Source of the DNA: Adenophora triphylla var. japonica
Lineage: Eukaryota; Streptophyta; Magnoliopsida; Asterales; Campanulaceae
Assembly: GCA_022495995.1 (NCBI GenBank)
Contig: JAFEMH010001477.1
Coordinates: forward strand, 404,209-468,208
DNA length: 64,000 nucleotides
Direction: 5' to 3'
Shown: one piece after another, positions 1-64,000 of the stretch
Layout: each line of letters opens with the position of its first letter
Numbering within the stretch: position 1 is the first letter of the stretch
Notes under the pieces: model-generated
Told to the model about the DNA's origin: nothing
Database searches by the model: none
The model's input: only the letters and a program-made list of their open reading frames with translations
Translations under genes and position numbers: made by a program

Positions 1-165
1 CTTAGGTTATGGAATGGGAAGGTCAAGGAGCACCCATTCCACCCAATCCGGAGATCGGTCTTGCTAAAAAAAGAGGTTTTCAAAGAAAAAGACGTTTTAA
101 ATAAGTAAAAAGATCCATTTAACGAGGTTAAACAGAATATAGGATCGATTGCTTCGAGACCATCC
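1..165. other. Left flank, unassigned
   Basis: Short AT-rich stretch before the first LTR. It carries no coding pattern. A purine-rich segment near 70-110 loosely resembles the end of the Tat leaders seen elsewhere in the window, so it may belong to an older element that element 1 entered, but this is weak. The last five bases (catcc, 161-165) would be the left target-site copy of element 1. Confidence 0.3.
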
Positions 166-561
166 TGTAAGTACCCAAATCCGGATCGTCAAAATCCGTT
201 AGAAAGTTAACCGAAATCCGTTAACTGGCCCGCTCCAGGTTAACCGGAACTCGTTAAATCCCCGTTGCCAAGCCAACGAGACGTCCCGGGACTGCCCCGA
301 GCATCCCAACGTCAAAACGTACTTAATGCATGTCATCGCACGTAAAAGTACGGCTTTCCCTGAAAAACGCACTTTCCGGTACTTTCTGGGCGCGTTTCGG
401 ACATTTTCCGGACTGTTATTTTAAAAATGGACAAAACCGGAACCCGGGAACGAACTCCCACGCAAATGGTGAGTCATGGGACACGTGGCAAGCATGCCCC
501 CTCCCTCTAGTCACCTTTCAATCAGAAATCAAGGCCAAAAGACTAAAATACCCCTGGTATA

Positions 562-705
562 CAGTCTCAATCCGGCCGGACTCCCTTTGCAGACTTTCAG
601 AAATTGCCAGCAAGTCCCTCAAATTCCCAAAGTTTCACAAAACCCCCTGGATTTCAGTCAAAGTCCGACCGGACTCATGCTGAATTTTCACCTATAAATA
701 GAAGG
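562..705 (+). promoter_or_regulatory. LTR promoter of element 1 family: CCGGCCGG-type palindromes and TATA box
   Basis: Two near-copies of the dyad AGTCCGGCCGGACT lie at about 570-583 and 662-675 (second with one change). TATAAATA follows at 693-700, 18 bp after the second dyad. The first copy is followed by CTCCCTTTGCAG, similar to the CTCTTTGCA that follows the different palindrome of family B. In the sister LTR the dyad is at 60028-60041 with TATA at 60061. Confidence 0.7.
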
Positions 706-1140
706 GCTGTCAAAGCCATTTAAAAAAACATTTTTACTCTCCAAAATCACCTCACCCCACGGCCCAAACCAGTTTCACCCCTTCCCGAGCTCCCATTTTG
801 TCTCGATTCGCGTGAAACCTTCATATTTCGATCAAATACGCCCTCCTCCACTCCAAAGCACCATTCCAAACCACTTTCTGTATCCCGTATACACCCCCTG
901 AGCCAAAGGAGTCGACCCTAGCCATAGGTATAACTCCCTCTCTCTAATCTCTTGTTTCGTCTCGGTTTACGCGTCAGTCGCTACAACCGTTTCGAACAAC
1001 GTTATTGAAATGTAGACGCCTCCGTCTAACGGGGTCCGATACGTTTTAGCCCCTCGATCCTCTTCTCTTCCCGTAAGAGAAGTAATCACGGGTTAAAACG
1101 GCGTTCCGACCCCGTTCCGTTTACTTTTTATGTCATTTTA

Positions 1141-1330
1141 CCATTCCGGATCGATCGATCCGTCGATCGTCATTTACTTTTCTGTCATTTATAACTCAGA
1201 GCCGTTTTGGCTCGTCGATCGTCATTTACAACTCCGAGCCGTTTTGGCTCGTCGATCGTCATTTACAATTCCGAGTCGTTTTGGCTCGTCGATCGTCATT
1301 TACGATTCCGGATCGTTTGATTCCGTTGAT
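1141..1330 (+). repeat. 37-bp tandem repeat in U5
   Basis: Three to four copies of a 37-bp unit containing CTCGTCGATCGTCATTTAC and a variable GAGCCGTTTTGG part. GTCGATCG-type segments are themselves near-palindromic. The sister LTR at 60503-60650 has fewer full copies, so the number has changed since the two LTRs diverged. Confidence 0.75.
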
Positions 1331-1499
1331 ACCGCATTTAAATACTGTCATTTACAACCGTTTGAATCGTGATAGTATTTACTTTTCAAAGTCCTAGTCG
1401 CAACCCTATTCGCTGATTGCATATCATTCAATACGTTTTTCCCATAAAAATCGTTAACAATGTAATGCCCGGTTCAAAACCGGAGTTCGACCTTTGAAC

Positions 1500-1860
1500 T
1501 CTCTTTCAAAATGCGCGAAATGACGTTTGGCATCCAAACGCTCATCTTCAAACTTAAAAGCCGACTTTTGACATTCAAAAACATTTAATACGCTTTTCCC
1601 GTAAAAATCGTTAAGAATGACTCGCCCGGTTCAAAAACCGGAGTTCGACCTTCGAACTCCTTTACAAAAAGCTCAAAATCAAAGTTTGCCACGCAAATGC
1701 TCATTTCAAAGCTCAAAATCGACGTTTGCCACGCAAACGCTCATTTCCGTCTCAAAACCGACGTATGTCATTCAAACGCTCGCCTTTTCAAACAAGTCAC
1801 CTAATCAACGTTTGACATTCAAACCAAGATTAAGCTTGTCATTCAAGCCCCCATTTCAAA
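1500..1860 (+). repeat. Series of 15-19-bp dyads in U5
   Basis: About seven inverted repeats of the form GTTTG-n-CAAAC, for example CGTTTGCCACGCAAACG, GTTTGACATTCAAAC and GCTTGTCATTCAAGC, spaced roughly 40 bp apart in a degenerate direct repeat. Arms differ between copies in a compensating way (TTTGG/CCAAA, TTTGC/GCAAA, CTTG/CAAG). The same series is present in the sister LTR at 60855-61145. Confidence 0.65.
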
Positions 1861-2129
1861 ACACACACACACACACGATTTCGAGAAAGGTAGAAAGACT
1901 CGTCATACGAGGCATTTCGGGTGATCTCATAATACTCTTCCCGAAACGTAACATGACCTCCGAACCTAACAATCTCTGGTACCAATTAGATTTTTACTCA
2001 TTTTTGCTACCAATAAAAATGATCCCATGTTTTCAAAAGCCTTTTCCTAAGTTTTTGCTACCAATAAAAATGACACCTTTTTCAAAATAGCCGTTTCTCA
2101 ACGTTTGGGCTCAAAATACAAAAACCGCG

Positions 2130-2139
2130 TGGTGACTCC
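2130..2139 (+). other. Partial primer-binding-site copy inside the LTR
   Basis: TGGTGACTCC, one mismatch from the first ten bases of the tRNA-Arg primer-binding site, 104 bp before the true site. The same partial copy occurs near the end of every LTR in the window (16760, 23621, 37560, 51060, 61425). Confidence 0.55.
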
Positions 2140-2233
2140 TCATTCCTTCCCAAGAAGCGAGGTCTCAAACACCAACCCTCCGCGAAAGACAACCGCCTTT
2201 CCGCATCCGCGCAAAAATCCGGGTAATTTCAGT

Positions 2234-2251
2234 TGGCGACCCCGCTGGGGA
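2234..2251 (+). promoter_or_regulatory. Primer-binding site, tRNA-Arg type
   Basis: TGGCGACCCCGCTGGGGA is complementary, with one mismatch, to the CCA-bearing 3' end of plant tRNA-Arg(ACG). It starts 2 bp after the LTR end, as expected for the minus-strand primer site. Ogre-type elements are known to use tRNA-Arg. Confidence 0.9.
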
Positions 2252-3660
2252 AATGGATACTTTTTTCAAAACTGCCGATGTTTTCTAAAAAGCCTTCCGT
2301 GGATCAAACTTTCGTTTACCCTTCCTCGTTTTCATGTGCGTGTGTTACTTTAAACATCGAACGGTTTTTTCAAAGGCATTACATTGTCATCTTCTCAAAA
2401 TCATACCATGTTTGTGCATCCCCAATCATGTTTGATTTTCATTGCTATCTTTTGAACTGCGCATCAAAATTCTTTAAGACACATTCTGAAAAAAAAAATC
2501 TCTGTTTTACTCAGAAAAAGAATTTTAGTGACCGCACACTACTCGCACTTGCTGCCTCGGTACACCGCACTCCACGTGCACTTGCTGCCTCTGTACACTG
2601 CACACTACGACCCGTAACCCGGGATGGCCTTATCAGTTGCACCTCGGTTGGTCTGCCAGACACCTTTCGAGGGCGCACGGGGTCATCCCAAACAGCCCAT
2701 CCTAGCCCGTGTAAGCCATGCACTCTTTGTGTCACACTTTGTCCAAGACCCCGATTGGTTTTTGGCTTAGTTCGTGTCATAAGGCCTAAGTGTATGTTTT
2801 TTACGCCGGGTTCCGCCATGAGTCAAGCTCGAGAGGTTGAGACCGAAGGTCGTTCCCGACCCAAAGTCTGGAGCTTTTCAGCCTTGACTTTGATGCGGAG
2901 CTCTGCCAAAAAATATACCCGAAGGTTCAATGTGACGCCGTGTCACCAAACCTCACCGTATTCACCGTGCTAGCCACAACTTGGCCAACGCCAAAAGCTA
3001 AGGTCCCTCGCGCAAGCGAGTCAGGAGAGGTCATGCCGAAATTTTGGCACGATCCCCGCCTTAACTTAAGGACGTTGACTTCGACTGTGGCCCGTGCGTC
3101 ACATACGTTGGAAGTTTGTGTGATCAGCTAGCCTTAAGTTCACTTTTTCCTTTGTCGGTGGAACTTGCTTGCCTTATAGGAACTCACTCGGGATAGTCCG
3201 TCCTGAGAAAGATGATCTACAAATGGAAACGAGGGGCTTATAAGCGTAGTGACGAGATCCACTGATTAGAGCTCTAGGATTAGTTGCGAAAAAGAAGAAT
3301 TGCTCTTTTCCAACCAATTAGGACTCTAAGAAAATTCGCTTTAAGTAAACATTAATCGGTAACTGCACATTGCACTAGCCCGAAACCTTGAGCCAAATCC
3401 CCCTTTTCCGAAGCCTAAACCCTGCCTTTCGTTCCCTATAGCGAGCGAGAAAGTGGTTCGCATTTCCGGGTCGGCGCCTCGCGAGAATCACCGTTACGGC
3501 GGCGTCGAGACGGTTCTTCGGTTCCCTATAGCGAGCGAGAATTTCGTGGTACAACTTACGAATGAGCGAGGTATAGCGGCTATCCCCGGTCGGACGGTAC
3601 TTTTGTCTGGTCTAGGATGACGATTCCCCAAAACTAGCTCCTCAAACCTTCAACCGGGTT
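2252..3660 (+). other. Leader of element 1 between primer site and gag
   Basis: No convincing ORF. It holds two blocks shared with the leaders of B, C and element 4. The first (about 2502-2800) has TTTTACTCAGAAAAAGAATTT, the GACCGCACACTAC string and later GGTTTTTGGCTTAG. The second (about 3170-3350) has GAGGGGCTTATA, TAGTTGCGAAAAAGAAGA, TTTTCCAACC and TTTAAGTAAAC. Two copies of TTCCCTATAGCGAGCGAGAA at 3433 and 3520 suggest a small deletion of gag N-terminal sequence that is still present in element 4. Confidence 0.7.
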
Positions 3661-4620
3661 CCTCCCCGCCAAATTATGGGATTCCTTCGAACCAAGGAAG
3701 CAGTAGGCCTAGGCTTCACGTTGCCACCTCTCGGGGCAACCGCCATATTTGGCCAAGCCAATGCTACTCCCATCACTTAATACCACCGGCGCACCGCTGG
3801 ACCATCTCGAGCAGATGCCAATATCCTTCAATACCCTCACAGGTTCATCCCATTGCCTATACACGAATCCCAAAACACCGGGGATAAACCCCGATACGAT
3901 TCGAAAAAGGCCCCATATATCCACGTATACCAAGCCTTCCACCTCCAATCACTACCGCTCACATGGTAGCACCGGCGCCGAGCCTCATAGTCCACCACTA
4001 GACCCAACCTTAGCCTGGATGGTCGAACGGATAGAAAGACACGAAAGCCACCATGAGCGGCTTTCAAAGCGAGGAAACGCTCGAATCCGCGAGATCAGGG
4101 AATGGTCACGCCTCTCCTGCCCAGTTCCGAATGCCGGAGATGGACCGATTCGACGGAACCGAATGTCCTCAAACGCATGTCGATACCTACGTTCTCGGCA
4201 TGAGAGCGAATGGAGAAACCCTCCAGCAAATGGCCGACCACTTCCATCATACGCCAAGAGTTCAGCGTTACGATGGTTTCGAGGTCAAGCACACGGATCG
4301 CCACACACAGGATCGGATCGGTAACATCTTCTGGAGCAGTACCGATCCAACTTAGAGTGGGAAACGAGTCGCGAGGACTTAATCACCACCGAGCGAAGCG
4401 GATGAAAGCGTCGGAGAATTCTACAAGAGGTGGAGTTGAAAACTCTCCGAGATCATGGAGCCACTCTCGAGGATGAGCAGATGCGGATCTTCAAGTCCTG
4501 CTTAAGACCGTCCATCGGAACTCTCATCGAGTCATCATTTCTTCCCGGATCTCCGGGCCATGGTCAATGCGCGGGCTCACGGTTCGAGAAGGATCTCAAG
4601 GAAAAGTTGGCTCTTTGCAC
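3661..4620 (+). pseudogene. gag: gag capsid region, decayed
   Basis: Several overlapping short frames together read as a plant Tat-type gag. Around 4130-4260 one frame gives MDRFDGTECPQTHVDTYVLGMRANGETLQQMADHFHH written in pieces: the MDRFDGT start and the YVLGMRANG segment are typical of the capsid N-terminal half. Around 4370-4450 another frame gives ESVGEFYKRW followed by LSEIMEPL, the usual capsid C-terminal signature. At least three frameshifts separate them. A P/T-rich N-terminal stretch precedes the capsid at 3709-4050. Gag would form the particle around the element RNA. Element 4 carries the same region at 63050-63900. Confidence 0.75.
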
Positions 4621-4779
4621 GGCCATACGAGATACCGCTCGGCGGTTGCATTCAATCCCGCACCGGCCCCAGACAAAGGGAAAGATACGTCTGTCAACTA
4701 CATCCATCGGGGACAACATTCGGGCAACGAAACCCGAGTCCCGAAAGCAACAACTCCCACTTCGAAGCGACTGCAGTGC

Positions 4780-5410
4780 ACTTCAACAAGTTGGATATGC
4801 CACTAGCAAATCTTTGGAAGGGTTAATCAAGGAAGGTCTCCTTAAACCCGTTGCAAAATACAAACCCAAGAATCCCGTAGTCAACGGCCGGCAAGAGCAA
4901 GTCTTGCGCCTTCCATCGATATCACGACCATACCACCGACAAGCTGCGTGGGGTTACGATACGAAATCCGAGAACTTAATAGAGGAAGGAAAGTTGGAGC
5001 GCCCCGTGGGCCAATACGGTCGGAAACCCTTTTCCTAACAACAACAACAGTGTGAATTCCATTGAGTGGGTGCCCAAGAAGATTGCCGCGAGCCGGTCCT
5101 CCGCCTCTTCCAGTAGGGTCCTCGTCAAATGTCCACATCGGCTACGATGTTTGTGATTGCTCACTTTGCACAGAGTACGAGTCCCAAGATATGGTCCGGA
5201 GCAATCCTCCGAAGAAACAGAAGAAGAAGTCCTCTCAACAGCAACTGAGAGAAAGATACGAAGATGGAGACACCAATGTGGGTACACTCGGAGAGCCATC
5301 CGGGAAGTTCGAATACTACGTACTCTACTCCAGCCAGTCCTCTCTTCCTCCAGGCCATGCAGCTTTAGAGCAGACAGGGGTGAGAAAGCCGAAAAGTCCT
5401 ACTGACAACA
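4780..5410 (+). pseudogene. gag C-terminal: nucleocapsid-like repeats and CDC motif domain
   Basis: Two LIxEGxL-type helices (EGLIKEGLLKPV near 4820, LIEEGKLERPV near 4975) surround an FHRYHDHTTDKL segment in another frame, the usual degenerate nucleocapsid pattern of Tat gag proteins (YH--YGHTT--C-LK). At 5100-5350 follows a segment with DVCDCSLCTEYE, then SSQQQLRERYEDGD and VGTLGEPSGKFEYYVLYSS. The same segment is in element B at 18590-18790, so it is a conserved domain of these elements. I do not recognise it as a named family; its Cys spacing could bind a metal. Confidence 0.6.
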
Positions 5411-5449
5411 GAGTTCAGACCTCGGGACACCAGAATACCTCAGATCTTG

Positions 5450-6190
5450 GTAATCTTACTTGCCCGATCAGGCTTTAACCCCGCGGGATCGGCTAAGATT
5501 CAACTTGTCCGGCTTAGAGCCGGGACCGCGAAAAGGAAGATCAAAGTCAGCTTGGCACTCGCACTCGATCAACGTGATAACCAAGGGCGGCAACCGCCAC
5601 AAAAGGCCTCAACACAATCCCGAGGCTCCAGTAAAGGCTTTACCTCGCAAGAGGAAGATAGGAAACAGATGGCTGGATGACTCTCCTTCTCCGGATAGAG
5701 ATCAAATCTATGATTCCCGACTGTATGGCAGTATGATCACGTTCTGTGACGAAGACCTACCGAGAGATGCCTCGGGGCACAATGAAGCTCTGTACATCAC
5801 CCTCAAGCTCAACACCATAACACTCCCCGGAGTATTGGTAGACAACGGGTCAGCCGTTAACGTTCTCCCTCTCAGCATGATGCGAGCCTGCGCATCAACG
5901 AAAGCCATCGATTCCGTCTACCCAGGACTATCGAGGCCTACGACAGCACGTCTCGTCCCATCCTGGGGACGGTGACTCTGGAGCTCTGGTTCGAAACCCA
6001 AATGGTGCCAGCAAAATTCCACGTGATAGACATTCCATCCGAATTCACGGCTCTGTTAGGACGCCCTTGGCTGCATCACATGAAAGCCATAGCTTCCACT
6101 CTCCATCAGTGCGTTAAGTTCATTAACCGACAGGGAGATCTTGAAGTCATCAGAGGAGACAATTTCCTCATAGGAAACGAAGCGAGACGA
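5450..6190 (+). pseudogene. First aspartic-protease-like region of element 1
   Basis: A frame at 5690-5900 reads SMITFCDEDLPRDASGHNEALYIT, then GVLVDNGSAVNVLP, where DNGSA is in the position of the retropepsin D-S/T-G active site. After a frameshift near 5970 it continues through TLELWF and a FTALLGRPWLHHMKAIAST segment, the second half of the fold. The typical triad is D-S/T-G; here it reads D-N-G-S-A, which may be a lineage form or damage. A second, clearly related protease region lies at 8660-9550, which is unusual. The protease would cut the Gag-Pol polyprotein. Confidence 0.65.
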
Positions 6191-8650
6191 TGCCAAGCGT
6201 GCCGCGATCGAGGCAGGGGCTACCTCCTTCAAATCGACCGGGGGGACTATCGGGGCAAATCTCATCGGAATCCCTCGGAGTCAGGAGATGCTAACTATGT
6301 CAACGTACTCGAGCGGGCGGACCACAGCGGTCCGATACATCAAGTTCAACTGTCGTTTCCAACATTTGGAGGCAGATTGGAAAGAAATACTGAGCATCGC
6401 CATGATGCGGGCACATAGACCCCCTATCTCCAATAGGATATTCATCAGCATTCTTCAAGCCAACTCTCTGGCCCCGCCAGGCAAAGAGATTTTCGTGATA
6501 AAGGTCAATAAGCATCGTCATTCTTGTGATGAATGCATGGAAGTCGTATGGGATGTCCTCCACGAGGAACTACCCGCTGCACCCCTCTTCTCCAATGAAG
6601 GGCATGATGTTTTCCTAGCAGCTCTTGCAACGCACCCGAACGCAATACGTCCCTACGTTTGGGTTGAGCTGTCAGATGACGACAAATTAGGACTCTAAGG
6701 AGTCGAGGATGCGGCAGACCCGCGGGCAGACCTATGCATTCACATGCTCAGTTTCGAGGACGGCACCCGTTCCGATCAGGTCACCTACTACCAAGGCTCC
6801 AACACCATGGAGATTGTCAAGCTCAACGTCCAGTACAGGCATCTATCCGACAATTGGAAGCAACTGGTTGACACGACAAAGAATCCCTCGATCAAGTGGC
6901 GGCGAGACTTCGTCACATCATCTATTCGAGATATCTGATGATACCAAGGATTCGGTCCTTATCGTCGGTCTGCAATGCCAAAGATTACCCTCGGCTTTGC
7001 TGCTCATGGTAAACGAGGCCACAGCTAAGCGAGCTCGGGACTCATCATCACTTCCGAGTACCGGCCCGGTGGCAACCGGCCCGTGCCATCGGTCAAGCTT
7101 AAAGCCACTGGCGCCGTCGGGCCAGGGCAACGGCGAAGGAGACCAAGCTCCTCACCTGTCACAAATCGAGATCAACCTCGGGAACGCTTCCGGCGGCCAC
7201 CCCGAAAACATCGCAAGGTCTTCCCCGCAAGGACGAGTCGGCTTTCGACGTGGGAAATGACCACCTCGGCATCAACATGCTCCGGTTCGGTCTGCTCCCG
7301 GTCGTCACGGCCGCGGATTCGAGACATCCCGCCGGCGGGCGCTAGCTACGATAGACTTGGCGATCGAGCGAGATCACGATACTATCAACATCGCAGAATT
7401 CAACACTCCTGTGTGTTCAATCAAGCAGATATGGGCAAACTTCTTGGTAACCGAGATCAAGGAAGGCCGCATGGAATGTCTCAGTCCGACTTCCTTCGTC
7501 AACATCATCCAAGTGTTTCCGCCATTCGGAGATTTGGATGTAATCATAGTTCTGGACACTAGCCAGACGGTGCGTACCTACGGAGACTGTTTAGCCCTCG
7601 CAAGGAAAGCCCTTATAGAACTAGCCGCTCAAGAGAACCGTCTCTGGGATGAAAACCAAGCTCAAAAGACCGACAGGGACCGAGCCCTTAAAGTGTCACA
7701 AGCAGCTTCAGAGAGAAAGCTAGAGGCCACTCTAGACCAGTTCGACCTCAGGGGTTTTGCTCACGGCAACTTCATCGACTACCGTCTGTTCTCATCCAAC
7801 CCCCTCTGCTAGGCGAGGGTGGTCAACGGTCCCGATGACCTAGGAGATGGAATGGCACAGCAGAACGGATACCAGCGCTTCTCTCCCCGAGGAAAGCAAG
7901 TTCTCCATGAAAGCGACGACGAAGACGATGAAACCATTCTCTTCCAAGCCGGGCATGAGGTCAACAAAACCAGACTCCCAAGGGTCCTGGGAGGATGGAG
8001 ACGGATCATTTCCGCACTCAAAATTAAAGGCCAACTTAGGGAGGAAGGTCTATTCAAAAACAAGAGGAAGATGGAAATTCGTCTCGAGCAACTGCTCAGG
8101 GAAATTCCACAGACTGCGGCATTCGTTTACAGAAACGATCACTGGGACAACAACCAGTCACATGGGCAGATGTTCGGGAAGCCGTGTACTCACCTTCCTA
8201 CATACCCGCAACTCATATAAAACAGAAGGGAAAACTCTCCCCGATAGAGGTTTACCTAGACTGCCGCACGCAGTTCAAAGAAGCACGGCCATTCTCACAT
8301 GGGAAGAAACAGCGGGCACTAACTCTCGACGCGAGGCTCATTTGCAAGAAAGTTGATCTGGGCCAAGAGCGAGAGGAAAATTAGCAAACCATGAGTATCG
8401 CCGGACCCAACTCCGAGAATGCCACTGAGTATGCTCGGCAAGAAGGAAAGGAACGCGGTATACCGTGAAGAGATCAAGGAGACTGTTCGCTTGAGCCGGG
8501 AACTCTCCAAACTCCCCGGAGGGTCAGGCCCTTGCAGTTCGGATTCGAGGCAACCACTGTTGCGCCACGACGTTCGAAGCAGCTGCGGCAATCCGTAAAC
8601 TACCTCCCGCGGAGGCACCCAAGCCGGTATCACAGGACGAAAATCCGTCA
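6191..8650 (+). pseudogene. Unassigned coding remnants between the two protease regions
   Basis: Contains several mid-length frames that do not match any domain I recognise. Examples: 6288-6698 (136 aa, with KHRHSCDECMEVVWDVLHEEL), 7357-7800 (with TSFVNIIQVFPPFGDLDVIIVLD then a charged, probably helical part), and 7819-8220 (acidic DDEDDE segment then basic helix). Codon-like base use continues through the stretch. Element B has no equivalent: its CDC domain runs almost directly into its single protease. This block may be a captured sequence, a duplication, or part of another element. Function unknown. Confidence 0.35.
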
Positions 8651-8659
8651 AGGCTGCCG

Positions 8660-9550
8660 AAGCTCCCGGGAATACATCTACGATCAATGAGTTGAGGGAA
8701 GACATATGGCCCTATGCTACGAGGAATCCTCCTCTAACTATGGCTCAACTCGGAGCGGCCTGTTCGAGAAGGAACCAAACGATGTCGGCGTTCTAACCCG
8801 ATCGGGTCAAATCCATGCATTACCACCTAAGGCCACCAAAAAGCCGACGGAGCCGGAGCGCCACCCGGCTAGCCCGAAGACGCAAGTTCGTGAAAGAGGA
8901 CCCGATCCTCACTCGGCTCAAGCGAGACCCGGGCGAACATTTCCCTTTGGTCCCTGCTCACATCCTCTTATCCTCACAAGCTCGAAGCTAGAGGAAAGTC
9001 GGCCCGTACCATGGTCCCCGTGGGCCTTGACCCCAGGACGAAGTCATTCAGATGATTGGCAACATCCACTATGGCAACATTATCACCTTCCCAGATTTGG
9101 ACCTTCCAAAATTTGGGGCGATCACAATGAGCCGCTCTACATCACGGTCCAGTGGACGAGCGTCGCCTTCCCGCGTGTTGGTAGACGGAGGTTCCGGAAT
9201 GAATGTCTTGCCCGCCAAGATGATGGACTGCTTGACATCAAGCCCACAGATTTGAAGCCTTCGGTCCCACCTTTGTCAAGGCCTATGACTCTACTTCCCG
9301 TACTGTTCTCGGGGTTGCTACTCTTAATATTTGGTTCGGCAATCGGATGATCCCCACCGAATTCCAAGTGTTGGATATTCCAATCACCTTCACAGCCATC
9401 TGGGGCGTCCCTGGCTGCATCAAATCAATGGCGTGGCATCCACCCTTCATCAGTGCCTCAAGTTCATGCAAGGCAACGAGCTAACCACGATCTACGGCGA
9501 CGGCGTCACCACCAGGGGACCGGCACCAACGACATTCCGGTGTTAGAAAT
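8660..9550 (+). pseudogene. Second protease region of element 1
   Basis: Begins with a linker NELREDIWPYATRNPP-like, matching element B near 18950 (NELKCAVWPYANQAPP). A frame at 9052-9255 reads MIGNIHYGNIITFPDLDLPKFGA and RVLVDGGSGMNVLPAKMMD. The VLVDGGS stretch is the aspartic protease active-site region. Other frames at 9256-9460 supply KAYDST, TLNIWFG and a DIPITFTAIWG segment. At least two frameshifts are present. This copy, rather than the first, is colinear with the protease of element B at 19300-19750. Confidence 0.65.
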
Positions 9551-10110
9551 CAAGCATAATGACGACATGGCATTAGCTTGGATTCACTGCTGGAGACCTC
9601 CAAGATCCAAATATGCAACGTGGACCTTCCACTTTGTCTCACGACAAGATCCCTCTGCCATGAAGATGATGAAACTCATGAACTTCATCCCGGGGCGGGG
9701 CTCGGCAAAAGGTTACAAGGCCAACACCAAGTCATCGAAGTCGAGGACCACACCACGGTCCGGGGGCTTGGCTATGTGCCAACACCGGTGACATCAAGGA
9801 AAACAAAGGCTCGCCCGCACCAAGGCGGCGGCCGCAAGGGAACCTCAGACGGCACACCCAACCTCCGACCTTACGGTTTCAACCTCGCTCATTACTTCAC
9901 CAAGGGAACCGACAACGGCGGGCGAGGGGCCGACGGGGGAACCAACGGCGGGCGAGGGGACCGACGGGGGCAGCAGCAGCGAGGGACCGGCAGCGGAACC
10001 GACAGCGAGCGAGGGGACGGACGGTGGAATTGATGAAGATGAGAAAGAAGCGGGGATAGTCGGCACCGAGACTACGAAAGGATGGAACGGCTAGCACGGG
10101 ACCTCAAGCA
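9551..10110 (+). pseudogene. G-patch-like linker with GC-rich repeat expansion
   Basis: Frames after the protease give HPGAGLGKRLQGQHQV and RGLGYVPTP, corresponding to MNYIPGLGLGKRHQG and LHGLGYIPTP in element B (19940-20060). This is the G-patch-like motif often found after the protease in Ogre/Tat Pol. From 9907 to 10025 it runs into a local GC-rich array (CGGCGGGCGAGGGG/CCGACGGGGG units) absent from B, so an in-place expansion in element 1. Confidence 0.6.
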
Positions 10111-11060
10111 TTTCGAGAGGACTCAAAGCTAATCCGATAAGGAGCGTTCTCGACATCGAAGCGTTCCTCGACATCACGGCTCTACCTGGACCAGCGCCAC
10201 CACGATCCGGCACGAGTACACATTCAAGGGAATCCCGGACTTGGAGGAGCAACTCAAGGTACTCTCCATGGGAAACAGGTGTTCGGATCGGCCAGAGGCC
10301 ACATTCGAGACAGTAACTCCAAAGCGAAGGAACCGGAATTCATAGAAGACGCTCTCGGTGGACCGGCTCTACGAGTCTTTTTGAAGAAGTCATGGAGGTG
10401 CCAAACTGATTGACACAGGCTCCAAAAATAGCATGATCGCCATGATTGGGACGGCGAAGCCAAGCCTCTCGATCCCCGAACCCTCATCAAGCATCCAGCA
10501 ATGCCGAAGAATTGGGTAACTTTCACCGGACGAGGGCAAGCCGGGCGAAATGGAAGACAAGGCTGGGCCCGCACCCACATCTCCCTAAACCCGGTCTCAA
10601 ACCCTCTGAGTCGGTCCTTGTAAAAGTCCGATCCTGCGAGTCGTCCAACGGCCTTACGCCAGGAGGACTATGATAATGTAGCCAACCATGTATTTCCGTT
10701 CTTGTTCAATGAAAAGTCGACCTTTCGGAGTATCCTCTCATTGCCACTTTAACAAGCGATAAGTTAACAAACAACTTAAAAGACGTTAATAACGAATCAA
10801 TTGATAAAGAAGCGAGACACATTAAACTAACAATACATTAAAGAAGTTCTCGGCGTGTAGTTGACCAAGAGGACAATCGGGCCCCGCTGCCGAAGAGGTT
10901 ATGACCAAAGTGAACAGGGAGTCGGTCTGAGAGCCTAAAGAGACACAAGTGGGCGGTTTCTTCGCCGATGCGAGAAAAAGAAGCCACGATAAACCTCCTC
11001 AGGGAGTATGTTGACGTGTTCGCTGGTCATACCGGGACATGCCGAGGACTCGATCCCTCG
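10111..11060 (+). pseudogene. Protease-RT linker, heavily frameshifted
   Basis: Aligns in pieces with element B at 20260-21170: GLKxNPxRxxxxD-type text near 10110, the NSMIAMIGT segment at 10420-10450, and a stretch near 10700-10900 matching B nucleotides around SEYPLIASLTTDKL. There is no single long frame. Many single-base differences from B convert the frame, consistent with decay or consensus error. Confidence 0.55.
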
Positions 11061-12340
11061 ATCGTGGAACACGAGAATTCCCCTGGATCCCGAATCCAAG
11101 CACATTAAACGAAGGCTGCGCAAGATCAAGCGAGTGGTCCTTGCAAGTTAAAGAAGAGATTGAGAAAATGCTCGAGTTGGTTTCATCGAGTGATTGAGTA
11201 CCCGACTTGGCTCTCCAACATCGTGACGATCACGAAGGCCAATGGAAAGGTCGAGATCTTTGTGTGGATTTCCGGGATCTCAACAAGGCTAGCCCTAAAG
11301 ATGATTTCCCCATTTGCCTAACATCGACATGCTTTGAGTCGACACCACGGCAAATTTCGAAGTAAAGTCCTTCTTGGATGGGTTTCTTTGGATACAACCG
11401 AGATCAAGATGTCCGAGGAGGATCAAGCCAAGCGCCTTTAACCACTCAGTGAGGACATGCTTGCTACACGGTCATGCCGTTCGGTCTGAAGAGCAGCTGG
11501 GGCTACTTACCGGCGGGCTGCAAAAGCCCTCTTCCATGACATGATTCACAAGGAAATCGAAGTATATGTCGACGACATGATCATCCACTCCGGAGGATCG
11601 GACATGCGGCACATGACGGATCGAGAAAGTTCTTCAACGGACTCGAAAGCACTCCATGAGATTGAACCTGCGAAGTGCACCTTCGGCGTCAAGCGCGGCA
11701 AGGTGCTTGGGGTACATGGTTACGAGAAAGAGGTATCGAAGCCGATCCCAAGAAAATCAAGGCCATCATCGACATGAAGCCGCCTCGGACTTTGACGAAG
11801 TGAAAAGCTTCATGGGAAGACTTGATACATCGATCGCTTCATCAACCGGTTGACATCTCTCTGCGAGCCCATGTTCAAGGCGATGAAGAAGAATGCCGAT
11901 GTCAAATGGGACTCAGAGTGCCGGGCGGCTTTCGAGAAGATCAAGACCTACTTGGTGAATCCCCCAATTAGTGCCCGCCACATGAAGACAAGCCACTACT
12001 CCTATATCGACGATGAGACACGTCAATCGGAGCAATGTTGGCACAAGAATAGAAAGAGTCCAAGGTTGAGCATGCAATCTACTTCGTAAGCCGGAAGCTT
12101 CAAGGAAGTGAACTCGGCTACTCGGCATTAGAGAAAACTTGTACCGCCTTGGTATGGGTAGTCGGGAAACTAAAACACTACATGCGGTCACATTCGGTGC
12201 TCTGGTCTCCAAAATGGACCCGTCCAGATATCTCTTTGACAAGCCATCCTGTCGATGCGACTAGCCAAGTGGTCATTCTTCTGGCTGAGTTTGACATCAA
12301 GTACATGGTCGGAAAATCAACAAAGGGCGAGTAATGGCGG
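11061..12340 (+). pseudogene. Reverse transcriptase and RNase H of element 1, broken
   Basis: Fragments in all three frames follow the RT order: EWSLQVKEEIEKML near 11140, CVDFRDLNKASPKDDFP near 11270, MPFGLK near 11475, IEVYVDDMIIHS at 11560 (YVDD catalytic box), then KSFMGRL near 11800. The RNase H part follows at 11850-12330 with CEPMFKAMKKNADVKW, AIYFVSRKLQGSELGYSALEKTC and LAEFDIKYMVGKS. At least eight frameshifts separate these. The domain would copy element RNA into DNA in the cytoplasmic particle. It cannot work as read. Confidence 0.85.
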
Positions 12341-12399
12341 ATCAGTGGCCGACTTCCCAAGCGGTGAACCTAAGGGTCACGATCCGCAATTTCGGATAA

Positions 12400-12800
12400 C
12401 GAAATCTTTTTACTCGACAGCGCAAACCGCTGGCAACTCTTCTTCGATGGGGTAGCCAACAAGAAGGGGAATGGTATTGGAATGCTCCTTGTCGATCCCA
12501 AGGACGAGCACACTCCCATAGCCATCAAGTTGAATTTTGAAACAACCAACAATGCGCGAGAATACGAAGCTTTGTGCGGCGGGTGCAGAAGCCGCCCTCG
12601 GCGCAACATTTCGGAAGCTGGATGTATACGGAGACTCGGCATTGATCATCAATCAAGTGTCCAACAAATGGAAGACGGTAGATTCGGCCTCCGGAAGTAC
12701 CACACGTACATGGAGGAGCTCATTGCTCGGTTCAAGGACATCTCTTTTCATTATTTACCAAGAGACGAGGAACCGCCGCGAGATGCCTGGTAACCCTCGC
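12400..12800 (+). pseudogene. Archaeal-type RNase H (aRH) of element 1
   Basis: Frames give FFDGVANKKGNGIGMLLVDP (first catalytic Asp in FFDG), TTNNAREYEAL (catalytic Glu), VYGDSALIINQVSNKW (Asp) and FHYLPRDEE. The region for the last catalytic Asp (RFADALA in element 3) reads differently after a frameshift. A second RNase H placed between RT/RNase H and integrase is a hallmark of the Tat lineage. One or two frameshifts break it. Confidence 0.8.
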
Positions 12801-12889
12801 CTCTCTTGTCGAAATTCCCGATGGGAAAGCAGTAAAACCCCTCAGAATAGGCAGACGGGAAACACCCGCCTATTGCTGTGAGATCGAAA

Positions 12890-14170
12890 TAAAAAAAAAA
12901 CGATCGACGAACCCTGGTACAATCAATTTACCAGTACCTCCAAAACGGAGAAGCTTCCTTCACAAATGAAGATGAAAAATACAAAGAAGGGATCAAAGCT
13001 AAAAACATGATGGCATTAAAACGCCTGGCATCCCATTTCGTCATTCTGGGGGGTATGTTGTACAAGAAGCGCCACCAAGGACCACTCCTTCGGTGTGTAA
13101 ACAAAGAAAAAGCCAGCGAGCTAATGAACGAAGTTCACAATGGAACCTGCGGTCCGCACATGAACGCCCGAGCATTGACACAGATCATCCTCTGTATGGG
13201 ATACTATTGGATATCGATGGAAACATACTGCATCCAGTTCGTTCGAAGCTACGACAAATGTCAACGGTTCTCTAACCTTAATCACATCCCTCCTCACGAA
13301 CTCTATTGCATGACTACACCATGGCCTTTCGCCACATGGGGAATCGATGTCATCGGCAAGATCACTCCACCAGGGAGCAATGGTCACGAGTTTATTTTAG
13401 TCGCAGTCGACTAATTCACCAAATGGGTAGAAGCCAGATCGTACAAGGTACTGAATTCTAAGAAGGTGGCCGAGTTCATCCGAGAGAACATCATGTGCCG
13501 ATACGGAGTGCCCAACGAGATCATATCCAATAATGGGACCCACTTCAAAGGAGATTGTGGCCAACTTCTGACCGAATTCAGAGTCACACGTCACAAATCT
13601 TCTCCTTACAGACCACAAACCAATGGTGCAGTAGAGGTAGCCAACAAGACTCTCGCCATGATAATCAGGAAGATGACCACCAGAGGTCGGGACGGCCCAG
13701 CTACATCTAGCCCTCTGGGGATACCGAACATCAGTCAGAACCGCTACAGGGGAGACTCCGTTCACACTTACCTACGGAATGGAAGCAATGTTACTCGTGG
13801 AATTGGAAATTCCATCCCTCCGAGTCCTCTTGGAAAACGGGATCAATGAAGTCGAATGGCTACAGAGTCATCACGACGAACTTGCTCTACTCGACGAGCG
13901 CAGATTGAAAGCCATGGAGCATACTCGAGCCTACCAAAGCAGAATGGCCCGAGCTTTCGACAAGAAAGTCAAGATCCGAGACATCAGAGAAGGCGACTTG
14001 GTGCTAAAGGAAAAGCCTCCTACGCGAGACCAATCCCCTCGGAAAGTGGGAGCCTACACTGGATAGGACCGTTCGTGGTACAAAGAATCTTCTCCGGAGG
14101 AGCCATGAAGTGCAGACTTGGACGGAAACCCTTTCGTCAACCCCGTGAACGGAAGCAAGCTCCATGAGAT
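12890..14170 (+). pseudogene. Integrase of element 1, catalytic residue lost
   Basis: Main frame 13007-13414 carries the zinc-binding region (EVHNGTCGPH, then SYDKCQRF) and the first catalytic Asp in WGIDVIGKI, ending at an in-frame TAA where other copies have VAIDYFTKW. A following frame has CRYGVPNEIISNNGTHF: the second catalytic Asp of the SDNG motif is Asn here. The third (Glu in NGAVEVANKTL) is present. C-terminal part at 13779-14170 holds RRLKAMEHTRAYQ and the GDLVLKEKPP and GPFVVQRIFSGGA segments typical of the Ty3/gypsy integrase C-terminus. At least three frameshifts. Confidence 0.85.
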
Positions 14171-14236
14171 ACTTCGTTTGAGGAAGAGCACGAGTCAACT
14201 CTCCTTCCCCATACACCACCCCTCGGTAAAATTAAA

Positions 14237-14301
14237 GTGCTAAAGAGTAATACCCAATGGATACATTCCCGCTAATGATCCGGGTAAAAAACGAGTCGCA
14301 C
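14237..14301 (+). ncRNA. Candidate structured element GTGC...GCAC after pol
   Basis: Opens GTGCTAAAGAGTAATACCC and closes GGGTAAAAAACGAGTCGCAC. The ends pair (GTGC/GCAC) and an inner CCC/GGG can pair. Related blocks sit at the same place after the coding region in C (twice, 27912-28086) and element 3 (55044-55115). Not a gene I recognise; it could act in RNA packaging, 3' processing or termination of the antisense transcript. Confidence 0.5.
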
Positions 14302-14344
14302 TTATTTTGTCTTTGTTTTCTCAAATTCACCTAAAAGTGTCGAA

Positions 14345-14391
14345 CTACGGTGACACAGGTCCCTTAGTCCAATTGTAAAAGGGGAACGTAG
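14345..14391 (+). ncRNA. CTACG/CGTAG hairpin, type I
   Basis: CTACG (14345-14349) pairs with CGTAG (14387-14391), and an inner CCCTT (14361) pairs with AAGGG. Nine copies occur in the window, four of this type directly after gag or pol. Inner stem bases change in pairs between elements, which supports an RNA or DNA hairpin. Confidence 0.6.
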
Positions 14392-14630
14392 GCAGCCATC
14401 ATTGGTTCGGTCTAAAAAACAAAAAAAAAATACAATAAGCATCAATTGCTTGTGTTTCGAAAAACTCTTTTCATTTAACCTACAAATTCATTACGGTTAA
14501 AACAATCTTTGATGAGTTCAAGCACGGTCAACTCTTGACTCGCTACACGCTAGCAAAACTACAATAAAACATTAATCAGTTAATGTGTCTGCAATGACAA
14601 TGGGTGGATACTCTGGACAGCAAGGTCAAC

Positions 14631-15419
14631 CTAGTTTCCCGAACTTGGTCCTTCATCCTTCTTCCCCTTCCCTTTCCCCCGGCGAGTGTTCTTCACCTTC
14701 ACCAGGAATATTCCGGTAGTCCTTCTACCTGTCTCAAGGACCCTTCCTGACGCCTCCGTCAAGCCTGTAGCTATCAACGCAGCCCTTTCCCTAGCTCTGT
14801 CTCGAGCTGCTTCACTTCTAGCCATCATGACCGTGCTTTGATTGGCCTCCCGATCAGCATTGGCCTCATAGTCAGCCATGTCATTCCCAGTACGATTCCC
14901 AGGGTTAGCTCCCGCTTCGGTCCTCCTCAAAGTCGAGCTGTCCAGGTGATCAGCACCCAACAGCTCATCCCGTCTCCACAAAATAGACATCTGTGTCTCC
15001 CCCATACACTCTTCGTACCAGTCCAGATACTGCGTCGACAGAACAATGCCCCCTCTCCGGTGAAAGAGAACCCTGGCAGGAAAGGACGTGTATTGCCACC
15101 ACCGTGTGAGCAGCAATAGCGTCGAAGGATCTTCCATCAGCAGAGATCCCACCTCGAAGGTAGCAGCATGAGCTAATCCCGTCGATGGCACCTGCTCCAG
15201 CCCGTACTGTCGCAAAACCAATGATGGAATGTAGAAAGACGTCTGAGATAGCCCCGGCACTCTGACAACCAAGTGACCCTCCTGAGCGGTCCGACAAGTC
15301 TGTAACTTCCAGTGGGGAACCCACCATCGCAAATGATGCGTGCGGAGTCTGGCCATCCAGAGCTCCAGCTCAGCCTGATCGCCCCCTATCACCAGAGGAC
15401 GTCGAGAGAAGGACCAAGC
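14631..15419 (-). pseudogene. Antisense DUF7745-like gene of element 1, C-terminal part
   Basis: An open reading frame on the minus strand for about 260 codons, ending at TAG 14631-14633. It contains WSFSRRPLVIGG and a long segment with VPGLSQTSFYIPSLVLRQYG, an E/R-rich helical region, and a very basic tail NTRRGKGKGKKDEG that could be nuclear-localising. Elements B (39936-41455) and 3 (55475-57043) have the same gene with the same type of basic tail. The gene is cut by the LTR of element B at 15420; its N-terminal part is at 51195-51886, and the frame agrees when one target-site copy is kept. The first part resembles DUF7745 proteins, common in plant retrotransposons; function unknown. Confidence 0.7.
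15415..15419. repeat. Left target-site duplication of element B (CAAGC)
   Basis: CAAGC directly before the TGTAAG start of the 5' LTR. The identical five bases follow the 3' LTR at 51190-51194. Confidence 0.95.
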
Positions 15420-16891
15420 TGTAAGTACCCCAATCTGGATCACCCCCTTTCAAGCACACGGGAAACACCGCAGACTCATCAACGCAGTCTCGACGACCTC
15501 TGGCACTCAAAACCCTCTCAAAACCCCCAACCAAACCAAGGGAGGAGCCTTTCTGGGACAAAAAGGGACAAAAGGACCTTTTGGGAATTTTCAGGAAATT
15601 GGAAAAGCATACATGGTCCGTACGGACCTCTTTGCTTTAATAATTACTGAATCTTCTTAAAGTCCACAATATTCCCTCAAATCCCGGGGAAAATGATTAC
15701 CCTCCTGCAGAGTTGGTCCGTACGGACCTCTTTGCATGTCAAGATGGTCCGTACGAACCTTATTGCTCAGGGAACATCATAATTGCAGAATATTCACCAT
15801 CATCACAGATTCCCTCAAATCGAGGAAAACCAAAAGTCTGGATTACCAGGGAGGTCCGTACGGACCTTCTTGCACCAAATCTGGCACTATAAATAGAGGG
15901 CTCCCCCTCCTCATTTTTACACTCCTCCCACTTCTCTCTTCCTCCCTAGGCCTTCTGGCTTCCCCTCTAAGTCCTCTCGAGGCACTCCCGGCCCCTTTCG
16001 GATCCTTAGAGGCCTTCCGAGCTCCCTTGTGGTGCTCCAAGCCTCCCAGCGCTCCGCGATGCTCCGCGCTGCCGAGGCACTCTTGAGGTACTCTGAGGCC
16101 CCTCGTGGTACTCAGAGGCCTTGCACTGGTCTTTCCACGGTGTCTCGGCTCTTTCCGAGTCAAACCGGCGATCCCAGGCCACGCCGAAACTCTGCCCGAG
16201 TGATCCCTGCGATCCCAACGCACGCCGAACCTCTGCCCGAGTGATCCCTGCGATCCCAACGCACGCCGAACCTCTGCCCGAGTGATCCCTGCGATCCCCA
16301 CGCACGCCGAACCTCTGCCCGAACGCAGCCTGCAACATCAACTCACGCCGAAACTACGTCGCAGACAACCGGTCCCTCCCGAAGCAATCCCGATCCGTAC
16401 CGAAACGCTACTCCGACCTCAAACACTATTCCTCAGCGGAAGACAGACACGAACCAACATTGGTAAGGCTTCCTTCCATTACTATTTCAATACATTTCAA
16501 TACGTAGTGTACAATGTAGACATCCGACACAGCATGCATTTTTAAAAAGCACACACACACACACAACATTTTAAAGGATATTAGGGGTATCCGAAAGACT
16601 CGTTTTACGAGGCGACTCGGGTGAGCTCTAATATTCTAATATTCTCTTCCCGAGGAGTCATCTGACCTCCGAACTCAAAATCTCATCACACAAAAACAGT
16701 TTAAAATTATCTTTAAACTGATGCCCTTTTTCAATGTTTTGGGCTTAATAAAAATGGCGTGGCGACTCTACAAATGCGAAAACAAACGGAGAGACACCTC
16801 CAACTCGGAAAAAACCCGCTGCAAAGAGGGGGGGGGGAAATGCCAGATGCCGGGGCGCGAACGCGCTGCCTCTCGGATCCGGGTAATTTCA
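15420..16891 (+). repeat. 5' LTR of element B
   Basis: Begins TGTAAGTACCCCAATCTGG, ends GGGTAATTTCA. Pairs with 49715-51189. It carries four GGTCCGTACGGACC-type palindromes, a TATA box, a GC-rich R/U5 with about three and a half copies of a 41-bp repeat (16185-16340, TGATCCCTGCGATCCC core), a CA microsatellite at 16551-16562, and the partial primer-site copy at 16760. Confidence 0.95.
15615..15900 (+). promoter_or_regulatory. LTR promoter of family B: GGTCCGTACGGACC palindromes and TATA box
   Basis: Palindrome at 15615-15628, 15715-15728, 15745-15758 (one mismatch) and 15853-15866. TATAAATA follows at 15888-15895, 22 bp after the last copy. Three copies are followed by C(T)CTTTGC or TTCTTGCA. 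The same 14-mer with CTCCTTGCA or CTCTTTGCA occurs upstream of both antisense genes of this element. Confidence 0.8.
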
Positions 16892-16893
16892 GT

Positions 16894-16911
16894 TGGCGAC
16901 TCTGCTGGGGA
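16894..16911 (+). promoter_or_regulatory. Primer-binding site of element B
   Basis: TGGCGACTCTGCTGGGGA starts 2 bp after the LTR end and matches the complement of the plant tRNA-Arg 3' end with one mismatch. Confidence 0.9.
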
Positions 16912-18250
16912 ATTTTTTTGTTTTAAAATCTTTTTAAAAACAAAACAAAAGATTTTTAAAACGATAATGAGGGTCAAACTTTCATTTTACCCCTTTCTTT
17001 AACTGTTGTGTGTGTGCACGTGCTTTACTTTTTATTTTACAAAAAAAATAAAAATACAAAAAAAAATGCATCAATATACATCTGTGCATACATTTAAAAT
17101 TCTTCAAAAACTTCTGTTTTACTCAGAAAAAGAATTTTAGAGACCGCACACTACTCGCCTTTCTTTGCCTCGGTTACACCGCACACACTGTTGCCTCGGT
17201 TACACCGCACGCTACGCGCACTGCTGCCTCGGATACACTGCACACTACAACCCTTAACCCGGAGTGGTCTCAGTTGCAGTCCGTTTGGTCTTCCTAGGCC
17301 TCTTGGACGCGCACGGGATCATTCCAAACATCCCATCCTAGCCAAGCATCAACCCTGCACGTTAGAGTCTTGAGTCACACTCTGTCCGGACTCGGTTGGT
17401 TTTACCCGGATCAGGTGTCATACGGCTGGATACATATACCATGCCGGCCATTTTACGAGTCAAGGCTCGGAACTCAAGATCCCTTTGCGCAAGCAAAGCG
17501 ATGAAAGGTCATGCTAAAATCTTGACTGATCTTGATTTCCGAAGCTACACCCAGGACGATGTTCCGTCCCGGATATACATCCATGCTCACATGACACCAT
17601 GTCATCACGCCTTTGATACGTCGGCCATGACAATATGACCCGACTAACGCCCAACGTCACGGATCCCTTGCGCAAGCAAGCAAGAGAAGGTCATGCCGAA
17701 CTCTTGACACGATCTTGACTCGGTTGCCGGCTCGGTTCACTATTCACATGGCTAATGCATCAAAACGAACATGGCAGGCTCGGTCCATAGGTTCGATTTT
17801 TCTTTTAGGCCGGTGGAAACCGCTTGCACTATAGGACCCTCGCACAGGGTGTCCACCGCTGGGATGTCGAAATACGGGTGCAAAATGAGGGGCTTATAGC
17901 CGCACGGATGGTCTCCGGGACCCGGGATCTAGCATAGTTGCGAAAAGAAGAGCAATCTTTTCCAACCGACCTAGGACTACGAGAAAACATGTTTTAAGTA
18001 AATTAAAACAACAAAAAAAAATCATAAAAAAAAAGAAACGGAAACCGCATGCCACGTGAGCTTTCCCCCTTTTATCCCGTGAGGCCATTCCTGTGTCTAA
18101 ACCTTGCCCATCACCCCCTCCAGCTAACAGAGAGTGGTCGAGAGTACTCGGGAACCCGTCTCCCGGTGTCAAAACGGCAAGGTCCTACCTCCTTCCCGGC
18201 TCTGTCACCGGGACGGTCCGTCAACTCCCGTGGCCAAGTCAGTGGATAAC
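16912..18250 (+). other. Leader of element B
   Basis: No gene. An AT-rich stretch at 16912-17100 is followed by block 1 (about 17106-17420: TTTTACTCAGAAAAAGAATT, GACCGCACACTACTCGCC, GGTTGGTTTTACCC) and block 2 (about 17825-18005: GAGGGGCTTATAG, ATAGTTGCGAAAAGAAGAGC, TTTTCCAACC, TTTTAAGTAAA), both shared with elements 1, C and 4. Gag-like sequence starts after it. Confidence 0.7.
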
Positions 18251-19032
18251 AACGATGAGAACGGGACCTTACCCCAAGAAATTTCCCAACATTGGAAGAA
18301 GTTTGGCAGGTCCTCATGGCTATTGAGAAACGTCAAGGTGAGCAACAAGCCTGGATCGAAGGTGCCATGCACCACTTCGGAACATTAGCCACCCAACTAC
18401 CCGGGGCTTCCCAAGTCATGACTGCTCCTACAGCCTCTAACGTCTCTCATTGTTTCCCAGAAGTCAACCTGTTACCCTCGTACGAGCCATGCAATTATGA
18501 CATAAGGCCACAGGACCCTCCGGGGAAAAGCTTGCCCATTCAGCCTCCTGAGGTCCCGGTACCACCGCCGAACAACGAACATATCTGGTGGGACGTCTGC
18601 GATTGCAGTGCTTGTCTGGAAATGGAATTCCAGGATGAAATGAATGAGGGTCGTCCTCGAAGAAAGAAGAAGCTATCTTCTCAACAAAAACTGAAAAAGA
18701 GGTATGAATCCGGTGATCCCACAGTCGGAACCCTTGGAGAACCCTCAGGAAAGTTTGACTACTATGTCATCTACTCCAGCAAGTCTAGCTCTGCACAAGG
18801 CCATGGCAACGTCTCGCTCTATGATCAGTGGGACGAGCTCCGCACCGCCACCGAAGGCCCGAAGGTCCAGATAATCCAACCCCTGTCTTGGGAAGATCTC
18901 AAAGCCACTATTGACGCTTCAGTAAAAGCCATGACAGTGAACGAATTGAAATGCGCAGTCTGGCCTTACGCCAATCAGGCTCCTCCCACTATAGAAATGG
19001 GAGAGACAAGCAAAACCATAAGTCCGAAGTGA
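18251..19032 (+). pseudogene. gag remnant of element B: N-terminus joined to CDC domain, capsid missing
   Basis: An intact frame of 246 codons (18292-19032). It starts with a helical, charged part (MEEVWQVLMAIEKRQGEQQ), passes a Pro-rich linker, then DVCDCSACLEMEFQDEMNEG, a basic RRKKK run, SSQQKLKKRYESGD and VGTLGEPSGKFDYYVIYSS, then a part ending in WPYANQAPPTIEMGE. The capsid signature of element 1 (MDRFDGT and EFYKRW) is absent, so a gag-internal deletion is inferred. The open frame suggests this shortened form was itself propagated or that the deletion is recent. The segment between CDC and WPYA is directly continuous here, unlike element 1. Confidence 0.65.
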
Positions 19033-19665
19033 ACGTTCGACACGTTCCGGTCAAATCCCAGTGAATCCTCCACGGACGGACAAAAGGCCGGCCATACACG
19101 AGCCACGGGCGAAAAGGGGCCCTACGCCAAAGAAGGCTGAAACCTTGGACCCAAAGGTGAAGATCCTGTCTTAACACGGCTCAAGCGCACTCGGGCTAAC
19201 ATCTCACTCTGGTCCTTACTCACTTCATCTTACCCGCACAAGCTCAAGTTGGAAGAAAGCCTGGCCCGAGACCATGGTTCCCATCACGGTGACACACGAT
19301 GAAGCGGTTCGGATGATTGGCAACGTTAATTACGGCAATATCATCAATTTTCTGAGCTCGACCTTCCAAAATTTGGGGCCGACCACAATGAGCCTCTCTA
19401 CATAACAGAGTTCAACTCGGACGAGCGCGTCGTCTCCCACGGGTTTTGGTAGATGGGGGATCATCCATGAACGTCCTTCCGGCCAAAATGATGGATTTGC
19501 TAGGGATCAAAGCAAGCGATCTAAAGCCCTCGACTCAGGCAATCAAGGCATACGACTCAACACCCCGCCCAGTCTTGGGAATAGCCACTTTGAACTTGTG
19601 GTTCGGAAAACAAATGGTCTGACAGTTTCCAAGTCATCGACATCCCGATCACCTTCACTGCCATT
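19033..19665 (+). pseudogene. Protease of element B, frameshifted
   Basis: Out-of-frame pieces give DPVLTRLKRT, MIGNVNYGNIINF, LDLPKFGADHNEPLYIT, VLVDGGSSMNVLPAKMMDLLGI and IKAYDSTPRPVLGIATLNLWFGKQM. The active-site region is VLVDGGSS. Colinear with the second protease region of element 1. Two to three single-base frameshifts. Confidence 0.75.
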
Positions 19666-21501
19666 TTGGGACGCCCTTGGCTACACCAGATCAATGGGGT
19701 GGCATCCACTCTCCATCAGTGCATAAAGTTCATCCAAGGAACAGATCTAACCATCATCTACGGCGATAGTGTAGTCACAGAAAGGACCGACACAAACGGC
19801 GTCCCAGTCTTGGAGATCAAACATGACAATGATGGCATGATGCTAACAGAGTTCACCATCGAAAGGCCAAAGGCCCAGGTATGCCACATAGACCTGCCTT
19901 TGATTTGGGACAAGATCCCTCCCCCGATGAAAATGATGAAGCACATGAACTACATCCCGGGGCTCGGTTTGGGAAAACGCCATCAGGGCACCCAACAGAT
20001 CATCAATATCAAAGAACAGAATACCCTGCACGGCCTGGGATACATTCCTACTCCCGAACACATTGCGGAGGACAAGCGAGCTGCACGAAAATGCTCCACA
20101 GATAACAAAAGAGGCTTGCACGCAATCTCTGATCTTCGTCCTTACAGCTTCGACATGACCAAGTACCTCACAAAGAAGGCCGGCAACTTGGAAGAAGATC
20201 CAGGAAAGGGAACAGAGCTGATCAGCGCCAAACAAAGCTGGCCGACAAACATGGACAAGCTCCAGCAAAACCTGGCAAGATTCAGAGGCCTCAAGCCAAA
20301 TCCCGTCCGAAGAGCATTTCTCGACACACCGCCTCTACCGGGATCCATGACCACCACTATTCACAACGAATTTTGGTTCGGGAAAACCCCCTCTTTGGCA
20401 GAAGAACTCGAAAAACTCTCTGTCAACACTCCTGCCTTCAACAAGCGGGACGAGTCTGCATTCAAGCTAGTAATGCCCAAGACAAAAGCGAAAGACTCCG
20501 CAGACGATGCTTAGGACGAGCCACTGCTCCACCTGCTCTTCAAAGAAGAAATCGAGATGCCAGATCTAATCAATTTTGTTTCTGATAACTCTGTGATAGC
20601 AATGATTGGGAATGGCGACATAAAGCCCTTCAAGCCCCATCTCCTATCAAGCTCATTGCCACTCAATAACTGGGCCACCTTCTCCGACCCACCGCCGGCC
20701 AAAAAGGACATGATCGAACAACTTGGTCTGACCCCTCGAGTCCTAGAGTCTAGTGTCAAAACTCATCCTGAGTCCATTATCTTTGAATTTGAGTCTATCG
20801 AGTCATCTGATGGCCTCACTCCAGAAGATTACGAGCTCATTGCCAATAATGTATTCCCGTATGCTCTTAATGAATGCTTCGATCTTTCCGAGTATCCTCT
20901 CATTGCATCTTTAACAACTGATAAATTAACTAACACACAAACAGTTAATAACGATTCACTTGATGAAGAAGCAGACACATTAAACGAACAATACATTAAG
21001 CACATCTTTAAGCATGTTGTCAAACGAGAGAAAAACCGGGCCAAAGCTGCCGAGGAGGTTTTAACCAAAGTGAATTTGGGAACTGCTGAAGAGCCAAAAG
21101 AGACGCAAATCGGAAGTTTCTTCACCAGCACAGAGCAAAATGCATTGACTGCACTGCTCAAAGAGTTCGTGGACGTGTTCGCTTGGTCTTACCGAGACAT
21201 GCCCGAATTAGATCCTAACATTGTAGAGCACCGGATTCCCTTGAATCCCGAGGCTAAGCCCATCAAGCAAAAGCTACGCCGAATCAAGCCAGAATGGTCT
21301 TTACAAGTCAAAGAGGAGATCGAAAAAATGCTTCGCGTTGGCTTCATCAGGGTGATCGAGTACCCCACATGGCTCTCCAATATCGTCACGGTCACCAAGG
21401 CCAATGGAAAAGTACGCTGTTGCGTGGACTTCCGAGATCTCAACAAAGCAAGTCCCAAGGACGATTTTCCACTACCCAACATCGACATGTTGGTAGACAC
21501 T
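19666..21501 (+). pseudogene. Pol of element B: protease end, G-patch-like linker and RT N-terminus
   Basis: One frame with a single amber codon (TAG 20512-20514). It begins with GRPWLHQINGVASTLHQC (end of the protease fold), then MNYIPGLGLGKRHQG and LHGLGYIPTPEH (G-patch-like), a long linker, and RT from about 21170 (LLKEFVDVFAWSYRDMPELDP, RRIKPEWSLQVKEEIEKML, CCVDFRDLNKASPKDDFPLPNIDMLVDT). At 21502 the LTR of element C cuts it; the reading frame resumes at 37650 after one copy of the ACACT duplication. The low number of stops shows B was coding until fairly recently. Confidence 0.85.
21497..21501. repeat. Left target-site duplication of element C (ACACT)
   Basis: ACACT before TGTAAG of the 5' LTR, and again directly after the 3' LTR at 37645-37649. 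Confidence 0.95.
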
Positions 21502-21730
21502 TGTAAGTACCCAAATCTGGCTCATGCCTTCCGGTTAATTTTCCCGGCAATTCCGGTAATTTTTCCGGTAATTCCCCGGATTTTCCTAAAGTTCCGGAGC
21601 AATTCCGGAACTGTTCCAAGCCTTTTAAGGGCTGAAGGAAATGCTTGGTGATTAAGAAACACGTTTTTCTTAATCCCAAAACCCTTCTAGAAGGCTGCCA
21701 TCTTGCACGTTTCTAGAAGAAGCCAGATCT

Positions 21731-21955
21731 GGCTACTTATGTCGTGCGACATAACCAGCCAGAGAAACCTTCTAGAAACCTGCCACCTTGCATGTTTCTA
21801 GAAGAATCCAGAAGTGGCTACTTATGTCGTGCGACATAACCAGCCAAGAAAAGTTCTAGAACCATGCCACCTTGCATGTTTCTAGAAGGAAAGCAGTCAT
21901 GGCTTGTTATGTCGTGCGACATAACAAGCCCATGCAGGCAGCCTATAAATAGAGG
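21731..21955 (+). promoter_or_regulatory. LTR promoter of family C: TTATGTCGTGCGACATAA palindromes and TATA box
   Basis: The 18-bp palindrome occurs at 21737-21754, 21822-21839 and 21907-21924. The third copy extends to 14-bp perfect arms (flanks GGCTTG and CAAGCC). The first two have GGCT/AGCC outer flanks with two mismatches. TATAAATA is at 21944-21951, 20 bp after the third copy. The copies lie 85 bp apart within a larger direct repeat that also contains TTCTAGAA. Confidence 0.8.
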
Positions 21956-22560
21956 CATTCACCTCTCATTTTAGACACACCTCCTCCACCCCTCAGTCCC
22001 CCTCTATAGGGAATACGCTCCGAAGCCTCCTCTCTCCTCACATACCCCCAAATCACCTCAATCCTACCAAACTAATCAAACACACACTTCCCACACACAC
22101 ACACACTTCCTATACATCAAGAACTCGAGGTTCTCAAGGATCCAAGGCTGAACTCGGTCTCAGGAGGAGGACGCTAGAAGGCTCCTATATCTAACTTGAT
22201 ATAGGAGTTGTGGATCTTGAGGGTAACGAGTTTCTACCCCTTTTCCACTCTCTATTTTCCTTTGAATATCAAATCTATGTGTTACATGCATTGATAATGT
22301 AGTATTCTGATTAAAGTTGCATGCTTTAGCTTCATATTACCCAGATCCACATTTTATTTCATTACATTTCATATAAAATCTCTGTTTTGACTTGGTTTTG
22401 CATGAACACTCAAGATGAGTGTGGATCCCTCATATCCACACCCTCTTGAAGTGTTCATTATCAATAAACATGCTCTCTGAGATTTGTTTGTGAAGTAACT
22501 TGACCATTTTGGTGCCTTGTTACCTCTGCAAATCTCAGTTGTTTGAAGCTTACGCAAAAT

Positions 22561-22613
22561 GGCTTATTATGTCACGCGACATAGGCGGCCTATGTCGCGC
22601 GACATACATAGCC
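22561..22613 (+). repeat. Palindrome made of two palindromes in U5 of element C
   Basis: TATGTCACGCGACATA and TATGTCGCGCGACATA stand side by side, separated by GGCGGCC, with outer flanks GGCTTAT and ATAGCC. The whole 53-bp block is itself an inverted repeat with few mismatches. The equivalent in the 3' LTR is near 36484-36537. Confidence 0.7.
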
Positions 22614-22639
22614 GGTTTGCGAACTCCTTATCTTTTCAG

Positions 22640-23060
22640 CTGCAATCTGATGTTTTCCTTTTCTAATGCACCAATCTGCATTTAAACTAAAACATTTGCA
22701 TACAGAGCAGCATCATTTGCATTAAAAGGATATCTTTTTCACATCTTTGCTTTAATGGTGCATCCTTTGCACTCAAAAAACCCCTTTTCACATTAAGGAT
22801 GCATCTTTTGCATTTAAAACTCATTTTCATACTCAAAATGCATACTTTGCATTAAAAAATCATTCTTTGCCATTTTCATGCATCATTTGTGCATTAAATG
22901 CTATTTTCCAACATAAAAATACATTCTTTACATAAAAATCTTTTCTTTGCACAAAAGGGCATCCCTTGCAACCAAAAGACATTCTTTACACTCCAAAAAT
23001 GCCATCTTTTCACTAAAGTATCATTTTTACATGCATTTCCCCTTTTCCCCAACCTTGGAA
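22640..23060 (+). repeat. Degenerate TTTGCATTAAAA-type repeat in U5
   Basis: Many loose copies of TTTGCATT/TTTGCACT with AT-rich spacers of about 20-30 bp. Also at 36560-36980 in the 3' LTR. No coding sense. Confidence 0.55.
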
Positions 23061-23707
23061 CGGACCGGTGTAAAAGTTCTCATCTTTGCATCGTTCCTTC
23101 CATCAAAGGTTCATGATTTCTTTAGGAAAAGGATAACCTTGAACCCTATATCTCCGATTATCGCTTAAGAATGAGTATGAAGCCTCTATACGAGCTCGAC
23201 CGTCTTAAAGCGTAGGATTGATGGGCTAAGGACATTCCTTCCTAAGGAACCTCATCTTTGACCAAAAGAGAGTCATTCTCTCGATCACGCAAGTCCCGAG
23301 GGTCCCGAGGTTAAAATGCGATGATCACAAGTCATAAGATGAGGACGGGATCATAATCCCAAATACATAAATTCCAAGAAATCCCGAGCGACAACCAACA
23401 AATGGTTTGTACGTCCGGAAGATAACTTGGGACATTCCCCCTTTTACTCTCAAACACATGCACACAAAGAAAGCACGCAAGCAAACACGATTAATGAAAT
23501 CTCGGGAGACTTGCTCCGGCAAGGCACTTTGGGTGAACGCCAAACGTTCTTCCCAAGGGGTAACTTAACCTCCGAACCCATAAAACCTTTTTTCAAAGTT
23601 TTGAGGTAATCAAAATGGCGTGGCGACTCCGTTTTTCAAATAACTCGGATGTCTTCAAACTCGCGTGAATTCCAATAAACAAAAAATTTGGGCACACATT
23701 CACAGTT

Positions 23708-23725
23708 TGGCGACTCCGCTGGGGA
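23708..23725 (+). promoter_or_regulatory. Primer-binding site of element C
   Basis: TGGCGACTCCGCTGGGGA, a perfect complement to the 3' end of plant tRNA-Arg(ACG) including CCA, three bases after the LTR end. Confidence 0.95.
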
Positions 23726-25300
23726 ATACCCAAAGGAGAAAAGCTTTATTTTCAAAACAAAAATCGATACTTGGTATATAGGTGGACCCCACTTACCCTT
23801 CCTGTATCGCTCCCTAACCCGGGGCTTGGGATAACAAGGTGGTTTAACAATCCCACGTACCAGTATCCCTTTTTCGAAAAAAAAAAATAATTTTAAGAAA
23901 AATATAGAAGAAAGCTTTTCCCTTTGAGCGGGTTAGACTCCCATCGCCGATTTCATTAATCGTGCTTGCTTTCTTTACCTTGCATTGCATCATTTGCATC
24001 TTGGAATACTGTGCATACTTTGAACGGGAAATAACCCGAAAAATAGCAAAAGGAGTGGAACACTGGAAAATTGATCCATGCGGTCGTGCGGCTCAATCCT
24101 CATTGGATTACGACCGGGCGACCTCGGTGGCAATTCCACCGGGAAAAATCATGGTTAATCTGGCGGTCCTAGGAGCTTGGGGCTACTCGGCTCCATGGCG
24201 GCGGGGCTCCCGAGAAAATTTACGTGCTTATGTGTTGCATTTTCCCCGTCCCGAAAATCATTCCTTTAAAACACATTTATGAAAATCTCTGTTTTAACTC
24301 AAAAGGAACATTTTTAGGAGACCACACACTACGCGCACTTTGATATATCCTGTACACTTTTGCACGCACGTCCTTCAAACCCGAGGGTGGTTCCAGTGCG
24401 ATCACGGACGGCCTTACGATGCTCCGGGCGCGCACGGAATCATCCCGACCTCCCCATGGCGGCCGGTGTCGACCAATGCACGGTCAGGTGTCACACGTTT
24501 CAAAAAAAACCGTGACTTTTGGTTGGTTTTTGGTCTAGTCCGTGTCATATAGCCCAGTTGCATACCCACGTAAAGGTCAAGCCTTAGCTCATAACGGAAG
24601 CCAAGATTTTCGCCCAAGCGAAATTCTGCCGAAATTCCGACAAGGAAAAAATCGGTGGGATCTTGACTCCGACATTGACTATTGACCTTGACCCGCACGG
24701 AATGCGTAAGAGTCAAGACCGAGTCTTTGCCAAAAAATCAAAAGATCTTTCGCTCAAGCGAAGCTCTGCCAAAATTCCGATAAGGAAAAACTGGCAAGAT
24801 CTTGACCGGCATTGACTTCGATTCCAACTCACGCCTTTGCGTATGCAACGAAGTTCAATGTGACACTTTGTGTCATCCGGCTTTTACCGCCCGACCCATG
24901 CCTATTATTCTCTCGGACATTACCAAAAGTCAAAACGTCATTCGCTCAGCGAAACTCATCGAAACTCCATCAAGGCAGAGAGACGAGACTTTCCCGGTAT
25001 TGCCTTGACTATAATCCGCATTGCTCGTGCGTTGAAAGGTCCTATGACCCGCTAGACCCGTTAGGAGCGTTCTTTACTCTCGGTTGGTGGGATCCGCGTG
25101 CCCTATAGGACCCTCGCCCGGGGCTGTCCACCCTGGGAGGTCGAAATACAGGTGGAATACGAGGGGCTTATAGACGTAGTGACGGAACCCGCGATCCAGG
25201 ATCTAGAGTAGTTGCGAAAAAGAAGGGCAAACCCCCCCTTTTCCAACCAAATAGAAATAAATAAAAGACATTGTTTTAAGTAAACTTGAACAATTAGTGT
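23726..25300 (+). other. Leader of element C
   Basis: Non-coding. Block 1 is at about 24285-24560 (CTCTGTTTTAACTCAAAAGG, ACCACACACTACGCGCAC, GGTTGGTTTTTGGTCTAG), block 2 at about 25095-25290 (GAGGGGCTTATAG, GTAGTTGCGAAAAAGAAGGGC, TTTTCCAACC, TTTTAAGTAAAC). The same blocks in the same order are in elements 1, B and 4 although the LTRs differ. Between them are repeated CGCTCAAGCGAA-type strings. Confidence 0.7.
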
Positions 25301-25330
25301 AATCATAATTGCATGTTCCTATCTCTGAAA

Positions 25331-25812
25331 TCCCTAATCGAGACCTTTTCGGTCCGATCTCCGTTTTCCTCATCCCGACCTTTCATGGTCAAATCCCTAA
25401 TCGAGATCTTTTCGGTCCGATCTCCGTTTTCCTCATCCCGACCTTTCATGGTCAAATCCCTAATCGAGATCTTTTCGGTCCGATTTTTGATTTTCTTATC
25501 CCGACCTTTCATGGTCAATCTCTAATCGAGACCTCCTCGGTCCAATTTTCGATTTCCCGACTCGACCTTTCATGGTCAAATCCTTAATCGTGACCCCCTT
25601 CGGTCCGATCTCTACTTCCAATCTTGACCTTTCAAGGTCTCATCTTTTCCGATCAATTAGGATTAGGAGAAAATGCGTTTCGAGCAAAAGTTAAAGCGAT
25701 AAGGGCATGTTACTTGAGCCTTCAGCCTAAACACTTACCTTCGAGTCTAAACCTTACCTATCCCCGAGTCTAAACCTTACCTATCCCCGAGTCTAAACCT
25801 TGCCTATCCCTT
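25331..25812 (+). repeat. 63-bp and 24-bp tandem repeats before gag in element C
   Basis: Five copies of a 63-bp unit with CCTAATCGAGA, TTTTCGGTCCGAT and CCCGACCTTTCATGGTC at 25331-25640, the last two diverged. At about 25741-25812 three copies of a 24-bp unit (GAGTCTAAACCTTACCTATCC) follow. Open frames crossing the 63-bp array on both strands arise because 63 is divisible by three; they are not taken as genes. Confidence 0.8.
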
Positions 25813-25828
25813 TCCGCGGCGAAAAGAA

Positions 25829-27297
25829 GTGAGCGAGAGTCTTGGGTCGGCGGCTTTTCGGTTCGGACAGGTTTATCGGCTCGGAGAGTCGAATGGCGGA
25901 TTTGACGAAACGGTGAGGGTATGGGAAATCGAGATGATTAGGAAGGAAGAGTTAGTCCTGGCTTTGGAAAATGCCCGAAGGATCACGAAGAGCATTTGTC
26001 ATTGCTCATCGGTGCTCTTCGCCGCAATGGAGTCCAAGTAACAATTGAGTCCAACGGTTCTCTGGTAGTGGTCGAAGATGAGACTCCGAGAAGTAGCCAT
26101 CTCGGTTCCCCGACCTATAACCAATACCTTCCTCCATCCACATATGATCCCTTGCCAAGGACCACTTCTCCTCGGTCCTTTCCAACATCCCGGCTCATCG
26201 GGGCCCCATTGCCCTCGGCTTCTCGGAAACGGATTGGATTTCACCCCACTTATCCCTCGGTCTCGGCAATACACTGCCGGTTTATGCTCCAACCTCACAT
26301 AATCGGTTTGAGATATGTGGCTTTGTTAAAGCCCCTATACCCGCTTTGAATGTGATCATGAGTTACCAAAAGATGAACCGAGTTTTCATTTGTTACCTAC
26401 GGACTTAATGAATTCAGCCGTCGGTTCGCTACTACAAGTCACATTTGCCGATTCCGGTAGCCCAAGAGTCCCCGTTGACCCCTATGTGGCAATGTTGATA
26501 GAGCAAGTGAAACGAGATGCAAGAGAAGCTTGACCTCATGATGAGTATCAATACTCCCTTGACCCAAGATGTCGGACCGGGCAAAGAAATGACTCCACCG
26601 AGCATAACCCAATACCAAGCGACAGCAGTATCGGCTCGGCACCGGTACCTCACAAAGGAAAGAATGTCACACTTCCTTCGGCCAAATCCAACGGTGGAAC
26701 CAATTGGACAATGGGAATCGAGTCTTGAGAATAACAAGGTCCCCAGAAAACCTCGCTCCTTTCACTTTAACCATACGAGAGATGCCTTTAAGCAAGATTA
26801 CGGAAGAGCTAGTGAAAGAAAAGCTGATAAAGCCATTTGGAGAATTGGAAGCCCGGGAACCCCGGTATCGGAATGGACGAGACCAAACAACATCGCTTCC
26901 ATCAATACCATGGGCACAACAACGACAATTGCACCGCTTTGAGGCATGAGATCCAAAAGTTGATAGAAGATGGGAAGCTTGAGAACCTCCATGGGCCCAA
27001 AGACGAAAGTTATGACAAGAGGTCAATTCAAGAAGTGCAAGGTCGAAACGTCGGCTGATGATTTTGGGATGCCCATGAGCAAAGTTTTCAACGATTTGGT
27101 GAAACGAAGCCTTCTCACACCTCTCGAGAATCATAAGCCAAGAAACCCAAGTAGAGTTGACGGGGCCAAGTTACGTGAGTACCACAAGCATTATGGTCAT
27201 GTGACAGAGACAAGTGTGTGGAGGTGAAGAAAGAAATTCGAGTGGGCGATCTACGAAGGAAAGCTCAAGCTCCTGGCGGTCCAACCCGTGAAGAGTA
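25829..27297 (+). pseudogene. gag remnants of element C
   Basis: Several frames. Near 25930-26040: RKEELVLALENARRITKS, like the helical gag N-terminus. Near 26400-26520: a frame with SFHLLPTDLMNSAVGSLL, VPVDPYVAMLIEQVKRDA. At 26837-27058: KQHRFHQYHGHNNDNC then LRHEIQKLIEDGKL, and at about 27150-27240 YHKHYGHVTE followed by VKKEI. The last two are duplicated nucleocapsid-like motifs with the YH--YGH spacing. No capsid and no pol follow: an in-frame TAG ends the last segment at about 27297. Confidence 0.6.
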
Positions 27298-27319
27298 GCT
27301 AGACTAGGGTTTACCTATC

Positions 27320-27322
<3 letters not shown>

Positions 27323-27356
<34 letters not shown>
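27323..27356 (+). repeat. 34-base poly(A) tract after gag in element C
   Basis: An uninterrupted run of 34 A, about 25 bp after the end of the gag remnants, followed by A/G-rich sequence. In full-length elements pol would begin before this point. It may be a simple expansion, or a trace of an mRNA-like intermediate. Confidence 0.6.
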
Positions 27357-27358
<2 letters not shown>

Positions 27359-27911
27359 AAGAAAAAGAAAAATAGTCTCTCGGTCAACCTTCGTAGGTCC
27401 TAGTATTTTTTCCTTTCAATTAAGTCCTCTACGGACATTGTATTGAATCTTCAATTTTCTATAAAAGAGTCTTCTTCTTTTCTTGCTAGACTTAAGACAT
27501 TATTTGCACACCTACATTACATTTAATGAAATGGTTTTATTTTATATGATCACTTGCATTGCTCAACGAACAATCTCTCGAAATAATTAACGTTACGATT
27601 AATCGGTGTGAGAAAGTCAACTAATGCCATCAAGCCATACACTTTCCTTACCCCACAAAAGGCCTTCATCAAAGCCATACACTTTCCCAAACCATGTCCA
27701 CCTTCATCTTGACCAAGTCAACGACGGCGACAACATCAAGGAACGACAAAAAAGGCCACTCGGCTTCGAAAGATTGACCCCGTGTCGACAACAACCTAGG
27801 GGCTTGGCTTAGACTTCAAGGGTATCAAGAATGTTCAAGCAGGGCTCGCCTTGGTCCTCGGGTGCTCTAAAAAATAAAAAAAAAAAAAAGAAAAAGAAAA
27901 AAATGTGTGTA

Positions 27912-28086
27912 GTGCAAAAAGAGTAATACCCGGCTAGTGAAAATCCCAAAAAAGGGCGGAGTCTAGGCAAAAAACGAGGTTGCACATAAAAAAAAAAAGA
28001 AAAAAATCTTAGTGCAAAAAGAGTAATGCCCGGCTAAATTTGAAAATCCCAAAAAAGGGCGGTCTAGGCAAAAAACGGGGTTGCAC
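27912..28086 (+). ncRNA. Two copies of the GTGC...GCAC structured element in element C
   Basis: Copy 1 at 27912-27985, copy 2 at 28012-28086. Each opens GTGCAAAAAGAGTAAT and closes GGTTGCAC; GTGCAA/TTGCAC form a six-base stem. Inside, CCC-AAAAAA-GGG makes a small hairpin. Elements 1 and 3 have one copy each after integrase. Confidence 0.55.
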
Positions 28087-28425
28087 ATAAAAATAAAAGA
28101 AAAAGAAAATGAGGCCAAGGACCCGGCACCGCCCATCAAAAGCTTGACGGACGAGGCAAAATCAAAGCTCAAAGAATGAAAGTTGTCGATAACAATGGGG
28201 CGGTCGAAGCAAAGCGGAAGCATTTCATGAGCCTTTAGGCATATGCAAGTCCTTTCTCCCCCGATGAAAGACGAGAATCGAAAGCAATTGAAGCGGTCGT
28301 CCAAGAATGACTTGGTCAAGGAATCATCCAGAGGCCCATGCCTCATCATCCGATCTTCTCATCCTAGCCTTTTCACTAAAGGAACCACAAATCCCATTTC
28401 CCAAAACAGTCAGGCCAAGGCCGAA

Positions 28426-28463
28426 CTACGGCGACTGAGCTCCTCACAATGAGGGGAACGTAG
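28426..28463 (+). ncRNA. CTACG/CGTAG hairpin, type I, element C
   Basis: Outer CTACG 28426-28430 with CGTAG 28459-28463, inner CCTC (28442) with GAGG (28451). Compared with element 3 (CCCCTT/AAGGGG), both sides of the inner stem have changed together. Confidence 0.6.
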
Positions 28464-28489
28464 GCAACCGGCAATGGTCCGGTCATAAG

Positions 28490-30020
28490 CATATCCAAAT
28501 TACCGAAAACCTGGTCTCATCAAATGACCTCTCCCATGGACACAGTCAAATCCCGAGAAAACCCGGTCTCATCAATGACCTCCTTATACACAAACCTTTC
28601 TTTCACACCCCAACCTTGATCCGCGACATTGATTGACTTTCTCCTCATGATTAATAAGAATGTTTGTTCATATCGAAATTAGCGGTTGAATAACCCGAAC
28701 ATCAATAAAGGGTTTTAAGCAATCTTGTGATCATTGTAAATAAAGCAAGTTTTCAGATGTCTTGACAAGTCTTCTTTTTCTACATTTTAGGAAAGATAGA
28801 GCTAAACACTAATTTTCTATCAGCAGGGGCTTCCATACACTTTTACCAACCTTTCTACGCTTATGCTCTCTCAAAAGAGTCAAACCTAAAAGCGAGTTTT
28901 TGTGCCTACATCGAATAAGGCCATCAAAATAATATAAAATCGGGATTATTCCCACCTTTTGAAAAATATGCCCCTGCATGTACATATCTTCCTAAAATTC
29001 TTCTCTTTGTCTGCGTCTCCTTAAGGTTGACTGGTTGACTAAAAAAAATAGAAATAAAAAAAAAGAAAAAGGATAGGTTTTCCCTCTTCTGCTACAATTC
29101 GCATTAGGGCTGCCTTGGAACTCTTCAAAATTGGGTCTTTGCCAAGCCATTCCTTTAAACTGGGGCTTCTTTAGCCATTTTTGGGGTTCGCATCGAGTTC
29201 TTCACTAGGTCCCTAGATGGATTCGGTCTTGGTCGAGATTAACCCCGGATCACGTTCGCAATACCAATCAGATTGGGATTTTTGCTAGGTCACCTGACCG
29301 GGGCTTCGCCAAGTCACTTCGCCTACTCAGTTCATTCAACCGGGGCTTTGCCAAATGAAAGGATCTTTCCTTGCTTTAGTAAGACATGGGGCTTTGCGAA
29401 AGTTTTTCCTCGGGCCAAGACTCCAGATAAGTCATATCCATCCCTAGAAGAAAGGTTTGGTTACTCCAACATACGCTTTGGTTGTAAAAGCCTGTCAGCA
29501 TCAGCTTCAAGCGCCAGAGTTTAAGAAAAGGACCTTAGTCAAGACCTGAGGTTTAAACCCAGTCTCAGCCCAAGAAGGAATTCTCGTCCACATTGACAAC
29601 AGCAACAGTTCAGTCCGCACCCAAGGGATACGACCCCACCTGTTTGAAACCCGTCTTAAACAATTCCCAAATACATTCCCTATGTACATCCAGACCCAGT
29701 CTCTACCATTGTTTCCAAGAAAAAAAATCACCCCCAGGCTCAAGTAACGTGCCAATTGCTAAAAATAACATTTTCTCCCAAAAACGCCTCCGTTACTTCC
29801 GTTATAACGAGATAACGCTAGGCGACAGTTTCCTAATTGTCAAAAATCCAACTTTGGCTACCTCTATCACAGATTGAGAAGTATGCTCAAGTTTTCCAGT
29901 TATAGCTGCCTCTATCTACTCGATAGTGACGTAAGCTTTAGCTTCCTCAGGTGATGACCTCCACTAATCGTCAAAACCTCAAGAATCCTAGACATCGTTC
30001 CTAAACTGTCTAGGTAAAGC
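28490..30020 (+). other. 3' untranslated region of element C, first part
   Basis: No gene seen. It contains A-rich runs (29040-29075), a loose GGGGCTTTGCCAA-type repeat (29130-29420), and a block at 29780-29950 (CCGTTATAACGAGATAACGCTAGG and CTCTATCTACTCGATAGTGACG) that is a single-copy relative of the 50-bp satellite unit at 33731. The antisense DUF7745-like gene expected here from the other elements is not recognisable. Confidence 0.55.
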
Positions 30021-30025
30021 TTGAA

Positions 30026-30060
30026 CTACGATCAAGGCTTGATTCCTCCGGGATACGTAG
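30026..30060 (+). ncRNA. CTACG/CGTAG hairpin, type II, element C copy 1
   Basis: CTACG 30026-30030 and CGTAG 30056-30060 with GGCTTGATTCC-loop-GGGATA between. Type II copies share GCTTGATTCC and GGATACGTAGG. Confidence 0.6.
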
Positions 30061-30378
30061 GTAGCCTTTCATAAAAGGTTCAGCCATCCGACCACTTTGG
30101 TCACCTTTTTCTTCCTCCATTCTCCAAGGGTGCGTAAGCTTTTCATAAAAGTCCAATTTTGTGACCATATGGGCCACCTCTTTTGATTTGGAACATTCCT
30201 GTGAAGGATTGGTTGCTTGACCTCCTAGGTCACCCCATTTCCATCCTTAAGGGACCAATATCTCTTTGCCATTGTCCTAAGGAGACCAAGTTTGTGACCT
30301 ATTTGGTCACCCAATTCCAACCTGTGTCGGCAATTCCAGTTCAAGGTCAAAAGGTAAGAGAAGTGCAGTCTTGGCTAC

Positions 30379-30427
30379 TTATGTCACGCGACAAAGCGCG
30401 ATTGGCTACTTATGTCGTGCGACATAA
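30379..30427. promoter_or_regulatory. Two family-C palindromes in the internal region
   Basis: TTATGTCACGCGACAAA at 30379-30395 and the exact LTR form TTATGTCGTGCGACATAA at 30410-30427, both with GGCTAC upstream as in the LTR. By position they would lie upstream of the lost antisense DUF7745-like gene, matching the arrangement in element B at 41574. Confidence 0.6.
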
Positions 30428-30717
30428 CTAGCCACATCGGACATCGAGACATCGGCTGGCTTCTGCTTTCCCCAGGGCACTCCCCGACTTGTCAAAAGCT
30501 GCAAATACCATCCATTCACCTCTCAAATGCATAGGGAATGGTTCATTTACCCCGTATACACTCATGCATTCATTTACAAGCTAAAAATTCATCCAAGTCA
30601 TCCATTCAAACCATTTGTACATACAAAGTAGATCAAGTCCAAAAAGTTGTGCATAAAAAAAATAATAACATGTGTTTTCCCCAAAGGGGTACAATAGCCA
30701 AAAAGTCATAAATGTCT

Positions 30718-33160
30718 AAGGGAAAGGGGCTACTACGAGATCCTCTCCATCACCCTCTTCATCACCCTCCTCATCTCCATCCTCGTCGTCATCCTCGGCC
30801 TCCTGCGGCTCATCGTCGGGATCGTCAGAAGGTGCCTCGTAGGCTATGGTCTCCGTGCGGTAATAGTCGTCGAGCTCGGTGATAACGGTAGAGTCAAGCT
30901 CGTAGTCGTAGCCATCTCGGCTCCACCATCCTCATCCTCATCATCATCGTCAATCTCAATGGGTACGTAAAGAGGCACATTTGCGATCTTTGTCAGGCGT
31001 CGGTCCTCTAGTGCTCCCGGCCTGGTGCCCACGTCATCGGAGCGGCTCTTCTTCCTTCTCGGTTGGCCGGGTGGAGAGATATCAATCGAACCACTGTGGC
31101 CAGGCGCGATTCTTCCGAGAAACTCATGCCTTTACGGAGCTTGCCAATCATGCCCACGGCGCCGGTATATGCCCTAGTCAAATGTCTGTAAGCTTTGAGC
31201 GGGAACTGTTACAAGCGAGACATAAAAAGCGTCGAATGCGGTTCTTGATAACAAAAAAGAGATGCAAGCAATCCAAAGAGGCGTAAGGAACGGTACTTAC
31301 GGATCTAGAACCTCGCGGGAGCACGGATGAGGATGAGTGCGGGACATATCAATGTGAGCTCGCCTCATGCGACCGCCACCACGATAATCAATGAAAGTCG
31401 GGGGCAAAGGAGGTCTAGCTACGTAGCCGGTCGAAGGCCACTGCGCTATGAGCACCATAACCAACCACAGTGCAGGAGGCGAAGATGCATGGCCACGTAC
31501 ATAGTATAGTCCCCCTCCCGTGTGTGTAAAGATGTGCCGCCATGCCTACGATCAAAGCATCTACATTCGCCAGGCGGCGAGCGGCCACATCCTAGGCTGG
31601 GGGATCATCGGGGATCCGAGCGTGCTTATTCGGCCCATCTTTGTCTATACACCCTCTCTCCCAAGTACAAGGCGTCTCCGGACAAGCCCACCGGTAGCTT
31701 GCGACACTCTGTGAAGTGCGCGGCGTGATCCTAAATCCGGAGCGGCATAACGACCGGTCCGGGGGAACAAGCTCATCCTCTGTGGAACCCCTCTCGGGCA
31801 TGTCAACGTATCATGATAAGAAGCGGTAATCCTGCACCTCGAGCCCTCCGGCGTCTGAGTGCATTTCTGGCATCCTTCGTCCACCGACGAAGAGCGGGAA
31901 AAGTGGTGGCGGAAACTCATCCTTGATCTGCCACTCATAACGGCCAAAATACTCGTATGCCCAAGCACAGAAAAGGAGAAGAAGAAGTCAAAACGGGGAA
32001 AACAAGGGATATAATGAAATGCGCTAAGGAAAAGAGATCAAGGTGAGAGAATACCTCGAAAGCCGGATGAAAGCGGGTGAAGTACTTCGCCTTCCCTCGG
32101 CGACGTCATCTAGGGCCAAATACATCTCGGCTAAGCACTGCCTCTCCCCGGGAAAAATTCCCCACGGTATCCCATGCCCTCAGCGGCTCAACGGTGAAAT
32201 CAAAGCGGTGGATGCACTGTTGATGAACAACATGTCGGAAAAGCCCACCCATACAAAAGCTCTAGCTAATCTCTCGGCTCTTAGCCGGCTCTCAGCAGGA
32301 TCATCTACCACGGTGTAGTCCTGCTCTGCCCCTCAATCGGGCCATGTAGCACCCCAACTCATATCCATTCCCCTTCTTGATCCGGGGAACGAAACCAAGT
32401 AAGCCCATAAAATCATCATCGTGCAATAGGTGGGGCTCAACTCCCTGTACGAGGCTCCTCTATGTAGAGCGGCTCATCCGTAAAAGGCGATCCTGTGATG
32501 ACCGCAAAGTCCAGCGGAGTGACTGTCGTCTCACCCCAAGAGAAGTGAAATGAGTGAGTGGTCTCCCACCAGAACTCTCTGAATGCTCTCACTAGATCCA
32601 CACTCCTCTGAGTGCCCCCGATGGCCTTCGCCATCTCAAAAAATTGCCCTAGCCCAGCAGCGTAAATCAGGCCCTTAGGCGAGTCCACTGCTCACGGCTA
32701 CCCGGCAAGCTATCCCATAGCACACAATCACCTCGGGGAGCCACGGGTGCGCAATCCCTGCAAGAAAACATGGCACAAATATTAATATTTCGTGCTATTT
32801 CTTGAAATCATCTCAAGCAAAAGTAGGACAAAATGGATCAATGTATGGCATGCATTTACGCATTACATTTCCTAGATTCATTCATGTTCACAGGCCAATC
32901 CATATGAAGTTCAAATGTAGTCTGAAGAAAAACTCAGTTCAAATCAATTTCGCACAAATTGAAAAGTTTTCAAGAAACCCTAGGTTTCCTACCTCTTCCT
33001 TCTTCGTGACATCCGAAGTATGCTCATCGAGCTGTGGGTAGAAATCTCCTCTTGGTGCTTCCGGAAGAAACGGCCGTTGATTCCTTTGCACCCCCTTTCT
33101 TCGAGTAGCTAAGTTGGCATGTTGAGAAGCCCTCTTGGACGGATAGAGCCTAGGAGGCAT
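30718..33160 (-). pseudogene. Antisense PMD (plant mobile domain) gene of element C, decayed
   Basis: ATG at 33160-33158, then MPPRLYPSKRASQ with a basic N-terminus, a candidate splice donor near 32992 (GAG|GTAGGA), and an acceptor near 32762 (TTTTCTTGCAG). Next come DSPKGLIYAAGLG, REFWWETTHSFHFSWGETT and PLDFAVITGSPF (32437-32688), the core start of the PMD fold. Further pieces: LFINSASTALI (about 32215), MYLALDDV (about 32120) and WAYEYFGRYEW (about 31955), a segment conserved in PMD proteins. The acidic tail (EDDDEDGDEEGDEEGDGED) ends at about 30718. Many frameshifts. PMD proteins in plants (MAIN, MAIL1) are linked to genome stability and TE silencing; element-borne copies are of unknown role. 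Confidence 0.7.
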
Positions 33161-33303
33161 TCTTCAAGTGAATCGGACTAAGAAGTGTTGGATTTCTCTC
33201 GATTTCCTTCGAATCCCCCTCTCTGATGTTCGCCCTCTCTCTTCTCACTGTCGCCTCCCTCTCAATTTCAAGCCTAATTAAATTTCAAATGGCGACTGTG
33301 CGT

Positions 33304-33365
33304 ATTTTTAATAAATCTGTCCACAGGGCCTGTTATGTCGTGCGACATACTAAGCCCCTGTGGCT
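33304..33365 (-). promoter_or_regulatory. Antisense promoter of the element C PMD gene with the family-C palindrome
   Basis: TTATGTCGTGCGACATAC at 33333-33350 sits in a longer dyad whose outer arms are CCACAGGG and CCCTGTGG. On the minus strand a TATA-like TTTATTAAAAATA lies at 33304-33316, about 17 bp from the palindrome, and the ATG follows at 33160. The palindrome-TATA spacing equals that of the LTR promoter. Confidence 0.6.
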
Positions 33366-33730
33366 GATTTTTACCATTTTGCCCCTAAAGGCTCCATTTT
33401 ACAATTTTGTCCCCCGTAGGCCTGTTTTATCCTCTGTGCCCCTGGCATTTTCAATCACTTTCAATCCAGTTTTCCCTCTAGTGCCCCCGAGGCCTATTTT
33501 ACAAATTTACCTCTGTGATTCAGTTTATTTGCCCTTGGCATTTTCAATTTTATTTTTCAAATAATCAGGGTACATCCCAGTTTTCTTTACAAAAAATTAT
33601 TCGGGTGCGTCCCACTTTTCTTTACAAAAACTATTGATTCCTTCCAACTTCTCTACAAAATCCAACCCTTTTCGCAATCTCCGTTATAACGGGATGACGC
33701 TAGGTGACAACCTCCGAATTGTCAGAACTC

Positions 33731-34875
33731 TAAACTTGTGCTACCACTATCCGCGAATAGTGACGAATGCCCAAGTCATTTCAAATTGTGCTATCACTAT
33801 CCGCGAATAGTGACGCATGCCTAAATCATTTCAACTTGTGCTACCATTATCCGCGAATAGTGACGAATGCCCAAGTCATTTCAAATTGTGCTACCACTAT
33901 CCGCGAATAGTGATGAATGCCCAAGTTATTTCAACTTGTGCTACCACTATCCGCGAATAGTGACGAATGCCCAAGTTATTTCAACTTGTGCTACCACTAT
34001 CCGCGAATAGTGACGAATGCCCAAGTTATTTCAAATTGTGCTACCACTATCCGCGAATAGTGACGCATGCCTAAATCATTCCAACTTGTGCTACCACTAT
34101 CCGCGAATAGTGACGAATGCCCAAGTTATTCCAACTTGTGCTACCACTATCCGCGAATAGTGACGAATGCCCAAGTTATTCCAACTTGTGCTACCACTAT
34201 CCGCGAATAGTGACGAATGCCCAAGTTATTTCAACTTGTGCTACCACTATCCGCGAATAGTGACGAATGCCCAAGTTATTTCAAATTGTGCTACCACTAT
34301 CCGCGAATAGTGACGCATGCCTAAATCATTCCAACTTGTGCTACCACTATCCGCGAATAGTGACGAATGCCCAAGTTATTCCAACTTGTGCTACCACTAT
34401 CCGCGAATAGTGACGAATGCCCAAGTTATTCCAACTTGTGCTACCACTATCCGCGAATAGTGACGAATGCCCAAGTTATTTCAACTTGTGCTACCACTAT
34501 CCGCGAATAGTGACGAATGCCCAAGTTATTTCAACTTGTGCTACCACTATCCGCGAATAGTGACGAATGCCCAAGTTATTTCAACTTGTGCTACCACTAT
34601 CCGCGAATAGTGACGAATGCCCAAGTTATTTCAACTTGTGCTACCACTATCCGCGAATAGTGACGAATGCCCAGTTATTTCAACTTGTGCTACCACTATC
34701 CGCGAATAGTGACGAATGCCCAAGTTATTTCAAATTACGCTACCACTATCCGCGAATAGTGACGCATGCCTAAGTCATTCCAACTTGTGCTACCACTATC
34801 CGCGAATAGTGAAGTATGCCCAAGTCATTTCAACTTATGCTACCTCTATCCGCGAATAGTGGCGTACGCTCAAGT
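33731..34875 (+). repeat. 50-bp satellite array (23 copies) in the 3' region of element C
   Basis: A 50-bp unit around CTACCACTATCCGCGAATAGTGACGAATGC, shown in two parts: CTACCACTATCCGCGAATAG then TGACGAATGCCCAAGTTATT. CACTAT and ATAGTG in each unit form a perfect six-base stem. Units differ by a few bases. A variant unit with GACGCATGCCTAAATCATT recurs at 33781, 34031 and 34281, giving a 250-bp (5-unit) higher-order period. One unit near 34680 lacks a base. Flanking sequence on both sides is a diverged relative of the unit. Confidence 0.95.
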
Positions 34876-35012
34876 TTCCCAACTTAAGTTACCTTTATCT
34901 CCGTCATAAAGAGATAGCGCCATAAGCTCTAGCTTCTTCGGTGACAGACCTCCGAATTGTCAAAATCCCAAGGATCCTAGACATCGTTCCTAACTATCTA
35001 GTGATGCTTGAA

Positions 35013-35310
35013 CTACGGCTGGCTTGATTCCTCCTGGATACGTAGGTAGCCTTTTATAAAAGGTCCAGCCATTCGACCACTTTGGTCACCCTGTTTCTTT
35101 GTCACTCCTCAGTGATAAAGCGCCCCCTCATAAAAGTTCAAATATTCGACCACCTGGGTCACTCCTAGCATGTCCCCAGTAGGATCAATTGCTTGACCTC
35201 CTAGGTCATTTTCTCTTCTTTTTCTCGGCAAGAGACCAGTTTCTCTTCTTCCTTCCCCAGCGGATCCTAATTCCGAACTACGGCTGGCTTGATTCCTCAG
35301 GGATACGTAG
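35013..35310 (+). ncRNA. Two CTACG/CGTAG hairpins, type II, element C copies 2 and 3
   Basis: Copy 2: CTACG 35013-35017, CGTAG 35041-35045. Copy 3: CTACG 35278-35282, CGTAG 35306-35310. Both contain GGCTTGATTCCTC and GGATACGTAGGTAGCC. Between them runs repeated CGACCACTTTGGTCAC / TTGACCTCCTAGGTCA text, itself made of short dyads. The 3' LTR starts 125 bp later after GCCGAGGGCT, the only candidate for the polypurine primer. Confidence 0.6.
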
Positions 35311-35434
35311 GTAGCCTTCCAAAAGGTTCGGCCACTCGACCGCCTTGGTCATCCAATCCGTCTCGGCATTCGCGAGATCGGATCCTTTTCTATCGACAAC
35401 CCCACTCGCCTACCAAGTGGCGTTGCCGAGGGCT

Positions 35435-37644
35435 TGTAAGTACCCAAATCACGGCTCATGCCTTGGGTTAATTTTCCGGCAATTCCGGTAATTTTTCCGG
35501 TAATTCCCGGATTTTCCTAAAGTTCGAGCAATTCCGGGCTGTTCCAAGCCTTTTAAGGGCTGAAGGAAATGCTTGGTGATTAAGAAACACGTTTTTCTTA
35601 ATCCCAAAACCCTTCTAGAAGGCCGCCACCTTGCACGTTTCTAGAAGAAGCCGGATCTCGGCTACTTATGTCGTGCGACATAACCAGCCCAGAGAAACCT
35701 TCTAGAAACACCTGCCACCTTGCATGTTTCTAGAAGAATCAGAAGTGGCTACTTATGTCGTGCGACATAACCGGCCAAGAAAAGTTCTAGAACCATGCCA
35801 CCTTGCATGTTTCTAGAAGGAAAGCGATCATGGCTTGTTATGTCGTGCGACATAACAAGCCCATGGCGACCTATAAATAGAGGCATTCACCTCTCATTTT
35901 AGACACACCTCCTCCACCCCTCGGTCCCCTCTATAGGGAATACGCTCCGAAGCCTCCTCTCTCCTCACATACCCCCAAATCACCTCAATCCTACCAAACT
36001 AATCACACACACACTTCCCACACACACACACTTCCTATACATCAAGAACTCGAGGTTCTCAAGGATCCAAGGCTGAACTCGGTCTCCTGAGGAGGACGCT
36101 AGAAGGCTCCTATATCTAACTTGATATAGGAGTTGTGGATCTTCAAGGGTAACGAGTTTCTACCCCTTTTCCACTCTCTATTTTCCTTTGAATATGAAAT
36201 CTATGTGTTACATGCATTGATAATGTAGTATTCTGATTAAAGTTGCATGCTTTAGCTTCATATTACCCAGATCCACATTTTATTTCATTACATTTCATAT
36301 AAAATCTCTGTTTTGACTTGGTTTTGCATGAACACTCAAGATGAGTGTGGATCCCTCATATCCACACCCTCTTGAAGTGTTCATTATCAATAAACATGCT
36401 CTCTGAGATTTGTTTGTGAAGTAACTTGACCATTTTGGTGCCTTGTTACCTCTGCAAATCTCAGTTGTTTAGGCTTCTGCAAAATGGCTTATTATGTCAC
36501 GCGACATAGGCAGCCTATGTCGCGCGACATACATAGCCAGTTTGCAGACTCCTTATCTTTTCAAATTTGCAATCTGATGTTTTCCTTTTCTAATGCACCA
36601 ATCTGCATTTAAACTAAAACATTTGCATACAGAGCAGCATCATTTGCATTAAAAGGATATCTTTTTCACCAAAATGACATCTTTGCTTTAATGGTGCATC
36701 CTTTGCACTCAAAAAAACCCCTTTTCACATTAAGGATGCATCTTTTGCATTTAAAACTCATTTTCATACTCAAAATGCATACTTTGCATTAAAAAATCAT
36801 TCTTTGCCATTTTCATGCATCATTTGTGCATTAAATGCTATTTTCCAACATAAAAATACATTCTTTACATAAAAATCTTTTCTTTGCACAAAAGGGCATC
36901 CCTTGCAACCAAAAGACATTCTTTACACTCCAAAAATGCCATCTTTTCACTAAAGTATCATTTTTACATGCATTTCCCCTTTTCCCCAACCTTGGAACGG
37001 ACCGGTGTAAAAGTTCTCATCTTTGCATCGTTCCTTCCATCAAAGGTTCATGATTTCTTTAGGAAAAGGATAACCTTGAACCCTATATCTCCGATTATCG
37101 CTTAAGAATGAGTATGAAGCCTCTATACGAGCTCGGACCGTCTTAAAGCGTAGGATTGATGGGCTAAGGACATTCCTTCCTAAGGAACCTCATCTTTGAC
37201 CAAAAGAGAGTCATTCTCTCGATCACGCAAGTCCCGAGGGTCCCGAGGTTAAAATGCGATGATCACAAGTCATAAGATGAGGACGGGATCATAATCCCAA
37301 ATACATAAATTCCAAGAAATCCCGAGCGACAACCAACAAATGGTTTGTACGTCCGGAAGATAACTTGGGACATTCCCCCTTTTACTCTCAAACACATGCA
37401 CACAAAGAAAGCACGCAAGCAAACACGATTAATGAAATCTCGGGAGACTTGCTCCGGCAAGGCACTTTGGGTGAACGCATGACGTTCTTCCCGAGGGGTA
37501 ACTTAACCTCCGAACCCATAAAACCTTTTTTTCAAAGTTTTGAGGTAATCAAAATGGCGTGGCGACTCCGTTTTTCAAATAACTCGGATGTCTTCAAACT
37601 CGCGTGAATTCCAATAAACAAAAAATTTGGGCACACATTCACAA
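35435..37644 (+). repeat. 3' LTR of element C
   Basis: TGTAAGTACCC start and TTCACA end. Same palindromes at 35666-35683, 35753-35770 and 35838-35855, TATAAATA at 35872-35879, palindromic pair near 36484-36537, partial primer-site copy at 37560. Differences from the 5' LTR are few and often take the form CAG versus CGA, or CTGG versus CTCGG. Confidence 0.95.
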
Positions 37645-37649
37645 CACTA

Positions 37650-38490
37650 CAGCCAATTTCGAAGTCAAGTCCTTCGTGGACGGGTTTTCCGGCTACAATC
37701 AAATCAAGATGGCCGAAGAAGACCAAGAAAAGACAGCCTTCACAACCCCTGGGGAACCTCGCTACGCAATGCCGTTCGGACTAAAGAACGCCTGGGCTAC
37801 CTACCAACGGGCGACAACCGCCCTCTTCCACGATATGATCCACAAAGAGATCGAAGTGTACGTCGATGACATGCTCATCCACTCAAAGGGATCGGATGGA
37901 CAACACCTCCACGAGACTGAGAAAATTCTTCAATCGCCTCAGAAAACACTCAATGAGGCTTAACCCTGCCAAATGCACATTTGGGGCTAGCCGAGGCAAG
38001 GTCTTAGGATACATGGTCACCGAGAGAGGCATCGAGGTTGATCCTCAAAAGATCAAGGCCATCATCGAAATGAGACTACCGCAAACTCAGACAGAGGTGA
38101 AAAGCTTCATGGGCCGCCTACGGTATATCGAGTCGCTTCGTCGGCAATTGACCTCTATGTGCGAGCCAATCTTCAAACTGATGAAGAAGAACGCCGACAT
38201 CGAATGGAACTCAGAATGCCAAGATGCCTTTGAGAAAATAAAAGCATACCTTGTGAGTCCTCCGATTCTCTGTCCTCCCCACGAGGAAAAGCCACTGTTG
38301 CTATACCTAACTGTGACCGACACCGCAGTTGGAGCCATGCTCTGTCAAGAAAAGAAGGAGTCACGAGTCGAAAATGCCATCTACTTCGTCAGTCGAAAGT
38401 TTCAAGACAGCGAACTCAATTACTCAGCCCTCGAGAAAACCTGCACAGCTCTGGTATGGGTTGTCGGGAAACTACGGCATCCCAAATGAG
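37650..38490 (+). pseudogene. Reverse transcriptase and RNase H of element B, continued after element C
   Basis: Frame resumes with FEVKSFVDGFSGYNQIKMAE, FTTPGEPRY, MPFGLKNAWATYQR and IEVYVDDMLIHSKGSDGQH (YVDD box near 37860). A single frameshift near 37915 moves it to the frame of 37866-38489 with KFFNRLRKHSMRLNPAKCTF, GKVLGYMVTERGIEVDP and KSFMGRL. RNase H follows with LLLYLTVTDTAVGAML and AIYFVSRKFQDSELNYSALE. It stops at LVWVVGKL, where about 1.3 kb present in element 3 is missing. Confidence 0.9.
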
Positions 38491-39157
38491 GTCATATCAG
38501 ACAATGGTTCACACTTCGAGGGGGAATTCGACAGACTGCTGGACGAATTCAAGACCTCATCGCCACAAATCTTCTCCCTACCGGCCACAAACAAATGGCG
38601 CCGTGGAAGCAGCAAACAAAACCCTCGAACGGATCATCCGAAAAATGACCACCCGAGGACGAGATTGGCCCGAGAAGCTGCACCTTGCACTTTGGGGCTA
38701 CCGCACATCAGTCAAAACAGCCATGAGAGAAACCCCATTCGCCCTGACATACGGGATGGAAGCAGTCCTTCCCATTGAAATGGAAATTCCCTCACTTCGA
38801 GTGCTGCTGGAAAATGACGTCAACGAAGTTGAATGGCTCCGAAGCCGACATGACGAATTGGCTCTGCTAGACGAGCGACGACTAAAGGCCATGGAACACG
38901 TCCGAGCCTATCAAAGCAGGATGGCTAGAGCTTTCGACAAGAAAGTCAAATCCCGAGACATCAGGGAAGGCGACCTTGTACTCAAAGAAAAGCCTCCCAC
39001 TCGAACCAACCCACTGGGAAAATGGGAACCCACTTGGATCGGCCCTTTCGTGGTTCAAAAGATCTTCTCCGGAGGTGCCATGAAGCTGACGGACCTAGAC
39101 GGCAATCCCTTCATGAATCCAGTCAACGGAAGCAAACTTCGCAGATACTTCGCCTAA
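38470..39157 (+). pseudogene. Integrase C-terminal two thirds of element B
   Basis: Directly after the RNase H text the sequence becomes GIPNEVISDNGSHFEGEFDR, so the aRH, the integrase zinc finger and the first catalytic Asp (WGIDVIG) are gone. The join lies in CTACGGCATCCCAA, shared by chance between the two sides. After a frameshift near 38550 the frame runs open to TAA at 39157 with RPQTNGAVEAANKTLERIIR (catalytic Glu), FALTYGMEAVLPIE and GDLVLKEKPP, GPFVVQKIFSGGAM. Cannot integrate on its own. Confidence 0.9.
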
Positions 39158-39201
39158 AGAAGAACAACTGTGCATCTCTTGGCACTCCATGTAGTGTCGA
39201 A

Positions 39202-39239
39202 CTACGCAGACCTGAGCCCTCTAGTCCGGGGGAACGTAG
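39202..39239 (+). ncRNA. CTACG/CGTAG hairpin, type I, element B
   Basis: CTACG 39202-39206, CGTAG 39235-39239, inner CCC (39217) with GGG (39229). It lies 45 bp after the integrase stop. A reduced GTGC..GGCAC pair at 39169-39185 may be the remains of the other structured element. Confidence 0.6.
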
Positions 39240-39289
39240 GCAACCTTAATTGGTCCGGTCTAAAAATACACAAAAAGTCAAAAGTTTGA

Positions 39290-39930
39290 ATGTCAATCAA
39301 GACCTCCATCAAGCTACGCACTTTTCAAGAACACGCCCCAACAGTCACCTTGACCAAGTCAAACGACGGCGGCAACATCAAAGGACATCCGAGGGTCACT
39401 CAGCATCAAACGACTGACTCATGTCTGCTTCCAAGCCAGGGGCTTGTCTTTGCCTTCACGCGCTTCAAAAAAAAAAAGAGAGCTCGAGCAAGGGCTCACA
39501 AAAAAAAAACAAAAAATAAAAGAAGCTCAAGCAAAAGCTGCAAAAAAGAGGTCAAGAGCCCGACGCCAACAAGAGGCAAGGAAGCTGCGAAAAAGACCGT
39601 CAAAACGACTTGTCAGGAGATCATTCAACCTCTCAGCCAAGCACAAAGCCTCAGCAAAGGGGGATTGCCGTCATGGCCCAGACTGCTTCAATCCGCAAAC
39701 GCAACAGAAAAGTCCAAGGACGGACGCCGACAAGGTGCACAAAAGAAACAAAGGCAAACAAAAGATCTTGCGTCTCGACAAAGCTTTAAAAGTAAATCAC
39801 AAATCACTAACGGTTACAACATTTCTTGATGAGTTCAAGCACGGTCTACTCTCAAGTTCACAACATGCTAAAAGACAGCTTAATACATTTAACAAATAAT
39901 GTGTTTGCAAATGCAATGAATGGATACCTA
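39290..39930. other. Spacer between integrase and antisense gene in element B
   Basis: A-rich runs (39466-39530) with repeated AAGCTCAAGCAAAAGC text. Two overlapping plus-strand frames rich in Lys and Arg come from this simple sequence and are not taken as genes. GATGAGTTCAAGCACGG (39829) is shared with elements 1 (14512) and 3 (55353) and lies just beyond the antisense stop in each. Confidence 0.6.
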
Positions 39931-39935
39931 GGAGG

Positions 39936-41455
39936 TCATTCCGCGCCGTCTGCGCTTGTCCCCTCGCCATTCTTTCCTTTCTTCCCTCGTCCCCGGCGAG
40001 TCTTCTTTCGCTCTACGTGAACCAACTCTGCGTCTCTCAGTCCGAGATCAGGAGTCCTCCTAGTCGTGTCAAACAAACAAGTCGCTCTCAGAGCATCGTT
40101 CACCCGTGCCTCGGCTCGGATCTCCTCCCTACGAGTCTGCAAAAAGAGGACCTCTCCCTGTCAGTCGGTCAACTCTAGTCTCGTAGTCAAACAAAGTGTC
40201 TCCCGTCACATCCAAAGGGACAGACCAGGCTTCGGCACTCCTAAGGCAATAGCTACTACGGCAACCGGGTCCCAGAATCGCTACACGCCTGCTCTCCAAG
40301 ACCACTTGGGACTGCCCAACACGCCGCTCATACCGGGCCAGTGTACCGAGTCGTCAATACGACCCTCCCCGACGTCTAAGGAGTACCACAGAGGGAAAGC
40401 GGAATACTTCCATACCTCGTAAAATACAAGAAGGCACCTGAAGCCGCCATACAAAGAGGAACTACCTCCGCAGTAGCAAGGTCATCCCGGCCAACAAAGG
40501 CTCCCCGCTTCATCCCAAACCGCCGGAAACAAGCGACGGAATATAGAAGGAAGACCAAGACAAATCTGAACTCGACGACGTAGGACCCTTCCTGCAAGAC
40601 CCTCCTAGTCTCAATCCTCCAGCCGAGGAACCCACCGGCGGATCGATGCGTACTCAAGCCGTGCCATCCATCTCTCCCAGGCGGACTGATCCATATCCAA
40701 CACAAGAGGTCGCTGAGCAAATGACCACAGACTAAACGACGTCGGAGCCTCGGGCATGGCCTGAAGTCTCTCTCGCAGCCACAAGGTGAGCAAAGCGGGG
40801 CTTCCCCCTCTCATGAAATGATCCCCAGTCGCCAGACGGTCGATACCATGAAGAGTCTCCCCCAGCACCAACGGGACAATATCCTCTCCAGCTCTGCAGT
40901 GCCCTACCACATCTAGCAAAGCGCCATCGCAAATGCCAAGGGAGCTGACCAGGAAAAGCGTCGCCATCACGCACAAGGCAAATGCATCCCAAGAGACATC
41001 ACTCTCATCATCAACCATGAACCGCTCCGGCAGCTCAGAAATGTCAATATGACCCGAATCAAGGATCATGCCCTGCACTTCTTCCAACGAAGTACGAAGA
41101 AAGCCTGCAAGCTTCACGCTCACCGCAGCACCACCAATCAAAGGAAGCGAGATGTCCTCCACCTCCGGTCCCCCATCAAAGCCCGAAAATCCTCAAAAGT
41201 GGGCACCATTTCATTGTAGGAGAAGCAATACACATGCCTCCTAACATCCCAGGACTTCGCGGCAGCCCGCAACAAATCCCAATCAGGAACCAACTCCTTA
41301 AAAGACCAAATCGAGCAAAGACGAAACCTTACCTCGAAAGCCCATCTCTGATGCCTCATACGGCGCCGCATCCACGTTTTCAGCTGCTCAAGGAAGTGTG
41401 CTTGCCTCTCCTGTGAAAGCCTCGGCAAAATTCTAGGAACGTACGAAGAATCCAT
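39936..41455 (-). pseudogene. Antisense DUF7745-like gene of element B
   Basis: True ATG at 41455-41453 (MDSSYVPRILPRLSQERQAH). Then WSFKELVPDWDLLRAAAKSW, YNEMVPTFEDFRAL, a one-base loss in a G run near 41160 shifting to a frame with SLPLIGGAAVSVKLAG, FALCVMATLFLVSSLG, IVPLVLGETLHGIDRL and GGSPALLTLWLRERL. Near 40600 and 40400 further shifts; the last part (39936-40142) ends in TRRGRGKKGKNGEGTS, a basic tail as in elements 1 and 3. Order and motifs (LTPT/VPTFED near the N-terminus, the -LLxETxxxxD- then G--LLxxWL- part) resemble DUF7745. No metal site or enzyme motif is visible. It overlaps no sense gene: it converges on integrase. Confidence 0.75.
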
Positions 41456-41545
41456 GGCAAAAATGGAGGTTCCTAGAGAAAATGGGGAAGAAAGCTCGAA
41501 AATGGCTGCAAATGGGGAAATGGGGAAGAACCAGACACTGGAAAG

Positions 41546-41590
41546 CATTTATCTCCTTCCCAAAAGCAAGGTTGGTCCGTACGGACCTCC
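41546..41590 (-). promoter_or_regulatory. Antisense promoter of the DUF7745-like gene in element B
   Basis: GGTCCGTACGGACC at 41574-41587, the exact LTR palindrome of this element, followed on the plus strand by TCCTTGCA as in the LTR. On the minus strand GATAAATG at 41554-41547 is a TATA-like box 20 bp away, and the ATG is 92 bp further. Confidence 0.65.
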
Positions 41591-41927
41591 TTGCAACCAG
41601 AACCCATTTCCCCAGCAAACAGTACAACAACCACTGTTCTCAGCAGGACCTTGCTCTAAATTGCCCAAACACTGGCCAAAGCCATTTCAGGCAAACATAC
41701 ACTACCCACAAACGCACTCTCAGCTCACGTGGCATGCAAAAAAAAAATATAATAATAGCAACAATTTCTAGGACAAATCCCGGAATCACAAAAACGACAT
41801 TACATCTTAAAATAAAATGCTGTTTGCCATGCAAATACAAGTGTTTTATTACAGGTACCCATAAATGTCTGTTGCTAAAAAAAAAAAAAAAGAGAGAAGA
41901 TATGAAAAGAGGGAAAGCAAATGAATA

Positions 41928-44860
41928 CTAATCAGACTCCTCAGCATCATCATCCTCGCCAAGGTCCTCCAGAGAGAAGTCGGGCATCCCGGTGAACTCG
42001 CCCGTCACGTCCTCGTCATCAGAGTACCGAGCCCCCTCCGGAGGCTGGTACTCAAAGTACTCAGAAGGATCAAATCCGGCGAAAGGATCAAAGATAGAAG
42101 GCTCTGACGATCCCTCACCCTGTGCATCCTGCTGAGGGAAGAACTGGTAAAGGGTCTGCGGCCTCGGCGCTCCCGAAGACGTCTTGGCATCCATGCTATG
42201 CCGCCCCCGCGAAGGTCCCTCCTGTTGTGGCTCCGGCTCGGCTCTCAGTGGAGGAACATCTACAGAATTCCTCGAAGGCATCGGATCGTACGCCGGCACC
42301 CGCCGCGAAGACCGGCAAGACAGCTTCGACGCCATCTTCTTCGCGAAAGACCGCATCGCCACGTAAGGGCGGGTCAGCATGTCAAAAGCCCTCCCCGGGA
42401 CCTGCACAAGCAAGCAGCCAAAGAAACGCTCATCAATACAGTCATACTCAACAACAAAAAAGAGAAAAATACAAAAAAGATGCCAAGATGGAAAAGAGTA
42501 AGCACACTCACCGGTCTATCAGGATCGACGCGGTAGAGGCGACAGTGAGCCTGCTCGGGGACGGCATGTACACCCTCCTCCTCGAGGAATCCCCACGAAC
42601 ATACGTAAAGTCCGGCCCAGGCACCGGAACCTCTGGGGGACCCTGCGGACCAGCCTCCTCTCCCTCGCCAACACCTGTGGCGTCCTCAACTTCCTCCTCA
42701 CGAAGGCCCCATACTCCTCTCCATACAAAATAAACTCCTCGGCACCCACACCGCCAAGGTACCTCTAAAAATCCAGCACATCCATGTCCCGGGAATCAAG
42801 CATCCCAAAAGGAGGGTCCCTCGGAGCCACGGGAAGCAAACACAGGCCATCTTTGCCGCGTAAGACCCGCTCCCCCAGGTACATGACGTCGCAAGTCAGG
42901 CCCCACAGCATCTTCCGCTGCGCTGTCACCACCGGAGCCCCCTCAAACTCATCAGCCTCATACCGAGCCCACGGGAACAAAATAAACCCCTCCGAGCTAC
43001 CTCTCTCCAGACGCTCCTGTACATCCCCGTAGGCGATGGTGAGCTTCCCCCTGCTGCTCCTCCTCTTCCTCGCCGAACGAGCCCAGCCTAACATCGCAGG
43101 ATACGCAGCTACAGCCCCAGGATCTCTATCCCACGGGAAGCACTGAAAAATCTCGTAGAACCACACCTGTGACAAAAACAGAAAAGGCTCAGTGCAAAAG
43201 AAAACGGAGAAACGACAAGTTGCTAAATCAAAACCAGCAATAAACTCATACCTCCAAAGCAAAGTCAAGACAGGCCAAGGAATCAAGCCACACTCCCCTG
43301 CTAAACCGGTCCAAAGAAAAGTAGAGCTCGGCCAAGCCCGCCTCGCCCCAAGCAATGTCACAAACTCTATCCCGGATCAATCAAGCTCTCCAACGAGCAA
43401 AAGGAGCCGTTAGCCGCGTGGTTCGAGAACAAAGTCTCGGAAAGTGCAAACCACAAAAGGAGCGCGCCGCTGCTCCGCCGTCACCTGGCCGGTACCCCGA
43501 ACATAGGCCCCAATGCTGGCCGTAATCCTCAGCTCCACATCGCTATATAACATCCCCAGACCCCTGCGAGGACGAGGCTCAAAGCCCAGCAGCTCGGTCA
43601 ACACATCATCAGCAATCATATCTCGCCACCGCACCGGCCCTCCTTTGAAGGAAAGCCCGGTAGGCGTCACTGTCACCTCTCCCCAGCTCAGATGGAAGGT
43701 GTGGGTGGTATCCCACCAATACTCAGAAAGGCCAAGGAAGACACTCTTGTTCTTCCTCGTGTCAGAAACCCCGACCAGGTTCTCTACGAACACACCTAAG
43801 CCAGAAGCATAGACCAGCCTCCTGGGACTCGGCCTACCATCCACAGAAATATCCGGCATCCGCTGCCACAACTCAACAACAGCCTCGAGCGATCCCCGAG
43901 TCTTCATCCTCTTGGCCTTCCCAGCCATGAGCCCCTCATCCTGCAGGTAAACACAGCAAAGGTACGTCATTCGCAGTACTTAATGCAAAAGAAAATCAAA
44001 ACATACATATCCCGTCACGAATACGGCACACATTGCACATACTTTTCACATATAACCCGTCACAAAACACGGCACATATTGCACATAATTTTCACATGCA
44101 ATTCTCACATATATCTCGTCACGAAACACTGCACATATTGCACATACTTTTTACATGCAACTCAAAACAATGACATGCATTATACATAATTTTTTCCATG
44201 CAGTCCGTCACAAAACACGGCACACACTGTACAGATTTTCTCAACAGAGGGATCAAGCACTACACGACACATTTTCAAAATAAACCGTCACGAAACACGG
44301 CACGTATTGCACATATTTTCCCCACAAAGTCCGTCACCCAAGAACACGGCACACACTGCATAACACATTTTCAAAAATCCGTCCCTACACGGCACACACT
44401 TTCAGACAAAACCCGTCACAAAATACGGCACATGTCACATTTTTTCACAAAATTTGTCACTACACGACAAACTTTTCTCATAATGTACATACATAAATAG
44501 CATTAGGTACAAAACACCAAAGCATGCATTTCATTAGAGAGGCACTTTATTTTCACAAATAAAAGCTAATCTACACATTTCTGCACAAAATACACATACC
44601 CACAATTTTTACATGTCCATTTTTAACAATTCATCAAGAATTTCACAAAAGGCATAAAAAAATAACAAAAATTCAAAAATGCGAAAAACTAAAACCTAGT
44701 TCTAGCATTCAAAAAATTCGAGCAGGGAATCAAAACGGAACGGATTTCTTACCTCCCCGACGTTCCTAGAACGACGATTGTGCACCTCCGGATTTGGATA
44801 CAAGACATCCGGATTCTTTGAAGATGGAACAAACGAGATCCAATTTCTTTGGAGCTCCAT
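41928..44860 (-). pseudogene. Antisense PMD gene of element B, four exons
   Basis: Exon 1: about 44860-44753, ATG start MELQRNWISFVPSSKNPD, donor GAG|GTAAGAA. Exon 2: 43940-43252, acceptor TTTACCTGCAG; encodes MAGKAKRMKTRG, LVYASGLGVFVENL, EYWWDTTHTFHLSWGEVTVT, after a frameshift WGEAGLAELY, ending before GTATGA. Exon 3: 43166-42512, acceptor GTCACAG; encodes VWFYEIFQCFPWDRDP, PWARYEADEFEG, MYLGERVL, one amber codon near 42765 and a frameshift. Exon 4: 42401-41928, acceptor GTGCAG; ends in an acidic tail (EDLGEDDDAEESD). Introns 1-2 and 2-3 are phase 0. The TTHTFHLSWGE and VW-YE-F segments are PMD marks. A gene of this kind may act on chromatin; role here unknown. Confidence 0.75.
43985..44480. 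repeat. Degenerate CGTCAC...ACGGCACA repeat in intron 1 of the antisense PMD gene
   Basis: About nine loose copies of CCGTCACGAAACACGGCACA with spacers ATTGCACATA(C/A)TTTTCACAT, irregular at 35-60 bp. It lies wholly between exons 1 and 2. Plus-strand frames across it are repeat artefacts. 44500-44750 is AT-rich with nothing to report. Confidence 0.7.
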
Positions 44861-45036
44861 CCGTTGCTCGACCACTTCTTGACTGGGTTGTCAACGATTC
44901 CTTCGAGATCCTTCCGCCATTGCAAGCGATTCAAGCGAAAAATGGAAGATTTTGGTTAACAATGGAGGTTTCTTCCTCTCTCTCTCTCTCGGCTGGTTCG
45001 TGAAACTGGGAATGGGAAATGAAGGGGATGCCTCGG

Positions 45037-45125
45037 CTTTTTAACCCGGTCAAAACCTGGGAACTGTAAAAAACCAACATGGTCCGTACGGACCTCTTTG
45101 CATCCCAGGTTGGTCCGTACGGACC
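45037..45125 (-). promoter_or_regulatory. Antisense promoter of the PMD gene in element B
   Basis: GGTCCGTACGGACC at 45081-45094 and 45112-45125, followed on the plus strand by TCTTTGCA and TTCTTGCA. A minus-strand TATA-like GTTAAAAAG lies at 45045-45037, and the exon 1 ATG is at 44860. The segment is duplicated at 47185-47276 on the other side of the solo-LTR-like insert. Confidence 0.65.
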
Positions 45126-45238
45126 TTCTTGCAAGGGAGGGCCAAATTACTTTCCTGCCCTTATAATCTTTGCCCCTGGCTGTCCTAAGGCCTTTTTCAG
45201 CAAATCCAAGTGCAGAATGGTCCCTAACCCTTCAATTC

Positions 45239-45496
45239 AAGCACCGGCAGTCAGTGTAAGCCCGAACCTCGCCCACTCCAACGGCAACGCAAGCACCGGC
45301 AGTCAGTGTAAGCCGGAACTTCGCCCACTCCAACGGCAACGCAAGCACCGGCTGTCAGTGTAAGACCGGACCTTGCCCACTCCAACGGCAATGCAAGCAC
45401 CGGCCGTCAGTGTAAGACCGGACCTCGCCCACTCCAACGGCAACGCAAGCACCGACCGTCAATGTAAGACCGGACCTCGCCCACTCTAACGGCAAC
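45239..45496 (+). repeat. 52-bp tandem array, left part
   Basis: Five copies of a 52-bp unit (CAAGCACCGGCAGTCAGTGT, AAGCCCGAACCTCGCCCACT, CCAACGGCAACG in order). It ends abruptly at the solo-LTR-like insert. Confidence 0.9.
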
Positions 45497-47044
45497 TGAT
45501 AAGTGACTATTATATAGTCATTTATCCTTAGATTTATATACTTTTTATTGCATAAAACATCATTTCTCATTTCATTTCATATACTTTTTAGTTCTTTTTT
45601 CATATTTTCTAGATTTTACGCTTTTTGGTATACTTCTTGCATTTAAAGACAGGTTTTAGGTTCATTTTTATCAAAAGGATACTTGGACACTTCAAGGCAA
45701 AAGACATGGAAGAGCACCAACCAAATCAAGCACACAAAGCTAAATTTCAGAAGGAGCGGTCGTGCAGCCAAGATGGAGCGGCCGTGCACTTGGCCTTTTT
45801 CAGGCCATTTGTGGCCCTAAAATATAGAGTGGCCGTGTCTTGAAGAGGGAGCGGCCGTGTCATTATATGGAGCGGCCGTGCAGCTTGGACAGGAGCGGCC
45901 GTGCAAAGTGTCAAGACTTAAATTCACATCTGGCGCCAAGGGTCGCACGGCCGTGCAAATTCCTTGACGCGGCCGTGCAAAACGCGACTGCAGACGTAAA
46001 GGCACCTTTTGATTGCACCCGATTGAAGAGTCTCCTCCTTTTTATAAATAGGACCCTAGTGATCAGTCTTAGATACGAATTCTTAGAGAGAAATTACTGA
46101 TATTAGAGAGATAAAAGATACAAAGATTTATAACAACAATTTTCCAAAGGAGTTTGAAGATCAAAGTCATTATTTGTTCTTGGAATCACTTTGGAGGAAA
46201 AGCAATAAAAGTGAAGCATTATTCTCAGCAATCATAAGTCTTTCTTACTCAATCTCTATTTATACTTTTCTGTTTATTTATGGCTTGTGAGTAATCCCCC
46301 ATATTCTTGGGGTTGGAAACTCAAAAGCATGTTTATTCATCATTTAAAAATGTTTAGTCTTGTCTTCTTTCTTCATCTAAAACAATCTCTTTATATTATT
46401 CTCTAAATGCCTTACATTTTGGCGATATCCAATTTGTATGATTCGATCAATTGAGAGAAGTACCTAGCGGAGAATCTCGATTGACGGAACCATATAAAGA
46501 AACTAGGTTCATTGATCACGAGAGTAGTTCAATGGCCTAGGGATGTTCCTTTAATGGAAAGTATGTTGACTTCCGTCCTTAATGGATTCTTACTAATTAT
46601 GGTCAGCTAGAGATAAGCCGGAATGCCCGTTTGTGACAGGGCGGGGGCAAACATAAACGGATTTCTCAAACAGTTAGGACATAATTAGTGAAGAATACAA
46701 ACGCTATTGTCTTAGCCCGAAATAGCGTAGGCTTAACATACCATCCTTGCTTTTTATGAAAACCTTTTATTTCTAAGACAATGACAATTTGATGAATAAG
46801 AATATGCGTATGATTTCCAATCCCGAGAATGCTTCGTTTTATAAGTTTTCAATTAAAGTATTTTCTGTTTATGCTCTCTCTATTATTCTAAAACAAATTT
46901 TATCTACCCCCAATCTTTTCTATATTTTCTAAAGACAAAAATATCCCTTAAGTAAACCCTGTCTCTGTGGGATCGACTCGTACTTGCACCCGCTATATTA
47001 CAATAGCCCGTGCGCTTGCGGATATAAAATAAATCGTTAGGTTT
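45497..47044 (+). mobile_element. Solo-LTR-like insert with GCGGCCGTGCA repeats
   Basis: Much more AT-rich than its surroundings. Starts TGATAAGTGACTATTATATA. TATAAATAGG at 46043 and a long downstream part ending in CCTGTCTCTGTGGGATCGAC and TTGCACCCGC, text typical of the ends of plant Ty3/gypsy LTRs. No internal region or coding sequence. Upstream of the TATA box are about eight copies of GCGGCCGTGCA or GCACGGCCGTGC (45755-45980). There is no target duplication: instead about 600 bp of host sequence is repeated on both sides. The exact right end (near 47044) is uncertain. Confidence 0.65.
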
Positions 47045-47650
47045 CGACGATTCCTTCGAGATCCTTCCGCCATTGCAAGCGATTCAAGCGAAAAATGGAA
47101 GATTTTGGTTAACAATGGAGGTTTCTTCCTCTCTCTCTCTCGGCTGGTTCGTGAAACTGGGAATGGGAAATGAAGGGGATGCCTCGGCTTTTTAACCCGG
47201 TCAAAACCTGGGAACTGTAAAAAACCAACATGGTCCGTACGGACCTCTTTGCATCCCAGGTTGGTCCGTACGGACCTTCTTGCAAGGGAGGGCCAAATTA
47301 CTTTCCTGCCCTTATAATCTTTGCTCCTGGCTGTCCTAAGGCCTTTTTCAGCAAATCCAAGTGCAGAATGGTCCCTAACCCTTCAATTCAAGCACCGGCA
47401 GTCAGTGAAAGCCCGAACCTCGCCCACTCCTACGGCAACGCAAGCACCGGCAGTCAGTGTATGCCGGAACTTCGCCCACTCCAACGGCAACGCAAGCACC
47501 GGCCGTCAGTGTAAGACCGGACCTCGCCCACTCCAACGGCAATGCAAGCACCGGCCGTCGCCAGTAAGACCGACCTTGCCCACTCCAACGGCAACGCAAG
47601 CACCGGCCGTCAATGTAAGACCGGACCTCGCCCACTCTAACGGCAACGCA
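47045..47650 (+). repeat. Direct duplication of 44893-45496
   Basis: From ACGATTCCTTCGAGATCC through the palindrome promoter to the 52-bp units, this copies 44893-45496 with few differences (for example one CT pair fewer in the CTCTCT run). It lies directly right of the solo-LTR-like insert. The ATG of exon 1 (44860) is not in the duplicated part. Confidence 0.9.
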
Positions 47651-48010
47651 AGCACCGGCAGTCAGTGTAAGCCCGAACCTCGCCCACTGCAACGGCAATT
47701 CAAGAATCGGCCGTCAGTGTAAGACCGGACGTCGCCCACTCCAACGGCAACGCAAGCACCGACAGTCAGTGTAAGCCCGAACCTCGCCCACTCCAACGGC
47801 AACGCAAGCACCGGCAGTCAGTGTAAGCCCGAACCTCGCCCACTCCAACGGCAATGCAAGCACCGGCAGTCAGTGTAAGCCCGAACCTCGCCCACTCCAA
47901 CGGCAATGCAATCACCGGCCGTCAATGTAAGACCGGTCCTCGCCCACTCCAACGGCAATTCAACCACTGGCCGTCAGTGTAAGACCGGTCCTCGCCCACT
48001 CAACGGCAAT
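47389..48010 (+). repeat. 52-bp tandem array, right part
   Basis: About 12 copies of the 52-bp unit with variants CAGTCAGTG/CCGTCAATG and AAGCCCGAACC/AAGACCGGACC alternating. From 48010 to 48590 the units become irregular and mixed with other text (CCCAGCA, CCTACAAGG), still without coding sense. Confidence 0.9.
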
Positions 48011-48594
48011 TCAAGAAGGAGCCAACACCTCCCAGCACGAATATCAAGGCACGAGACGCCTCCAAAACGCTCAACGGCAACTCAAGCACCGGCCCTCAAA
48101 ACAGGTCCGAAGACACTTTCCCAGCAGAAAAAAGCCCCTACAAGGTCACGCATCCCCAGCAAACAAGTACCGGCCATCAAAGTAAGCCCAAGCTCCTCCC
48201 CAACAAATCAAAGGGAAGTCGTACAAGACTACATATCCCCAGCACCGGCCGTCAATGTAAGCCCGAACTTTGCCCACTCAACGGCAAAACAAGCGCAAGA
48301 AGGAGCCAACACCTCCGAGTACAAATCCCAAGGCACGAAACGCCTCCAAAACGCCAAATGGTGAAGCAATCACCGGCCATCATCCTTGCCCACTCATCGA
48401 CAACACAAGCACCGGCCATCAAAGTAAGCCCGACATCACCCTCTCAACAGGAAAAGCCCCTACAAGGCCACGATAAATCCCCAACGGATTGAACACCTAT
48501 AGCCCATCGTAAGTCCAACCTTCTCCCCAGCGGACAAAGCACGAGGCATCTAAACCTCTTGCAATCAAAGCTCAAGGCAGCCATGCCTCCACGA

Positions 48595-49005
48595 CCGCAG
48601 CCAGAAGACGATTCAAGTCCTCACGCATGGCAAACCGCAGCCAGAAGACGATTCAAGTCCTCACGCATGGCAAACCGCAGCCAGAAGACGATTCAAGTCC
48701 TCACGCATGGCAAACCGCAGCCAGAAGACGATTCAAGTCCTCACGCATGGCCAACCACAGCCAGAAGACGATTCAAAGTCCTCACGCATGGCACCAACCG
48801 CAGCCAGAAGATGATTCAAAGTCCTCACGCATGGCACCAACCGCAGCCAGAAGACGATTCAAAGTCCTCACGCATGGCAAACCGCAGTCAGAAGACGACT
48901 CAAGTTTTCATACATGACACCACCGCAGCCAGAAGACGATTCAAAGTCCTCACGCATGGCAAACTGCAACCAGAAGACGACTCAAGTCTTCATACTATCT
49001 CCAGC
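48595..49005 (+). repeat. 40-bp tandem array
   Basis: About ten copies of a 40-43-bp unit (CCGCAGCCAGAAGACGATTC, AAGTCCTCACGCATGGCAAA). Early copies are nearly identical, later ones gain one to three bases. Open frames arise because the unit is stop-free in two frames; not genes. Confidence 0.9.
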
Positions 49006-49320
49006 CCGTAAGGCTTTAAACCACTCGGTCCGGAAGACCATATAAACCTCCACCATCACTATCTTCAGCCCGGAAGGCTTTAAACCACTCGGTCCGGAAG
49101 ACCGTATAAACCTCCACCATCACTATCTCCGGCCCGGAAGGCCTTAAACCACCCGATTAGGAAAATCGTAAAATTTCCATCCTAGGACACCACCACGTCC
49201 TCACAATTTGACCTCGGCGGTCACCACATATTAGGACACCACCACGTCCTCACAACTGACCTCGGCGGTCACACAACACTTCAGGGCACCACCACGCCCG
49301 CACTCACAGATTCATAACCT
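49006..49320 (+). repeat. 64-bp repeat and CACCACGTCC repeat
   Basis: Two and a half copies of a 64-bp unit (GGCTTTAAACCACTCGGTCC, GGAAGACC) at 49006-49150, then an irregular repeat of GGACACCACCACGTCC and GACCTCGGCGGTCAC up to 49300, resumed at 49405-49620. Confidence 0.75.
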
Positions 49321-49325
49321 CTTTA

Positions 49326-49539
49326 CTACGACCAGGCTTGATTCCCGCCAGGGATACGTAGGAATCCTATCACAGGGTCCAGCCATCGACCTAAGCGGTC
49401 ACCCAGGACACCACCACGTCCTTACCACTGACCTCGGCGGTCACACGACACTTCAGGGCACCACCACGCCCGCATCCACAAAACACTCACCCCACACCCG
49501 AACTACGACTGTGCTTGATTCCCCGCTGTGGATACGTAG
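49326..49539 (+). ncRNA. Two CTACG/CGTAG hairpins, type II, element B
   Basis: Copy 1: CTACG 49326-49330, CGTAG 49357-49361, inner CCC-GCCA-GGG. Copy 2: CTACG 49503-49507, CGTAG 49535-49539. Both keep GCTTGATTCC and GGATACGTAGG. Followed by CACAGGGTCCAGCC. The 3' LTR starts 176 bp after the second copy, preceded by CGTCGAGGGGCTT as the candidate polypurine primer. Confidence 0.6.
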
Positions 49540-49714
49540 GAATCCTATCACAGGGTCCAGCCTACTGACCTAAATGGTCACACAATAGGACACCACCACG
49601 TCCTCACACCGACCTCCCGGGCCACTTTATCTCCCAAAGACGCGATCCGTATTAGGACCCTTATCTTATCTGGGTGACCCCACTTCTTTCATAAGTGACA
49701 TCGTCGAGGGGCTT

Positions 49715-51189
49715 CGTAAGTACCCCAACTGGATCAACCCCTTTCAAGCACACGGGAAACACCGCACTCATCAACGCAGCCTTTCGAGACCTCCGGCACT
49801 CAAAACCCTCTCAAAACCCCCACCAAACCAAGGGAGGGGCCTTTCTCTGGGACAAAAGGGACAAAAGGACCTTTTGGGAATTTTCAGAAATTGGAAAAGC
49901 ATACATGGTCCGTACGGACCTCTTTGCTTTAATAATTACCGAATCTTCTTAAAGTCCACAATATTCCCTCAAATCCCGGGAAAATGATTACCCTCTCAGG
50001 CAGAGTTGGTCCGTAATGACTCCTTGCATGTCAAGATGGTCCGTGACGGACCTTATTGCTTTGTGGAACATCATAATTGCAAAATATTCACCATCATCAC
50101 GCATTCCCTCAAATCGAGGAAAACCAAAAGTCTGGATTACTGTGAGGTCCGTACGGACCTTCTTGCACCAAACTGCACTTTAAATAGAGGGCTCCCCTCC
50201 TCATTTTCACACACCTCCCACTTCTCTCTTCCTCCCTAGGCCTTCCGACTTCCCCTCTAAGTCCTCTCGAGGCACTCCCGCCCCTTTCGGATCCTTCCGA
50301 GGCCTTCCGAGCTCCTCAGCGGTGCTCCGAAGCCTCCCGATCGCTCCCGCGACGCTCCCGCGCCGCCCCGAGGCACTCTCGAGGTACTCTGAGGCCCCTC
50401 GTGGTACTCGAGGCCTTGCCTCGGTCTTTCCACCTGTCCCGCTCTTTCCGAGTCAAACCGGCGATCCCAAACCACGCCGAAACTCGCCCGAGTGATCCTC
50501 GCGATCCCAACGCACGCCGAACCTCTCGCCCGAGTGATCCGCCGCGATCCCAACGCACGCCGAACCTCTCGCCCGAGTGATCCTGCGCGATCCCCACGCA
50601 CGTCGAACCTCTCGCCCGAACGCAGCCTCGCAACATCAACTCACGCCGAAACTCGTCCGCGTACAACCGGTCCCTCCCGAAGCAATCCCGATCCGTACCG
50701 GAACGCTACTCCGACCTCAAACACTATTCCTCAGCGGAAGACAGACACGAACCAACATTGGTAAGGCTTCCTTCCATTACTATTTCAATACATTTCAATA
50801 CGTAGTGTACAATGTAGACATCCGACACAGCATGCATTTTTAAAAAAGCACACACACACACACACAACATTTTAAAGGATATTAGGGGTATCCGAAAGAC
50901 TCGTTTTACGAGGCGACTCGGGTGAGCTCTAATATTCTAATATTCTCTTCCCGAGGAGTCATCTGACCTCCGAACTCAAAATCTCATCACACAAAAACAG
51001 TTTAAAATTATCTTTAAACTGATGCCCTTTTTCAATGTTTTGGGCTTAATAAAAACGGCGTGGCGACTCTACAAATGCGAAAACAAACGGCGAGACACCT
51101 CCAACTCGGAAAAAACCCGCTGCAAAGCGGGGGGGAAATGCCAGATGCCGGGGCGCGAACGCGCTGCCTCTCAAATCCGGGTAATTTCA
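49715..51189 (+). repeat. 3' LTR of element B
   Basis: Starts CGTAAGTACCCC (TG changed to CG), ends GGGTAATTTCA, followed by the CAAGC target copy. Palindromes at 49907-49920 and 50146-50159 are intact; those near 50008 and 50036 are damaged; the TATA box has become TTTAAATA (about 50179). Many differences from the 5' LTR in the GC-rich part are CTG versus CTCG or CCG. Confidence 0.95.
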
Positions 51190-51194
51190 CAAGC
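51190..51194. repeat. Right target-site duplication of element B (CAAGC)
   Basis: CAAGC, identical to 15415-15419. Confidence 0.95.
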
Positions 51195-51886
51195 GTCACA
51201 AGACATTGGCACCTCGGGCATCATCTGCAGTCTCTCCCTCAACCATATGGTAAGAATAGCGGGACTCCCTCCCCACATGTATCGGCTATCGGTCGCTATC
51301 CAACCTATGCCCAGGAACGTCTCACCCAAGACCAATGGCACGATGTCTCCCCCGCTGCAGCCTTTGCCTCACCGGAGTCCGGTACTGCGTGATGGCACAC
51401 ACCCAGGGACGTGAACATAAACAGAGTAGCGATCGCGCATAGAGCAAACGCGTCCCGCTCAAAAAATGCTCCCCTCAGCTCTGGCAAATCTATCGGGCAG
51501 TCCCGAAATGTCAACATAATCAGTGTTCAGTATCAGCATCTAGTATGCTTCTCCAGCCGAGATACCAAGCAAAGACATTAGCTTCTCAACAGTGGCCATG
51601 CGACCAGCATACGAAAGAACTAGCTGTTCAGTCTCAGGTCCTCCCAGAATGGCTCAGAAATCTTCAAACGTAGGAGTGATTTCGTTGTACGAAAAGTTGT
51701 ACACATTCCTCCGTACATCCCAGAAATGAGCCGCTGCTCTTAAAAGATCCCAATCTGGCATAAGCTCCTTCAAAGCCCAAACAGATTTCATCCCGTAACA
51801 GCCTTTGAAAAACCCCTTGTTTTGCCTCGTGTGGTTCCGTACCCACGACTGGAAATTTTCCAGGTATCGCTCTTGCATCCGAGACG
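51195..51886 (-). pseudogene. Antisense DUF7745-like gene of element 1, N-terminal part
   Basis: Minus-strand frames: QERYLENFQSWVRNHTRQNK, SVWALKELMPDWDLLRAAAH, FWDVRRNVYNFSYNEITPTF (51664-51878), an in-frame TGA or TAG, then GDIVPLVLGETFLG and GGSPAILTIWLRERL near 51230-51340. Same order as in element B at 40700-41450. The last codons before the target duplication match in frame with 15419 and downward, which shows element B entered an already recognisable gene. The start codon is missing: the sequence changes to RT of element 3 at about 51887. Confidence 0.75.
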
Positions 51887-51914
51887 ATAGAGAAGATGCT
51901 CAGGGTGGGTTTCA
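51887..51914. other. Junction with 28-bp filler between elements 1 and 3
   Basis: 28 bp here (ATAGAGAAGATGCT, then CAGGGTGGGTTTCA) are repeated 68 bp further at 51955-51982 in the normal RT text with one difference. To the left is the antisense gene of element 1, to the right RT of element 3 starting at the codons for RIKPEWSL. Confidence 0.75.
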
Positions 51915-53085
51915 CCGGATTAAGCCAGAATGGTCTCTCCAGGTCAAAGAGGAAATAGAGAAGATGCTTAGGGTGGGTTTCATTAGAGTGGTCGAGTACC
52001 CGAAGTGGTTGGCTAACATAGTGACGGTGACCAAGTCGAACGGCAAAGTCAGGGTTTGTGTAGACTTCAGGGACCTAAACAAGGCTAACCCGAAGGATGA
52101 TTTTCCCTTGCTCAATATCGATCTGTTGGTGGATACTACTGCCAGTTACGAAGTCAAATCATTTGTAGATGGTTATGCCCTTTGGTTTGAAGAATGTCGG
52201 TGCCACTTATCAGCGAGCAGTCACTGCGCTTTTTCATAATATGATCCATAAGGAGATCGAGGTGTATGTTGATGATATGATTATCCATTCTAAGGGGTCA
52301 GATGGTCAACACTTGGTCGACTTGAGGAAATTCTTTAACCGGCTGCAGGAGCATGATATGAGATTGAACCCGGCGAAATGTACTTTTGGTGTAGTCAGAG
52401 GAAAGGTTCTAGGATATATGATCACAGATCGAGGAATTGAGGCCGATCCAAGAAAGATTAAGGCCATCATGGAGATGAAGCCACCAAGGACAGTCACGGA
52501 GGTGAAGGCTTTCATGGGACGTCTCCAATATATCAGCCGATTCATCCACCAGTTGACCTCTATTTGTGAGCCGATCTTTAAGCTGCTCAAGAAGAATCAG
52601 GAGGTTGAATGGAATGAGGAGTGTCAGATCGCCTTTGAGACAATCAAGGCCTACTTGGTCCATCCCCCAATCCTTTGTCCCCCACACAAGGACGAGCCCT
52701 TGCTGCTATATTTGATGGTTACGGATACGGCTGTCGGAGCCATGCTGGCACAAGAGAAGCCGGATTCAAAAGTGGAGAATGCCATCTACTTCGTCAGTCG
52801 GAAGCTTCAGGGCAGTGAATTGAACTATTCAGCTTTGGAGAAAACCTGTGCAGCTTTGGTATAGGTGGTCGGCAAATTGAGACATTATCTGTTGGCACAT
52901 ACGGTGTATCTAGTGTCAAAGATGGACCCCACCAAGTGCCTATTTGATAAGCCTTCTCTGTCGTCAAGGCTTGCGAAGTGGTCCTTCTTCTTAGCCGAGT
53001 TTGATATCAAATTTGTGACCCGCAAGGCAATCAAAGGCCAAGCTTTGTCAGACCATTTGGCCGATTATCCAAGCTCAGAGGCACG
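51915..53085 (+). pseudogene. Reverse transcriptase and RNase H of element 3
   Basis: Frame 1 (to about 52170): RIKPEWSLQVKEEIEKMLRV, CVDFRDLNKANPKDDFPLLN, SYEVKSFVDGY. A deletion of about 95 bp at 52170-52175 removes the GYNQI-to-GEPRYA part and shifts the frame. Frame 2 (52169-52864): MPFGLKNVGATYQRAVTALF, IEVYVDDMIIHSKGSDGQHL with the YVDD box, KSF-like AFMGRLQYISRFIHQL, and RNase H (LLLYLMVTDTAVGAMLAQEK, AIYFVSRKLQGSELNYSALE). An amber TAG at 52862-52864 replaces the Trp of LVWVVGKL, then RNase H continues with HYLLAHTVYLVSK and FFLAEFDIKF. Apart from these the protein is intact. Confidence 0.9.
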
Positions 53086-53560
53086 CGGGCTCGAACCCCA
53101 GTTTCCGGATGATGGGATTTTCATGGTAGAGGGTACAGACCGTTGGCAATTGTTTTTTGATGGTGCCACCAATAAGAGGGGAAATGGTATCGATATGGTG
53201 TTGGTTGACCCGAAGGATGCGCACACCCCCATCGCTATCAAGTTGAATTTCCCAGCTACTAACAACGCCGCAGAATATGAAGCTTGTATAGCCGGCCTTG
53301 AGGCAGCTCTAGAGAGAAATGTTGAGGAGTTGGAAGTGTATGGAGACTCCCATCTAATCATCAATCAGGTGTCCAATAAGTGGAGAACCGTGGACCAGTA
53401 CTCACAATTGTACTATGCTTACATGGAGGATTTGATCAACCAATTTAAGAAGGTCACGTTCCATTATCTGCCTCGGGACAAGAACAGGTTCGCGGATGCC
53501 CTGGCCACCTTAGCCTCTTTGGTAGAGATTTCAAAGGGAAAGTCAGTAAAGCCGTTCAGA
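53086..53560 (+). pseudogene. Archaeal-type RNase H (aRH) of element 3
   Basis: Open frame with WQLFFDGATNKRGNGIDMVL (catalytic Asp), ATNNAAEYEACIAGLEAAL (catalytic Glu), VYGDSHLIINQVSNKW (Asp), and FHYLPRDKNRFADALATLAS (Asp). All four expected acidic residues are present. In Tat elements this domain follows the gypsy RNase H, whose own active site is weak. It is part of the same broken polyprotein as its neighbours, so listed as a pseudogene although the domain itself looks sound. Confidence 0.9.
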
Positions 53561-54897
53561 ATTGGGAGGCGTGAGAACCCTGCCTACTGTTGTCAGGTTG
53601 AACTGGAAAAGGTCGATGACTTGTGGTACAGCCAGATTTTCCGGTATCTTAAGCATGGCAAATCCTCGTTCCCGACAGATGAGGATGGTAAGCTGAGAGA
53701 GGGTCTTCGTGCCAAAAGCTTGCAAGCTTTGAAGAGGTTTCTGCGCAATATGTTATTTTGGGGGATGACTTATAGAAGAAAAGACACCGAGGACCACTTT
53801 TGCTCTGTATCAGCAAGTCCAAAGCCAAAAAGGTAATGTAGGAAGTCCATGGTGGTGCATGTGGACCACATATGAACGCCCGAGCTTTGATGTTCAGCAT
53901 ACTCAGGATGGGCTATTATTGGATCTCCATAGAGACTGATTGTATTCAGTTTGTGTGGACTTACGATAAGTGCCAGCGGTTCTCCAATCTCAACCATATA
54001 CCTCTCCATGATCTCTACTGTATGAGCACTCCTTGGCCATTCACGACTTGGGGGATTGATGTTATTGGAAAGATAACTCCGGCCGGTAGTAATGGGCACG
54101 AATTCGTGTTGGTCGCCATTGACTATTTCACCAAGTGGGTTGAAGCGGCATCCTACAAGGTCCTCAACTCCAAAAAGGTGGCCCGTTTTATAAAGGAGAA
54201 CATTCTGTGCCGGTATGGGGTTCCAAATGAGATTATCTCCGACAATGGGTCGCACTTCGAGGGAGACGCTGATAGGCTGCTTGCAGAATTCAGGATCAAG
54301 CGCCATAAGTCATCCCCTTACCGCCCTCAAACCAATGGTGTCGTTGAGGCCGCGAACAAGAACCTAGAGAGGATCATCCGGAAAATGGCCGAACGGAACC
54401 GGGATTGGCCTGAGAAGCTTCATCTAGCATTATGGGGCTATCGTACTTCAGTGAGAACAGCCACTGGTGAAACCCCGTTCGCTTTGACATATGGGATGGA
54501 TGCCGTCTTGCCCATTGAATTAGAGATTCCCTCTCTTCAGGTTTTGCTAGAAAATGAGGTCAATGAGATAGACTGGCTTCAAAGTCGGCATGACGAGTTA
54601 GCTCTTCTAGATGAGCAAAGGCTCAAGGCGATGGAGCACATCCGGGCTTATCAGAAGCGTATGGCTAGGGCTTTTGAAAAGAAGGTGCATCCCCGTGACA
54701 TTAAGGTGGGTGATTTGGTCATAAAGGAGAAGCCACCGAACCAATTCAGTCCGTTGGGCAAGTGGGCGCCAGTTTGGGTTGGCCCGTATTTGGTGAAGGA
54801 AATCTTCTCTGGTGGAGCAATGAGGTTGACAGATTTGGATGGTAACCCCTTTGTGCACCCGATGAACGGTGACAAGCTGCGCCGCTATTATGTTTGA
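53561..54897 (+). pseudogene. Integrase of element 3, core and C-terminus open
   Basis: The N-terminal part shares the aRH frame until a one-base shift near 53780, then an amber codon at 53839-53841. From 53842 to TGA at 54897 the frame is open for about 350 codons: EVHGGACGPHMNARA, TYDKCQRFSNLNHIPLHD, WGIDVIGKITPAGSNGH (Asp), NEIISDNGSHFEGDAD (Asp), NGVVEAANKNLERIIRKM (Glu), FALTYGMDAVLPIELEIPSL, GDLVIKEKPP, VWVGPYLVKEIFSGG. The D-D-E triad is complete. In the zinc finger the usual first Cys of C-x2-C is Tyr (TYDKC), as in element 1 (SYDKC). No chromodomain follows, as expected for Tat. Confidence 0.9.
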
Positions 54898-55043
54898 ATC
54901 GAGTCTCCCCCTCTCTAAAAAAAATAATATATAATAAAAATAAAAAAAAAAGAAAATATAAAATAAAAGCGCGAAAATAATGTACCCAGACGAGACTGAA
55001 AACCTCTCAAAAGGCAGTCCGTACAAAACAAAGGGCGCGCTCG

Positions 55044-55220
55044 GTGCTAAAGAATATACCCAGCTAGACTGAAAACCCTAAAAATGGGCCGTCTAGGTAA
55101 AAAACAGGGTTGCACCACTTGTCCCCCTTCTATCTACCCCTTTCTTAAACACAAAGTTGATTGAGTCGAACTACGGAGACCTGAGCCCCTTAGTCCTCCT
55201 TTTGTAAAAGGGGAACGTAG
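55044..55220 (+). ncRNA. GTGC...GCAC element and type I hairpin of element 3
   Basis: 55044-55115: GTGC opens, TTGCAC closes, with an inner six-base stem CTAGAC/GTCTAG and CCC/GGG inside it. 55171-55220: CTACG with CGTAG and a six-base inner stem CCCCTT (55186) / AAGGGG (55208), followed by CAGCCGCTTGCGGTT, another small dyad. Both sit between the integrase stop and the antisense gene end, the same place as in elements 1 and C. Confidence 0.6.
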
Positions 55221-55474
55221 GCAGCCGCTTGCGGTTCGGTCTAAAAATCATAAAAATTACCAAATCCTGTCAACAGTTATATTTGTAAATACCAAGATGT
55301 GTCTTGATTAAGTTCTGAAGTAATTTCAACTTTCACTACATTAATACATTCTTTGATGAGTTCAAGCACGATCTACTCTCGACTCACTAACATTAGCAAA
55401 AGTACATCATTTTGTAAAGTACATCTAGTCTGTCTGTGTCGGCAATGAGGGATACAATGACCGGTCACCTAATC

Positions 55475-57043
55475 CTAGTCACTCGTTCCCACTCCCGAAC
55501 TAGCACTCTTCTTCTTCCTCTTCCTTGGTCCTCGGGAGGTCTTTGGCCTAGCTATCTCAAACAGGTCTGTCTCTCGTCGTCCCAACTCAGGAATGCTACG
55601 AGCCGGTGAGTCAACAAATTCGGCAGCTCTCAGTGTCGCCTGGGCAGCCCTCTCCTCTCTCAAGGCTGTCCTCCGGGCTATAACCTCAGGGTCATCCCTC
55701 ATCTTTGCCCTCCTCTCTACGAGTCTCTCAAAATCCGCTGCCGGATTGTCGGTCACGTTGTCTGGGTCAGTCAGCGCCTCAGCATCCCGTAACTCCCGGC
55801 TAGTCTGATCTCCTCTTTGGGTCCCTTGGAAATATGCCTCAATGGTGTGCTAAACCGGCCCCATCTGCTCCCCGTACCAAATAAGATATAAGGTGGACAG
55901 ATATGTGATGCCCCGGGTCTGCCGTATCAGTGTGCGAGCGGGAAAGGCTGCTCCCGAAAAGGCCCTAGCAAAAAATCTGATAGTCTGGCAGTTAGTCATG
56001 TCAAGAGGGATGGCATCTCGGGCGATCTGCTCTCTGAATCTATCAATAACCTGCTGTTGGTAACCATACGGCCTCAGAACAAGTGATGGGATGCTAAATG
56101 ATGAAAAATGCAGTCCCGACAGCCTCACGACAACAGAATCATCTTGTCTGTTGCTCATGGTCTCGAGCCTCCATCCGGGAACCGAATACTGAATGTCCGT
56201 GGTGGTGTACCTAGTCAATCGCCTCTGCCAGCTCTCCTGCGAAGCCTCTCGAGCCACCCGCCTCTGCTGTGTAACCCAGGGTGCTGCAGTCTGCCCTGCG
56301 GGTAATGGGGAGATAAGCCCCAAGCGCTCAAAAAGCCATAATGATAAGAGACTGGGGCTTCCGCGTCCCATGTATAATGACCCTCCAGCCAATCAGTCCA
56401 TCCCATGATATGTCTCTACCAGCAGAATGGGTACTAAGTCTCTCTCTCCCTGCCCGGGCCGAATCTCAGTCAGGGTGGTACCTCGGTGACCCCGCATCTG
56501 CCTAACAACCCCTAGCAGTAAGCCGGAGCATACCCCATCATACACACAGAAGCAGTATAGAGAGATCATGATCAGCATAAAAATGTCCATGGCCGTGGAT
56601 AGGTCAAATAGCTCTGGACGTGATACACCTAGCCGGGCTACCTGGGCCAAGTCAACGAAAGACAGGTCGAGAATCAGATCGGATACCTGCTTTGTGTGTA
56701 ATCCCAAGAAATTGGCCAGCTGCTCGATCAAAGGTCGTGGGTCTCGTGGGAAGACTGCATCTCTAAGCTCAGCTCCCCCAGTCAGTGCGCGGAGCTCCTC
56801 GATTGTGGGTGTGAGGTCGTTGTATGAGAGGGTGAAGACATGCCTCTCGCGGTCCCAATATCTGGACGCGGCCCAGAGAAGATTCCAATCGACTACCCAT
56901 TCCTTTAGTGCCCAAAGGCATCTCAACCCATACCTTTGGTCAATAATCCTCCGATTGTTGTTGTGATGGTGGCGGGTTAGATTGATGAGATCAGAGTGAA
57001 ATTGGCGCTCTTTGGTTTTGGATCTCTCATTGTAGTGCTCCAT
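55475..57043 (-). pseudogene. Antisense DUF7745-like gene of element 3
   Basis: One frame from a true ATG (57043-57041) to TGA at 55475-55477, 523 codons, with two stops: TGA at 56393-56395 (Arg in element B, CGA to TGA) and TAG at 55850-55852. Segments in order: MEHYNERSKTKERQFHSDL, CLWALKEWVVDWNLLWAASR, FTLSYNDLTPTIEELRALTG, a hydrophobic part FMLIMISLYCFCVYDGVCSG, LVPILLVETYHGMD, GSPSLLSLWLFERLGL, an R/E-rich helix, and the basic tail RPKTSRGPRKRKKKSASSG. The pattern WALKE-x-Y-W-x-F-x-LTPT-x-E matches DUF7745 proteins. Two nonsense changes alone break it, so it was intact until recently. Role unknown; the tail suggests the nucleus. Confidence 0.8.
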
Positions 57044-57138
57044 TTTGGGTCAAAAGGTAAATCTTGGGGCTGATTTTGGGGTGGAAGATCGATTTTGAGT
57101 CTGCTGTGACTGCTGGAATGTGTTTTTTACGAGTCTGC

Positions 57139-57314
57139 CTTTTTATAAATGCTGGGGCTTGCTGCCCAAGAAATTCTGTTCCTCAGACTTTCCATGTCGT
57201 ACGACAGGGGCTATCCCCTGATGTCCTGTGTCGTCCGACACAGGATTCCCCCACCAGCTGTCCTGTGTCGTCCGACACAGGGCTCCCCATCAGTCCTGTG
57301 TCATACGACATTGG
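57139..57314 (-). promoter_or_regulatory. Antisense promoter of the element 3 DUF7745-like gene with four palindromes
   Basis: TGTCGTACGACA at 57195-57206, CCTGTGTCGTCCGACACAGG at 57225-57244 and 57262-57281, and the damaged CCTGTGTCATACGACATTGG at 57295-57314. A TATA box TTTATAAAA on the minus strand lies at 57150-57142 and the ATG at 57043. The core GTCGTNCGAC resembles that of family C. Confidence 0.65.
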
Positions 57315-57319
57315 AAGTC

Positions 57320-57765
57320 CCATCAGACACCAGTAAGGGCTGCATCTGCAGCAGTCCCTTAGCAACCCAATACTTGCTCAAAACCTGTCCAAACCTGTCC
57401 AAAAGCACCCAAAACAGTATATATACACTCCCCCTTACTCACCAAACACATGGGAGAGGATTCGGCATGCCCAATGCACCCAAAAGTACACAAATAGCAC
57501 CCAATAAACACCAAACCACAAAAACACCCAACCACAGCAAATGCCATCATTTTTTGCCTTTCTTGGGACGGACTTATGCATATAAATAAACAAGTCTAAA
57601 TACCATAAAGCAAATACTTTAGTTGTTAAATTACAAAATGCAAAAAAAAAAAATTAATAATAATAATTGTTTTACAATCCAAAAGCAATAGAATAGTGCA
57701 TGCATTATCCTTCTCTCTCTCTATCCCTAAGAGTCCTAAAGCATGACAAAAGGGGACTGCCATGA
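57320..57765. other. Spacer between the two antisense genes of element 3
   Basis: AC-rich sequence (CCAAACCTGTCCAAA repeated, CACCCAAAACAGTATATATA) then A-rich. No gene seen. The antisense PMD transcript would end here. Confidence 0.5.
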
Positions 57766-59533
57766 TCACTCCAACTCGGAGTCGTCACCAGAATCCTCTC
57801 CGCTCTCCTCGGAGCCGCTATCCTCCTGGCCGTCGCCTCCCTGCTCCTCAGAGCCGCTCTGCTCTCCGCCCTCCTGCTCCTCATGGATCTCGCCATCAGA
57901 GTCATCGTCCTCCTCATCCAGGGCCCAAGGCTGGGGCTCGCCGTAATATCCATGCCACTGGGGCACTGTGGAGAAAGGGGGCTGGTAGGGATCGTCCTCG
58001 TCATCATCATCGTCAGGCTGGGGTTGCTGGCTCGAGCCACCCGCCTGTGAGCTAGATGGATCCAAAGTTGGTCTAGGCCTCTTCTTGGGAGGCACAACGT
58101 CACTAGGCTGGGAGCTGCATTTCCCCTTCCAATGCTCCGCACTCTTCTGGAACTGGCGTAGCATCTTGACAGCCCCGGTGAGCACCTTGGCCACCACCCT
58201 GTAGGTCTTGACCGAAACCTGTTGAATGGAAAGAAAAAAAAAAGAAGGTCGTCAGAAGCAGTGAATATAGGCAGTAATGCAGTAATAAGACAGGAATAAA
58301 GCAGAAAGATAAAGGGAGCTCACAGAAGTAGTCCCACGAGACAGCCGCAAGTTGGGGTGAGTCTCTGACATGTCGAAGAAAGAGCGGCGAATGACGCCCC
58401 CGGTCTCATACTCAAAGAAATGAGGAGGCATCGATATCTGTACCCCCGCTGCCCTCCTGGCAGCCATGACCTGAGGAGTCAGCAAGAGTGAAGACGAACT
58501 GGCCGTAGTCCCCATCAACCGACAGCACCGCGGCATCAATGCCCGTCCACAAGCGCTCTAAATCAGGGAGAGCCCGAGTATACCAGATCCCCTCAGGAGG
58601 ATCGTGAGGGACGCGTGCGGCTGCACCATGTCCGTGCTGTCTGTACACTCTCTCCCCCAAATATAAGGCATCGCCCTCCAAGCCAACCAAAAACCTCCTA
58701 GTGCGGGTCACCAAGGCAGCATCCCCAACAACATCCTCATCATATCTGCCATGCCATGGGAACAAGCTCAGCCTAGCCGGGGTACCCCTCAGGGCAATCA
58801 TAGGGTCCTCATAGCAGGCCGTCCTCCAGGGCTTCGCCCCATCCACCCTCCAGCTCTGCCTAGCCTAAAAGGTCCACCTGCGAATGGCGAGAAACAGATC
58901 TGCGATAATCCCGTCGGCTACAGCCCAAGCGTAACAGCTGAAGACCTCATAGGCCCATACCTGAAACAAAGGACAAAAAGCTTTCAGTGTACATCAGCAT
59001 TGATAGATTGATAATAGAAAAGACAGTGCAGCAGTCAATATGCGAATAATAGAAGAGCATACCTCCAAAACCGTCTGATAGCAATCCAAAGAGGTCACCG
59101 TGCCTCTGCTCACCTCATCCAGAGCTCTGTATACCTGAGCCAAGCCGGCCTCGCCCCACGAAAAGGTGGAGACCTCGCCCCAGTCTCGAAGAGGCTCCAA
59201 TTGAAGGGTCAGTGCCGTAGTGGAGGCATTGCAGAACAGGGTATCAGAGAAGCCAGCCCAGGCGAATGCTCTCGCCAGCTGCTCAGCTGTGACTGCGGCC
59301 TCGCCCCCAGAGTAGAGACGGCACTGCTGCGATAACGCCGAGTGCAGGTCCCCCAATGGAACCCCATTGCCCTTCAGGCGAAGGGTCAGGCCGGTCAATC
59401 CCCTAATAGCATTCGGGCTCAGGACCCCGAGATCCTCAGAAAAGATGGGTCTGCCTGTAAACCGCAGACCTGTGATAGCAGTAAAATTGTAGGGAGTAAT
59501 AGTAGACTCCCCCAAGACAGATGAAAGGTGTGG
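57766..59533 (-). pseudogene. Antisense PMD gene of element 3, 5' end cut off
   Basis: Exon a: 59533-59063, starting in HHTFHLSWGESTITPYNFTA at the element 4 junction, with GEAAVTAEQLARAFAWAGFS, FSWGEAGLAQVYRALDEVSR, and ending YQTVLE before GTATGC. Exon b: 58960-58324 after acceptor TTTGTTTCAG, VWAYEVFSCYAWAVADG, one amber codon near 58866, LFPWHGRYDEDVVGD, ALYLGERVYR, a frameshift near 58510, LTPQVMAARRAAGVQI, FFEYETGGVIRRSFFD. Exon c: 58218-57766 after acceptor CATTCAACAG, VAKVLTGAVKMLRQFQ and a long acidic Ser/Glu/Asp tail. All three exon joins keep phase 0. FSWGEAGLA-x-RALDE-SRG-x-VWAYE is the PMD signature. The first exon is lost to element 4. Confidence 0.8.
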
Positions 59534-61529
59534 TGTAAGTATTCAAATCCGGATCGTCAAAATCCGTCAGAAAGTTAACCGAAATCCGTTAACTGGCCCG
59601 CTCCAGGTTAACCAGAACTCGTTAAACTTCCCGTTGCCAAGCCAACGAGACGTCCCGGGACTGCCCCATGCATCCCGACGTCGAAGCATACTAAACACGT
59701 GTCATCTCACGTAAAAGTATGGCTTTCCTTGAAAAACGCACTTTCCCGCACTTTCCGGGGGCATTTTGGACATTTTCCGGACTGTTATTTTAAAAAACGG
59801 ACAAAACTGGGACCGGGGAACGAACTCCCACGCATTTGGTGAGTCATGGGACACGTGGCAGCCATGCCACAGCCCACCCATCACCTTTCAATCAGAAATC
59901 AAAGGGAAAAGACTAAAATACCCCTGGTATACAAATAAAGTCCTACGACTCCCTGTGCACATTTTCTGAAATTGCCAGCAAGCCCTCCAAAATTCCAAAA
60001 TACCACAAAACCCTGAAAAACAGTCTAAGTCCGGCCGGACTCTTACTGCAATTTTCACCCTATAAATAGAAGTGGCTGTCAAAGCCAAAAGGAGGAAGGA
60101 ATTAACTCAAAAACTCACCTCTCATACGGCCCAAACTGATTTCACCCCTCCCGAGCTCCCGTTTTGCCTCGATTCGCGTGAAACTTCCGTATTTCGATCA
60201 AATACGTCCCTCATCGCTACGAAACACCGTTTCAAACCTCTTTCTGTGTCCCGTACACACCTTCCGAGCCAAAGGAGTCAACCCTAGCCATAGGTATAAC
60301 TCCCTCTCTTTAAATCTCTCGTTTCATCTCGGTTTACGCGCCAGTCGCTATAACCGTTTCGAACACCGTTACTGAAATGTAGACGCCTCCGTCTAACGGG
60401 GTCCGATACGTTTTAGCCCCTCGATCCTCTTCTCTTTCCGTAAGAGAAGTAATCACGGGTTAAAACGGCATTCCGACCCCGTTCCGTTTACTTTTTCTGT
60501 CATTTACCATTTCGGATCGTTCGATCCGTTGATCGTCATTTACTTTTCTTTCATTAACAATTCCGAGTCGTTTTGGCTTGTTGATCGTCATTTACAACTC
60601 CGAGCCGTTTGGCTCGTCGATCGTCATTTACGATTCCGGATCGTTTGATTCCGTTGATACTGCTTTAAATACTGTCATTTACAAAGTCCGACCCGTTTGG
60701 ATCGTGATAGTATTTACTTTTCAAAGTCCGAGTCGCAACCCGATTCGTTGATTGCATATCATTTAAAACGCTTTTTTCCCATAAAAATCGTTAACAATGT
60801 AATGCCCGGTTCAAAATCGGAGTTCGTCCTTCGAACTCTCTTTCAAAACGCGCGAAATGACGTTTGGCATCCGAACGCTCATCTTTCAAACTAAAAGCCG
60901 CTATTTGACATTCAAAATCATTTAATACGTTTTTTTCCGTAAAAATCGTTAACAATGACTCGCCCGGTTCAAAACCAAAAGTTCGTCATTCGAACTCCTT
61001 TTCTAACTCAAATCGACGTTTGCCACGCAAACGCTCATTTCCGTCTCAAAACCGACGTTTGTCATTCAAACGATCGCTTTTTCAAAAGATCACCTAATCA
61101 ACGTTTGACATTCAAACCAAGATTAAGCTTGTCATTCAAGCCCCCATTTCAAAACACACACACACACACACATGATTTCGAGAAAGGTAGAAAGACTCGT
61201 CATGCGAGGCGTTTCGGGTGATCTCGTAATACTCTTCCCGAAACGTAACGTGACCTCCGTACCTAACAATCTCTGGTACTAAAAAGCTTTTTACTCGTTT
61301 TTGCTACCAATAAAAATGACCCCCGTTTTCAAAGCCTTTTCCTAAGTTTTTGCTACCAATAAAAATGACACCATTTTCACAAAAGCCGTTTCTCAACGTT
61401 TGGGCTCAAAATACAAAAAGCGCGTGGCGACTCCTCATTTTTTCCTTCCCATGAAGCGAGGTCTCAGACACCAACCCTCCGCGAAAGACAACCGCGTTTC
61501 GCGCCCGTGCGAAATCCCAGGTAATTTCA
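59534..61529 (+). repeat. 5' LTR of element 4
   Basis: TGTAAGTATTCAAATCCGG start, ATTTCA end, 1996 bp, aligning with 166-2231. Contains the palindrome/TATA promoter, fewer copies of the 37-bp unit (60503-60650), the dyad series (60855-61145), a CA run at 61156-61173 and the partial primer-site copy TGGCGACTCC at 61425. Confidence 0.9.
60028..60068 (+). promoter_or_regulatory. LTR promoter of element 4
   Basis: AGTCCGGCCGGACT at 60028-60041 (perfect dyad), then CTTACTGCA, then TATAAATA at 60061, 20 bp from the dyad. An eroded copy (AGTCCTACGACTCCCTGTGCA in two parts) lies near 59939. Confidence 0.7.
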
Positions 61530-61531
61530 GT

Positions 61532-61549
61532 TGGCGACTCCGCTGGGGA
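61532..61549 (+). promoter_or_regulatory. Primer-binding site of element 4
   Basis: TGGCGACTCCGCTGGGGA, perfect complement of the plant tRNA-Arg(ACG) 3' end, two bases after the LTR end. Confidence 0.95.
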
Positions 61550-62850
61550 TATCGATATTTTTTTCAAAACTGCCGATGTTTTCAAAAAAAGCCTTCCGTG
61601 GGTCAAACTTTTGTTTACCCTTCCTCGTTTTCGTGTGCGTGTGTTACTTTAAACCTCGAACGGTTTTTTCAAAGGCATTACATTGACATTTTCCAAAATC
61701 ATACCATGTTTGTGCATTCCCATTCATGTTTAGTTTTCATTGCTGTCTTTTGAACTGCGCATCATAATGCTTTAAGACACATTCTGAAAAATCTCTGTTT
61801 TACTCAGAAAAAAAATTTTAGTGACAGCACACTACGCGCACTTGCTGCCTCGGAACACCGCACTTCACGTGCACTTGCTGCCTCGGTACACTGCACACTG
61901 CACACTACAACCCCTAACCCGGGATGGCCTTATCAGTTGCACCCCGATTGGTCTGCCAGACACCTTTCGGGGGCGCACGGGTTCGTCCCAAACATCCCAT
62001 CCTAGCCCGTGTAAGCCATGCACTCTTTGTGTCACACTTTGTCCAAGACCCCGGTTGGTTTTTGGCTTAGCTCGTGTCATAAAGCCTAAGTGTATGTTTT
62101 TTACGCCGGGCCCCGCTCCAAGTCAAGCTCGAGAGGTTGAGACCGAAGGTCGTTCCCTACCCGAAGTCTTGAGCTCTTTAGCCTTGACTTTGACGCGGAT
62201 CTCTGCCGAAAAATATACCCGAAGGTTCAATGTGACACCGTGTCACCAAACCTCACCGTATCCACCGTGCCAGCCACACCTTGGCTAACGCCAAAAGCTA
62301 AGGTCTCTCGCGCAAGCGAGTCAGGAGAGGTCATGCCGAAATTTTGGCACGATCCCCACCTTAACTTAAGGACGTTGACTTCGACTGTGGCCCGTGCGTC
62401 ACATACGTTGAAAGTTTGCGTGATCAGCTAGCCTTAAAAATACCTTTTTCCTTTGTCGGTGGAACTCGTTTGCCTTATAAGACCTCGCTCGGGATAGTCC
62501 GTCTCGAGAAAGATGATCTACAATGGAAACGAGGGGCTTATAAGCATAATGACGAGATCCACTGATTAGAGCTCTAGGATTAGTTGCGAAAAAGAAGACC
62601 CGCTCTTTTCCAACCGATTAAGACTCTGAGAAAACACGCTTTAAGTAAACATTAATTAGTAACTGCACATTGCACAAGCCCGAAACCTTGAGCCAAATAC
62701 CCTTTTCCGAAGCCTAAACCCTTCCTTTCGTTCCCTGCAGCGAGCAGAAAGTGGTTCAGATTTCCGTGCCGCCGCCTTGCCGATCACGAACGGCAAACTA
62801 GCCGACGCTCTTCTTCGGTTCCCTCGGTTCCTCTCGGCCCCGAATTTCCA
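61550..62850 (+). other. Leader of element 4
   Basis: Non-coding, colinear with 2252-3480 of element 1. Block 1 near 61790-62110, block 2 near 62450-62650, each as in the other elements. Frames at 61821-62288 match equivalent frames in element 1 but have no protein-like features. Confidence 0.7.
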
Positions 62851-64000
62851 ACATGTCTAGTTCATCGAGAAATCGTGACGGGGGAAGGGACCCCCGCCAC
62901 CGCAATGTATATGACATTGGAAGAAGCCATCCGGGCTTGTGAGGTTCACAAGAGGCAAAAAGAAGATCGCGTAATTTCGTGGTACGGCTTTCGAATTAGC
63001 GTGGTATAGCGGCTATCCCCGCCGACGGTACTTTTGTCCCGGTCGAGGATGATGATTCCCAAAACCAGTTCACCAAACCTTCAATCAGTTCCTCCCCGCC
63101 AACTTACTGATGCCTTCGAACCAAGGAAAAAAGCCGACCTAGGCTTCACGTTGCCACCTCTCGTGGCAACCCCACATATTTGGCCGCCCCAAGCTACTCC
63201 TATCACTAATACCACCGGCGCACTGACCATCTCAGATGCCAATATCCTTCAATACCCTCCTGCCCGGGTTCGTCCCATTGCCTATACACGAATCCCAAAA
63301 CACCGGAACAAACCCCGATACAGCCTTCGTAAAAGGCTCCTATATATCCACATATATCAAGCCTTCCACCTCCAATCACTACCGCTCACGTGGTAGCACC
63401 CGCGCCGAGCCTCACAAACCACCACCGGACCCAACCTTAGCCTCGGATGGTCGAATGTATGAAAGACTCCGAAAGCCACTACATGAGCAAATTCTCAAAG
63501 CAGAAACGCTCAAATCCACTTGATTCGGAATGGTCACGCCTCTCCTCGCCAAGTTCGAATGCCGGAGATGGACCGATTCGACGGAACCGAATGTCCCAAA
63601 CGCACGTCGACACTCACTACGTTTCTGTGATGAGCAAAAAGGAGCAACCTCCAGCAAATGGCCGACTCACTTCCAAAAGATACGCTCAAAAGTTCGGCGT
63701 TACGATGGTTTCGAGGGTTAAGCTCGCGGATCGCCACACCCGGGATCGATTAGCAACATCTTCCCCCGGGAACGGTACCGATCCAACTTAGAGTGGGAAA
63801 CAAGTCGTGAGGACTTAATCACCACCGAGCGTAAAGCGGACGAAAGCGTCGGAGAATTCTATAAGAGGTGGAGTTGGAAACTCTCCGAGATCATGGAGCC
63901 ACTCTCCAAAGAGGAATGATGCGGATCTTCAAGTCCCGCTTAAGACCGCCCATCGAACTCTCATCACCATCATTTCTTCCTGCATCTCCTGCCATGGTAA
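62851..64000 (+). pseudogene. gag: gag of element 4, partial and frameshifted
   Basis: Keeps the N-terminus missing from element 1: ATG at 62852 (MSSSSRNRDGGRDPRHRN) and, in another frame, MTLEEAIRACEVHKRQKEDR at 62913, the charged helical start seen also in B and C. Pro/Thr-rich part at 63034-63400, capsid start EMDRFDGTEC near 63560, then ESVGEFYKRWSWKLSEIMEP near 63850. Several single-base shifts. Continues beyond the window. Confidence 0.7.

Follow-up and report, generated by a model that had tools for sequence, protein, structure and literature searches.

Related systems in transposable elements

The TnpA protein of Spm, a DNA transposon and thus a member of another class, is encoded by the element and binds a short repeated motif at the element's own promoter. 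Among retrotransposons, the Sireviruses (Ty1/copia) carry family-specific CpG palindromes (RM) clustered shortly 5' of the LTR TATA box, with more copies 5' of ENV; their authors proposed a regulatory role and found no common site for a single factor (PMC2829016). The VANDAL motifs YAGTATTAY and AGTTGTCC are non-palindromic, and their binding by VANC21 was established by ChIP-seq and EMSA (PMC5735166, PMC10398659). In Grande, transcription of gene23 starts at a promoter of its own and the encoded protein is nuclear, and nearly all Retand clusters encode TRP28, not PMD (PMC7264820, PMC11963269). The PMD proteins MAIN and MAIL1 are needed for expression of genes with the DOWN promoter motif (CATGCAGTTT in MORC1); their targets are host genes, and the authors did not demonstrate direct binding (PMC7156037, PMC9899485). 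MAIN and MAIL1 are silencing proteins, and antisense genes of plant Ty3/gypsy elements share their PMD domain.

The window studied here, 64,000 bp from Adenophora triphylla var. japonica, holds three Tat-type Ty3/gypsy families (A, B and C), each with its own CG-NN-CG palindrome shortly 5' of the LTR TATA box. A preliminary description had reported such palindromes for every LTR family present; it was partly confirmed, the observation being real for these three. Like the Sirevirus RM, the A, B and C boxes are palindromic, family-specific and 5' of the LTR TATA box, and B and C have additional copies before extra genes, here antisense genes and not ENV. Sireviruses have at least eight copies per element and ENV as the extra gene, whereas here there are one to four copies per promoter and antisense PMD and DUF7745-like genes; the Sirevirus core is CGG-CCG in 12 of 13, whereas here it is CG-NN-CG with GTC..GAC flanks, CGGCCG being found only in the boxes of A and of an insert, F (PMC2829016). 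As in the VANC/VANDAL system, a short family-specific motif is repeated in noncoding regions of an element with a fast-changing accessory gene; VANDAL, however, is another element class, with demonstrated VANC21 binding (PMC5735166, PMC10398659). The available parts of the Grande and Retand reports describe no LTR-like motif at the antisense promoter, and one is present here in B and C (PMC7264820, PMC11963269). The match between LTR and antisense boxes can be judged in two families, B and C, and the Sireviruses are a close precedent.

Boxes of families B and C

The box is GTCCG-NN-CGGAC in A, GGTCCGTACGGACC in B and TTATGTCGTGCGACATAA in C, and a further element, element 3, has a fourth form (TGTCGKACGACA type). 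The core is CCG-TA-CGG in B and GTCG-NN-CGAC in C and element 3. The features of family B are as follows.

15420..16891, plus strand: B 5' LTR, target duplication CAAGC at 15415-15419 and 51190-51194
15615..15628, plus strand: B palindrome GGTCCGTACGGACC, U3 copy 1
15715..15759, plus strand: two B palindromes spaced 31 bp, an exact one at 15715 and one with a single mismatch at 15746
15853..15866, plus strand: TATA-proximal B palindrome, TATAAATA at 15888, 28 bp from centre
39936..41455, minus strand: broken antisense gene of DUF7745-like type with its ATG at 41455, resembling the copies in element 3 and A1
41574..41587, minus strand: B palindrome in the promoter of the antisense DUF7745-like gene, centre 28 bp from ATAAAT
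41928..44920, minus strand: antisense PMD gene, start codon tentative
45081..45125, minus strand: two B palindromes spaced 31 bp in the promoter of the antisense PMD gene, centre 43 bp from TTAAAAA
49715..51189, plus strand: B 3' LTR, palindromes 49907, 50008 (3 mismatches) and 50146, TATA mutated to TTTAAATA

Every B site named in the preliminary description is exact: 15615, 15715, 15853, 49907 and 50146 in the LTRs, and 41574 and 45081/45112 before the antisense genes. Duplication of the 45081/45112 region (612 bp, 97%) gave the additional sites 47232 and 47263, which complete the exact B sites of the window. The counterpart of 15746 in the 3' LTR is broken by an inserted base. When copies were aligned, leaving out the duplicates 47232/47263 and the decayed 50008, the unit GGTCCGTACGGACC-TYYTTGC was constant in eight of nine, with 15746 departing at two bases and the further flanks mostly differing. 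The pair at the PMD gene aligns with the U3 pair over about 60 bp in sense orientation. A Pfam search with the ORFs of the DUF7745-like gene of B gave no match, and a protein search with a B PMD piece found no relative. Family C has the following features.

21502..23704, plus strand: C 5' LTR, target duplication ACACT at 21497-21501 and 37644-37648
21737..21924, plus strand: three C palindromes TTATGTCGTGCGACATAA at 21737, 21822 and 21907, 85 bp apart, TATAAATA at 21944
22567..22607, plus strand: two variant C palindromes, 3 mismatches each, 3' of the TATA box within the LTR; same at 36492/36515
30379..30427, minus strand: C palindrome pair, 31 bp apart, past the 3' end of the PMD gene
30716..33160, minus strand: antisense PMD gene, split into several frames, ATG at 33160
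33333..33350, minus strand: C palindrome in the promoter of the antisense PMD gene, centre 28 bp from TATTAAA
35435..37643, plus strand: C 3' LTR, palindromes 35666, 35753 and 35838, TATAAATA at 35872

Exact C sites lie at 21737, 21822, 21907, 30410, 35666, 35753 and 35838, and the 18-bp core is exact in all six copies upstream of the LTR TATA boxes. The C form had also been placed at 33333 and at 30379/30410; 30410 is indeed exact, but 33333 has one mismatch and 30379 has four. The latter pair aligns with the C U3 over about 42 bp, in sense orientation, and no TATA-like box was found downstream of it among the patterns searched. Judging by how the genes are ordered in B and element 3, we propose that it is the relic of a lost DUF7745-like promoter. 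Family C has no detectable pol and has kept a broken PMD gene together with its boxes. The variant sites 22567/22590 and 36492/36515 lie downstream of the TATA box, where no promoter is known.

Family A, element 3 and insert F

Family A is represented by elements A1 and A4; the 3' LTR of A1 and the LTR of element 3 lie outside the window.

569..582, plus strand: upstream A palindrome in the A1 5' LTR, 1 mismatch
662..675, plus strand: TATA-proximal A palindrome, 1 mismatch, TATAAATA at 693, 24 bp from centre
60028..60041, plus strand: A palindrome AGTCCGGCCGGACT in the A4 LTR, exact, TATAAATA at 60061, 26 bp from centre
55475..57043, minus strand: DUF7745-like antisense gene of element 3, ATG at 57043, with a single in-frame stop
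57195..57310, minus strand: four element 3 palindromes (TGTCGKACGACA type) at the DUF7745-like promoter, TATAAA 53 bp from nearest centre
57766..59533, minus strand: antisense PMD gene of element 3, which the A4 LTR cuts
45755..45979, plus strand: insert F, with seven direct-repeat boxes resembling AGCGGCCGTGCA; TATAAATA at 46043

The A sites 662 and 60028 had been presented alike; 60028 is the sole exact A site, while 662 carries its mismatch. The A antisense promoter is missing at the junction near 51890. Element 3 does have its own form before its DUF7745-like gene, as had been described (57195, 57229, 57266 and the degenerate 57299), but with a different TATA spacing, 53 bp. Its pol order is RVT_1, RT_RNaseH, second RNase H (RVT_3) and integrase, and a second RNase H between RNase H and integrase is the gypsy Tat order (PMC6317226). 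The Tat-type second RNase H was seen in element 3, whose pol order ruled out a Ty1/copia Sirevirus identity.

Insert F had been regarded as another case of a TATA-proximal palindrome. Seven boxes, all plus-strand, differ from AGCGGCCGTGCA at no more than 2 positions, and a weaker one lies near 45827; they are direct repeats, perfectly palindromic solely at 45945. From the end of the palindrome at 45945 to the TATAAATA at 46043 there are 86 bp, and from the end of the closest box 63 bp; the claimed spacing does not hold either. No coding region was found in the insert.

The accessory proteins have diverged far more than pol: between B and element 3, identity is 71-87% for RT pieces and 75% for INT pieces versus 31-40% for DUF7745-like and 35-49% for PMD pieces. 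PMD similarity, over pieces of different length, is 37-48% for B-C, 27-48% for C-element 3 and 35-49% for B-element 3. Acidic stretches end the PMD proteins of B, C and element 3, and basic stretches end the DUF7745-like proteins of A1, B and element 3. A Pfam search of the accessory proteins found no DNA-binding domain, only PMD and DUF7745, all under their own cut-offs (PMD in single ORF pieces: B 34.4, C 33.8 and element 3 32.7 bits versus 34.9). Two structure predictions had mean pLDDT of 41 and 47, too low for use.

Position of the boxes and chance expectation

The distance from palindrome centre to TATA box is 24-28 bp in all six LTRs of families A, B and C, the TATA box of the B 3' LTR being mutated. 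Measured from the palindrome edge, the gaps are 17 (A1), 19 (A4), 21 (B 5'), 19 (B 3', to TTTAAAT), 19 (C 5') and 16 bp (C 3'). The spacings of 18, 20, 22, 20 and 17 bp first given for five LTRs agree with these once the count is shifted by one, and the placement of the palindrome about 20 bp upstream of the LTR TATA box stands for A, B and C (16-21 bp), though not for insert F. TGCA lies between palindrome and TATA box in four of six LTRs (A4, both B and C 5'), and is absent in A1 and C 3'; the resemblance to the DOWN motif amounts to these four bases and was noticed after the fact. On the plus strand, a symmetric CGNNCG site is centred 20-32 bp upstream of five of the seven strict TATAAATA sites, the exceptions being insert F (46043) and 57581.

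At all four antisense gene starts left in the window (B PMD, whose start is tentative, B DUF7745-like, C PMD and element 3 DUF7745-like), boxes lie 119-173 bp upstream of the start codon; the C pair 30379/30410 was left out of this count because boxes alone mark a promoter there. Centre-to-TATA distances at these promoters are 28 (B DUF7745-like), 28 (C PMD), 43 (B PMD) and 53 bp (element 3). The LTR-like 28 bp is thus kept at two of the four having a TATA-like box, with weaker boxes chosen among several variants, and B PMD and element 3 deviate; with the pattern TATAAAW, a box lay 20-32 bp upstream at none of ten minus-strand sites. Duplicates aside, four of the six antisense boxes of B and C are exact. 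All five that can be oriented (41574, 45081, 45112, 30410 and 33333) keep the sense-strand orientation and are therefore reversed relative to their own promoters. The B U3 pair and the antisense pairs of B and C all have the same 31-bp spacing. The claims that LTR and antisense promoters carry matching boxes, and that the box is family-specific in sequence with its position kept, are borne out in B and C, where both promoters are visible. New relative to the initial observation are the B flank TYYTTGC, the 31-bp spacing, the sense-oriented antisense copies and the pol-less C with PMD and boxes.

Perfect palindromes of at least 14 bp with central CGNNCG number 14, whereas 60 order-1 Markov sequences averaged 0.17 and never held more than 2. 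Promoter windows (4563 of 64000 bp), drawn post hoc from the sites with F and the C pair included and LTR copies non-independent, hold 24 of 32 symmetric CGNNCG sites versus 10 of 167 others. Near-matches to B with up to 3 mismatches occur at 15 sites, versus 1, 2 and 0 in three shuffles, and near-matches to C with up to 4 at 13 sites, versus 0, 0 and 0; with 4 sites versus 2, 0 and 2, A does not stand out by count alone. Within the window, B-type sites with up to 2 mismatches are confined to promoter regions; those with 3 mismatches elsewhere are 13685 (A1), 31292 (C) and 42638 (B), where the three shuffles gave 1, 2 and 0.

Proposed mechanism and alternative explanations

Direct observation covers the boxes, the sequence particular to each family, where they lie and how far they exceed chance expectation. 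The boxes probably represent promoter-proximal operators, through which a dimeric, sequence-specific factor would act on the LTR and on the antisense PMD and DUF7745-like promoters of the same family. At the LTR promoter the factor would yield gag-pol RNA, and at the antisense promoters the same factor would co-regulate the accessory genes with sense transcription. Binding as a dimer is inferred because of the dyad symmetry around a 2-bp centre, and activation rather than repression because the boxes are TATA-adjacent and mostly in several copies. The shared boxes suggest that in B and C one factor may switch on LTR and antisense promoters together, and this co-regulation is likewise inferred. 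The antisense boxes were probably copied from U3 in sense orientation during reverse transcription and then selected. That such copies are functionless, U3 fragments having simply moved to the antisense region by template switching, is quite improbable: the B PMD and C pairs, alignable to U3 over ~60 and ~42 bp, and the uniform orientation of the five boxes fit such copying, but boxes stand at gene starts in both families, not at random places, and four of six are exact. It is similarly improbable, if a shade less so, that the palindromes act as RNA or single-stranded DNA structures, giving rise to siRNA, for instance, or being targeted by silencing. Small RNAs are in excess at palindrome clusters of maize Sireviruses (PMC10760457), and folding z-scores against shuffles in nine stretches were -8.1 (C U3), -7.4 (C pair), -7.4 (element 3), -5.9 (C PMD), -5.2 and -3.9 (B U3), -3.5 (B PMD), -2.3 (B DUF7745-like) and -1.6 (A1). 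These scores largely restate the palindromes, because palindromes that are repeated, or long and perfect, are bound to fold well; moreover, the A1 score is weak and a hairpin role leaves the fixed TATA distance unexplained.

As for the factor acting on the operators, there is a real prospect, somewhat short of even, that only host transcription factors are involved, a different one per family that also drives the antisense genes of that family, with no element-encoded regulator. The GTAC within the B box, the core of SBP/SPL sites, counts for host factors, while the lack, to our knowledge, of a single site fitting all four box forms counts against them. The constrained unit (18 bp in C, about 21 bp in B) is also long for an ordinary plant factor, although two adjacent sites could explain it. 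Insert F has repeated CG boxes before its TATA box though no coding region was found. The family-specific Sirevirus palindromes 5' of TATA and ENV matched mainly stress-related host sites in a PLACE comparison, and of the 13 consensus boxes listed in Table 3, 5 contain the half-site CGGAC of A and B, in opposite arrangement (PMC2829016). Since those palindromes precede both TATA and an extra gene, they argue against a mechanism tied to antisense genes and make host factors a strong rival. It is possible, if doubtful, that the regulator is instead encoded by the element, the antisense PMD or DUF7745-like protein binding the palindrome of its own family and activating or un-silencing both promoters by analogy with VANC. 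Consistent with this, box and accessory proteins diverge strongly between B and element 3 while pol does not, PMD ends are acidic and DUF7745-like ends basic, C keeps PMD sequence and boxes with no detectable pol, and DNA binding has been predicted for Retand antisense proteins (PMC11963269). Against it, Pfam found no DNA-binding domain and the structure models are poor (mean pLDDT 41 and 47), fast accessory-gene evolution alone may suffice, and three or four families are too few for a co-evolution test, PMD similarity not clearly tracking box similarity. A lock-and-key form of self-recognition is unlikely as a whole: the antisense PMD and DUF7745-like proteins would bind only the CG-NN-CG palindrome of their own family and activate or un-silence its LTR and antisense promoters, the pol-less C would keep box and PMD gene, and a promoter regulator of retrotransposons would be the ancestor, or a relative by common ancestry, of the host proteins MAIN/MAIL1.

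Significance

A family-specific box common to LTR and antisense promoters allows a concrete test: its binding protein can be sought, and the LTR can be checked for dependence on the antisense gene. Even with a host factor, a common box that couples sense to antisense transcription would account for the accessory genes staying in step with the element.

Nested elements and their accessory genes

The window consists of nested plant Ty3/gypsy elements of the Tat type, namely those of families A (elements A1 and A4), B and C, and element 3.

15420-16891 and 49715-51189: LTRs of B, target duplication CAAGC
21502-23704 and 35435-37643: LTRs of C, target duplication ACACT
51890-59533: element 3, with RT, RNase H, a second RNase H (RVT_3) and integrase in this order

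The domain order of Ogre and Retand matches that of element 3 (PMC6317226, in excerpt). B interrupts the A1 antisense DUF7745-like gene, and C interrupts the RT of B. In both B and element 3, pol is followed by an antisense DUF7745-like gene and then by an antisense PMD gene; the 3' LTR after this gene order is visible in B alone. At about 51890, the start of the A1 antisense DUF7745-like gene abuts the RT sequence of element 3 directly, and the promoter of this gene is therefore absent. Several of the positions at which the two B LTRs differ resemble CTG/CTCG exchanges and may be base-calling errors, so that single mismatches in the boxes should be treated with caution.

Since RT, RNase H and integrase were not detected in C (21502-37643) with B and element 3 queries at E 1e-3, this element, whose LTRs are 97% identical, is probably young and non-autonomous. 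It retains a broken PMD gene as well as its boxes.

The PMD proteins of B, C and element 3 scored 34.4, 33.8 and 32.7 bits, respectively, in Pfam, slightly under the curated cut-off of 34.9. DUF7745 was matched in element 3 only (22.7 bits versus a cut-off of 26), and the A1 and B genes are labeled DUF7745-like from their similarity to element 3. Because the DUF7745 piece of element 3 matches PMD weakly (E 0.0024), the two genes may be related. Identity between B and element 3 is 71-87% in RT pieces and 75% in INT pieces versus 31-40% in DUF7745-like and 35-49% in PMD pieces. The PMD proteins have acidic C-terminal stretches (C 30719-30931, B 41928-42090 and element 3 57769-57990), and basic ones are found at the C terminus of the DUF7745-like proteins (A1, B and element 3); both features would suit nuclear regulators. 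No DNA-binding domain was recognized in either type of protein. Predicted structures of their pieces were poor, below the quality for a structure search, and when the PMD piece of element 3 was compared by sequence with the PDB, the single weak match (E 0.54) was to a designed protein.

Box sequences and their excess over chance

Common to the four box forms is CG-NN-CG, flanked symmetrically.

A box: GTCCG-NN-CGGAC
B box: GGTCCG-TA-CGGACC
C box: TTATGTCG-TG-CGACATAA
Element 3 box: TGTCG-KA-CGACA

The window holds 19 perfect palindromes of at least 14 bp, 14 of them with the CG-NN-CG core, compared to means of 3.35 (maximum 10) and 0.17 (maximum 2), respectively, in 60 order-1 Markov sequences. 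Of these 14, A or B boxes account for eleven and C variants for two (22591/36516); the remaining one, at 1147, lies in the A1 LTR downstream of the TATA box. The palindrome at 1147 (CGGATCGATCGATCCG) is of the CG type and has an imperfect counterpart at 60513 in A4.

Symmetric sites were defined as CGNNCG with three symmetric flanking pairs, and promoter windows as 350 bp upstream (4563 bp in total, taking in insert F, the C palindrome pair 30379/30410 and the second copy of the duplicated B promoter). These windows hold 24 of the 32 symmetric sites versus 10 of the 167 other CGNNCG sites; the p value of 1.5e-16 is descriptive only, as the windows were chosen with the sites known and LTR copies are not independent. 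The remaining eight symmetric sites are at 1152, 8799, 16858, 22596, 36521, 50485, 51156 and 60518. A test starting from TATA boxes is less circular: five of seven strict TATAAATA on the + strand have a symmetric site centered 20-32 bp upstream. With the looser TATAAAW, the count is 5/16 on the + strand and 0/10 on the - strand; antisense promoters escape this test. Near-matches are conspicuous for the B and C boxes, whereas the A box has 4 in the window versus 2, 0 and 2 in three shuffles and does not stand out, and the case for the A box rests on its position in two LTRs. The boxes are real and non-random.

Position at sense and antisense promoters

The preliminary description placed a palindrome about 20 bp before the TATA box in each LTR family. 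This holds for A, B and C, in whose six LTRs the palindrome center lies 24, 26, 28, 26, 28 and 25 bp from the TATA box (TTTAAAT in the B 3' LTR), but not for F. Reuse of the family's own box at antisense promoters was borne out in B (41574, 45081 and 45112) and C (33333), as was a separate form before the DUF7745-like gene of element 3. The suggestion that position is kept between families is correct for the LTRs and for two antisense promoters (B DUF7745-like and C PMD, both 28 bp) but not for B PMD (43 bp) or element 3 (53 bp from the nearest center). The 28-bp antisense cases are weaker evidence, as their TATA-like boxes (ATAAAT and TATTAAA) were selected among several variants.

A spacing of 31 bp occurs three times: in the B U3 (15715/15746), at the promoter of the B PMD gene (45081/45112) and in the C pair (30379/30410). 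Because the two B blocks can be aligned over about 60 bp, they are probably one copied block; the spacing of the C pair is independent of them. Masked alignments of the pairs count N versus N as a match, and their scores were therefore disregarded. The element 3 boxes are spaced by 34, 37 and 33 bp.

The pair 45081/45112 was correctly assigned to an antisense promoter. The pair 30379/30410 lies past the 3' end of the PMD gene in C. The equivalent place in B and element 3 is the promoter of the DUF7745-like gene, and DUF7745-like queries found no match in C. We infer that the C pair is a relic of such a promoter, and it was excluded from the tested promoters.

Two candidates were rejected. The variant C boxes at 22567/22590 lie downstream of the TATA box, with no gene start seen. 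F (45497-47039) is not a further palindrome family: its box is a direct repeat, palindromic in one copy and not 20 bp from a TATA box. F looks like an LTR piece without a clear right end and is flanked by a duplicated 612-bp B piece with PMD promoter boxes (44886-45496 and 47040-47647, 97%), so that this is not a simple insertion. Each C U3 also carries six TTCTAGAA sites (21685-21887 and 35613-35818), which resemble heat-shock element halves.

Extended unit and orientation

The B palindrome is followed by T-Y-Y-TTGC in eight of nine aligned copies (47232/47263 and 50008 being omitted); the copy at 15746 has one base altered in the palindrome and one in the flank. TTTGCA or CTGCA is found on the corresponding side in two of three A copies. 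Judged by flank (41574, 45081 and 45112) or TG center (30410 and 33333), all five orientable antisense boxes of B and C are in LTR-box orientation and thus point the opposite way with respect to the promoters they precede. The shared orientation fits an origin of the antisense boxes by copying of U3 RNA in reverse transcription, and implies that the box, if functional, is active in both directions. With four or five events, such agreement has a chance of 1/16 to 1/32, and the shared orientation is thus a hint only.

Between palindrome and TATA box, TGCA is present in four of six LTRs (15867-15887, 21925-21943, 50160-50178 and 60042-60060) and absent in A1 and the C 3' LTR. A likeness to part of the DOWN motif, CATGCAGTTT, was noticed post hoc; this motif is described in 25 of 26 genes down-regulated across the studied main, mail1 and pp7l backgrounds (PMC7156037 and PMC9899485, in excerpt). 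A text search for CATGCAGTTT gave nothing related by title among the matches listed.

Relation to known systems

No relatives were found in viral_contigs by a DNA pattern scan or by RT and PMD protein-based scans, two RT pattern matches being unconfirmed, and of the 147 candidates from a protein search with the PMD piece of B, none reached E <= 0.001. In open-licence PMC text, shared LTR/antisense boxes in Tat elements were unreported in titles and abstract starts among the matches listed, and no paper on DUF7745 was found. Excerpts of the literature describe PMD-A clades as encoded by Gypsy elements only (PMC5418596), PMD in 57% of Ogre elements (PMC6317226) and family-specific motifs bound by VANC proteins (PMC5735166 and PMC10398659).

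Family-specific palindromes before the LTR TATA box and ENV are described for Sireviruses (Ty1/copia) in PMC2829016, whose Table 3 covers 13 elements, nine with ENV and linker copies. In maize, small RNAs are in excess on Sirevirus-type palindromes, according to passages of PMC10760457, which cites evidence that such palindromes define a cis-regulatory region. Sireviruses thus already show palindromes before the LTR TATA box and an extra gene, and the boxes described here are a variant in Tat elements. The preliminary description proposed self-recognition by the elements; the most economical reading is that a putative shared operator couples the sense promoter of a family to its antisense promoters, and the factor acting on it may be either host or element-encoded.
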